NCBI RefSeq assembly: GCF_037975245.1
Contig: NC_092583.1
Location: forward strand, 7,081,264 to 7,145,263
DNA length: 64,000 bases
Reading direction: 5' to 3'
DNA from: Apostichopus japonicus
Lineage: Eukaryota; Echinodermata; Holothuroidea; Aspidochirotida; Stichopodidae
Positions within the stretch are counted from its first letter, which is position 1. Every line of letters starts with the position of its first letter. The notes beneath the pieces are model-generated. The model saw only the letters and a program-made list of their open reading frames with translations, had not been told where the DNA came from and ran no database searches. Below, piece after piece: positions 1 to 64,000 of the stretch. Position numbers and translations under genes: made by a program.

Positions 1-600
1 TCCTAGGTAAAGGCCTTGTTTGATCAGTGTTTGTTGCTGTTCTTTATCTTCGAAAGTTATTTTTACCTTCCAGGTAGGGTTGTTTGTTGCTCGACTGATT
101 AATCTTTTTGTTTGGGTTGGTGAGTATTCTTGTTCTTTTAGTTCCTCTTCGATATCTTTAATTTGGATTTCGGGGTTTATAGAGCAGGCAACTACTGAGC
201 TCACCGAGTAGGTAGTTACATAGACTTGTCATGCCATTTAATGGACCTGACAGAGAATACCCAAATCTGAGGACACTGATTGGTCAATTTTTGTGTGTTC
301 AGTGTTGAGGCACAGAAGCTATGCCTTACGTGTGCTAGTTTATATAATTCTTTTTTTTTCATTTTAAAGGCTTTTAGGTTCTCCCCCATGATGAAAAGAG
401 AATTAAATGTTGTCTCCTCTCAATTTTATCAGGGATTACATGAAGGAATTCTCTATGTATATATCTACTGCTTTTTTTTAGGAAAAGAGATGCATACTAT
501 AACATATAAGAATAGCAGTTGGTCTCTCTTCTTAATTCAACTCATATCCACAGGTAATTTATATTGCCAACATTAAGATGAGTAGAACATAAGCTGGCAA
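1..600. other. No gene seen; AT-rich flank
   Basis: Only short open frames without splice-consistent partners are present. I see no repeat structure, RNA gene or conserved motif in this stretch. Confidence 0.5.
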
Positions 601-1170
601 AAGGTTTGTCTTATCAGTATTGCAAAAATATGGGACAAAATCATGCCAAAATTGCTGTAAATGTACCATCATGTTTCATAGTGTGACCCATATATGTTCT
701 ACTGTGGTAAAATCATGGTACAATTATGGTAAATTTACCATAGTATAATTGCACTGTATAGTTTTACCCTAATTTTACTGTGGTTAATCATGGCACAATT
801 GTAGGAATTTCACCTATGTAGTTTATGTACCATATAAATTTACCCTACTTAATTACTCCAGTAATATAATGGTAAAGCTATGGTAAAATTACCGTAGTAA
901 ATGTACCACACTTTTACCCTACTTTTACCGCGGTATACTACCATGGTAAAACTGCGGTAAATTTACCGTAGTAAATGTACCACACTTTTGGCCTACTTTT
1001 ACCGCGGTAATACCCATGGTAAAACTGTGTTAAATTTACCGCAGTAAATGTACCGCACTTTTACCATACTTTTACCGCGGTAATACCATGGTAAATGTAC
1101 CGCAGTTTATTTTACCACAATGTTACCATACATTTACCATAGTTTACCGCGGTAAACTTAGGGTACATTT
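600..1170. repeat. GGTAAA/TTTACC palindrome-rich repeat
   Basis: This stretch is built from short alternating GGTAAA and TTTACC or TACC words, with recurring blocks such as TTTACCGCGGTAA, ACCATGGTAAA and AAATGTACC. Many words are self-complementary, so either strand can fold into hairpins. Blocks near 845-960, 960-1040 and 1040-1110 are near copies of one another. No open frame of note lies inside. It may be a foldback MITE or a degenerate satellite; no clean termini or target duplication were found. Confidence 0.7.
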
Positions 1171-2674
1171 TCTGCTGGGTTGGTTCATCGTGTGTGTCAG
1201 TGCACATGCAGGCGAAAGATGCTGAGCTTCCTGTATGAGCTTCGTTCTGATATGAATCATCCTTAACTTCCATTCCCAATCGGACATAATTTCGCCCTCT
1301 AAATAAATGTAACATGGTAAGCCCTGATCAGATGATACCGGTTTTTCAGAGAAACCTTAAATATATTTATATATATTGTACTGCTTTAATTCTTAATTTC
1401 AAAAGTTCCTAGACAGCACTGGCGTTATCTTGCACTTTGGACTAGCCATGCACTAACGAGATTTCGTTTTAGCTCGGGCTGGCTGCTTAATCAAACACTT
1501 CAAGTCCAACAGTCCATGTGCGTCACCAAGATTGATAACAATTTCTATAACCCTGTCTTCTTCATTTCATAGAATTATAAAAACAGTTTTCTGTAATATT
1601 TTATGAGGATATTGTTTCGAGCTTACAACAGAAGGAGGGAGATGTGGATGAGAAAGGGGGGGGGGTGGAAGTGGTTCCTCAATCAATTCTGGTAATTTCC
1701 ATCCAATGTTTGGTTACAACTTGTCCAAGAACCTACAGTATAGCTGTCGTGACTGTGTCGGGGAGAGCCTACATTATGATTTCGTATTCAAATAAAACTG
1801 TATTTGTGTTCAAAGATCGTTATTGTTCTCACTTAAATATAGAAAGTAAATATTTGAGTAGTTTGGGTAATGCTGATGATACTTAGTCTATAGGACTACC
1901 AGTAAATTGACTTCACACTGCTGTTCCAATGCAGCATATTTAACACAATACCCTATATACACATTGCACCGTTTATGGGAAGTTCACAACGAAGTTTCCT
2001 CATGCTGTATCTATAGCAAGGCTCTTCCCACGCTGCGCGTGTACTAATAGAAACATCCGGATGAAGCTTAAAAGTGACGTAGATTTATGTGTACCCCCCC
2101 CCCTCCCCCGATTCAGAAATTTTAGACAACCGAGATACTGAATTGTGCTAAATGGTGAAACTTGGAGATGGCATTTTGCACTTTTTGCTCACATATACCA
2201 CACAAAATTTTCATATTGAGATGTGAAAATGAAAATATTGTAACGACACGCCAAAGCTCATTGTTTGTCGTTAGCGTTAACAAGTATTTTCTCCAATCAA
2301 ATGTTTCAATTAACTTGGGTTGATTCTTCACATTATTAGACGCTTTACGGGAATTGTTTGTTAGATAAAATCTTATAAGGGGGTGTCACTTGCTTGATTT
2401 ATGAACAACTGTTAAGGGGGAACTCTCTCTTGTTGACCGATTTTGGAGGTCACTGCGTAGGACGTCTAGTTTACGTTCCGGGGGGCCAAAAGTGTTAGGT
2501 CTGGGTAAATCTTAACCAGCACGCATGTCGTACTTAATTGTGTTTTATTGGTTGATGGTTGCAGACTGGGCGTGGTTTATGTTTCTAATAGGTTTAAGTG
2601 TAGGTTCACACGTTATAGGTATAGGAAGTAGTTTCTGTTAAAAGCAACTGCGGGCTCGGACGAGGGGTGGTTCC
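1171..2674. other. No gene seen; left flank of the large element
   Basis: The stretch is mostly unique-looking AT-rich sequence with one poly-G run near 1656 and one poly-C run near 2096. Short open frames lack splice-consistent partners and recognisable domains. Confidence 0.45.
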
Positions 2675-2690
2675 TATGGAACGCCAAAAG

Positions 2691-3420
2691 TATGGAACGC
2701 CAAAAGGGCAATGTATTTTGTTGTCTCCTTTGATGTCTCCTTCGATGCTGTTGTCTAATTTAATGTTGTTGTTTACTTTTATGTTGTCTCCTTTGATGTT
2801 GTTGTCTACTTTTATGCCGTTGTCTACTTTCATGTTGTTGTTTACTTCAATGTTGTTGTCTCCCTTAATGACATTGTCTCCTTCAATGTTGTTGTCTCCC
2901 TTAATGACGTTGTCTCCTTTAATGTTGTTGTCTCCCTTGATGCCGTTGTCTACTTTTATGTTGTTGTCTCCTTTTATGTTGTTGTCTCCTTTGATGCCGT
3001 TGCGTCCTTTAATGCCGTTGTCTACTTTAATGTTGTTGTCTACTTCAATGTTGTTGTCTCCTTTAATTCCGTTGTCTCCTTTAATGTTGTTGTCTCCCTT
3101 GATGCCGTTGTCTCCCTTGATGCCGTTGCCTCATTTAATGCTGTTGTTGTCTACTTCAATGTTGTTGTCTCCCTTAATGCCGTTGTCTCGTTTAATGTTG
3201 TTGTCTCCCTTGATGCCGTTGCCTCATTTAATGCTGTTGTTGTCTACTTCAATGTTGTTTTCTCCCTTGATGCCGTTGTCTCCCTTGATGCCGATGCCTC
3301 ATTTAATGCTGTTGTTGTCTACTTCAATGTTGTTTTTTCCTCTGATGCCGTTGCCTCCTTTAACGTTGTTGTCTCCTTCGATGCCGTTGTCTACTTTGAT
3401 GTTGTTGTCTACTTTGATGC
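2691..3420 (+). repeat. Left 18-bp minisatellite terminal array
   Basis: About 40 copies of an 18-bp unit near TTGTTGTCTCCTTTAATG follow the terminal motif, with variants at a few positions (CCT or ACT, TTA or TTG, GCC or GTT). Because the unit is a multiple of three, it leaves long open frames on both strands; these are by-products and not genes. The array is the inverted partner of the one at 42,712-43,390. The outermost 120 bases match closely and inner units differ in order. Confidence 0.9.
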
Positions 3421-3569
3421 TGACGGCGCTGTTCACCAAAAGCAGTATGGTATGACGTCGTAGTACGTAATATAGCGCGCATATATGGATTGATCAGTAT
3501 GTACGTGCACATAAATGTGACGGCGCAATCAAGTACGTTTATGCTCAGAAGCCAGAATAGACACGCAAA

Positions 3570-6500
3570 ATGTCAGAGCGAAATCAATTAGCCCATCTTG
3601 TCGGTCTCGGTTACACCAACAAAATTATAGCAGAAATGATGGGAGTCTCTGTTAAATCAGTCAAGAACTTACGAAAGTCCTTCAACTTGAGAAAAAAAGA
3701 TATTTGTGGTCAAGTTACAGGTACGGGCCTAGGCCCTATGGCCTAGTCTTTTTATATTTAATACAAATAATAATAGTACTAGGCCTATGTAGCTAGATAA
3801 TACTGCTAATGCACGGCTCAACTCTAGTAACTCAAACTGTATTGTATTGTAATATACTTACTACTAATAGTAATAAAAAGTACTAGGCCTAGGCTCATTA
3901 CTATACAGCCTGGTACCTTGAGTGACTCAAGCTCATTACATTCAAATTCAATGGGAATCCGGGTACCCGTGTACCAATATATGTAACACTATATATATTA
4001 CAATATTGTTGACCTTGTTAGGATTATTAGGTGATATATTTTGAAGTCATTCTAATATGCAAAACATTCTTAACTGATAGTGCTTAGTTTATTTTCTCTT
4101 TTGATTCTAAATACAGTGCATGGAACTTGTTCAATGATACCTTAATCACCAAATCTCTGTTTTTTCTGCTTATAGATCCACAACTTGATGAAATGGTGAC
4201 TGCAGCCTTGACAAGAAACCCAAACTATGGGGAAAAGATGGTTCATGGACTGCTAGCTTCCAAAGGAATTAAAGTTCAGCGGCAGAGGTTGCGACAGTCT
4301 CTTCGCAGGGTTGACCCACAGGGTGAGAATAATAATATTGTTATTGACTTGATCCACACAAGTGGTGTGTGTGTGCATGTATCTGTCTGAAGTTAAATGG
4401 GATTACTCTCCAACGTGGTATGTATAGCTTTGAATTTAATGAGCACGAGAATTCTATTGACATTTTTGGTCAAAGGTCATTTGCAGCCAATAGAGGTTAA
4501 ACACTGAAAACCATATAATCAGACTTGCTCAACCATGTCAACAGAGGTCAAACACGGAGAAGAGGGAGGTTTGGATGAATCTCAACTTCTATATATTGAG
4601 AGTTGATGAACCATTCGTGATAATAGCATAGACATCATTATATAATACCGTACCTTCTCAACACCTGTACACTCACTGTGTCCAGAATCATAATTGAGCC
4701 AAGTTTCTTAACAGCCAAGGTACAATGAAATGTTGTAAATTCTTGTTTTCAAATGACCCCATAATATCCAAATGAAGTAAATTGATCATTATGTTACTTA
4801 TTTGGTCTTCACAAAGTTTGACCACAAGAAATAAATTTAGTAATATGATAAATAATATAAATGTGGCAGAGGTTTATTGATGTACATTTGTCGTCTATGT
4901 TTGCATGTGACCTAAAAGGTGTTTAACATAACTGTAAGCTAACTTGTGTCAGTAAAATCATTCCTTTTCTTACAGGAGTTGAAAGGAGAAAGGCAACAAC
5001 ATTGCACAGAAGGCAGTATCATGTGGAAGGACCAAATTCTGTTTGGCATATAGATGGCAACCACAAATTGATAAGGTATAGTGTTTGCACCGAGTACCCG
5101 ACAGTCACGTCACTACCGGATCCTATTTTATTACCCGATTTCCACCTTTAAAAATTTAAAATTCTGGCATTTTTCACGTCTGAGCGGTACTGGGTTATGT
5201 ATCCGGTGCGCCGAGCGATATCTGGCAGTATAATATCCGGGCGTGCCGGCCACTAAACAGAAGTACCAGGCCTGGAAGAAAACACGCCCGGCACTGCTCG
5301 ACTTTGGTAATTACTGCCTGGAACATTAAAATAGTGCCCGGTGCCCAAAAAATTGGGTACCCGGGTACCCGACAGGTAGCAGGGTCCGGGTATCCCGGTA
5401 CAAATTTTCTACCCGGTGCAAACAATAGGATCAAGTTTTATACATTCACATGGAATGCAATGAAATTAACCTAACATGTGATTAGAGTAAAAATATGTCC
5501 TGCAGGAGGGGCAGAAGAAACTTTGTGGTCACTATGGTCTAGTGTTTACACGGGGTTACCCGGGTACCCGCCCGACAGAATGCCACCTGGTTCCTTATTT
5601 ATCACCTGAACCCTCAAAATCATCATGTGCAGGTCTATCACTCATCAAATTTGCAATAAATTTGAAAAGAAACCATGAAAAATTATATACATAATGTACC
5701 CAATTACAAACAAACTGTTGAATTATCAGTTTCAATGACAAGTATCTTTGAATACATCCATTTTTGCTGGTACAGAATGTGCATTACCAGTATGTGATAC
5801 AGTGCGATTAGTGTTACACAGATCATAGTGGAAATAAAATTAGGGTACCCGAGGGGTAATGTGTCTTATTACCTGAGTCCTAAATTTATTACCTGTGTAA
5901 AGACTAATATATACATGCACAGTATTGGATAGAGTGAACATTAACAATTATTTAATGCATTCTGGGGACCAACACTAAGAGTATATGATCACATGCATTA
6001 TACTCTACATTATGTCATCTCACTATCACTAATAATTCCCCCCCCCCCCCCCCAAAAAAAAAAAAAAACAGCGGCAGCATTGAATTTAGTAAAGTCATAT
6101 TGTGTAGTAAAGTCAAGTTTTGTAACCAGTTATATTGTGTGCATTTGTATAGTATAAATGCTATGTAAAAGGTAAATTGATTGGCAAATGTTAAAAATGG
6201 TGGAGCATTTTGCTATATGATACCAATTAAGTCCAACACTGCATATCGGTGATGCAGGGGCCGCCTGGTTCATAGACATTCGTGATGAACCAAGGGCCAA
6301 TTTTGATTGATTAGGGGCAAGTTAATACAAAGAGTATGGTCAATTGGGCTCTGTATACAATGGATGAAATTCAAATTTAATTCCAAATATGTTATAGCCT
6401 ATGCATAACTAGAATAAATATTGCTAAATTATTGCAGATTTGGCTTGGGTATGTGACATTGGCCCAAATTGCTGGCATTCTATTAAATTTGCTTTGGAAT

Positions 6501-9500
6501 GACCAGGAGCTACTTTCTCTCAAAAGTGACCCCTGGTTCATAACCATTCTAGTAGAACCAGGGGTCACCTTGAGGCTCACCAGGGGCTAAATGGCCCATG
6601 GCTCCTGCTTATTTCGAGCCTTGGATGCAGTAGAATTGAATGTTTGGTTTAGCATGCCAATATAAATGTACCCATTAATATAGGTTTATGCATGTCAACC
6701 TTGTGTGACCTCAAATGTCCATTGATTACTCCCAAGTGATGTTCGCTTCATTATTATTTGTGTACTCATTTTACTCAATACGGAGTAGTACTTACAGATA
6801 CCTAATGGTTAATTACTATATGGTGACCTGAAATGATATTTATTTCAAATTTACATTTCATACTATACAATGCTTTCAAGGTGGCGGTTTGTCATTCATG
6901 GTGGCATTGATGGCTATAGCAGGATCTCAGTCTTCCTTCGTTGTGCTTCTAATAACAGGGCAGAGACTATGCTCTCATCATTTCAAAGAGGGGTATTAGA
7001 TTTTGGACTCCCAGCAAAAGTGCGCTCAGACAAAGGAGGTGAAAATGTTCTGGTTTGTTCATTCATGATGAACCATCCTCTTCGTGGGCCCGAATCAAAG
7101 CCTTTCATCACAGGTCGGAGTGTCCACAATCAAAGGATTGAACGCTTATGGAGGGATGTTTTCACGGTAGGATGATATGTTTTACAAACTTTTTTGTAAC
7201 TCTTATTTATGTTAGGGAAAATGCACATTGTACTGTCATCACATCTCCACATTTCATGATAGATGTCAATACAATTTGACACTTGGCTTATTTATCGTTC
7301 TCCTATTTCACATACCGTATATGTTCTTGAAACAATACTGAAAAAATTATATGACGCAAACCCACATATAAAGAATTATATTTTTCAGATACAAGTTTAT
7401 GATAATTACAACAAACATATCAACCTACTGCGCAGTATCCAGTAGTTTTGTTATAAGCGAAAGTTTTCTGTTCCATGATAGTGAATTCAGTTTGAGATAT
7501 CAGCCTAAAAACCTCAAGATATGCAAAAAGGCATTGTTATTCCTTGCCGTATTGGTTTTGGTGGGTCAAATACACAGTATGAACAGGGTACGAACTAAGC
7601 GAGGGCTGAGGGCGATTATCCCCCATTCAAAAAAGGCCCTGGAGGGCGAATTTGCCCATACATATAGTGTAAGGAAGACAGATTTGGGCAAATTTTAGCC
7701 CCATCAGTCACAAAAGAGCCCTCCTCAGCCAAAATTTATTTGATACCCTGGTCAAATACTGTCTTGCAAAAATAACTTGAGAATACAAATGCCTACTACA
7801 TCAATACTTGGTATGTGAGTTTTTTATATGGAGTACAAACACCATATAGTTTGTTGTGATATTACAAGGTCAACAGTGGTCAATGAAAAACTTGTAAACA
7901 CAAGAACAGTGTTTTACCAAATCCATATATGTAGGCTGCCCATATGGTATACAAGAGCCTTTTGATTTTAGTGCCTCTTTAAAGTCATTTTAGGTCAACA
8001 AAGTTCAAACTCACCTTGCACGCCTCCCATCTTCAGAAGCAATTTTTAGCTACGTACCCAATTATGGTGACTGTCTGACTGCATAGATTTCTTTCGCATC
8101 CGGCAAGGAATAAAAATAGCTATGCTAGGATGACCTCTCCTACAAATTGGTTATGTGCATACAGATTTGGAAGGCATTTTATTATACTTGGGTATTGCTT
8201 GTTCTGGTAGTTTATGGTGACGTCATATATATTTCATTCTTGATGAGTCTCAAGGTGTAGGAATCCTGTTAGCATTTGTCCCTGCATGTTGAGTTTGTTA
8301 CATTTGTGAAAATCTCCAACCGAAAGTTAGAATTTATTCATACTTGGTATTAATGTGTTGGTAGAGAGTGGGTACATGGTAATACATGTTCAAGTTGATT
8401 GATGCATATTTATTAGGGGGCGGGGCTTAATTTTATTTTCACTAAAATAGCTTGTAAACGTAACTGAATAACAACAAGCTGGATTGAAGTCATGCTTGGT
8501 ATATAGATGCGCCATAGTGAGTAGAAGAACCCTATTGATTTTGGTGCCCATATCAAGAATATTGTTGAGGTCACAGGGTCAAATGTAAACATTTTCAGAA
8601 TTGAATCATACTTTGTGTGGAGGTCATAATCTTTGAAGTGCTAGTTTGTGCAGTGTTTAATGTTTTAACATGGCAAGGAATCACAAAATATTTTTTTCTG
8701 GTTACCACTACTGACCACAGATGATTTTAGAAACAACAGGGATTTCATAACAACACATATTGCATGAGGTAACTAACTGCATACAAAGCATTGGCTCAAC
8801 TGCAAGTTAGCATTGTATTATAGGCTGATTGTGTTCTTGGTATTAGCACCCAATTTAACCTCATAAAAATAACCCTATGAATTTTGTTAGGGGTATTTCA
8901 TGTCAACATGGGTCAAACCATGAACACTTTGTAACATTAAAACGGAATCATACTTTATTCTGGTTTTATTTATTTCAATTTGTTAATGTTTCAACAGGGG
9001 TGTGCAAGTACATACTACACGCTTTTCAGCAAACTAGAGGATGACGGCCAACTAGACATCGCTGATGATATTGATCTGATGGCATTGCACTTGGTGTTCC
9101 TTCCAATTATAAATGACCACTTGGGGATATTTCAAAGAAGCCACATGCATCACAAGATCAGAACTGCAAACAACAAGACCCCCCTGCAGCTCTATCATAC
9201 AGCCATAGATGAAGGATATCATGTGGATGTTATCAGTGAGGTAGATATATATATATATATATATATAGTAAAGGTGGTGGCACTCATAGTGTTCACAATT
9301 TTTGTTACACTGGATATGCAAAGTTTGTATGAGGTTCATGTGGACTCACCATTCTAAATCGTGATAACATAAGAAAGGTATTTGAGGTACTTTGCAAGTA
9401 TGTGATTTTTAATAGGACAATGAGCAATTTCAACGTGGAAACTTTACGAGTGCCAACCCCTTTAGATATTTAAAATTGACAGTGCATCTTCCCATTGTCA

Positions 9501-11294
9501 ACATTTTGTAGTGATGGAGTCTCATTAGATTTCCAATGATGCCAAGAGAATGCAGCTGGAATCTACATACTTATTTTGAGGCAGTAAATATTCCACAGGC
9601 TATAAATATTTAAATTTTCAGGTTAGGGCCGCCTAATTAAACAAAACAAATGCAAATTAAAATGTACGAACATAGAAACATTGTCAGAGATAAATACACT
9701 TCATATATTATGGCTTACAATATGCAATTTATTGAAAATAGCAATACCAGAAGGTAAATAGACAAATTTTTGGATACCCGACGGTTCCCATTTTTTTGTA
9801 CCTGTGTAAACATTAGTATCTATGAAGTCATGATGGTGTGTGTGTATGTGTGTGACGCTCCTTGTAGTCACCATAAGTAGACAATGCCTTGGTGAATCAA
9901 GTTCGTACTTGGTATGCAGGTTCTTCATAACGAGTTCAATAATCCTACTGTTTTTGGTGAAAGTCAGAGGTCAAACTCTAAAATCTGTGTGAATTCCTTC
10001 TAATCGGCTCATATTTGGTATATTGATTCCTTGTGGTTAGTACATAACCACTATTGTTTTTGGTGTAGGTCAAAGGTCAGGAGGGGTCAAACACTGAAAA
10101 TCTGGAAATATCGAATTGACAGCTTGTAATCAGCATAACTTAACAAGGTTAGCTTGTAGCCACTTTATACTTGTTTCTTAAACATGTATACCATGGGTAT
10201 TAAACTAATATAAGTATCACATACACACAGGAAGTCTTGGATATAGGAGACAATTAAGTGCCCTTAATCTGAGAAGGATATAATGAATTTTAGGTGTGTT
10301 TGATAGGGGGGGGGGGATGGTAACCACCAAAATTGTGTAAATATCTTGTCAACTGGATAATCCAAGCTGGACGTGCATAAACCTGTCAAAATTTGCAATA
10401 CTGGTGAGCTCAAGCGATGTTATATATTGCACATTAACCAATAGTTACATCAGTTAGTTATGTATCCTGTGATCTCAAATTCTCTTACATGAATTATACC
10501 ATAGTCTGATTATTACATGTCGGTTATTCACAACTTATATAACGTGACATAGACTAGCTCACAGTGATGTATTCAAGGGGTGTGGCATACCCACACAAAC
10601 CCACTCCTACCCCACAACCCTGGAAATTATGCACACACCACTGAGAGTATACTCATTATGTATAGGCCAAAACTATAGCTAGCGGCAATTGTAGAGTAAT
10701 AAGTTCTTCAACTCCAAGCTTTATTTAGCAAGTAGCTGTGCCGAGTAGTGGAGTAGTATACTCAATAATTCTTCATAGTCCAATATACAATCTTACTAGC
10801 TACTGTGTATTCTGGTTATTGAGAGCCAATATCCTTAAAACCAATGTGCTGGATTATGGAGTGTGCCCTTGGAGCATGAAAAAGCAAAGCAAAAAATACA
10901 GCAGCCACATAACCAGAAGAAGAGTCTTAGTCTAGGTTGGGAATTTGACCACGAAGATGACCACATATACATCACAACACTTGCCATACATGTACATTTT
11001 CAATAAAATTCATTAAAAAACATATGGCAAGGAACAAGGAACCACTATGCACAGTTGCGTTCTTATTTTTCTGTAACATTCTTTCAGGAAGAGATGGAGC
11101 ACTACAGACATCAAGATGCAGGTTTTGTTGCTGATGCTGTCAACGTGCCAAATGGAATTCAGCTAACAGAGGACCAACAAGCAGCATTCACCCGTGAATT
11201 CAACCTGGATGTTTCTGCACTTCGTCTGGAACAAGACCAGATCAGCTATTTCGTCGCAGCCAAAGACTTTTTGCACAACATTCTCAACAATTAA
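3570..11294 (+). CDS. Integrase-core (DDE) protein, six exons, apparently intact
   Basis: Exons are 3570-3720, 4176-4322, 4976-5075, 6881-7166, 8998-9240 and 11,088-11,294. All introns are GT-AG and phases agree, giving 377 residues with no internal stop. The N-terminus (about 5-45) looks like a helix-turn-helix ([20 protein letters not shown]). The core carries D126 in WHIDGNHK, D183 in VRSDKGGEN and E220 in [13 protein letters not shown], a D-57-D-37-E arrangement typical of rve/IS3-like integrases. Similar single-copy-looking proteins occur in many fish and invertebrate genomes. It starts 150 bp inside the left terminal array and runs toward the HECT gene, so it is the likely transposase of the large element. 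The start is the first ATG of the exon; the tail (310-377) is acidic. Retained catalytic residues argue for recent activity or host use. Confidence 0.88.
5082..5424. mobile_element. MITE in integrase intron 3
   Basis: The ends are inverted: TGTTTGCACCG on the left and CGGTGCAAACA on the right. The sequence ATAG flanks both sides, a possible 4-bp target duplication. The interior is rich in ACCCGGGTACCCG words. It lies six bases downstream of the splice donor of integrase exon 3, leaving the donor intact. Confidence 0.7.
5541..5905. mobile_element. MITE with TGTTTACAC ends (copy 1)
   Basis: The left end reads AGTGTTTACACGGGGTTACC, and the right end is a diverged inverse (ACCTGTGTAAAGACTA). The interior from about 5590 closely matches 14,951-15,253, so two copies of one family lie in the window. 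Confidence 0.65.
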
Positions 11295-11369
11295 TTGGCA
11301 TTGAAAACAAGTACTGCAGATGAGTGTGAAGAGGATGTTACACTATACTACAGTATAAACACAAAAACA

Positions 11370-12660
11370 GTTTTTAGCTCATACCAGCATGCTGGTGTGA
11401 GCTATTGTTACAGTGCGGCGTGTATCACTCTATTCGTCAACAATTGGTAAAAACCGCTCCCACTCACAGTGTTTAATGCAATTTCATGAAACTTGGACAC
11501 AAGGACCATTGGGTATAGGGCCATCAGAGATGGTCCAAAATTGTTAATAGAGAACAGTGTAAAAGGGGGAATAGTATAGCGGGGAAGGAAATGTAATTTT
11601 GTGAATACACTCAAAATGCTTCTTTTCCTACCAATTCTATGGTACTATGTAGAGCATTTGTCACATTGGTACTTTGCTAGTGCCTTCTTTGGGTTGTTTA
11701 GGATATTTTTGGCCTAAGTCACCTTGGGGCCATAGGGCCATTTTATGAAATCACTCAAAATGAGTTGTTTCCTACAAATTTCCGGAAATTTGGTTTGGCC
11801 CTTACATTTTTGGGCCCTTAAATTTATTAGATATTTTGGGCCCTCATTTTTTTCACAGGGGTGGGGGGGAGTGGGGGTCAAAATTTTCTTTGAACATAAA
11901 ATTTTTGGCCCCATGGACCCAAAATTGGTGGAATCTGAAAAATAGCCAGAAATTTTGTGGGACAAAAAGTTTTGTGGGCCCTACATTTTCGGGGCTCTGG
12001 AAGGTATGACCTTATGCACCATTTGTTGATTCCTTGACAGCAGCAAAGTCACGGTCAAGCTAAAGTGGTTACAAGCAAGGGATGTCACATGTGTGACAGC
12101 CCTTGCTTGTAACCACTTTAGCTCGAAGTGTAATATATTTAACTTGAGTGGAATTCAATTAAGCTAAAGTGAAATAAAATTTGACTTAGGTAAAATGTAT
12201 TTACTAAAGTGTAATATATAGAGTGTTAAGAAAATCCAAACTCTCTGTCCGTTTTTGGTTGCAAAGAGGGTGTAAATTGATACTAGAGAACTAATGGTGC
12301 AGAGCTCACACCATAAGTGGGGTCATGTTATGATACTGTGCAACACTCCTTAGAAGAGGAGGCATTTTCTAAGGTGTTTACACAAAATGACACCCAAATG
12401 AACACTACATGACCATTGACCCCAACTTCCTGAACACCCCCAAATGAAGCACCACGATAGTATCAATATGACAAACAATCAAGACTGCGCCATAAACACT
12501 GCAGTAAAAGAAGCATTTTCAGTGTTTCCATGAAATTACCCAAATACCCACTGACCCTAAATCCATGAACACCTCAAATGAAGCACTCCAAAAGTAGCAC
12601 TATGACACACAAACATGACTGTGTCATAATTATTCATTTCTATGGCAGTTTTAAGCTAGA
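11370..12660. repeat. AGCTCATACC-family interspersed repeat
   Basis: The unit opens with the palindromic word CATACCAGCATGCTGGTGTG flanked by AGCTCA. It continues with pieces (GTTACAGTGC, TCAACAATTG, blocks rich in GGGCC and TTTTGGCC) that recur at 19,557-19,875, 25,090-25,650 and 49,690-49,985. The region includes the hairpin at 12,058-12,123. It probably contains two or more overlapping members; exact borders are unclear. Confidence 0.55.
12058..12123. repeat. Near-perfect long hairpin
   Basis: Arms of 32 bases pair with a single mismatch around a 2-base loop. The outer stem is AGCTAAAGTGGTTACAAGC and the tip is TGTCACA/TGTGACA. It lies between the integrase 3' end and the HECT 3' end. Confidence 0.85.
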
Positions 12661-13029
12661 TAAAGCAGTTTTAGGATAAAATATATACATATAAGCATTG
12701 TATATGCTAGATAACGTAAAATGCAACGTTACCTCAGGATAATACTCGTCACACCATGTAGTATTTGTGAAGGTAGGCTGCAATTATTAAGGGCCAGGTC
12801 AAGGAAAATCAGAACAAAACAAACTCTTATAATCTAAAGTCCAATTTTGTGATCAAAATCAATGAAATTTGTCAATGGAAAAAAAATGTTTGGAATAAAA
12901 CAATAACAACAACCATTTGCATAAGATATGTTTCATAGTAAATATATTAAACAATGGCATCAGTGATTCTGTAACACAAACTTACTTTGGTTGAAGCCTT
13001 TGACCATTAGTGACAGATCCTGTATGATC

Positions 13030-14345
13030 TAAATAGCAGCCCTCAATATTGATAGAAAAACATTATGGATGGAATGAAACAGATACCTAACATAGGCTGA
13101 AAGAAATAGTTACTGCACACAATATCAGCAAATAGAGTTAAGGCTATATAAATCACACAAGATAAAAAAAAATAACCATAGGCGTAACTGCCCTTCCAGT
13201 TTCGGGCAGTCAGGAATTTTTTCAGGAAAATAATAATTGCGTTTCTTCAGGAAAAGAAATTTTTTAACATAAATTTACTTGAAAAGTTGCCAAATATAGC
13301 ACCAGATTGCATCTAAGGACACTTAAGTATTCATAGAATTCTTTAAAGGGAGGGTGACACCCTTTCAAACTTTGGCCCCCCCCCCTCCTTGACATACTAC
13401 ATCCGCTGCCCATGGAATTATCCTTTCTATAAAATCATGCAAATGTTTATTTTGTAAATAATAGTGACCTAGCTATTGTTGTGAAAATAGCATCCCTGAA
13501 TATTGATAGAAAAATATGTTACGGAATGTATAAAACAGCACTATAACGTAGGCTGGCAAGAATAGTTATTGCATACAATGTCATCAGCAGCAGCAGTAAT
13601 AGATGCAAATAAAATGTTTATAAATCACACAATGTTTGAGCTTTACATAAATAAGTGTCCTGCTATATCTATCCTTGTGAGAAATAGCATCCCTGGATAT
13701 TGATAGAAAATTATGTTATGGACGGAATAAAAACAACTACCTAACATCGGCTGGCAAGAATAGTTACTGCACACAATTTCAGCATCATGGTTAAGTATTG
13801 GATGCAAATAAAATGTTTACAAATCACACAATGTTTGAGCTTTACATAAATAAGTGTCCTGCTATATCTATCCTTGTGAGAAATAGCATCCCTGGATATT
13901 GATAGAAAATTATGTTTTGGACGGAATAAAACAACTACCTAACATCGGCTGGCAAGAATAGTTACTGCACACAATTTCAGCATCATGGTTAAGTATTGGA
14001 TGCAAATAAAATGTTTACAAATCACACAATGTTTGAGCTTTACATAAATAAGTGTCCTGCTATATCTATCCTTGTGAGAAATAGCATCCCTGGATATTGA
14101 TAGAAAATTATGTTTTGGACGGAATAAAAACAACTACCTAACATCGGCTGGCAAGAATAGTTACTGCACACAATTTCAGCATCATGGTTAAGTATTGGAT
14201 GCAAATAAAATGTTTACAAATCACACAATGTTTGAGCTTTACATAAGTGTCCTGCTGTAGCTATCCTTGTGAGAAATAGCATCCCTGGATATTGATAAAA
14301 AAATGGTATGGACGGAATAAAAACAACTACAAGTGATAGCCTGTC
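13030..14345. repeat. 198-bp tandem array
   Basis: The word AATGTTTGAG recurs at about 13,631, 13,830, 14,028 and 14,227, giving a period of 198-199 bp. The unit contains AGAAATAGCATCCCTGGATA, TGGACGGAATAAAA and GGCTGGCAAGAATAGTTACT. Three to four units are close copies; older diverged units extend left to about 13,030. Confidence 0.85.
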
Positions 14346-14949
14346 AAATAACATACAGAACATGCCATATAATAAAATGCCAACCTTTACCTGTTCCAAA
14401 ATCAACAGGGTTCACATACTAACTCGGGGCAACTTGCATACATGTACCACGTAATATATTCATTAAACACACTGCTGGTTTAGAAGGTTACAATGTCTTC
14501 AGTTTTTTGACAGATTGAGGGCTCAAGATGGCCTCTGGCCGAAAATTCCCAAACATCGACAATAAAGAAACCTTATCTGAATAAAAATTATTTAAAATGA
14601 TATTTGACGTCCTCCATATGAATATAAGTTGTCCTCTCACAATGGGCAGACTTAAGTGCGAGATTTATCCAATGTTCAGATGACCTATTTGTTTGCGAGC
14701 TAAATTGTCAAAATATTGTTTAGGCTATGCCATTCATGTGGGTATGTGTCCCTGTCATACAACCACACTTGAGTTTGAACAAAATCAGACTTACGGTTAT
14801 GGAGATATTGAAGTTAGAGGAAATTCACTTTAAGCACCACCTACTCATTAATATTCATGTAATACCCATGCTTTTAGTGACTGACCCATTGATCTCTAAT
14901 GACCTATCACAACTAGTGATTACACATGTATACCTGTCAGATAAATTGC

Positions 14950-15253
14950 TACACGGTTCCTAATTTGTTACCTGAGCCCTCAAAATCATCATGTACAGGT
15001 CTATCACTCATTAAATATGATAGGAAACCATGAAAATGAAATATATAATATATTAATTACAAACAAACTGTTGAATTATTAGTTCCAATGACAAGTATCT
15101 TTGAATACATCCATTTTTCCTGGTGTAGAATGTGCTCCAGCATTACCAGTATGTGATACAGTGCATTTAGTGTTACACAGATCATAGTGGAAATAAAATT
15201 AGGGTACCTGATTACCTGACAGGTAATGTCTCTTATTACCTGTGTAAACACTA
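14950..15253. mobile_element. MITE with TGTTTACAC ends (copy 2, left end lost)
   Basis: The interior matches 5590-5905 over about 300 bases, including CTCAAAATCATCATG and GATCATAGTGGAAATAAAAT. The right end reads ACCTGTGTAAACACTA. The left terminus is missing or diverged. Confidence 0.65.
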
Positions 15254-15931
15254 ATCACAATTAGTAGATTTCAATTACTCAATCTGGGCCAACCCACATA
15301 CTAAATATGAGATCAAGTAAAGTTCAACTTCTTGAGATATCGTGATTACGCATTGATTATGCATTTCAGTTTTAACCTCTACCAAAATCAATATGGCCTG
15401 AGACCTTAATATGAGGAACCTATTGAATACATCCTGTTAAAGGTTTTCACTCTATGATGACATTTGACCAGACCCCAAAACAATAGGGACCTAGAACTCA
15501 TTATGGGTAATCAGCATACTGAGTAAGAAATTGGTTGAATGTTACTTTATCGAGGTATCTTGATTACAAGCAGCTTTACACGTACACACACCATCATAAT
15601 TGCATAAATTCCCTTTGCCTATAGCAAAGAACCAAATGCAATAACTGAAAATCATTATTGCCAACTCCTAAAACTTATTACAAAGCTTATTTTTTTATGC
15701 AGCGGCCCCAATACTTAAAAATGATCTTTCATCATGAATGCGTGATCATACTGGAAGAATCTCATGATCATCATTTCAGTTTGCATGTACGTGCTTCTAA
15801 CTACTTTGGTTAACTAATTAAAACAATTTTGAATAGATATATATGAGATAGATTGTGAACTATTCATAACACCACCACAATAGTTCAAACAAACTGATAT
15901 GAGCTAAGACGAGCAGCTGTGTTGCACAAGT

Positions 15932-18900
15932 CTACATCTTGCCAAAGCCTGGAGAACACAAAATAGCCTCCATCATCATGTCTGCAAAGAACTTGGTGTC
16001 TTCCACACCCCTTGGGAGGTGTAATTCCAGCCCGCAGGTTGACGCAATTGGGAGGGGTTTTGTTCCATCACGGACACTGAAAAACTCCATATCTATTTGT
16101 TTGTGAAATCCTGTTGGGGGTATTCCATCAGCGCCAGTGCAGAACCGGAGGATATGATGTAGTTCAATTTTAATGTTGTCTGTTGTGCCATCATCCAATT
16201 CTATGTCCTGAGAGCAATCACCAGCTATACATGAAATAGAATATAAAAGTTGCAATAGATCGACTTCACATATTGTAACATTGCTTACCCCCAATACAGA
16301 TATGCTAGTCTTCAAAATATATTCCAGTGTTCTTAAACCACATAATCATTATTTTTTTAGTAACAAGAACGCAACTGTGCGTAGTGATTCCTTGCCATAT
16401 TTTTTAGGAATTTCATTATTGATTGTTGATAAAGATTGAAACAATATTGTGGGGGTTGAAACATTCCAGTGTGGTATTTGTGGTAGCCAGTGGTGACAGA
16501 ACCAGCTGGGTGACAATTGGACAAGTTTGATTGTTCGTGGCCACAAAAATTTGAATAACCAAAGAAACTAATACAGGTCAGAGGAGGTCAACCTGAGGTC
16601 AAAGGTCAACCAGATGCTGGTTGACTATTAGACTACAATAGCGTAACTCCCAACCTTGACAGACATTTTGTTCTCAAGTTATTCCAAAAATACTAGTTTT
16701 TGACCCCTAATTGACCCTTGTTGACCTTGGATCACATGACCGTTATGTTTGGAAACGATCCTCTGCCATATTCACAACTAGTTCCAAAATATCAACCATG
16801 GACCCTGTCAATGGGAGTTATTGCTTTTTTAAATATTTTGGTTTTTGGCCCCTAACTGACCAAAAACAATAGGGGTCATGTACTCAATATGGGTAACCTT
16901 CATGCCAAATATGAAATGTGTACAGGTTGTCGTTCTTCAGATATCGCGATTACTAGCAAGTGTCACAAACATACATACATACATACATACATACATACAC
17001 ACATGAAGTGACCTTTGACCTCTTGGTAATACCTGTTTGGTGGATATACTTAATATGAGTATAAACCTACTCAATACGGGCAACCAACATACCAAGTATG
17101 ACATTCAATTAGGTTTCTCTCATTGAATTATCATGATTACTACATTTTTTACTACATCTGACTTTTGACCTCAACCAAAACTAGTAGCATTTATCTACTC
17201 ATTATGGTAAACCTAAGTACCAAATATGAGCGTCATCCAACTTTTACTCATTGAGTTATCTTGATTACAAGGTTCTCAGTGTTTAAACTCTAGATATTGA
17301 CCTCTTGGTAAAACTTGTACCGTTCATCTACTTGATACTAGTAACATACATACTAAGTATGAGGTTCACCCAAGTTTCTCTCATTGAGTTAGTCTGATTA
17401 CCAAAATTAATAGCACTTATTTACTCCTCATGGTCATACTATGTTCCAAATATGAGCTTCATCTAAGTTTCCTCCATTGAGTTATCTTGATTACATGGAT
17501 TTATCATGATTTGACCTCAAATGACCTTTGAACTACGGTAAAAATAATGGGTTCCTCCTCAATATGGGCAACCAACATAATAAGTATGACATTCGATTAA
17601 ATTTCCCTCATTGAATTAGCATGATTACTAAATTTGTTACCGTTTTTTACCATAGCTGACCTTTGATCTCAACCCAAAAGAATAGCATTTATCTAGCTAT
17701 GTACCAAATATGAGCTTCATCCAGGTTTTGTGAGCTTGATTACAAGGTTTTCAGTGTGTGACCTCTGTTGACCTTTAACCTCTTGCAAATTAAATAGCTT
17801 TCCCCCATTTTCCCCCATTGAGAAAGCCTGATTACAAGCTCCTGTGACACATACATATGCAGTCATGTCTACATAGATTCATTTGGATGTTGCCAAGGAA
17901 CCAAAAACAAATATATTTTATTTCAACCATTTATATTTATGACACTTACTCCAAGCCTTGCGTAGGAACTCTTCCCAGCAATATATGGTCTCCTCCTCCT
18001 TTTCACGATGTGCACAATTCTCTGACCACCTAATGTGAAATAACTTCTTGACAGAAGAGAAGGTAAGAGGGTGGTCACACATGACTAGAAGGCACCTGAA
18101 TGGTGCAGGGTCTTCATGGATCATACTCCATAACTTCCCAACACTGTCGAGACCTCGCTTGAAGTCATCTATTTCAGACTTGCATCTAACATGAGAGAAA
18201 AAATCCACAATGATGATTACAGGGGTGCAAAGAAAAACAAATCGACAAACAACATTTTATCAATATGTAGAAAATAAAGTTGCCCCAATACACATTACAA
18301 AGGAGTACTAACTGTCAAAAGTATGTCATTTTCAACCAATCAGCATAAGCAAGACACAGAATATCCATACGTTGTCATAAATATATAACACTTCATACAT
18401 GATTTCTTACTCAGTGTATTAGACGTTGCTTTGGAGCGACTATTATGTTCCTTTTAAAACATTGAAAAATGTTGTACATAAATACAGTTAAAGTTGTCAT
18501 ACATAGCACCATTTATTTATAATAGCACCCTTACACCTCCCCATTACAAGTGCAATTACACATTTGCACTACCAGAAGATCATATATGGCTTAGTTGGCA
18601 AATGAAACCCTTATCACAGAAAGTTGTAATCTCTTCATCTGTCATGCATCAGTATTACATTTAAATGGTCTACCGGTAGAATGGAGTGGCAATGTACCAT
18701 TTCACAACCTAATGTGCCTATTGTGGGCAATTATTGATTTTATAATAATCCGTCAATATATGATTTTTTCAGAAAGAGTTAACAGACTGTAGACTGATAG
18801 GAGGATAGATAGATAAATAAAACACAGTGGTTTCCTGGTATGAGCTAAATACTAGCAAATATACATGTAATAGATGTGCTGTTTGAAAAGGGTCTTTAGA

Positions 18901-21900
18901 ATATCCTCCTTGTTTGCCATTGACATGCTGTATATAGCAGGGCATCCGTTGTTGGCAGCCCAGTCACCAACCATAATTATGGTGTCTTCCAGCAAGGCTT
19001 CTGATGAACAGTTTTCTATCTGCAATGCCAATAAACATGACTCTTCAGTTAACCTTGTTGGTATTTAAGTTTATACAATTCACCAAAAAACTTATATTGG
19101 ACTGAAGGTGTGTAGTGAAGGTTAAATATAGGGCCACCAATGATGATCCATTAATTTCTTTAAAGTGAAAAACTAAAAATGTAGAGGTCCCAAGTTAATT
19201 TCTACATTATTATTGAACATATCTACATACATAGGTGAGACAATCAAAGCATGTTAGACCATCCGGCAGCTATGACACTGATTACAAAGAATCTGTAACC
19301 GTACAGGTGATTAGGATGAATGCAGAGGATCAATTTGATGTTTGGTAATTTTATATTCCAAGATTTGGTTCTTTTGTACAGTGCTCTTGAGCATGTTTTA
19401 CTTCTACTTTTCTTGCTGTTGTTATTACTTTAAGGTTTTCTTAAGTTTGGTAATTTTATATCCAAGGTATTGGTTCTTTTGTACAGTGCTCTTGAGCATG
19501 TTTTATTTCATGATAACAGCACTTTAATATATGGTATTTATTTTATTTATTTTTATGAGCAATTGTTGACGCACTGTAACGATAGTTCATACCAGCATGC
19601 TGGTTTGAGCTAAAAAACCACATCGGTTGTACCATAGAATTAGCCAAGTACCACACAGCAATTCTTATGGGGGAGATTTCAATTTTGGACTATTTCAGGG
19701 GCTCTTTTCGGTATTTCCAGTGCAATTTGTTTTCCATGCAACGATCATTGCTTACAACTTTCACAAAGATCCCCAAATGTGTTCTGCTGAACATAGGAGG
19801 GAATTTCCCCTCCCCACTTTCAGACCCCACACCATTACAAAAGCTCACACCAGCATGCTGGTATGAGCTAAAAATTAGATAAACACAAATACCCTATATG
19901 ATTACAAGATGATTCTAACACTGATTCTAACCCATTACAACAAAGAGCCCATTCAGCTATTACCTTCTGCAAGTGACCCATCACATCTGGATCAGTAACA
20001 TCTTCAGTGGAGAACTCCTCACTTGGTTTATTGTCACACATCATAGAATAGAGCCAGGGGTGTAGCATAGGGAAACCAGGACCGCCATGAAGAATACTCC
20101 ATGCAATTATTCAACCAGCAAGTCGATAAAGGCCCTTTTCTAAAACAACAATATCATGGGTGAAGTATAGCTTGTCAGTCTTGCCCTCAAAGATTCCCAG
20201 ATGTGATAATTGCTGTGTGGATAACCTGATGAGAGATAATGTATCATTATTTCACAATTTATTGAATGCAGGCCCATTTGAAAATACTTCATAATAATGA
20301 TATTTTATCTTGTTTATAGCATACTAGTCATCCCATACAAGTTACGCACCAAGTATGAAGACAAACTGAAAAGTGTGTGTGTGTGGGGGGGGGGGTGTTG
20401 GTCAGGATGTAAAGCCAAAATTTCAGCGGATTACTTTAAGCCTGTTTATTGTCCAATTCAAATTTCAAGTAAACACTGCTGAGAAATGTGACTATGAGAT
20501 TGCTTTAAACCCCCATTGACTGCAAATAACTTTTGATCTCTTATATTTGCACAAATCATGTTGAATTTCACTCAGCTCACTGACAATTCTTTTTAGAATA
20601 TAGAAATTACCCAGAAAAACAACAAGGTTTTGTGATTCATTGCCATGTAAAAGCAAAATAGGTGTCAATATTAAAGTTCTGTCAGGTTGGCACAACTTGG
20701 GCTTGCTGGTTTCAAAGTTTCCAGCATTTTACCCCTATTACAATCAAATGACTTGTAACATGTAGCAGAATCAGTAGGATCATTTTCACACTGATAAGTT
20801 ATGGTGGTTACAAGGCTTTCAGTTTTTGACCCCTCTCAAATGACCTTTAGGGATCTTGTACTTATTATGGGGATTGGGGAACCTACACACCAAGTTTGAA
20901 CTCAGTCCACCAAGGCATTGTCCATGTATGGTGCTTGCATGGAGCCAGGGGTCGCATTTTTGTGCGTCCAGGACGCACTGATCACGCTGTGGACGCGCGA
21001 AAAAAAAATAGCCTCTTCTCAGTGCGTCCGAGTATTTTGAAATTTCCTATACTGCCGGAAAAAGTGCATATCGCCTTTCGTTTTGGTCCACATTTTTGTT
21101 TACTCCTCCTCTCATATTGTAGATGTTCATTTTTTGGCATGACATCTCCGAATTTGGAAAGTGCCCTCTGTGGGTCAAAATCGCCCCAAGCCCTCTTCCA
21201 TGGGGGCTTTTTTTTTAGGAAAAAATTGAAAAGAGCCCCCGTTAGGCAAAAATTAAATCCTACCCTGGAACGACTTTGATTGAACTTTCGCTTACTGGCC
21301 TACTGGGTAAGTGAATAGTAGCCTCTCATCGTTGGGAAAATGGCAAATTGACTGTCGAACTCAGACCCCTTAATATTAGTCCTGGACCCCTTAAAATCAG
21401 AGGTAGCAATTTTTAAGGTGTCCAAAAACATGAGTTCGGACCCACTAAATTTGGGGCTTGGCGCTACCCCTGCATGGAGCATCACCCACACATATAAACA
21501 CACCATCATGAATGCATAGATTCTGCAAGGAATAAAAAATCATGCAACAGTACAGATGTGACAACTTGACAAAGTCTGATTTTTCACACATCAAGTGGTT
21601 CATGTGAAGCAGCCCATTTAATTTATTGACAGACAAATAGATAGACTTCTGCACCTTGTCTTAATCTATTGGTATATAGCCAATTTAGTCTAACACAAGT
21701 TACTCACGTAAAAAATTCTCTTCTTGGACCTCCAAGGTCAACTGCCTCCTCCCCAGAAAAACAAATGACTGGATCCTTAAAAAATGAAAACCCTGCTTGG
21801 GAATTTATGGCATCTGCTGCACATTTGGGAATTTTCCTCCGCCTAACAACAACGTGGATTTTCTCCTCCTCTCGCAACAAATGATATTGCCCCAACTTTT

Positions 21901-24900
21901 CCTGCATCCTTGCTTCTAGAATGGTGTCATCACTGCAAATAAATTTAAAAGAATAATCTTAATTGCACTTTAAGAACGGTAGAACATATTCTAAAATAAG
22001 TACCAGTGCTGAAGGACTCGAGTCCGGACTCGGTCTCGAGTCCTTTTTTTGAGGACTCGGACTCTGACTTGAAGGACTCGAACTCGGTCAAAATGACTCG
22101 AGGACTCGGTCCGAGTCCAGGCACGAGTCCTTAAAAAAAATTATCAAATTTGCACCTTTGAGTACCTGCCCACAAGTTTCAGACAAGAATTATAAGCTGT
22201 TCCCTCACAACTTTTGCATCTAGGGTTTTTCTATTGAATACTTAGCGAGAAATCAGTTCAAGTTGGAACTTCAAAGTCATGGCTTTTACAAGGGGTGTCT
22301 ACAGACTTTTCAGTGTTTAAACCATGTTTACCTAAAACGACCACTGACTCAAATAAAATCAACAGGGTTCTTCTACCCATTCATTTCAACAAATATACCA
22401 AATAGGAGAAAATCCACAGCTAGAACAATTCAGATATGACCATCACAAGGTTTTCATTTTTCGACCAATGCTGACCCCAACTGACATTTTACTTGGACCA
22501 AAAATCAATAGTGTTCTTCTACTGAATAGGGGTAACCTATTTATGAGTCCAGTCCAAGTTAACTCCTGAAAGTTAAGTTTAATAAATAATTATTTGTTAT
22601 ACTCGCATTGGCTCTTAGAGATTACCGTATAATTTACCGATTGTTATCTATGTCCTTCAAGCTGTCTTCTATAACATGCTGTAATTCATCATCACTTGCA
22701 TAATCCGGCTCAAGCAGATCGATATAATCAGCGACATACCTGTAGAAAACAAGAGAATGAAGACAATTTGTGATTCCTTGCTGAGATTCATCCTAGTTTC
22801 CCTCATTGAGAGAGTCTGATCATGAGCTCCTGTCACATACACACACGTACCGACAAATACGCATTCGTGATTACATATATTCCTTCGCCCATCGCCAGTG
22901 AATCAAAAATGTTTTCACTCATTTTGTGGCTACCGCATAAACATGACTGGCAAGAAGAACATTACAATTATTCTGATAATATGTGAAATTGCTTGCAAGA
23001 ACAAATAAGGATTTATTTCTTGCATCTTCCCATTCCGAAAATTTTGCTCTTTCGTGATAATTAATCTTACTTTGCATAACTATCAGAAGGAGTTGAAGGA
23101 GATTGTCTTTGTTGTGTTGATCTCGCTGGTGCTGATGGACCTGCCAAAGCACTACTGTCTCTGCTGTCAGAAGATGATTAACACAAAATAATATCAACAC
23201 ATAATTAGAAGTGACCTTCACAAACTACTACATCAAATCAATATGGGGTTTACCACTTGTCACTATGCCAACAACTACTATGTTAGATATTTCACCTAAA
23301 TGCTAATCATATCACTCCTAGAACTTACAACATTATACGCTAATGCTTTCAGATTATTTATATGTTGGATGACATTATGTTATGGGTCCTCATTCATGTT
23401 GTAGCATAGTTTACAGTATGCCATAACCCACCAACTCATGGATATTAATTAGATCAAAAGTTTATATATTGAAAGCATATGTACCACCTTCAAATGATTC
23501 AAATTTTTTTCAAATGATTCCAAGCAGAATCATGCTTAAAGGGGAACTGAAGGCTGAATTTTTGAAGATATATATTGTAGAGCAATGAAATACAAGTACT
23601 TTACCGAAAACCGCATTCAAAAGTCTTGCTTAGTTTTTTATTATCTTTTCTTTTTTCTTTTTTTTACAAGTTGAAGCAAGTCTATGATGTCACACAGGTA
23701 CTACAAGTTGCTTTGTTTTATGTATTTCTCTATAACCCTGAATTTTTGAAAAAAATATATTGTATAGTAATTAATAAATAAAAGTATTTTAGTGCAAACC
23801 GCATTCAAAAATCTTGTTTAGTTTTCTATTTAGGTTTTTTTTTTTTTGACAAGAAGGAGACTTGAAGACTTGATTTTCGAATACGGTTTTCAGTAAAGTA
23901 CTTGTATTTGATTGCTCCACAATATATGTCTCCGAAAGTTCATGCTTCAGTTCCCCTTTAATCATGGAGAAAAATCATGCTTACAGTTGCAAAGTATTGA
24001 AGTTTGAATGAATTTATGTTAAGCCCAGCCTACTCATTATTATTCAGTATATCAGCATTGAAAACAATAGGGACCAGTTACTCACTATGGAGGACCTATA
24101 AACCAAGCATGAGCTTATTCAAAGTTAGACTTCCAGATTTCATGTTTAAGAGCTAACATTGCCAAAATCCTGCTTGGCTCTGCCCACTCATGAATATAAC
24201 TGACGGCTATTTAATTATCGCTTTAGAATGTGCCCATATACAACTGTTACTATCACACCAAATTTGAACAAAATCAGGCTTACGGATGTTGAGATATCAA
24301 AGTTTGAAGATTAAACTTTAAGTACCGCCTACTCATTAATATGTGATACACGTTAGAGCTGTTCTAGTTACTATAGAGAATGTTTCAAGCAAGTATGAAT
24401 CTGATTCATGTTAGCTCTGTTAATAACTTATTGTGCATACAAAAAAAGTTTGCAATTTGACCTCATATGACATTTGACCTCCACCAAAATCAAGTAGTAT
24501 TTATAACAGCAGCATGAAAAGCAACAGGCTTCTAGTACTATGTGTTGGCAATGCGTGTCAATTATGAGCTTAATCAAGGTTACCATTGTTGAGAGTTTGT
24601 GTTTATAAGCTAATATTGGCAAAATCACAATTAACTCCGCCCACTCATGAATATCAATGAGATCAAATTTTGTATACCTGGCAATGATGTGTACCACTAT
24701 GAGCTGACTCCATTACAGTATATGGGCAACACTCCGCAACACATATGTGCCAAGTACCGCATTAATCCATCATTTCTGTATTGAGTTATCATGTTTACAA
24801 TCCCAAAGTGTCACATACACACACACACGTACCAACCTGATTACATTGGTTCCTATGCTATCATTATTCATGCATTCCAGGTTTACAAGCATTCTGGCAG

Positions 24901-25555
24901 ATATACACCAACCCCACCCCAAATGCAACGACTGGCCATCTAAATTTGTTCACTAATAAAAAACACACATGGCATACCTATTTCCATTGCAACTTTCCCT
25001 GTGTTGTTTCAGCTTTGTTTCAGGAATCTCCACGTGACAAATGAAACATTCTTGCAGCGTATCATCTACTACAGATACATCCTCCGTCTAAACAAACCAG
25101 AAAACCGAAATGTTTTTGTGATTATATGATTATACCAAACTCCTGAACAACCCAAATGAGGCACTGGCAAAGAACCATAGTGACAAACCCTGTAACCCAC
25201 ACAATTGTACCATAGAATTTGTATGAAAAGAAGCATTTTGATTGATTTTATTAAATGGGCCATATGGCCCACATATGGCCTCGAACTCAAAAATCCTAAC
25301 TCCCTGAGGGCACCACTACCACAGTACTATTGTGACAAACCCTCAATATTGTACCATATAATCTGTAGGATACATTTTGCATATCTACACAAAATGGCCC
25401 TAAAATGGCCCTTCATGGCCCACATGTGACCCTTGACCCCAAATTTTGGACCACCACTCACTTATGACCCATCATCCAGTGGTCATTGTGTCCAAGTTTC
25501 ATCAAAAAAAGAAGCAGTGCGCTACAGAACAATTGTGAACAGAAGGCTAGATACA

Positions 25556-25623
<68 letters not shown>

Positions 25624-28600
25624 TAGCTGGTTTGAGCTAAAAAACCAAATTACTCAAGAAGGGAAATGAGAACAACAACATTGGCAAATGAATAAGGTTG
25701 ATCTACTCAATGCGGCCAAAATACATACCAGTTATGAGAACAATCCAATTTGGCACTGCTGAGATACGGCCATCGCAATGAGAGCATCACATACGCATAC
25801 ACAAAAACCCACGTGATTGCGTACATAGATTCCTTTTGCCATGATATCAATAAGATGAATACAGCAAAACTGTAATTTAGATTCATAATGCATACCCTTA
25901 CCCAACACGAATAACTATTAAGTATTCGCTAAGTATTCGCTAAGTATTCGAATAGCTATATAGTTGGTATTTCAAAAATTTAAGCATTCAGACTTTAGAA
26001 TAACTAATTGAATACTTAAAATAACTATTCCAATAGGTATTCGAATACTTCTTTCCTTCGAATGCTTAGAGAATGCTAAATATAGCTATTCCAATAAGTA
26101 TTCGAACACCTATTTCATTGAATGCCTATTCGAACACTTATTTCCTTTTGTAAGATGGTCAGCTCTTACATAAAGTTTTGTTTTGTACCATAGTTTTACT
26201 TGTTTATTAGGTGCATTGTGCACTGAACAGAGGGGCTATACATTTGTACAGTATATTTGTATGTTGTCTTGTGGATTAAAACCTCTACACTTCTACCTCT
26301 TCTAGGTTGCTAGGCAACTATCTTGTTCTTCCTGGAAATTGGCTCTCACAGGAAATGGGGTCTGTGTGTGTATATTTTAGTAACAAAGGGAGTTTTGTGA
26401 GGGGTATAAGGAGTTAGGCAGTTGGCTATAAGTATCTGAGCAAGGCAGTTGCAAAAGAAGAGAAAGATAGTTTTAATGGCTGGATAGTTTGTTTTAAACC
26501 TTAATTTACATAGTTCAAGTTACTGTAGTCCTTATCATTTTATGGAAGTTGTGATATTCAACTGACAGTCTGGGACACTATTTTATTATAAAGGATATTA
26601 TTTTACAATAAAGTATATTCCGGGACACCATTTCTTATAAAGGACATTATTGTACTACTGAGGATATTGAAATTATTTTACTGAAGGATACCCTGCGACA
26701 CCATTGCTTATAAATTGAAGGATAATACTTTGTTGGGATCGGACATTCATAATACCATTTATTGTGTTCAACTATTTCTGATGTTGTGGAATATCTGATG
26801 TCGTGGAAGATATGATGTCGTAGAATACTTGATGTCACCAGCAGGCCAACTCACCAGAACAGACTTTTAAATTAAGTGTATTTACTTTAACATTTGGGTG
26901 TGACCTCACGACTGTAAGTTATTTTATTTAATTCTTTGACTGGGCCCAGATCAGCTGAATATTGTTTGTTATTCATAATTATAATTTCTTTTGATCCAAT
27001 CCGGTTGAGTTTTCCAGTTTTGATGTATCTGCTCTGTGTTTGGTCTTCCAACCAAACCCAGAGTTCTCTGATCAAGAACAAACATTTTTTTCAGTGGCTA
27101 ACACCCTTACACTTTGAACAGCGCAAAAATATTTGAAATATACCGCGGAGGATTTAATAGCTGAAGTGTTTCCAAAATTTCATCGATCATATTCATAAGA
27201 CCTACTGTTTTAGTATTCTGTGCTTAACACTCCATTTCAAATAGATATTTATTCCTTGTGAATGTTATTCAACTTTTAATAGCAGATTTAATCAAGAAGC
27301 TAGGGCAACAAGCTGGCCAAATTCCTAACTCTCCTTACTTGGAACTAATTAGCATACAAGTATTCAATAAGTATTCAAGTAAGTATTCAGAAACCTGTTA
27401 AGCCTTCATAACATATCTAATTAGCATACAAGTATTCGAATACTAGCGAATAAGTATTCGAATAACTATAAGTATTCGTCAGAGCCGAATTATTTAAATG
27501 AGCGAATACTTATATGTAAATGAGCTAAGTATTCAAATAGCTATTCCAAAAGCTACTCGAATACCTATTCGAATACCTATTCGAATACCTATTCGAATAC
27601 CTAACAGGTATTCGAATACTTAACTCATTTACATAATTCGGCTCTGACGAAGGCTTATAGTTATTCGTATTAGTATTCGAATACTTATTTTGTACTGTGT
27701 GTTATATGGTAGATTTTCTGAATACTAAGGAAATCTTTGAATACTTATCGAATACTTATCGAATATATTCGTGTTAGGTAAGGGTACCTTATCAAACCTA
27801 ATTTATCTTAACCGTCCCAAATGTTATTGTTTCACTGTCTGTCAAATAAGCAGACACATAACTAAGCAATCTCATATAAGGGGAAATTTCAAATAAAAGG
27901 TTTAAAATTTTGACAAAGTATTTCAAATTCAATGTTCCGAAGAGAAGCATCAATCAAAACCAAAGTGCATCAATGCACCATGTAGTTAGTTATTTTCACA
28001 TGCAGTAAAAAAATGGATGTTGTTCACAAATCTAGAATTGCTACTTACCACAGCTGAGAGGTCCAGCTCAGCCTGGATTGGTCTGAGATACACTTTTGCC
28101 TGCTTAACAATGGCCTTTATGTTGGCTACGCTGTAGCCGCCACCAGGAGCCAATGGAATGACCTCGAACACTTTAAGCTGGCCAGAAGTTTTCAGGTATT
28201 GAAACCCTCCAGCATCCCTCAACTTTGGGTATTCATCAAAAAGATGTTCCCGTAGCTCACTGGCAGTCATTGCCGAATCCAGTGCCAGTTTTTTCTTTCC
28301 AAGGCCTGGTGATTTTAGGATCTTTTTGGTCAAATCAGATGGAATGCGTTCCTGAAAGAAACGTGCCCATACAATCAACATTAATAAAAAAGAAATGTTT
28401 TTTTGAATTTGAATCCTGATCATTATCTCATCGCCCCGATAGTCAAACATAAAATTCTTTACATAATGTTACTTCAAGTTGCAAAACATAACACCAAATT
28501 GCATCTAATGACCCTTAACTAATGAAAAGTTTAATTTAGAGCATCTGTCACATTAAGTTCGGCTAAAGCGTAAGTAGCACATGTCCACATACTATATCCA

Positions 28601-31600
28601 TGTACAGTGACTGCTATGTCATAGAGTGTAGTTACTGTAGTATATGAATATCTAACAGTTGGGTGCACAAGACTCAACGATATGGTGGATGCAAACTTAC
28701 GCGCATCTACCCACATATATACGATGCTGAGACATTGTCATTTTAAGGAATTGGCTCTAAGCCCCGCCCACTAATAAATATTCATGACATTGGCTCCAAA
28801 ATAAACATGCCTCCAGATCAACCCTTACAGTAATGTTGCATCTAAAAACCCTTCAAACCTATTGCTTGGTGGGTTTTAGGTTTATTGACTTGTATCACCA
28901 CCACAGTCATTACAATATGCTACCACTGAAGTGTACAGGCAGTGTGACCTTGATAATTAGGGATTGTCTACTCACTATGGGTAACCTACCTATGCACCAA
29001 GTATGACATCAATTCACCTTGGGACTGCTGAGAAATCCTAATTACAAGCGTAGTGACACACAAACATGCCGAATACATACACACACACACGCAGTGGCGT
29101 AGCCACGAATTTGGTGAGTGGGGGCCCTTAAGAATTTTGTGATCGCCCTCCTGGGATAGGGAAAATTTTGAATAATTAAGGGTACTTAGATACAATCTGG
29201 TACTATATTTTGCAACTTTTCAAACAGGGTTCGGTTTTGGGCCGTCCAAAACCTGTTTTTGCCGGGACAGTGGCAAAAACCTGGTTTAAACCCGTCTAAA
29301 TGCGTCCAAAACAATAAAAGAACTAAATTGCACCACAGAAAATTACCTGAAAATATCTTTTTAAAGAGTTTTGCCACTTTTAGGTTTTGGACACGTCCAA
29401 AACCTGTTTTGGACGGCCGGTTTAAACCGCGGTCAAAACCATGGTTAAAACCACCGATGTCCAAACCTGGGAACCCTGTTTTCAAGTAAATTTATGTTCA
29501 GGAAATTCATAATTTTTTTATTAGTCTGTCCGTATTTACATTTTTAATTGAGGAGGACAAAAAGTCATAAAAAAATGGAAATGAACCCTTTTGCTTTAAG
29601 AAATTTTTGAACAATTAGGGGTCCTTAGAAGCAATTTGCTACTTGATTTGTAACTTTTGAAGTAAACTTAAGGTCCAGAATTTTCTTATTTTTTGGTTAG
29701 TCTCTGCAATATTTATGTTTTTAATTAAAGAGGACAATAAGTTATACAAAAAATGGAAATTAGCCCTCTCACTTTGAGAAATTTTTTAACAATTAGAAGC
29801 AATCTGGTTCTAATAATTGCTTCTAAGGAGCCCTAATTGTTCAAAAACTATATTTTGTAACTGTTGAAGTAAACAAGTTCAAGAATTGTCTTATCCCGAA
29901 TTTACGATTTTAATTAAGACGCATAAAAATTATACAAAAAAATAGAAATTATACCCTTTCGCTTTGAGAAAATTTTGAATAACTAAGGGTCCTAGATGCA
30001 ATCTGGTGCTACATTTGTTATCTTTTGAAGTAAAATTAGTGTCAGGAATATACATTTCTTAGATTATTAAAAAAAAAAAAATTGAAAAATCTGCCAGGGG
30101 GGGGCATGGCCCTGTGCCCCCCCTCCTGGCTACGCCACTGCACACACTCAGTCGTGACTGCATACTGTAGATTCATAGGCTGGAGCCATGGAATAAAAAT
30201 TAATCCAAATTTGCATGACTTAGTTAGCTTGGTTAAATGGGTTTCAATGTTTGACACTGTTGACCTATAGCAGAACCATATGGGGTCATCTACTCGCTAT
30301 ATATGCAAACTTCTTTCAAATATGAGATCAACAATGAATTGTACTGCTGTGATCAAAGTGCTTACAAGGCCTGTCATACACACACACATATCCCACTATG
30401 ATTGCATAGATCCATTTCACCACTGGCAAAGAATCAAAAAGTTTACTCACTGAGGAAGGCAAAGCGAGGCACACAAATTCCAGTGTCACAAGTGACTTCC
30501 TTTTCTTTTTTTTGTTGGAGTATGGCTGGAACAGATTGAAAACTGTAAGATGATTTGCAGATGCTGTATTCAGAAAGAAATGTTAGGGTTGACTTAATGT
30601 GTTTAGAAATGTTGTAGAGATTGACTTCAGATGACCTCTCTCAAAAACAATAGGGATCATGTACTCATGAGGAACATACACCAAGTATGAACTTGATCGA
30701 ACCGGGCATGGTCGAATTATCGTGTTTACAAGCAAAAAATACCTTAATTTCACAAAATATCTATTCTGACTACAAATGAGCCCATACCTCCACCAAGTCA
30801 AAAGCATCACTGTAATCATCATGAGAAACACACACACCAAATTTCAAACTGAAATATGACTGTTACCATATATACAGTGTTTGACCACATTGACTCCGAA
30901 TGACATATGACCAAGAGTAGTGGGCCAAAGCCAAAATTACCGTATTGTGGTGGGACGGAATTTGATAGACCTTTTGAATAATACCACTTTATATGTAGCA
31001 TATATGAAGGAATCAGGATATCCACACAAACAGGTCAGTCACAGACTGCAACCAGACACAAAAAAAACAGACACAAATTTGAAGATGTTGCCATGGTAAC
31101 ACAAATATATTGACGTGGTGGGACGGAATGATAAATCTCATGAAATCATGTACATGTAACCTTTATGTAATTATTATCAAAAGTAGTACAATATCATAGT
31201 AATTATTAACACTGAAATGGAGGTGAACTATTCTTCTACCATTAGGAAAACAATGGCAGAAATTATACTTCACGCATAAGAATTGTGTTAATTTTACCGA
31301 AAGTGTGTCAATGTGGTGGGACGGAATGTGGTGGGACGGAATTTTTTTCCAATGTAAAGGCTGTTGATTAGGTACGAAAACAATAAACAATTATGTTTTC
31401 TCTCACAAGAAATTCATAAGCAACAATGAAGTTTATGCTGTCCAGAGTGAAATATTAAATATGCTCGATGAGATCTTGGACATATTCCGTCGGAAAGTTA
31501 TTTCGAACATATGTAATGGATGCTTTGTACACTGCTCGATTATTTGCTTTCTGGTTGGCCCTTTGCCTTTTCTTCCTACTCCATGCACTCCCATTCTTGA

Positions 31601-34600
31601 AATACCTCAGCAGTCAGCACCCCATTCTCTCCTTCTTTTTCTTCCTATAACGTATGTATCTGCTAGCAGACACGTTTTGAGGCTCAGGATTTTCCATATT
31701 GATCTGTTTTGCAAAGAGAGATAAAAGGACATTCTTACCAGCGGATGCATGAAAAGGGACTGGGGTGGGGGTATAGCCCCACACATTTCTGGCTTAATTA
31801 TTAAGAAGTTGGGGGACCAGGAAGCAATAGTGGTCTTCCCCCATATGCCAACGTGTGAATAGAAAGAAAGAATAAGTTGGCTTCAATATCCTGTGAATTG
31901 TGTATTACATATGCAATATGACATGAAATTGGCCTCATAATGTGCAGTTATGAACAGGCTGAATAATTGCTAGGCATAGACAGTATACACTTCCTGCACA
32001 ATATATTTCAACTAGCCTACCTTGTGTTTTGGTTCACTTTTTTTGCATCGTAGGCTACAAGTTTCAAAATCCAACTTAACATGATAGATAGCAACAGTTT
32101 AGGCAGCATACCATATTCTGTTAGGCAACAGCTTAGGCTAAAACATTAATTTGCTAGGCTAGACAACTCCAGCAAAATAGGTAATATTTCATCTAACAGG
32201 TTTGCTTCCTAGCATAAGTCCTGTAGGCTACACATTTCTACTCTCATTATATTATAAGTTTTGTTTTAAACCTTTCCAAATAACATAGTCTGTTAGCAAC
32301 AGCTTAGGCTAAATCATAATTATCACTATTAAATTGTCTGAATTGCCTATAACCATGAACTGGAGGTAAATTAATATATTACTATTGAGAAGCAATGAAT
32401 TCTTACCTTTATTCTTGCAATCTAGCTCTTCTATCTTGTATGCTTCAGTATGTGAGTACCATAACAACTTGACTTTAAAGTCAATTTCTTGTGCACGTGG
32501 ATCATTGTTCATCAGCAGATGATATCAATTCAAAAGCACATGTTCTACAATGGATAGTTTAGGATAGCCAAAAGGGCCAAGAAAGAAACCTAGGGTGAAC
32601 AACTAGGACTATTTCAATAGTGATTGGATTTATTTATGCATGATAAAAAACCCATTCTCAATTACCCCAAAATGTGTTGTTTTGACACATGAGGTTCAAA
32701 ACTGATGTGATGTGTACAGTACTGTATGTATGGAATCTCCAGATACATAAAATTTTGAAGTATCATCAATTAATCACATTGTTTTAAGGTTGGGTGTTCA
32801 AGGAGTCTGAATAAGTTTGTAATCTTAAGTGACAGAGGTAAATTTTGGACCAGACATGCTGTTTGAAGTTGCCTTCCATTGAAAATTCCGTCCCACCACA
32901 CCTTGTTTCCGTCCCACCACGAAAATGTTGGACTATCCCCCTGTCTATCCAGGATAAAATATTTATTATTTCTCCACTCAGAGGTGTCAGTTACATACAT
33001 AGTTGATAGTTTGGAGAGTTTAAAAAAAATTATCATTTTTTTCCCCCTTGGAAATTAAAAAAATATGTTCAAAAATGTGGTGGGACGGAATTGAACACTT
33101 TCGTTTTATTTTTTTCTTCATTCAAGAACTACTATTGATACATTTTATAGTGCATAAAGTATCCTCATTAAAGGCCATTTATACTGCCAAAAACAGAAAT
33201 ATTCAACTTTGTTCCCATATGTAATTACCTCATTTTTCTGAAATTCCGTCCCACCACATCAGGAATGTGCTACCTGCATTTTGGAATGACCGCATTCCAT
33301 TTTTATGCGAGTTATCGTAATTTTTTTTGATGATTACAGAACTTTGGTTAGTTGTTCTCATAACCATGGGTGAAATGAGCCTAAGTGGCAATGTTCAAAT
33401 TCCAGGTAAAGTGATGACCATTAATGGCTTTGGCCCTAAAATCAACATGATTCTTTCTTTTACCTACTAAGCAATTCCCCCTGGAAATTTTTTCTCCAGA
33501 CAATTTCCCCCGGACAATTGCCCCCCCCCCCCCATCGGATTAAGGTTGGGTTAGGGTTGGGGTGGGGATTAGGGTGGAAATTTTCGGGGGGAAATTGTCC
33601 GGGCGGCAATTGTCCAGGGGGTCGAACGATCATGAAAACTTCCTGACAGTAATATTTCAGCAGAATGTAACTTTGTCTGTATTATTTAACTTATCATTTG
33701 TGTGTACTATGTATAGTCTCTAATAACCCTACCTATGGTGAAAACATTAAACAATGATCTTGGTTTTTCAACGCTAACCAAAGAATTATGGCAAGGAATC
33801 ACAAAACCTTTTGGTATTCCTGTTTTACTTGATCTGCATCTTATTATCACATTGTGCTTGTATTCTAGAGTTTCATTCTACTACAGGTATAGTCTCAGTA
33901 CTATAATCACAGGTTGTTAATAAGTATTAAGCCATGCTACATTGTAGCAGAACTAGAAATAAATAATCAGTTAATTACCTGCACTGCGACCAGCAGAATC
34001 TTCAATGCGGAGCATATATGCTCGACACCTGCTTATTAGGATGGCCTGTCTGCCCACACCTTCTACACCAAGTTGCTGAAATTGCCCCGAATTCATGAGA
34101 GTTGCAGCTTCAGGAGTGACCTGTAGAATTTATCAGAACAAGTAATAAATTTCCTAAATTAATAGAACAGTGCCTACCATTTGCAATTAGTAAAACCATT
34201 CTTATGTCCGTTGAGTTGTCAAGGGTCTCCAACAAGATGGGATATAGTTACAGCCAGATCTGATCAGTGATGCTATTCAGAAGCATCAATGTGAAGTGTA
34301 AAAGACATTACTTATTTATTTAAGCCTTACAGTGTGAAATTCTGACTTGTTTGGTCAGTGATGTAGTGAAGGGACTTTGAAATGTAGTGAAATATCACAG
34401 TCCATAAATATATATTTTTTTTAATATTTCCCAATTTGTATGTCAAACGTTTTTTTTCTTCAAAAAAGACGCATTGGCATTTCGCAGTGTTCGACTGACT
34501 GTATCTAGCAGGTGTGTACCCATATCATTGATCTGCATCATGCACCGGGTACCAAAATTATATATTCCAGACCAAGCAGGGTTGTTTGACTTAAATCACA

Positions 34601-35583
34601 GTTGATTAAAATCACTGGTTTAAATCCAATTTTAATCAAATAATTTTTTAAATCACTGATTTAAATCACCTTTTCCGATATTTTTTGCTGGAAAAGTTGG
34701 TTTAAAGTCAATGCAATCATTTGGATCAACTGATACCACCAAATTACACACTGTAGAATGATGTTAACACATATGTACCCCTCTAGAGCAGTCAACTTCT
34801 AAATTTTATAAAGATTAGGTTACCCAAACACACTTGTTTATGAATAAAAATCGAACTCATTTATAAAATTTAAAACACTAAATTTTTTTCACGATCCCTT
34901 CTGCCATTCATAGTTATGGTATAATAATGATGATGTTGCATAGTAATATAGGCTAATGATTACAATAGAATCCCAAGGCATTTAACATATATATATATCT
35001 TGATTATAGTGATGAGAGATAACAATAATGTGGCTTCTGTTTTCATCAAAGTTTTAGTTTTATTCGACCAATGAACCAATGATCATGTCATTGAAAATCT
35101 TACAATTAAGTGGTACATGTAATATTCTCACTCACATAATTTTGATCGATTCAGTCAGGTGGTAATGAAACATCACAAAAAGTAGCAATCTTTCTAAATA
35201 ATGTTGTCGATGTATGCAATGTGCAGTGTAATTTCCATGTAGCATTTAATACAGCTATAGCCTAGTATAGCCTAGACCTAGCTCTTATGCCTAGCCTAGC
35301 CATAATAGTAGTAGTATTGCTATGTTAGATAGGCCCTAGGCTGGCCCTAGGCTATACTACTTATATTAGTACTCCAGTAACACAGCCATGTTCAATGACT
35401 AGGCCCTAGGCCTAGTAGCCTACTACTACTAGGCCTAGGTCCTTGTAGCAGTAGGCCTAGGTCCTATGTCTAGTATAGTTCTAGCTAGATAGGCCCGGGC
35501 TATGCTGACTTTATTACCCCCTCTCTTCTAAAGTTGTCGATCACCAGTTGATTATACTCCAGTCTGGATAGAATTCCTTCCAT
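15932..35583 (-). CDS. HECT E3 ubiquitin ligase with UBZ and UIM, twelve exons
   Basis: Exons (5' to 3') are 35,583-35,518; 34,120-33,979; 30,542-30,451; 28,351-28,049; 25,087-24,978; 23,163-23,071; 22,739-22,638; 21,932-21,708; 20,225-19,964; 19,019-18,865; 18,185-17,950; and 16,224-15,932. All have GT-AG borders and agreeing phases, for about 692 residues. Residues 105-200 resemble the N-terminal module of fish proteins annotated G2/M-phase-specific E3 ligase-like (GLGKKKLAL, YPKLRDAGGF, YLRPIQAELDL). C215, C218, H230 and C234 form a Rad18-type UBZ4 finger. Residues 285-300 (DDELQHVIEDSLKDID) match a ubiquitin-interacting motif. The HECT domain runs from about 335 (FSGEEAVDLGGPRREFFT) to the end, with the catalytic Cys about 659 in PIASTCGLELHLP. 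One in-frame TGA sits mid-HECT before IIAWSILHGGPG, so this copy is probably a recent pseudogene unless edited or a sequence error. It starts about 290 bp inside the original right array. Confidence 0.87.
16560..17895. repeat. Tandem-like cluster of a GGTCA-rich interspersed repeat
   Basis: Roughly eight diverged units of about 150 bases each carry TGACCTTTGACCTC, an AATAGG/ACTCATTATGGG block, CCAAATATGAGCTTCATC and TTGAGTTATCTTGATTACAA. Single units of the same family recur throughout the HECT and integrase introns (near 4490, 8500, 10,000, 15,300, 22,300, 24,050, 28,900, 30,200 and 30,640). Family ends often read CACATACACACA and GGCAAGGAATCA. No coding capacity is seen. Confidence 0.7.
19557..19875. 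repeat. AGCTCATACC-family repeat pair
   Basis: The palindrome CATACCAGCATGCTGGTTTG (about 19,590) and a second copy at about 19,848 bracket 260 bases. The left part is the reverse complement of the start of the 11,370 copy (CAATTGTTGACGCACTGTAAC). Confidence 0.55.
20946..21472. mobile_element. hAT-type MITE with exact 8-bp duplication
   Basis: The ends are CAGGGGTCGC and GCGCTACCCCTG, flanked on both sides by CATGGAGC, an exact 8-bp target duplication. The TIR start CAGGGG and the 8-bp duplication are hAT features. The interior has no transposase and lies in the HECT intron between exons 8 and 9. Confidence 0.88.
22015..22130. repeat. ACTCGAGTCC foldback cluster
   Basis: The words GGACTCGAGTCC, GGACTCGG and CCGAGTCC repeat in both directions over about 115 bases. 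This makes a compact hairpin-forming repeat in the HECT intron between exons 7 and 8. Confidence 0.7.
23540..23957. mobile_element. TTAA-flanked MITE
   Basis: The inverted ends begin AGGGGAACTGAAG and are flanked by TTAA on both sides (23,536-23,539 and 23,958-23,961). Inverted similarity extends about 80 bases inward (AATACAAGTACTTTAC, AAAACCG). TTAA duplication fits piggyBac- or Kolobok-type mobilisation. No transposase is present. Confidence 0.85.
25557..25625. repeat. (GATA)n(GACA)n microsatellite
   Basis: A short run of ATAG repeats passes into about 14 ACAG repeats. It sits at one end of an AGCTCATACC-family member. Confidence 0.9.
25894..27785. mobile_element. Foldback element with ATTCGAATA subterminal repeats
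   Basis: The inverted ends are ACCCTTACC(C/T)AACACGAATA. Both subterminal zones (25,905-26,150 and 27,360-27,780) are packed with AGTATTCGAATACCT-like palindromic words. The middle (26,200-27,200) is unlike them and has no supported gene. A smaller inverted repeat, CGTCAGAGCCGAATTA, brackets 27,476-27,652 and may be a second insertion. No target duplication was resolved. Confidence 0.7.
29092..30140. mobile_element. hAT-type MITE with internal tandem units
   Basis: The ends are CAGTGGCGTAGCCAC and CTGGCTACGCCACTG. The flanks are CACACACG and CACACACT, a 7/8 match. The interior consists of about four diverged units of roughly 190 bases (TTGAACAATTAGGGGTCCTTAGA, TAACTTTTGAAGTAAA). A second MITE is nested at 29,225-29,478. 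The element lies in the HECT intron between exons 3 and 4. Confidence 0.8.
29225..29478. mobile_element. Nested hAT-type MITE
   Basis: The ends are CAGGGTTC and GAACCCTG, flanked by TTTTCAAA and TTTTCAAG (7/8 match). The interior is rich in GTCCAAAACCTG and GGTTTAAACC palindromes. It interrupts the first internal unit of the larger MITE, so it is younger. Confidence 0.82.
30948..33260. mobile_element. Element with iterated GTGGTGGGACGGAATT motifs
   Basis: The 16-base word GTGGTGGGACGGAATT or close forms occurs near 30,948, 31,113, 31,314, 31,329 and 33,077 on the plus strand, and near 32,884, 32,908 and 33,241 on the minus strand. Outer copies face inward, so this looks like a transposon with multiple end-binding sites. 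GGGCCAAAGCC at 30,920 and its inverse at 33,424 may mark the true tips. Minus-strand pieces (32,512-32,410, and a basic stretch near 31,650-31,480 with RKKRQRANQKANNRAVYKAS) may be relics of its own gene, but I could not join them. It lies in HECT intron 2. Confidence 0.6.
33470..33625. repeat. Small foldback with GGACAATTGCC motifs
   Basis: The words CCCCCGGACAATTGCCCCC and GGGCGGCAATTGTCCAGGGGG lie inverted around a G/C-rich core. It is probably a short MITE. Confidence 0.55.
34575..34690. repeat. GATTTAAATCA repeat fragment
   Basis: A CAGGGTTGTTTGACTTAAATC start is followed by repeated GATTTAAATCAC and TTTTAATCAA words, like one end of a hAT-type MITE. The opposite end was not found. Confidence 0.5.
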
Positions 35584-35830
35584 ACTTCTGAGCTGTTGTG
35601 AGAACCTAAATAACGGCAGTACAGGTGAAGCACGACAATAAGAAAACGCAGAAGACCTAGGCCCTACATGTATTCTCGGCATATGCGAATTGCGTGACTT
35701 TACTACGTACATTTACATCACTCACATCAGTCTATTAGTCTAGTAACCGGTCGTGCAGCGCACCACTGCTCCGTATGCATTACGTACACGTTGTATCCAG
35801 GGACCAGCTAGACCTCAACGAACATTTAGA

Positions 35831-35850
35831 TTCCCGCCATTTTACAATGG
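35831..35850 (-). promoter_or_regulatory. YY1-like motif upstream of the HECT gene
   Basis: The minus strand reads GTAAAATGGCGGGAATC about 255 bases before the HECT start codon. AAAATGGCGG matches the core of YY1-type promoter-proximal sites. The overlapping CGCCATT...AATGGCG is a short inverted repeat. Position and motif fit a TATA-less core promoter; this is inference only. Confidence 0.35.
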
Positions 35851-36453
35851 CGCTATTATATACTAAAAGTCAGAGCCTTATATAGAGAGAGTTGCGACAA
35901 CTGAAATTTAGGCGCCATTTTGGGGCCAAATGGGCAACATACAGTATGTGTGGGAATGGGCGTTCAGGTGGATAGGGGAATTTTTCGATGGCATTGTAGA
36001 AGTGTGAGCGGGATTCTGGGTTTTATTTTTGGCCTGATAATGTTGTGGTGCTTTTGGGCGCCGAGGCTGTGTAAGTAGGGCGTCGAGTGTCGAACGGGAG
36101 GGGGGGGGGGAGGGATTGGCTGCGCTCAAGTTCAAGGGGATGAGGTTGGCACATTTGGAAGTCCAAATTCAACAGTTGATATTCTGGTACGGTAAAATTG
36201 TATTATGACTGGTTATATATCATATTGTAACACATATTGCAGAGTTGCGGAATAATGTACATTCTTCCATTGTTGCCATGGTAACCAAACAAAGCCTGTG
36301 ATTGGTCAAAATTGGGATTAACTGTAACTTGAGCTAGCAATGGCTGATGAAGTTGATATTTGGACATGTGACTGGTACTGACATGGTGCACAGAATCATG
36401 AAGCTAGGTCTTTGAAAATTGGTTGCTATGGTAACTAAATGGACCAATCACAT

Positions 36454-37420
36454 CAGGCTTGGGGCGATTACATCTGAATGTAATCGATTACGATTACTTG
36501 AGAATGTATGATTACGATTACAGCCTAAAGTGGAAGTAATCGATTACGATTACATTGTAATGTAATCGTGATTACAATCATGATTACATTGTGGTTACTT
36601 GCACAATCCTCTGCATATCTGTTTAATATAACTCTCTGCCGGGAAATAGGGCAATGAAATAGGGCAAGGGAAGGGCTTTTACAGTATATACGGACAAAAT
36701 TGTGGAAGTATATCTACAATTCCTACCAGGCATTACACATTTATGCCTTAACACGTTTAAGATGTGTAACCCATAAGTCCAGTAAAAAATACAATTTAAA
36801 CAGACAAAGAGTAAACAGACAAATACTAAAGTAAAACAAATGAAGATTTTCATGCAACACTATATTTTGTAAACTAATAATTTCTGCATAGCAGCAAAAC
36901 TAAAAACTGTTTTACATTATAACACCAAATTAAAACTAAACAGCTTTGAAATGGGGCATTCCACAGTACATGGGACATGGAAGGCCAAAATAAAAGTAAA
37001 TTATTTTCATCAAAAAGTGGTCAACTCTGGTAAAGCAAATTCTGATCCACCAAAATACTTAATTTGCAGTGATTTTTTTTGAACAGAATAATTCAGGTGA
37101 TAAAAAATCCTTGAATATGGCGATCAATTCCCCAGTATATAATTTATGTTTATTGTGCTAGAGAATTCTAGAAGCAGGAACACTTCTTTGGTCACATTAA
37201 AAGCCAATAGTAAGAATTAGTTTAATCATTTCTACTAATTTTGCCCTTCTCATTCAAATTTCACTGTAATCATAAATGTAATACGATTAAGATTACTTTG
37301 CCCTTGTAATCCATTACGATTACTTTGTAATTTTCACAAAAGTAATCGATTACGATTACTTCAAAAAATGTAATCGATTGTAATCGATTACGATTACTGA
37401 TTACGGTTACCCCAAGCCTG
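36454..37420. mobile_element. hAT-type MITE with TAATCGATTACGATTA motifs
   Basis: The ends are CAGGCTTGGGGCGATTAC and a diverged inverse ending ACCCCAAGCCTG. AATCACAT flanks both sides exactly (8 bp). Subterminal zones are packed with GTAATCGATTACGATTAC words. The middle is AT-rich and non-coding. It is nested in the P element. Confidence 0.9.
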
Positions 37421-37721
37421 AATCACATTTTGTCTGTGTTCCAGTCCCACAAAATTTAGAGCGCAGGGTTAACAGTGACATGTGGGGCAGGGAGGGGGAT
37501 TGTTTCGGGGTATCACAATTGGTCTCGTCGGTCGGATATAAACAGCCACGTCGGGGAAAAAAATGAATTAATCCCTCCCTCTCGTCCAGGTTCAGAGAAC
37601 GTGGTCGGTTCCTGGAGTACGCTGGCATCAGTCAGATGGGGGCACAAAATAGCAGTCCCGGGAGCACTATGGGCTTGGTTACACCCCTGCCTCGTTAATA
37701 TCTGAGCACTGTAGTCGGTGC

Positions 37722-40700
37722 TCATCCACGATCATCACGGCCAGGGTTCCTCGTATGAACCTCAAAGGCTTCCTGGAGGGCCTTCTTGACAGTGGCGTCA
37801 CCCCATCTGACACCCCGTGTGCTGCTCCTCCCCAGAGACGTCAGCTGATCAACAGAGAAAATTTTGCACAGTTTTCGCCTCTGTCGGTGTTTAGCTTTCA
37901 GCAGCTCTCTCTTCTCCTTCCTCACTCTCCTCAGCCTTGTTCTCAGGTTGTCCACCGTCTTCTGTAAATGAAAGGAGAGAGGCAATAAGCTTTATAAGTC
38001 ATCTACTTGGTTATCCCATGAAGCTGGTGGAGCACTTGTCCCCTGTCGGATGGTGTTGCTTGTCTGGTCCAACTCTCATTGCGGACATGATCAAGTCTAC
38101 CATTGTATATTCGGGACTTGTTACTAAACTGCACCTTGATGATTGATCCATCTCTGGTCATATTGTTCACGTCACGCCATCATTAAACCCATCCTTGGAT
38201 TACACTTGCAGTGCCCTACCCTCTGAGCGAATCTGATCTGCAGAATTCCCATGAATTTCACCATATGTGAATGTCATCAACTATTAGAAAGAGTAGGTAT
38301 TATAGGTAGTATCTTTGGAAGAATGATCGCCTTAATCTCCACTCCTGCTCATATCTGGGTTCTTGTGGCATGAAGCCGATGGGAGCATAAAACTTTCCCA
38401 GCATGAGATACCAGTCCAACAGTGACTTGTTCCTAAATGAAGTTAGTACCCACCACACACTCACACAGCTGGGTGGGATGAACCTATCTTAGTAAAGTAC
38501 TTTGCTCAGTACACAGCAATTACCTGGGCAAAACTCAGACATGGACTGTTGGATTCAAAGTACAGAGCACTAACTGCTAGGCCACCACTGCCCACTAGGA
38601 GTACAAAGGAACAAATATACAACAGTGCCAGTGTTTGGCAGTTCTAGGTCACTGGCAGGGGAGGAAATTATTTTCAAGCCTTGTGGCTTCTTTATCACTC
38701 AAAATCACCACTGCATGTTGAAGGTAATTGACAATTTAGATTGCCTGGCATGGGAGTTTTATTTCGTATGGTTACGGGGCTATCCGCCAGAGTAGGAATT
38801 AAGTAGTGTTTAAACGGGTTATTCGGGTACCGGCCCGTCACAGCAATACCCGAATCCTGTATTTGCGGGCATGTCTAGAGGGCAATTTTCAGTAGGATCA
38901 TTGAACTATTTTTTATCATGGATCTATCATACACTAACCTTCAATCGCACTTCATAAGGTTGGGCGGTGCTAGTAGAAGGCGGATCTGTTTGGGCTTGGA
39001 CCACTGCATCCTGCTGATCACTAGCTGGCAGCTGGTCTTCATCACTAGACTGCTCATTGGGTGTCTCTTCATCTAGAACGAAAAAGGGGCAGAAGTCAGA
39101 GTACAGAGATTTGTGACCACGTACTGGTACCAATTTTTCTTCCTGCTTATTTCACCCAATGTATGTTCCAGAAAGTGGAACACACTGCCAGGTATCTCTC
39201 CTTCACAACAACTTTGCTGACTTGGTCAAACTCCCAACCAGAAATTGCATCATTTAGGTTGCAGATAGCAGCTCTCTGATTCAAACCGGAAAACCATTTG
39301 TTTTCACGATCAGACCGAGTCCTCGCCCTGGCAGCCTATGATCTAAACATATATAATGATTAATCCAAGCGGGCACATACAGTAACAGTAGGCCTACTAC
39401 ACTGAGCAAAGTATTAGTGACCAAACAGCAGCAATGAGGCTTTACAGGAGACCAGTTAAGATTTTTGGGGGCACACTCTCCATCATTTAACTCCAAGTAA
39501 TACAATGCATGTCTTGGAGTGGGTATATAGCCCTCTGACACGGTGCAGACCCCAGAACTGGAAGTGAAGTGTAGTAGATCAGATTGGGATGCAGCAAAGT
39601 GCTTTCCAGTTATGTGCTCCTGTGAGTGAGTGTGTGAGAGCTGTTACCTGTGTCACATACTTAGTTTCTATCAAGACACACATTCTACTAACTATCCAGA
39701 CCCCGCTCCATTTATTGAATACTGTAATTTATCCTCAGATTCTGGCATACAAATTATAAAACTTCCTACCTAGATCAGGGCTGTCCAGCAGATCAGAAAT
39801 TGGGAGAGCATAATCATGGTCTGCCAGTTTCTGATGTTTCACTGGCAATGGAGCGTCCCTTCTGGGTGGTGGTTTCCGCACTTTCTTGCATCGTCGATGA
39901 GGCAAGATGGTAGGAATTGCTGTCGACTTCAGTTTCCGCTTCCCATCCACCCGGTTCTGCTCAAACTGGTCCTCTGAGAAGTGAGCCTGTAGGAGGGAAA
40001 AATGATGCTGAATTTTATTCAGTGATAGGCCCCGCAACTTTAATATATATACCAGGAAACTAACCTGTAGTTCTAGTGTGGAGGGGGGGGGGGGATTTTT
40101 AGTTGCACATTAACCAAAATAGCTATGAATACTGTACATTTAGATTGGAACACTCCCAGAACAGTATGACATTTAGGCAGGCATGGGGGGGGGGGGTTGC
40201 CTCTACCCACCAGCCAGGTCGGTCAGAGTAAATTCTCAGTGACTGACGTCATAGAAGATGAAATTTGCTGCAGTTACTCTTCTGACCTTGGTTTTGAAAC
40301 AGAGGGGTGGGGTGGGCAGTTCTAAGTGTTATACCGTGGCAGTTGGAAGAAGGCTCATAAGGCTTCATCACAGAAGCCTAGGCTGAATATTTCTCACTCA
40401 GCCACTGTCACAATGTGGGTATGACCTAATTTTATTTCAAATGTATGAAATACGAATAATAAATTGCAGCTGACAGGACTTTACCACCATAATATGACCC
40501 AAACTGGGTGCTGTAAGGAATGTACACTAATATGGAACTCACATCGCAAATATATGGTATATGTGAGTAGGATATTTCAGCGTTATGAGAACTAAGCTGC
40601 TGCTGGAATTTGAAAAGATCTACTTCAGAATATTTTTGTATGAGAGTCAGGCTTTTATCTACGAATTTTATGTCTAATAACTTGAAAAAGCTGCATCTAT

Positions 40701-42540
40701 ATATACTATAGGATCCAAAAAGTCAGAAATTCTTCAAAATACCAATTGAGCCTCTATTACTAGGCATGGGCTTCTATTATTAATGGATAAGGTAATCGTG
40801 ACCAGACAACACCCCCCGGACAACCCCCCCAACAGAAGCATAAATATGTTGTCAGAAGTCGAAAATTAGAGTTTTCTTTTGGGGGGGATTGCTGGGGGGG
40901 GGGTGAGTTGCCTGCCAACCATGGTAAAATGCTAGGCCTAGGCTCAGTCAAATTGAATTTCCTGGGTTATGTCCTCTTTTGCTTGGAACTGCCCGGTTGT
41001 AAGAATATGAATTAGGATCTGTATACCGTACCTATGTATGACATGGACAAACATGATTCCTGAGCCTAATTTGGCCTATGGTTTTCAGTTGACTCTGTTA
41101 GTTTTACCTGCTATCCTCTAACAGGACACAATGTTCTAGGAAATATTTTTACCTAGCCTACAGTGATATTTTAGTAACCTAATTTTTCAATATTATTTCA
41201 TAAAAGATAGTGGAGTTCTGGACCAGTTCAATTCAAATCATCAAGTGCAAAGCAGAATGATTAATCATTTCAATGGTCTGCCAGATCGCCACCCAAATTT
41301 TCATAAATAATAATCCGAACAAGCTCATGACTCAATGGAGCCAAGCAGTTTTTCATTAGGGGGCTAGGCTAGCCCTTGGTGCTTTGTATTGCACACTGTG
41401 CTTCGTAGATCCCCGATTTGTCTTGCCACGCTGGAGCCTTCAATTTAAGGAATATACCCACTAAACTTTGCAGAGATATTTTTATGCACCTTATAACAGA
41501 TCTCATCCCAACATCGCAACTTTCTTGATCAGAACTTGTTAAAAATAGACCATTTTCATGCCTGAAATTTATGCTCTGTTTTCTGTGATGTTAACTATGC
41601 GTGTATGTACACTGCACAGTGCACCATACCCACAGTAACCCACAATCCTGGTTATCAGGGAAGTAAGTGCAGCCAAAAAAACCCCGGAAAACTATTCGGA
41701 GAAACCGGGGGAATGTCGTCCTAACGCATCCTACTCCTAGCTCTGAATACTTACGCACTATCGTTATGTTAGGCTAGCTCAAAAGTATTAGCGCTCTAAC
41801 ACATCATACCCCTAGTTCTGACTACTTACACACTATCGTTATGTTAGGCTAGCTCCAAGTAACGAATACGTCGCAGCGAAATCCGGAATAAAAAACAGTC
41901 TCACATTTGAAAGCGATCACGAATATCGACTATCATATGCGTATCCCGTAGATTTAGCCGCTCACAAATATCACAAGCGTTATTTCCGAAACTTATGTCG
42001 AGCACCAGCAGTTACGAATCAACGTGAATTAGGCAAGGCTTTTCAACGACAGAAATGAGCTATGGCGATTTGAAGTTCGCACGTACGCAACGATGTTCAC
42101 ATGGCACACACAATGTTGTACAGTGCAATGCGATGTGTAACAGGAAATGGTATTTTGGTTGAGCGATGAGTGAAAATTGAAGTTAGCTTGCTGCAACGGG
42201 CCAGGCATTTTTGCCGCGTTGTGTGGATTTGATATTTGTACAATTTTGTGGAACTTAATTGGAATTAAAAAAAAAAACCGGATTTCCGTAAAAATACGGA
42301 AGACTTACATCCCTGTGGTTATGGACTAGGCTAGGCCTAGTGTTACGAATCTTAGTTCATTGTACTAGGCCTAGGTGAAGTACTCACATCACAAAGTTTG
42401 TGATTGGAGTTCGCCTTCCAGTGAAGCCTGTTTACTTTTGCCTCCCATGTTTTCCTCCTATCTAGGTTTGTTGGGAATCTGAAAAGTTTTGAACCATTTT
42501 CGGGACGATTTGAACAGCCCCACGCTGAACAGCCAGGCAT
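37722..42540 (-). CDS. THAP/coiled-coil P-element protein lacking the catalytic core
   Basis: Exons (5' to 3') are 42,540-42,388; 39,986-39,770; 39,072-38,939; and 37,961-37,722, with GT-AG borders and agreeing phases, for 247 residues. Residues 1-75 form a THAP zinc finger: MPGCSAWGC supplies the first two Cys, and LCD joined to AHFSEDQF supplies the C-x2-H pair. A basic linker and an acidic Ser/Gln-rich stretch follow. Residues 169-200 form a basic coiled coil (VDNLRTRLRRVRKEKRELLK). Then comes the start of the P-transposase family region (FSVDQLTSLGRSSTRGVRWG, VKKALQ). The frame ends soon after, so the GTP-binding/RNase H-like parts are absent. DNA-binding-only P products can act as repressors in Drosophila; that role here is inference. 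An in-frame ATG at 42,618 could extend the N-terminus by 26 residues, but MPGC is the usual THAP start. Confidence 0.85.
38330..38605 (-). mobile_element. tRNA-derived SINE
   Basis: On the minus strand a tRNA-like head reads GGTGGCCTAGCAGTTAGTGC (box A-like), with a degenerate box B about 45 bases on. A tRNA-unrelated body follows (CCCAGGTAATTGCTGTGTAC, CCACCCAGCTGTGTGAGTG). It lies in the P element between THAP exons 3 and 4. Confidence 0.6.
41720..41865. repeat. 75-bp tandem duplication near the P-element right end
   Basis: CACTATCGTTATGTTAGGCT occurs twice, 75 bases apart, within two diverged copies of a longer unit (CTAACRCATC, TACTTACRCACTATCG). The subterminal position would suit transposase binding, but this is not shown. 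Confidence 0.65.
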
Positions 42541-42711
42541 TTCGTGATGGCAGCGCAGATGTTGACTGCTCAAACGTACGTTGTTGTCGATCTTACGGCC
42601 AGAATTAGTTGGCCCCAAAATGGTGCCATGGGGTCACGTGATCGAAAATTCCGGGACCCGAGTTGTCGCAACTCTCTCTATATAAGGCTCTGCTAAAAGT
42701 AGACATCATCT

Positions 42712-43408
42712 TAGAGAACGGCATCAAATGAGACAACAACATCAAAGTAGACAACGGCATCGAAGGAGACAACGGCATCGAAGGAGACAACGGCATCGAA
42801 TGAGACAACGGCATCGAAGGAGACAACGGCATTAAAGGAGACCACGGCATTAAAGGAGGCAACGGCATCAGAGGAGACAACACCATTGAAGTAGACAACA
42901 ACATTAAAGTAGGCAACAACATTAAACGAGACAACAACATTGAAGTAGACAACAGCATTAAAGTAGACAACAACATTAAAGGAGACAACAACATTGAAGT
43001 AGACAACGGCATTAAAGGAGACAACAACATTAAAGTAGGCAACAACATTAAACGAGACAACAACATTGAAGTAGACAACAGCATTAAAGTAGACAACAAC
43101 ATTAAAGGAGACAACAACATTGAAGTAGACAACGGCATTAAAGGAGACAACAACATCAAAGTAGACAACAATATTAAAGTAGACAACGGCATGAAAGGAG
43201 GCAACTGCATAAGAGGAGACAACAACATTAAAGTAGACAACGGCATCAAATGAAACAACGGCATAAAAGTAGACAACAACATCAAAGGAGACAACAACAT
43301 CAAATGAGACAACATAAAAGTAAACAACAACATTAAATTAGATAACAGCATCGAAGGAGACAACATCAAAGGAGACAACAAGATACATTGCCCTTTTGGC
43401 GTTCCATA
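42712..43408 (-). repeat. Right 18-bp minisatellite terminal array
   Basis: Here the 18-bp unit appears as CATTAAAGGAGACAACAA, the reverse complement of the left-array unit, in about 38 copies. A sub-block of several units is itself duplicated (42,900-43,020 and 43,018-43,140). It ends in TACATTGCCCTTTTGGCG followed by TTCCATACT. A long open frame crosses it only because the unit is a multiple of three. Confidence 0.9.
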
Positions 43409-43410
43409 CT

Positions 43411-46400
43411 CGGCCATCGTTAGTTTTGTCACCAAGGTTCTCCTCGGTTCAAAGCAAATCAAGACGCCGTGAGCAACATAAGAGGAAGGAATTAGTTTGA
43501 ACTTTTATATAACGGCTGAAATATTAATTGAGCGGTGTAAAGTGATGAATATTCACGATTGTATTATTCATGCTATATCAAATACTACAGTGACTTTAGT
43601 AACCTCTTCAGTCAACTAAACCACTGAATTGACTTGGGAGTCGAGGAAGTGCCTAAATGTGACACATTGAAACTTATTTTTTTGTTTCTACAACATTTGT
43701 GAACTTCTGTGAAAAGTTAAAATAATTATCAACAATTCAGTATTCAATAGTTTGCCTGCAGCATTTCTTGTACAGTGCTTTTCCAAATGTTAACTGCATA
43801 CACCTTGTCTATTGTTAGTCAAATAAGGTAAATATGTAACAACCACAAAACAAATATAAAAAAAGGAAAATATTTAAATTGCATAAAAATCAATTTACAA
43901 AGGTTGGAGTTTTGTTATCATTCGCAAAAAGCAGTTGTTTCTAATGCTAACTAACCATGAATTGCTACAAGTTTTTGTTAGTGCTTCTTATTAACAATGA
44001 ATCTAAGATCGACGATTCAGGGAGTTTGATTGTGGTTGGTGCTGTTAGTTTTCAACCTTGTACCCTTTTTGATCATTTCTTTATCTTTAAAGTTATTCCA
44101 AAAGACCTTTGCATAACCTTCATTTTAAAAGAATTTTAGAGATAAATTCTCAGTATTTTTTTGTAAACATATGAAGATGACATACTTAATTGGATCTGGA
44201 ATATGCCTTATGTAAACACAACAACAAAAAGTGTCACTGATTATTTACATTCAGTATTTTTGATGCATTTATCCAACTTGTTGCTTTTACTTGAATGTTT
44301 TCTCCAGCTATACTAGATTCTATTCTGGACTGTTTTTGGCCATAGTGATCTTTTAATCTAACCTTAAAGGTAAGGAAATAATAAGGCCTACTTATTTTAA
44401 AAGGTGCATGTTTAATGATACTCTAGTTAAAATATGGAAGAAGATTGCACCCTTTCAATTTATGGAAATAGCATTCTTTTCCTGTACCATCATATTATTG
44501 GAGAGTTAGCTCTGAAATGCAAAATATATAGTGAGTAACTTTAATATTATTTCTAACTTAATTGGATTCTGACTAATTTAAGAATAATTGTATGTTATAA
44601 CTGTATGTTATATTGTAAGAATAATTGTATGTTATAACTAATGGGTTTTAATGATTTTCTAACTAACAATTTACTCTAAGAATGATATTAATTAGCTGAT
44701 GTAAATATGGATTGCATTTTTGGAACAATATGTGTGCTGATTTGCCAGTTCCTCCCACATTGTGGGATGACAAAAGTGTAGTGAAGATTTTAGAAACCAA
44801 AGACAACATATATGCTACATAGAATATACACAGTAACCAGTTTAAGAGATTATAAACAACAAACTGGTGAAGGAAACTCATATTTAAGAAGCAAACCCTT
44901 GGCTTGGGCCAAAGAAAGGTTACCACTCTTAAAGAATCTTCTTTGTTTTATTTCATCAAGAAATGAATTTATCCATTTGTCTTTTTGTTTTATAGAAAAA
45001 GCGGGGGGGGGGGGGGAACAACCATTTTTGGCAAACCTCAAAGCAAACTAAAGTTTTTGACTTTTAAGATATATTATTTTTCAACCGTTATTGTTTTAGT
45101 TTGATAGTTCAGAGTTTAAACTATTTTATTAGATGATGATTTTATAACTTGGGGTGATACTTTGTTTTGCATCATATCAGTTTTTTGTTTTCTATAAAAA
45201 TTTTAGTTTGTATGTTACAAGGAAAATAAAAAGAGCTTTGCGTAGAATGTAATTTTAAATGCTTTTGCTCAAATATGTGCATGAAAAGTAAACAAGGTGT
45301 ACAAAGAAACTTACATAAATGTATATCACGCCCTGGCTATTTATTTATTTATTGTGTACAGCATTTATTTTTCTTTGTGTTGTGTTAACATGCCATGTTA
45401 TATTTTGGATTCGTTTAGCATGCTAACAGAATTGTAACTATATGTTTTTAAATATCTTATGTCGTGACTTGTGTGGCATATGTATGGTTACAAAAAGGAT
45501 AAATGAATTGATTTGTAAAAAATGGAATTAGTAATGGTTATAGTTATTGAGCTACTAACCTTGGAATGGTTATGTTATAGATACTTCAAATGTAGAATGC
45601 TTTTATGAAAGTCATTTAGATGTAGATATTGTAGAAAGAAAACGAAACGTGAAGATCCGAAGAATGAGACATAACTCACGATGAATAGTGGTAGAGCTGC
45701 CTTTTACAAGTTAAATGATGTAGTACCCATTCCTGGAACTTTGCAGAGATGGACAATGATGGTTCAAAGGAGCATATAATCACCAAATAGAGTGACCATG
45801 ATCATCAGGGGGGGGGGGAACCAATGACCATACAGAGGACACATGATGGATCATGAGGGATTCAGTTCATGCAGGAATGTTGTTAGTAGGAGGATCATAT
45901 TGAAGTTATTTGGGGTAGTGATGCATTTAGAAAGATGAAGGGTAAGATCCAGGAAGAAAATGCAAAGTGGTCATTTGATCTCATCATCTTGAAAGTTTTG
46001 AACAAGGGAGGATGGTGGTCTCAGATGAATGGAGAGGTGCAAGGGAGGCGAAGGAGGGGCTGCAGGTGACTGAGCATAGGAAGTTAAAAATACCAACAAG
46101 ATGAGGATCATGCTAAGATCAAGTTGGGTTTTTATGCGTATAAGATGTGGAAAAAGGTTGTGAAACCTACCCCATCTATCCCCTGCCCCCCAACCATGCA
46201 AGGATATAGAAATGAATACTGTTGTCAGGGATAAAGAGGAGAAAGGGTCATTCAGATGTAGCCTAACTTTTGTTCTTGCCCTTTCAAGGTTTACTGGTAT
46301 AGGTTAATGTCTAGAGTCACACATGTTGTATGTCCTTTTTGATTATTTGTGTTTATTTTTAATTTTAACCCATCAGGTTCAAGCAGTTAATGTATTCATG

Positions 46401-46941
46401 TTATTCTTAACCCCCATAATGAAGTATATTGGCTCAACAATATCAACTTTAAAGCTTTTCCAAAGACCATTACATATAGCAAAAGTTTTTTTTTCTTTCT
46501 TCTCATTTCATAGTGTTATTGAGACTAGTGAGCAACAGGCTGTATTCGACTCACAAGTTGTAAGGGACAATATAATATGTCCATGTTTATGATATCCATG
46601 TTATAATATTTGCAAGCTCCTTAATAAAGATCTTACCATACCATAGAATTTGAAGATAACGATAACATTTGTTTGTAAAGAGCTTCTCCCAGGGTTGAGT
46701 GCATTATTTTTGAATAAAATGCTACACAGAAATAACATATTTTATCTCCATTATTTTCTCTTGTCTTTCTCTATTGGTTGAGTTACTGCAACTACTCAAG
46801 TTAGATAAGATTTCATTGGTCGTAATTAAAGGCAGTGACTCGTCAATAAAAACCATTTATTGAATCCAACTGTCTTTTTATTCTCTGACTGAGACAATAG
46901 ACAATATATCTCTACACACAACTGCACATAGCAAACTCAGC
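43411..46941. other. AT-rich region, no supported gene
   Basis: No open frame has splice-consistent partners or a recognisable domain. There are poly-G runs near 45,005 and 45,810, and AATAAA-type signals near 46,620 and 46,712. It could be intronic or a long 3' untranslated region. Confidence 0.4.
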
Positions 46942-47273
46942 AAATCTACTTCATTAAATATGGTAAAAAAATATTCAATCACACCTAATCTACTTCATTA
47001 AATATGGTAATAATAAAAATATACAATCTCACCTAATGTACTGCATTAAATATGGTAATAATAACATATAAATCCAACCTAATCAACTTGACTAAATATG
47101 GTAATAATAAAAAAAACTCACCTAATCTACTTCTTTAAATGTGGTTATAATAAAATATACAATCTCACCTCATCTACTTCATTAAATATGGTAAAAATAA
47201 TATATACAATCTCACCTAATCTACTTGACTAAATATGGTAATAATAAAATACACAATCTCACCTAATCTAAGA
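46942..47273. repeat. 47-bp tandem array
   Basis: About seven copies of a unit near CACCTAATCTACTTCATTAA followed by ATATGGTAATAATAAAATAT and ACAATCT are present, each 45-50 bases long with small indels. Confidence 0.88.
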
Positions 47274-48035
47274 ACGGATTCCAAAATCATTAAAAAATGA
47301 TTCATACCCTGGACCGATTATGGGTGGGTATGCGTCAGGTGTGCGGTCAAGCAAAACACTCGAAAAAAAGAAAAAGAAAAAAAAAACAGAAACCAAAAGC
47401 TTGCCTGTGTTTTTAGGATGGTATACATGAAAGTTACTAGTGATACCTGTGATTTGCTCTGTGGTTAAGTTCTTTCCTTCAAGTTTGTGATTTCATGGAT
47501 GGCTTTTATCAAATTTCGCAAGAAAGATTTTTCGAAGGTCGAACATGATGTGTCACTGGTGACAATCTTGAAAAAGGTCATGAATGAAAAAAAAACTATT
47601 AGGAAAAACTTGGTTCTCAGGCAAAAGTGTTCATCTGGTTGGTCATTTTCAAGCCCGAGAAGTGCAATTTCCGGGGATCTGGGGGGCTATCAAAACCAGA
47701 AATTTTCTCCGCTTTGATAGTAATTCGCCTGCATCCAAGCAAATGTCCCCCCCAATATTTGAAACAATTCGCCGCCCCTGCCCGTCAGCCCCACTTTTCA
47801 AGGTTTTAAGCCCATTATTCGTTCAGAATTTGAAAATTCACACTTCTCGTGAAATAAATTCATTTCAAAACATACCCATAATGTTGCACAAAATTTCATC
47901 TATGGACAACCAATACAGAAAAACCTCCTTCAACCCCTAACAGACCGGTCAAACTTGCACGGGTAGAGGGAAGTATATTTAGGAATGTTGGTCAGGGAAA
48001 TTTCGAAAATTCAGACACAGTTAATTTAATGGTAC
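47274..48035. other. No gene seen; repeat-derived fragments
   Basis: The stretch contains an A/G-rich run near 47,365. GAAGTGCAATTTCCGGGG (47,655) has an inverted relative at about 55,575-55,600, so part of it is probably an old transposon fragment. Confidence 0.4.
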
Positions 48036-48299
48036 ATGGGCGCAGATCAGTCTTGGAAAATGGTGGGGACGCGTGTCTGTTCTTTGATACTAAGGAGCTT
48101 TAGATTGCACGACGCGGAGTAGTGCAACGGGGAAGTTAACCGACAGTGTACGTCTTCGTACTGACTCCCCGTCCTGTTGATTTTGTGCTTTAGATCTGTA
48201 CGACGGGGGGAAATGGCAGTCATGTGACCAATAAGAATCACGTAACCAAGAAGAATCATGTGACCAATCATATCACAGAGACGAATAGCAACCGTTGCT

Positions 48300-50911
48300 A
48301 TGGTGTATGCACAAAAGTTTACAGCAGACGACATACACTTATACTTTACAGCAGACGACCGTAGTGCAAGATTTGAAACGATGGCAAACCTTCATAGAGT
48401 TCGTGAAGCAATTACTCTTGGGTATTTAACAGATTTATTAGACGACGACGAATTCATGTTGCTATACGATAACAACAAACCGTCAAACCCTGAATTCCAA
48501 TATTATGATTACGACCCCTTCGATTTGGAAGATTATAACGATGATGAATGCAACGCATACTTCAGGTTAGTGACGCAACTTAGGCTATGCATTAACGTTT
48601 AGTATTATATAGACTTAGGAATAGACCTAATTTCCGATGATTAAGTTGCACATAGGCATAGACTAACTCCATATATACTGTTATGGAGGTTTATAAAACA
48701 TACCGTAATATTAATAAACCCAGTCTTGTTTAAAGACAGGCTGGATTACCTCCTAATCGACACACAGATGTACCCTAGGCCTACAAATAAAAATATAGGC
48801 TAATGGGCATACATTAGACTTCGAACGTGACATCAGATTCACTGACTGTGACTGCAGTTGCTGGGGGCTTCTCAGCAGTCAGTCCTACACCAGGCCAGCA
48901 ATACGACAGTTGTTTTAAGCCTTGTGCCGCCGGAATCACTGCGCACTGCAGGGTTAGGAACCATTTTGTAATGACGCAGTGTGCTTTACACTGTGGGTAT
49001 GGATGCGTGCAATGTTTTCCTATTGGTTACTGGAACAGAAAGCATAAATTGTAATATCAAAATTGAGATTCTGACAGGTCCCACCTGTGCAACCTTCAGG
49101 GGTTTTTCTTGTAATAAAAATCTCAATTCGAACTTTTATCTGATGTGGTAACCACTTCTGCGAAAAACACTAGATCATTTTATTTCCATGATTCTAATTA
49201 AGTGCAAAACCTGCCATGTTTTTAAATAATACACCCCTTACGTCAGGAAAAAAAGGGTTGATATTGAAATATTGCTTAACTTTATTCATCTTCGCTTTTT
49301 AGGTTCAAGAAAGATGATCTCTATAGATTGAAAGATGCACTTCAAATCCCGGAGAGAATCAAATGTACAAATGGATACCGTGTCCAAGGATTGGAGGCCA
49401 TATGCATTTTGCTATCACGATTTGCATATCCATGTAGGTAAATATTTTCAACTTATGCCTTACCAAAGACTTTAAAATAGAACTTGCTGCCGTCTCGTTT
49501 TTTGCCAAGCATATGAGACAGGAATAGGATGCCATGGGACGGCATCTTAAACTGTCAACACTATACAAACATTCAACTTATGTGTAGGCCTATGCTGAAG
49601 TTTCGTCATCACTGTTGTACTTTACCCATTGATGTATGCATGGTTTTCCTTTAATATATAAATTTAAAGGTAGGACCACCATTAGGCATTAAAAAACTAG
49701 AGCACCAATGGTGCAGTAGCTCATACCTTTTAGGGCACCCCAAAAATTAAGGACAAAAATATATTAGGGCCCAAACATTTTTAGGGCACCAATTTTTTAT
49801 GGGCCACAAAAAATGTTTAGGACCCACAATTTTTTTTAGCCCACTTGACCTTTTTTATCAAAAAAACTTTTCTGCAATTGTTGATGGGATTGTAGGGTTT
49901 GCTTGTGACCACTTTTGATATGGATAGTGACAGATGACACATCACTACAAAAGCTCATACTAGAATGCTGGTGTGAGCTATAAATTAGTTGCCAGGTCTG
50001 TCATATGAAGAAATTGTGAGTTGTGAAAAAAAATTGTATGGAATCACAAGGGACATGTGTGTTTTTTTCTTTGCTGTATTGGTGTCCTAAGATTCCACCT
50101 TTCTCATTTGTAGTGACCCGCAATTTCTTTAGTATTTTATCTCTTCTCTGGCAGGTATGGGGATATGGTGAAGACTTTTGCCAGAGATGTACCACAGCTC
50201 TGCACAATTTCCACACACATGATTAACTTTGTGTACAGCGAACATTCATATCTTGTGGAAACTTTGAACAGGTTCTGGCTCTCCTCAGAACATCTTATGA
50301 GATATGCATCAGCCATTCATGCCAAAGGAGCCGCACTGAAAAACTGTTGGGGGTTTGTAGATGGTACAGTCCGTCCAATTTGCAGACCGAAAGAGTACCA
50401 GAGGTTATGTTACAATGGTCACAAGAGGGTACATGCATTGAAGTACCAATCTGTTACAGCTGCCAATGGTCTAGTTGCCAATCTTTTTGGGCCTATAGAG
50501 GGAAGGCGACATGATTGTTTCCTCTTGCGAGAGTCTGGCCTCTTGACTGAATTGGAACATAGGTCATATGATACACTGGGGAATACTTTATGTATTTATG
50601 GTGACCCTGCATATCCATTGAGGGCCCACTTACAAGGCCCCTTCAAAGGTAACCTAACAAATGACCAAAAGCTGTACAACCATTCAATGAGTAGTGTGAG
50701 AGTTTCAGTCGAGTGGGTATTTGGGGACATGATTAATTTCTTCAAATCAACAGATTTCAAAAAGAATCAAAAAATGGGACTTTCAGCCTGTGGTAAAATG
50801 TACATAGTTTCAGGCATACTTACCAATGCACATACTTGCTTATATGGTAACTCAACATCAAAATTTTTTGAATTGGAGCCACCCACATTAGAGCAATATT
50901 TTCAAAGGTAA
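48300..50911 (+). CDS. Harbinger DDE transposase
   Basis: Exons are 48,300-48,565; 49,303-49,437; and 50,155-50,911 with GT-AG introns and agreeing phases, for 385 residues and no internal stop. The N-terminus is acidic and Tyr/Asp-rich. Residues about 90-133 (DDLYRLKDALQIPERI, GLEAICILLSRFAYPC) match the conserved helical part upstream of DDE_Tnp_4. The catalytic triad reads D203 in NCWGFVDGTVRPI, D284 in IYGDPAYPL and E320 in SVEWVFGD. GRRHDCFLLRESGLL is also typical. The protein cuts and pastes the element at TWA sites, usually with its Myb-like partner. The first ATG of the exon is taken as the start; a later in-frame Met (MANLHRVREAI) is an alternative. Confidence 0.9.
49690..49985. repeat. 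AGCTCATACC-family repeat in Harbinger intron 2
   Basis: It begins ACTAGAGCACCAATGGTGCA, contains repeated TTTTTAGGGCAC/GGGCCCA words and ends CATACTAGAATGCTGGTGTG then AGCTATAAATT, as in the other family members. Confidence 0.6.
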
Positions 50912-51931
50912 TTTGGGGTCTGCTTAGACCAGCAAAATATAATTGTTAATTATGGTCTAATATGTCTGTTACATTTGAAATGCAGGGTTACCCAGTCTTA
51001 TTTGTTTGTAAAAATACAAAGTATATCAAATTTAGTTTCACTCAAATATAATTTTTCCAGTTAAATATAATGTACAATATATATATATATATTTATGTGT
51101 TTAATATAATAACAAATTATAAAGAAATTCATAAGATAAGGGCCATAAACCAAGTGATTCTGAAATAATCTTGAGATTACATTGGACAGTTGGTATGGTC
51201 TTTGGTGACTCCATATTGGACTGTCTTTATGTCCTCTGGTACCCTCTTAAAACTAGAGCCCAACTTAGAGGAATATTGGTTTCTTGCTTAGAGGAATTTA
51301 AATTTAAATGATGCATTTGGGCTTGGATCAAATGACCATGACATGTTTTGTTTGAAAACATTTCCCTACCCAATTCACAACTTGTCTCAAAATATGATTC
51401 CAACCTTTGGTGAATATAATGATTCAAAATACTAGTTTTTAACCACTAATTGATCTTTGGTGACATTGGATCACATGACCGTTTTGCTCGAAAACCCCAT
51501 TCACAAATAACAGTCAAACATATAGTAGGATATCCATTTTGATTGAGAGAAGTGTATCATAGCACTGAAACACAGACAATCACTTTAAAATGTATTTTTG
51601 AATAATCAAACATTAATAAATCTCAGAAAAATGGGAAAATGCTGCATTTTGTATATTTCTTGATTGTCTTTCATTTTATTTTTAATTTACATGCATGTTT
51701 ATGGTGCTTTAATTACAGATATATGACATGAGCTCAATTTGCTTCAAAAATTGACATTTTGTGAAATTTAGGTATTTTCTGTTGAAAACACAATAAGTCA
51801 ACCATGCAAAGTTCATACTTGGTATAATGAGTATATGATCCCTATTGTTTTGGGAGAGGTCATCTGAGTTAAACCATTTATGAGCAATTTTGTACAAACT
51901 TGTTTTGGGGACATTGGTAGGAGGTGGGAAC

Positions 51932-54633
51932 TTATTGTTTATTATTACCCTTCATCGATTGCATGAACATCATTAGCATGTTTTGCATCTGCTGCTGTTG
52001 TTGTGCGAGGTGTTGCTGCATTTGTTGTTGTTGCTGCATAAATTGTTGCTGTGTCTGCTGTTGCTGTTGTTGAAAGAGTTCAAATCGTCGATCTCTTTCA
52101 GCTTCGTCCCTCTTCACCTCTGCTCTTCTCATGGCGAGCTCTTCCTTCCTCATCTCTCTTTCCAACTCCATCTTTTGATGCAAGAACTGAAGAGCATCAC
52201 TCCCACTGTTTCTTTTTCTTGGCATATTTTCTTTATCTGCAAAATGCCTATGACAAAACAAGATAAAGGTACATCATGAATTTCTTCAATATGACAGACC
52301 TGGCAACCAATTTTTGAGACAGAATGAATCCATGCAATCATGCTTGTGTGTGTGCACATGTGTTTATCTGTATGTATGTGACACTGCTTGTAAACAAAAG
52401 ATGCAGGGTTCAACCCCTGTAATACTTTGCAAATTCAGCTGAGGTCAAATATTGAAAACTTTTTTTTCTGAATACCGGTATACCAACCAACCAACCCCAT
52501 TTGAAGTAATATGAGTCTCTCACCTCTTCCTTGTCTCCACAAACGATTCACAGGCCCTCTTCTGGACCTCTTGTCCATCGAGGCGCCTCTGCTCCTCTTC
52601 ACTAGCATTGGTCTTGGGGAGAAGCTCTGCATCATCTTCTTGGTTGGCCAAGTCTTCCAGAAGCACCCTCAACTCCCTTTGGCTTTCCGTTTCCTCAGGG
52701 CTAATGCCTGAAGCCCTCTTATCTTGAGAGTTGTTCTTCTGCACCTTATTCTTGATGCTGTTGTACCTATGATTAGAATGAAAAACCAAATTAGGAATGT
52801 ATTGAATCGAAAGAATAAGTGAATCGCCCAGAGGAACCCATCCCACAAAAAAAGTCCCTGGTCAAAAGGTAAACAAACCCTCTGATTGGCTCAAAATCTC
52901 TTTCTGGCCACGCCCCCTGTATATCTTGTACACTTTTAACAATGAATATTCATGACCTATGGAAAAAAAAACCAATGATGCAATCAAAGAATCCAGACGG
53001 GTCTACCCTTGCGATACGTGCTAAACATCACCTACGTCTCGTCTCGCACTTGTCTGTACATGAAACGGAACCACTGAAATTACTGGGGTTAAACCAAATT
53101 ATAGTCTTAAGTTAAGAAATTGTCATGAAAATGGAAGGCAACTATGTTCGTCTTGGTACAAACACAAACTTATGAGGGCTCTGAGGGCTATATGAGGGTT
53201 GTGAGCTACATGACAGTACAGTATATAGGAAAGAATGCAATGGAAGGTAAAAAGTGAAAGATAAATTACATAGGAACCACCAGCACCACCAATTGAAATC
53301 CCAATTTTTTGGGAAAATGTAATTATTTAGTATGCTGGGAGGATTTTTCTTTTTCCTCTACAGTATTGTAGAGCATGAATTTAGCTTCTAGCCTCCTTAA
53401 CATACCTGTCTCTGACAGCCCTTTGGTCCACCTTAAAGGACTGTTTTCTCAATTCGGTGGCCACTCCAGACCACACCTTGCCTCTTTCTAGACTGCCCCT
53501 TCGGAACTGAAATGGGTTTTGCAAGGCAACTTCCTTGCAAAGAATTATATCTTTTGCCTCTGTCCATTTCATGAAAGTCCTGAAATAGATTTAGAAGTGT
53601 ATTTTGAGATTTATTTAATATTATATTACAGCCCAATAGAGATCAATTTTAACTTGATTTCTCGAAAACAAAATGTCTGATATGCATCAAACCTATAAGT
53701 ATTCTTTATCTTTGTCAAAAATTAGAATGGTTCTTTCCTTGTTTTTCATTACAAAATCCTCAAAGCTGGTCCAATTTTCTGACAATTATAGATGAACCAT
53801 CTTACTGTAGATTTTGCTGGAAATCATTTCTAGCATACCTCTATTAGTGCATAGCACACACACAACATTTGAGCTCTAAACTTATTTATTTTTAAAATAT
53901 GGTACTCTGATTTTGTTTCTCAAACAGGAATATGTCATATTTATGATGGTAAATGGGGTTGTATTTCCAATGGTAGAAAACATTGGAAAAATGTAAGAAA
54001 TAAACACAGTCTGCTTGTTTACAAAAAAGCATAAAAAAATCCATACAAGACTATTAGACAATCCATACAAAACAGTACTGCATGTAGCAGTTACATTTAC
54101 CTGATTCTGTTTACTTTATCGTTGATATCGCATGTCAACATTGATTAGGTGCTATAAAATTGAATTTTGGGACCAGTCATGTGCGGTTGAGTGGCCAGTA
54201 CAGCCTTTCAACAATTAATAAAAATCCACACACTTGTTTTTCATAACCATTACAACCCTGGAGCGTAAACACAAATACTTTTTTTAATTGGAAATCTATC
54301 ATAATTGGTAATTATGTATGTATATTAGATCCACCTGCAAGCAGGAACTCACGAAAAAGCCTCATTGGCTTATCAAAGCCGCAAGCTGACCGAAGTCAGT
54401 GTCTTACATTCATATTTAAAGTCCATGATTATGAATTGTTAATTGTCAACAACTCTGTAACTGGACGACATACACTAATCTTGGAGTGACTCGAACCGGG
54501 GACCTTATGATTGAAAGGCACCGGCGTTAACCACTGAGCTAACACTCCACTTATACCTGCTGCTACTACTAGGTTTCTTTATTGAGGAACTTGAACCCGC
54601 TGAAGCTTCATTACTATCTGAGTTGACAGCAGG
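51932..54633 (-). CDS. Harbinger Myb-like DNA-binding protein (5' end unresolved)
   Basis: Exons (5' to 3') are 54,633-54,557; 53,579-53,406; 52,766-52,524; and 52,247-51,932, all with GT-AG borders and agreeing phases. The first supported exon codes a Ser-rich stretch (SNEASAGSSSSIKKPSSSSR). The second holds the Myb/SANT-like core (MKWTEAKDIILCKEVALQ, NPFQFRRGS, KVWSGVATEL) and runs into RAVRDRYNSIKNKVQ. Then come an acidic helical region and a charged coiled coil (MELEREMRKEELAMRRAEVK) ending in a Gln/Met-rich tail. In this superfamily the Myb-like protein binds the ends and helps bring the transposase to the nucleus. An upstream exon with the initiator Met is likely but was not found; a start at ATG 53,572 would give 241 residues. 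Confidence 0.82.
54330..54550 (-). mobile_element. tRNA-derived SINE next to a splice donor
   Basis: On the minus strand the head reads TGGAGTGTTAGCTCAGTGGT (box A), with GGTTCGAGTCACTCCA (box B) about 45 bases on; the 7-base acceptor ends pair. A non-tRNA body follows (GTCGTCCAGTTACAGAG, GCCAATGAGGC, TTCCTGCTTGCAGG). The body and weak anticodon arm argue for a SINE and not a tRNA gene. It starts immediately after the splice donor of the Myb-like exon at 54,557. Confidence 0.75.
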
Positions 54634-56202
54634 CTGTTGAAATATGATGGAAAAAATCAATCAAAATATAGTAACTCAAAGCAAAATATCCTCTGATATA
54701 CAGTATGTCACAGTGGATTTGTACGCAATGTATATAAAAGATTGTGATGTTTCACTAATTTCGAGCAATCAAACACTCTAAATTATGCACAGTCTTTTCT
54801 GCAGCATAATTCTTCTATTTTAAGAGAAGCTAATCATATAATACGAAAGAACAGGCATCAATCGTAAGTTGTGTTTTAAGCCAGGCTGATTCCATAATGG
54901 TGTTTAACAACCCAAATATGCATTATTGGCAAAAATAAGTTGGTTTTTGAGGTGGTATAGCCTTTGCCCCATATTTTGCGGGATGATTTTATAGCTGACC
55001 TAGTACATGATTGCTTGTAAACGGTAGTGTGAGGGCTGACCCACTACACTCAGCCAGCTATGCCTAGGTCCTAGTTTAGGCCAGATGTTAAATTGTATGT
55101 TAGGCTGCCGCTACTTCAACTTGTCGATGTGAAAGTCTGTAGTGTAACCACCCAACAACAGTCAGAATTGAGGAGTATAATTAGTATACACACTGGCAGT
55201 ATGTAAATTCCGAGCCATTTTATACTTAAACGTCAAATTTGGAATAGAAATACCAAGAAGTTACTGAATTTGTAAGCTCGACTAGGCTAGACCAAATTGT
55301 TCGTCCATCTTGACAATAACAACAAAATTGTGACGTCACATGTAATCGAAGTTGCCGTTTTCACGACAACGGGAAATACCCTGGACACCCGGTGTAAAAT
55401 TTCAGGGACAACGGGAAGTCGACGTAGACGCATGCGCATAACACATACGTGTCGTCATTTCGTTGTAGAGAGCTCCGCGTCGTGAAATCTAAAGCTGCCT
55501 AATATCTAAGCGGAGCGCGACCATGGTTTCGCGCGTAGCGTTCAAGAAATGTTTGGCAAATGTACCTCCCAGATCGCCGGAAATAGCACTTCCCAAACCC
55601 AATGATGCCCCCAAACCTCCTTAAGTTTTAGATCTCATGGCTTAGAAATTTAGTTAGGGGAAATGCATGGGCGTCTGCAGAAACAAAAATTCAGGGGACA
55701 AATAATAAAAGTAAACTTTTGTATACGATGGGTGCGGGGTCCTCTCCCATGCAGGAAACAACTAAAGACTGCCGCAAATGCGATTTCCGTCCTATATTTA
55801 ACAGCTGTGGATAAATATAATAAAATGAGAACTGGACGTGAAGCTAGCTCAAATTGGCAACACAAAGTGTGAGTTTTTAATGATTGTTGTGTTCGCACTC
55901 AGTCCGTTTTGCTGACCACAATTTACCAGTCTCTTGTATAGACTATGTTTCACATGATTGCATGTGTTAATACTTCAGCGGAGAAGTCACGCCTAACAGT
56001 TTCAATAGTAATAATTCTCGTCTTTTATAGCAGCATGTCATTTGCACAATGCTGGATCAAACTGCGCCAAAGTTCAATATAGGGGAATTTGAAATGCAAC
56101 GTTTGGTCAAGGCAAATGGTGGGGACACGGTATATTATGCCCCCACCACTGAAAAGGTTGGTTGCGACGCGTCCCGCTGTCCCCGCCAGGATCTGCGCCC
56201 AT

Positions 56203-58007
<1,805 letters not shown>

Positions 58008-61000
58008 ATGGGTTGTGTTTCTTCAAAACTCCAAGTGACTCCATCCGCCCCAAGCGGACGATATGCCAACTTTAAACGGTGGATTGGCCGAAAACGCCGA
58101 GCACTGGTGAGTAGAAAAGAAAGAAAAAATTGTCAAGCCTGAAACCTTCAATTTCAATGGCCACTATTAGTGTATACTTTATAATATACGTATTATTCAT
58201 ATCCATTTGACTCTCGAGTAATTAACGTTCTTAATTACGGCCCACAAATTTGCTAGACAGTTAAATAGTGGTCACTGATGTTCAAACTTCAACACGAATT
58301 TAAATGCCATTTTCTCTGTCTGATACATCTGTGTGTGATACTTCTCGATATTAATAATAGTAAGGCGGAGGAGAACCTCCATATAGGTACTGTAAGCAGT
58401 TATTAACTTATAAAGTTGGTGATGGGAAGGGGCGGGGGGGGCATGCTCATTAACTTCAAAGCAGCGTGGGTTGAATATGATCAAGACTGGCCAACCATTC
58501 AGGCAGAGTGATCGCTGACCAACAGATCAATAGTTTTAATGCAGATATAGGTGACATCTTAGTGGCACCGCCTGACCCTTTCCCCTCGCTCTAACATTTA
58601 TCACACCCTGGCCCTCCCGCTTCACCCGCACACAATCATATTATGAAAGAAGACAGAATTCTGTTAAGATCTGTCAATGTTCTGTTTTCGCACCAACAGT
58701 TCAAACACACTGTGCGCCTGACCCGTGTTCAACCCTTCAAAGCATCTGCAGAGACTGGGTGCCGAAGCCCTACCAGTACCTCCTCATGCTCGACCAACCT
58801 CTCCGACTACCTAGGAAAGGAATGCCGTGTCAAGACACCTGGTAAATATATAATAAACTTTCATTTCTATTTGACAAAGTAAAAACATTTTAATCGGACG
58901 GTACAGTAACGTGTAAAAAAGCAGAGTTAAGTGAAAACTGGTCTCATCATGAATACAGTGTGAAACAAAAGTATGTTGTCTCCTATGACAATCTTACAAA
59001 TGTATTCCAGATTGTGAAAAACAAAGTGTTTTGTAAGATCATGTTCCCGATGACATCTGTGCTTGCACTTTATTTCAAGTGATGGTAGAGGGAAATAATT
59101 TGACTGGCTTCCTAACTAAGATCCATAATACTTGATTTCGACTCACGAAAGTTTGCAAATGTTGAGGATTGTTTAGCTATATAAGATTCCCTCCAGAAAT
59201 TGCCAATCGTAACGAAAAGATTTGTATTGTAAGTGCTAAAATTACCATTATCCTTTCTGCGTTTCTCTCATACAGCATTTCAAACTGGTAATGCCCGATG
59301 TGATACCCGCATAATCCGCCGCGGTCACCCTGAAAATCCAGTAGATCAAGACTGCGCATGCGCCCCCAACTCCCGAGGATTGGTCAGAACTTCTTGCAAT
59401 CATCACAGAGATAACGTCCAACTTCTCCGCGATATCATGACTTTGAGTGGGAATGCCGTAGGTGCAGAAGAGGCTGAACACCTGCTTGATCAGATAAAGT
59501 CACAAGTCGAGGGGATGCTCTCATTGAAACTGGAGCAAAGGAAGGACAAGGAAGCTGAGGAGGAGGAGGCTGGGGAGGAGATGGACTTGGAAGGCATCCT
59601 CAAGATTGAGGTAGGTCTGACTTCAGTTTAGTTGTATTTCTATGTTGGTAGTATCCTTGCTTGTAGTTCGTCAACTTGAGTGACTCTGAGTGATTTCTGT
59701 TAACTGTGACAGAGGGCGCCCCATTCATCCCCAGTAATGAAATGTTTCGTATTGTTACGTATTCCTGTCGGCATGAGGATAGATAGGTAGCTGTTACAGA
59801 ACATATGTTACTGCACTATTACAACGTGAACTATAGTGTAGTTTGGTTAAACGATGGCCATGTTTTGAAGAGTGAAAAACTTGATTAATTAGGAATCGCC
59901 ACCAACTATCTGAATATACTTCACCTGTCAGAGAGTGTGATTTCCTGTCTTTCCTGACGGGTTTCTGGTTAGAGTCCCATTCTATCGGATAATTCTCTTC
60001 TGTCACAGAGCATGACACCTGCACCAACTACTCCCGCCCCGACCCCACTTTCTGGAAGAAAGAGTCGGTTCCAGGAGATGAAGGATATTTGTCGTGAAAT
60101 CTTTCAAGAGGATGAGGAACCGAACAATGAAGAGTGGCAGGAGGAGGTAATCGACATCGACGAAACCGCTGAGATGTCCGAAGAGGAGATGGAGGAAGGA
60201 GAGGAGCCGAAATACGCCAACTCGACGGAGGAGTTGGAGGCAACCATCAATGCAATCTTCAAGAGATGGAACCTGTCGATGCCAGATGATCAGGGAGAGT
60301 TTGCCAAGATCGACGAGACTATCAGATCGTCCATCAGTAGAGCCGCATCTGCTCGTCCGGTAAGATAAATAGGATTTAAAGTTAGAGGGTAGCAGCTATA
60401 GGGGTAAGGCTGAGGGCCTGGAGAAGGGTCATTCCTCGTCTCTTTGAAAATAGGCAACAATATTCGTAAAGTAAATGGAACTGTCGGTATTCATGCCATA
60501 TATGCCAGTCTGAAAGGACGAGGTTTGTCTTGCCCCCCCCCCCCCTCTTACCCTTACTATCCCGATCGAGTTCCTGTTAAAGAAGTCATTGAAGACTGAC
60601 AATTGTAATCGTAGAATAGAATGTACGCCCTTAAAATATCATATTGAATTAATGATTTTCTTAAATGCTGTAGTTACTTCAATATATCTTTATTTGCTAA
60701 TGTAGTTGTGTTTGTTGCATAGTTTATACCCTGCTCACCCACCCCCCCCCCGCCCCTTCTTCTCTCTGAAATTATATTCCACCTTGAACGATTAATTAAA
60801 GTTGATTCCATTAATTTATGAACATCTCGAATAATTAGAAAAAATGACACGAGTTTGATTAACAAATTAATCAAAAGTTGGAAGTTGGAATGAGTTTTGA
60901 TTTGATTTTTGTTTAAAATACTTTTAATACTACTACTTTTAATATTTCTTTTCTAACGCAGAAAACGGCGGCAGTTAGACAAGTAACTTCACATGTCTTA

Positions 61001-61141
61001 GAGCCTCCCACAGCTACAGAAGCAGCCGGTAAACCTTCACAAGAAAAGCTTGAGCGACCAAGAGCAGCTCGGTGGCCACGCACACCTTCCACGAAGTGTG
61101 GTCCCGAAAATGAGGGTCCCTCTTCCTTTAATAAATTTTAA
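58008..61141 (+). CDS. Unrecognised acidic protein with N-myristoylation signal
   Basis: Exons are 58,008-58,106; 58,700-58,841; 59,276-59,610; 60,009-60,359; and 60,962-61,141 with GT-AG introns and agreeing phases, for 368 residues. The start MGCVSSK has Gly2, Cys3 and Ser6, the pattern for N-myristoylation plus palmitoylation, and a basic cluster follows (RWIGRKRRA), so membrane attachment is likely. The middle (85-160) includes paired Cys (CACAPNSRGLVRTSCNHH) and a helical stretch (AEEAEHLLDQIKSQVEGML). Residues 175-290 are strongly acidic and probably disordered, with helices near KDICREIFQEDEE and LEATINAIFKRW. The tail is basic and Pro/Ser-rich. AATAAA overlaps the stop codon (61,130-61,135). 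I do not recognise the family. No transposon features surround it, so it is the best host-gene candidate in the window. Confidence 0.8.
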
Positions 61142-63125
61142 TATTTTTCTTTGACCCTCTATTTGAAAGACCGGAAGTGTAGACGAGACCTATATTGTAG
61201 GAATATTAGTGGACCTAGATGACGTCATGTACTCAGCAGTTTTGTGTATTGTTCTTTAGAGAATGGTTGTCTGTGGTTTTGTCTTTGTGTGTATTAATGT
61301 TGGTTTGTGAGTATTAAGTAGGATAAGGTATAGTTATATATAAGGTATAGTATTATTAAGTAACATGGCGAACACCAAACTATGTAACAACTTATTTTTT
61401 TATATTTTTTTATATATTTTTTTATTAAAAGTAAACAGAGGGCATTTTTTTATACCTTCTTCCAGCATAAGTATTAACATTTTTTCCTAAGAACAACTTT
61501 TTTTGTATTACAGCCTTTTTTTAAATACACTTATACATTACACACTTTCACACATTAGTATTATAAGTAAGGATAAGTATTTACAAATATTTGTTGTTAA
61601 GGTATTTGTTTGTTTGTTTTCATGTTCGTTTGTCTTGGAAACTATTGGGTCACGTGACTAGTGTTGGTCCAGGTATTTAAGAGGAGAGTAGTCTTGTCGA
61701 AACTTCCCGGTCTGGATATAGAGGGTCAATTTGGGTTAAATGATCATGAAAAATGAAAGCAAAAATTCGAAACGAGAGCTGTTATAAACAAGGAAAATTG
61801 GTATTGTTATTCCAAAATTTGTAAATATATAGATCATAAATGCATCATCAAACGTTTTGGGTGGATTGTAATTTTTGTACTGTAGTATAGAGTTTGTTAG
61901 TACGTATTTATGACTTTAATTAAGAATCATATTCCACTTCCCATCAGCGATTTTCAAGTTATTACAGTGCAATATTCGAAAAGAAGCAATCATCTCAACT
62001 ACCTAGTCATTCATTTTACTGAAAAGAACACCCCACCCACACACCTCCCTTCTTCCCCTATATACTGACATCCGCCATGAACATCTACAGAGTTTGGAAG
62101 CAAAACAGGGAGGGGTGTCACTAAGGTTCGACGACTGGGGGTGCTAGTATTTTCGTCTGACAAAATGATCTCGAAAGTCGCCAATTTCCCATAAATTTCG
62201 AGATGAAAATTACAAAAATTTAAGATGAAGTGTTGTAATGTCTGGTTAATACATCGACAGTTAGCAATTAAACGTCAAAACCTCGAGAGAAAAACGAAGC
62301 CGCAAAACATCGCTAAATTTAGAGATAAAACTTAAAATAGCGAGCTAACATTAATTGCGCCAACAATATTGAAATTTGGGTTTAAAACATCAATTTTTTG
62401 CCATAAATTGTTAGAATATCAATTTAATCTCTAACTGTCGATGTCTTAAACAGACATGTGGAACGTGCCTCCTCTCATCCCCTCCCATTTCTCAAACTTC
62501 CTTCTAATACCTAGACACCCTCCCCATACCATTCGAAATCGTAACAGAGGGTATCGCTAATATGGTGTCATGAACAGTCATATTAGTCAAAGCGTTATTT
62601 GCGCACCTGCAGTGATGACATCATTATATTCACTTGTGGAACCAAACTTGGAATAAGATAAGCATCTCCTCGGATTGTGATGAATTGAAGTAATACGTTG
62701 AAAGTAAGGGAAAAATCGATAATTTTCGAGATGAAATTCAAATTTTCTGAATTTATCTGAAACGTCGTAGATTCGATAGAAAGCTATACAATGACGTGAC
62801 ACAGCTAAACAGTCAAATAACTAAGACAAAACTGCAAAATATTGAGATCAATCGTGAAACGTGAAGAGAAAACATCAAAATGTTGGGATAAATTGTCAAA
62901 ATGTTGCAATGAAACGTCGTCATTTCGAGATGTAATCTACAAAATTAAAACACTTCTTTGGAACGGCCTCAAACCAGTTGTCAGACTTTCTACGTCACTG
63001 TTTTATTCTTCTGGTTACATGAAAACTGATCTGACGTGTTCAAATACAAAATCAAAATGTAGATTTTTTAAATATACAATGTGTTCACATTTCAATATCA
63101 CAAAATGTGCATGGTCAAGTGTGAC
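61142..63125. other. No gene seen; possible 3' untranslated and intergenic DNA
   Basis: AT-rich sequence with T-runs at 61,390-61,520. From about 62,150 to 62,930 short related phrases recur (CGAGATGAAA, AAACGTC, AAAATTGAGA-type words), suggesting an old diverged repeat. No supported coding exon. Confidence 0.4.
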
Positions 63126-63431
63126 CAGGGGCGCAATCACCATGTTTGTACTTGGATGGTGAGCGGGTAAGGTGATATTTTGTTCAAGGAAGTGGTCTAA
63201 GGAGATAAATCTTTGTAAAGTACAAAACGGTGCTATATTTGAAACTTTGGAAAAAGAAAATAATTTCAAACTGTTTAGGCTGTTCCACAGATACATGTTG
63301 TATATTCATGTATTGTACACAATAGGTTTGTGATATTCTGTCCACTGTTGTGGAAGGTGAATCCCCATTAATTGTTGAGACCAGCCTCCCCTCCACCCCC
63401 CACACCCAACCAGAATGTGGTTGCGCCACTG
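63126..63431. mobile_element. Small hAT-like MITE
   Basis: The ends CAGGGGCGCAATCAC and GTGGTTGCGCCACTG are inverted with two mismatches. The 8-base flanks AGTGTGAC and GGTGGGAC match at six positions. The interior is non-coding. Confidence 0.6.
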
Positions 63432-63569
63432 GGTGGGACTAAAATCTGCCACACAACTATGTCAGGCAGAAAACGCTTAATATACATATATCTTAGATAA
63501 AAACTGTCGGGTTTCCCGATAAGTTTGGATAAACACAATCTGACTGCTGATATAGAACTTGATCTATCG

Positions 63570-64000
63570 CACATAAGATAAGATAAGTAAGATAAGTAAA
63601 ACTTTATCGATCCCAAAGGGAAATTCAGGCACTCGCTCATAAAATAGTGAAAAAGTTACAAAAATAGATGTGTATATTGTACAATAAGACAGTAAGAATA
63701 ATAAGAAAAGTCAATATATGAAAGTCAACGTAATAAAACCTCATTAAAAAGCTTAATTGCACGGGGTATGAAAGAATCTCTGTATCTATTGGTTTTGAGA
63801 CACGGAAGTCTCAACCTGCCACTGCCTCTGGACATCTGACTATTATGAAGTAGCTCATAGAGGGGGTGGGTATGGTCCTTCCATACCGCTTCCAGTTTGG
63901 ACTCGAGAAGGCTGTGGTAGACCGAGTCAATGGAAGGCAAGGGTTCCCCGACTACTCTCTCTGCTTTCTTAATGATGCTATTAATACGATCTATTTCATG
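63570..64000 (-). mobile_element. LINE 3' end (CR1/L2-like), cut by the window edge
   Basis: The minus strand carries the end of a reverse-transcriptase frame, a short untranslated stretch, then TTTCCCTTTGGGATCGATAA and a tail of ACTTATCTT repeats. This resembles the 3' ends of CR1/L2-clade LINEs, whose tails are short tandem words. The 5' part lies beyond position 64,000. Confidence 0.75.
63725..64000 (-). CDS. LINE ORF2 C-terminus (partial)
   Basis: The frame is open from the window edge to a stop at 63,725 (about 91 residues). It shows the C-terminal signature of non-LTR retrotransposon polymerases: an amphipathic start (RINSIIKKAERVVGE), HPLYELL, then RLRLPCLKTNRYRDSFIP and AIKLFNE. The catalytic reverse-transcriptase motifs would lie outside the window. 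No break is visible in this part. Confidence 0.75.
   Translation of the reverse strand, partial: HEIDRINSIIKKAERVVGEPLPSIDSVYHSLLESKLEAVWKDHTHPLYELLHNSQMSRGSGRLRLPCLKTNRYRDSFIPRAIKLFNEVLLR

Follow-up and report, generated by a model that had tools for sequence, protein, structure and literature searches.

The 64,000-nucleotide stretch of the Apostichopus japonicus genome analysed here (the window) has inverted ends at 2691 and 43408 that enclose genes for an integrase and a HECT E3 ubiquitin ligase. This raises the question of whether the two genes and the ends belong to one transposon. An earlier note had proposed such a unit, with inverted ends ~40.7 kb apart. These ends are borne out by AGTATGGAACGCCAAAAGGG, which matches the window twice, on the + strand at the left (2689-2708) and on the - strand at the right (43391-43410), where 0 matches are expected. 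The proposed minisatellites are also present: 18-bp arrays lie inside both termini, with an 82% match over 417 bp between left and right (Table 1). The extent first given had to be trimmed, as sister copies place the element at 2691-43408 and leave TATGGAACGCCAAAAG outside. With a probability of about 0.85, we read the locus as a DNA transposon of giant size that carries two genes and most likely belongs to the IS3EU/GingerRoot superfamily.

Table 1 Features of the window and of two related elements
Feature	Position	Strand	Remarks
Extra tandem copy of terminal 16 bp, TATGGAACGCCAAAAG	2675-2690	+	Outside the element
Left terminus, TATGGAACGCCAAAAGGG...	2691-2716	+	26 bp, perfect inverted match to right terminus
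Left subterminal minisatellite	2730-3419	+	18-bp unit, 38 copies
Integrase/transposase gene	3570-11291	+	6 exons, 377 aa, identical to annotated P0001
Integrase exons	3570-3720, 4176-4322, 4976-5075, 6881-7166, 8998-9240, 11088-11291	+	
HECT E3 ligase gene	15932-35712	-	Modelled by comparison with P0121
SAM-like exons	about 35503-35712, 33980-34120	-	
Basic exon	about 30451-30561	-	
N-domain exon	28049-28351	-	
CCHC zinc-finger exon	24978-25087	-	
UIM-like exon	22638-22739	-	
HECT-domain exons	21708-21932, 19964-20225, 18865-19019, 17950-18185, 15932-16224	-	Pfam and solved-structure profile
In-frame TGA in HECT gene	about 20111-20113	-	Q in P0121
Target duplication CTAAAAGT, left of nested element	35863-35870	+	8 bp
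Nested P-like element	35871-42692		6.8 kb; 32-bp inverted repeat CAGAGCCTTATATAGAGAGAGTTGCGACAACT at both ends
THAP-domain gene in nested element	37725-42633	-	Hand-made model; exons in about 42.4-42.6, 39.8-40.0, 38.9-39.1, 37.7-38.0 kb
Target duplication CTAAAAGT, right of nested element	42693-42700	+	8 bp
Right subterminal minisatellite	42722-43381	-	18-bp unit, 37 copies
Right terminus	43383-43408	-	
C22 element	C22:22632644-22656712		24,069 bp; TSD GTTATC both sides; 168-bp perfect TIR
C5 element	C5:1994003-2018872		24,870 bp; TSD TGTCAC both sides; 70-bp TIR

The 377-aa integrase matches the Pfam model PF24764 (rva_4) with an E-value of 6.5e-78, and is arranged as a helix-turn-helix-like start (weak HTH-type Pfam matches at about residues 13-39) followed by the rva_4 core. 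Pfam calls no zinc-binding or HHCC domain in the protein. D126, D183 and E220 are invariant across 28 aligned integrase proteins and are taken as the putative catalytic triad; with the rva_4 core, they uphold the proposal of a DDE integrase. Matches of the integrase profile to solved structures were all weak, and no relatives were found in the viral contigs scanned with the integrase alignment.

The ligase gene is multi-exon and convergent with the integrase gene, running from 35712 to 15932 on the - strand, as had been claimed. Of its proposed UBZ-UIM-HECT domains, the HECT domain is called by Pfam and both of its lobes (N- and C-lobe) match solved HECT domains by profile, while the UIM is present as a UIM-like exon. 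T751-C752, the catalytic cysteine and its preceding threonine, is the same in all 11 aligned proteins, of which two are isoforms of one gene. The UBZ4 ubiquitin-binding finger has the pattern C-x2-C-x11-H-x3-C. By eye, this pattern is seen in P0121, P0123 and P0125, with Pfam calling no UBZ. The predicted structure of the HECT protein has a mean pLDDT of 66.8 and a pTM of 0.45, and no conclusion rests on this model. Viral contigs scanned with P0121 yielded no relatives. In the window copy the HECT gene is broken: it carries one stop, and two exons, those for P0121 residues 282-333, are absent with ~0.9 kb that is present in a copy on another contig (C6).

The gene inventory of the earlier note was right as to the integrase and HECT genes, and missed both the SAM-like domain and a nested P-like element. 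A THAP gene within the latter, at about 42.6-37.7 kb, overturns the claim that no other genes are present (PF05485, E 8e-15, for the hand-joined product). The P superfamily is marked by a THAP domain and an 8-bp target duplication, and the nested element shows both hallmarks; in its scanned ORFs THAP is the sole Pfam call, with no P transposase core called. The idea that the THAP exons encode the start of the HECT protein was also considered and rejected, since P0121 begins with a SAM-like exon and C6 is without the THAP segment. Both genes had been said to start just inside the ends. This holds for the integrase, 0.9 kb in, whereas in the window 7.7 kb separate the right end from the start of the HECT gene, because the nested element sits inside that end. 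In the C6 copy, which is without the nested element, the HECT gene starts 0.8 kb inside the right end. Once the 6.8-kb insertion is subtracted, the element proper measures ~33.9 kb.

Sister copies decide whether these parts move together. The terminal 20-mer is common in the genome, with 1071 + 1117 matches (<=3 mismatches) where the reversed control gives 17 + 14, and no target duplication flanks the window copy, so two separate short non-autonomous copies might by chance flank unrelated host genes. We consider this very improbable here and reject it for the family. C6 matches the interior of the window as well as its ends (2690-35870 plus the right end), at 95.5-98.9% identity in long blocks with gaps, and the 24-25-kb elements on C22 and C5 are bounded as wholes by exact and differing 6-bp duplications. 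These two are copies of one related family with the same gene layout as the window. In C22 the 18-bp period recurs at both ends, and the exons of annotated P0003 (integrase) and P0123 (HECT) are colinear, with 377/377 and 745/747 codons placed, respectively; for C5 the end regions were read directly and the exons placed by search. TATGG..CCATA termini are shared by the window, C6, C22 and C5. Because sister elements at separate sites share this layout within different exact duplications, the ends, 18-bp subterminal arrays, integrase and HECT gene constitute one mobile unit, which the earlier note had put forward as an inference. Across the insertion events examined, a 6-bp duplication was found in five of eight. 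Further cases are TTAAAG (L023), GTTTAA (L038) and CTTCAG, the last being a single event represented by 13 loci that share their flanks (nine exact, four with one mismatch); the duplication is absent at the window, C6 and L024 copies.

Pairing of the two genes across the genome also argues against chance flanking. Among the matches listed, a convergent integrase lies no more than 40 kb from 14 of 18 clusters of HECT-region exons, against a mean of 0.46 and a maximum of 4 in 2000 shuffles, and no integrase in another orientation lies within that distance of any of the 18. On unlinked genes, which the earlier note had named as the observation that would count against it, the evidence is divided: again among the matches listed, no integrase lies within 40 kb of four of the 18 HECT clusters, and a convergent HECT is missing beside 69 of 85 integrase clusters, mostly of more distant integrases. 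The latter include an integrase at C10:9.74 Mb that is 83-86% identical to P0009. For one unpaired HECT cluster, 9 kb downstream were read and no integrase was found. Among listed clusters of HECT fragments, five of 15 have an integrase within 40 kb in another orientation.

Several diverged families within this genome make up the HECT-bearing lineage, and on codon comparison between two of them replacement changes are far fewer than silent changes in both genes. For the integrase, window versus C22, pN is 0.243 and pS 0.781 (377 codons), and the exon borders fall at the same residues (50, 100, 133, 228 and 309); for HECT, C6 versus C22, pN is 0.311 and pS 0.762 (703 codons). This contrast makes it improbable that HECT was taken from the host in a single capture and is carried as a passenger with no function in transposition. 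Such a passenger would fit the broken gene in the window, the unpaired HECT clusters and the 16 short copies examined, which at 1.6-6.7 kb are too small for a complete HECT gene; yet the reading frame has been kept despite saturated silent differences, and the T-C pair is invariant. Between the window and C6, HECT shows pS 0.011 and pN 0.011, that is, no constraint since the split, as is expected of decaying copies.

The filing of the element as most likely IS3EU/GingerRoot follows from its TATGG..CCATA ends, 6-bp TSDs and integrase-like DDE core without an HHCC N-terminal domain. IS3EU elements are described with TA..TA ends and usually a 6-bp TSD (PMC10045372), and those of fungi with TAYGG..CCRTA ends and TIRs >30 bp (PMC12730594); the TIRs of C22 (168 bp) and C5 (70 bp) agree with this length, and the window has 26 perfect bp plus arrays. 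Ginger1, described as having an HHCC domain and a 4-bp TSD (PMC10045372), was rejected, as no HHCC is called and the duplication is 6 bp. The sea-cucumber element differs from known IS3EU/GingerRoot elements in its size (24-41 kb), its many introns, its 18-bp subterminal arrays and its second gene, a HECT ligase. An accessory gene opposite the transposase has a parallel in fungal TET+ IS3EU, where transposase and alpha-kinase genes are oppositely oriented with a TET gene between them (PMC12730594); the second gene of this animal element encodes a ubiquitin ligase instead. Pfam called neither TET nor kinase in the 17 window ORFs scanned. Styx is thought to derive from a two-protein IS3EU element (PMC10853768).

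As to mechanism, the N-terminal helix-turn-helix of the integrase would bind the ends and repeats, and insertion by the enzyme would involve a 6-bp stagger. The HECT protein, expressed from the other end, would be an accessory factor; its zinc finger and UIM-like helix would read ubiquitin, alongside a SAM-like domain and the catalytic cysteine. We tentatively favour, at somewhat under even odds, an accessory factor that acts on the host: the ligase may ubiquitinate a host protein that restricts the element or its integration intermediate. For such a host-directed role, the alpha-kinase and TET genes found in fungal IS3EU would offer a parallel, the TET gene being thought to aid the element against silencing (PMC12730594). 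The ligase might instead mainly control its own integrase, limiting transposase level or, once insertion is complete, stripping it from the ends, which would hold copy number at a tolerable level. Its presence in the same unit as the integrase, its conservation between families and the SAM_2 match, a protein-interaction domain, in two of the 11 HECT proteins (Pfam) are compatible with this; we regard it as unlikely, as a selfish element would be under weak selection to inhibit its own enzyme.

Among the papers listed, titles and abstract openings disclosed no DNA transposon with a HECT ligase, and the library searched yielded no paper naming both IS3EU and HECT, Repbase entries and Repbase Reports lying outside this scope. 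A further likeness is Burro, giant gypsy-like retrotransposons of animals with ubiquitination-linked domains, thought to meddle with host systems (PMC6431247). Burro differs in being an LTR retrotransposon with the domains inside its polyprotein, whereas here HECT is a separate gene.

The element brings a transposase and a ubiquitin ligase together in a single mobile unit of an animal genome, and exact TSDs border copies of this unit. Should movement depend on the ligase, the ligase's substrate would identify a host factor that restricts transposition. The HECT protein family reaches further fish (13 matches in a protein search). It is possible, with the odds against it, that an animal IS3EU lineage needs its own SAM/zinc-finger/UIM/HECT ligase to disarm a repair checkpoint or a defence of the host, and that many sea-cucumber and fish genes annotated as 'G2/M phase-specific E3 ubiquitin-protein ligase-like', plus a Lingula relative, were copied or descend from transposon ligases of this kind. 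Transposon cargo may thus be present among the HECT genes that are annotated as belonging to the host.

The integrase and HECT ligase genes belong to one mobile unit, as an earlier note had proposed for 2675..43410: a close sister copy on contig C6 matches its interior and ends, copies of a second, related family on contigs C22 and C5 carry target duplications, and most clusters of HECT-region exons have an integrase partner. The inverted ends claimed in that note are real, the terminal 20-mer occurring twice in the window in opposite orientations (0 expected), and 18-bp minisatellites lie inside each end.

Features of the window
Feature	Position	Strand	Observations
Giant element	2691-43408		TATGG..CCATA ends
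HECT ligase gene	35.7 to 15.9 kb	-	opposite to integrase
Nested P-like element	35871-42692		32-bp inverted repeat; 8-bp duplication CTAAAAGT; THAP domain/gene
ORF outside the giant element	50117-50911	+	DDE_Tnp_4, E 4e-21; presumably a Harbinger-type transposase

From C6:12566398 onward, window positions 2690-35870 are matched at 95.5-98.9% in long blocks, with gaps, and the right end is matched too. In this copy the HECT start is 0.8 kb inward of the first right terminus; a piece apparently of another copy (C6:12599044-12599490) directly abuts the element and carries a second right terminus, 447 bp further out. The C22 and C5 end regions align in register at 92-98%, and the alignment stops at TATGG..CCATA, with none between the flanks beyond. 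Exact 6-bp target duplications border both copies (GTTATC/GTTATC in C22, TGTCAC/TGTCAC in C5). No 6-bp duplication was found at the window copy (flanks CAAAAG/CTCGGC), at the C6 copy or at locus L024. The window left end bears an extra 16-bp terminus and the C6 right end an adjoining piece of another copy, and both the window and the C6 copy lack a target duplication.

The earlier statement that the unit holds no other genes fails, since it missed the nested element and its THAP domain. This insertion lies just upstream of the HECT gene; the C6 copy lacks it and runs uninterrupted across the site. THAP domains and 8-bp duplications fit P elements. Once the nested element and the 8 bp that its duplication adds are subtracted, ~33.9 kb remains for the unit. 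Among ten further window ORFs scanned with Pfam, the THAP ORF alone gave a match above cut-off.

When as many as 3 mismatches are allowed, the terminal 20-mer is matched 1071 + 1117 times across the 671.6-Mb genome, in which the window lies on contig C23, and the reversed 20-mer, as a control, 17 + 14 times, so the family has very many copies. The 16 short copies fetched span 1.6 to 6.7 kb. One (L023, C8:37996900-38000050), non-autonomous and 2.8 kb long, has the target duplication TTAAAG, and HECT exon 1 alone was found in it. Thirteen others (L025-L037) have their flanks in common, with CTTCAG exact at 9 loci and carrying one mismatch at the other 4; the element therefore seems to be nested in a larger repeat, which multiplied in its turn. 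In the window copy and the C22 copy alike, the 18-bp period with its common core GTTGTTGTCT recurs at each end, which suggests binding sites.

The integrase gene comprises six exons and 377 codons, all in frame; every codon of the annotated A. japonicus integrase P0001 could be placed, with 100% identity over the 309 residues searched. A helix-turn-helix-like N-terminal start precedes an rva_4 core. The HECT gene keeps phase across eight hand-spliced exons, with one in-frame TGA. Comparison with its annotated relative P0121 indicates a SAM-like N-terminal start (SAM_2 in 2/11 relatives, best E 6e-5), then a conserved N-domain, a CCHC finger and a UIM-like helix ahead of the HECT domain. A profile of the 11 relatives matches both lobes of solved HECT domains (best 6jx5, AREL1, E 4e-26). 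Pfam called neither UBZ nor UIM in the HECT proteins, both labels having been assigned by eye.

Genome-wide searches, with overlapping rows dropped, yielded at least 151 integrase places in 85 clusters and at least 82 HECT places in 33; all counts are lower bounds because only the best candidates were scored. Of 18 clusters with a HECT-region exon, at least 14 lie no more than 40 kb from a convergent integrase, and for none do the matches listed include one in another orientation. Shuffling integrase clusters inside the observed span of each contig, with random strand, gave a mean of 0.46 and a maximum of 4 (2000 shuffles). The remaining 15 HECT clusters consist of fragments of exon 1 or of the N-domain, at least two with a convergent and at least five with an otherwise oriented integrase, one cluster being in both sets. 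The earlier note took unlinked copies as evidence against a joint unit; the HECT-region clusters mostly speak for linkage, whereas 4/18 of them (C16:26.52, C16:30.50, C17:18.84-18.87 and C17:22.07-22.09 Mb) have no integrase, and 69/85 integrase clusters no convergent HECT, among the matches listed. At C17:18.87, the 9 kb read downstream held no integrase. Integrase cores at least 65% identical to P0001 occur at no fewer than 16 loci, 14 of them paired with HECT; at one of these (C5:11.87 Mb) the HECT side is an N-domain fragment only. At C4:4.26 Mb, another of the 16 loci, a HECT fragment with a weak match (43% over 51 aa, E 5e-4) sits and points as a partner would be expected to. Among the matches listed, no HECT accompanies the integrase at C17:24.96 Mb (at least 65% identical to P0001) or C10:9.74 Mb (83-86% identical to the integrase P0009).

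Between the families, replacement change is far below silent change in both genes (integrase pN 0.243, pS 0.781; HECT pN 0.311, pS 0.762), with silent sites saturated, so HECT has been retained through the divergence of the families. A passenger without a role in transposition is the least likely reading of the ligase; control of the element's own integrase ranks above it. We tentatively favour, at roughly 0.4, that the ligase would act on a host factor. Window and C6 coding sequences differ by ~1% (integrase pS 0.016, pN 0.006). HECT, with pS and pN both 0.011, a stop, and residues 282-333 not found in this comparison, points to decay of the window copy.

According to PMC10045372, IS3EU elements have TA..TA ends, duplications that are usually 6 bp long, and a DDE core that lacks HHCC; the sea-cucumber element resembles them in its 6-bp duplications (C22, C5) and TATGG..CCATA ends, and by these features it most likely belongs with them. 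In the fungal TET+ IS3EU elements described in PMC12730594 the ends read TAYGG..CCRTA, and the transposase and alpha-kinase genes, in opposite orientations, have a TET gene between them; fungi thus already offer an example of a second gene that opposes the transposase. In the present element the gene opposite the transposase is a HECT ligase. Judged from the literature searched, such a ligase in the second-gene place, and in an animal, looks new.
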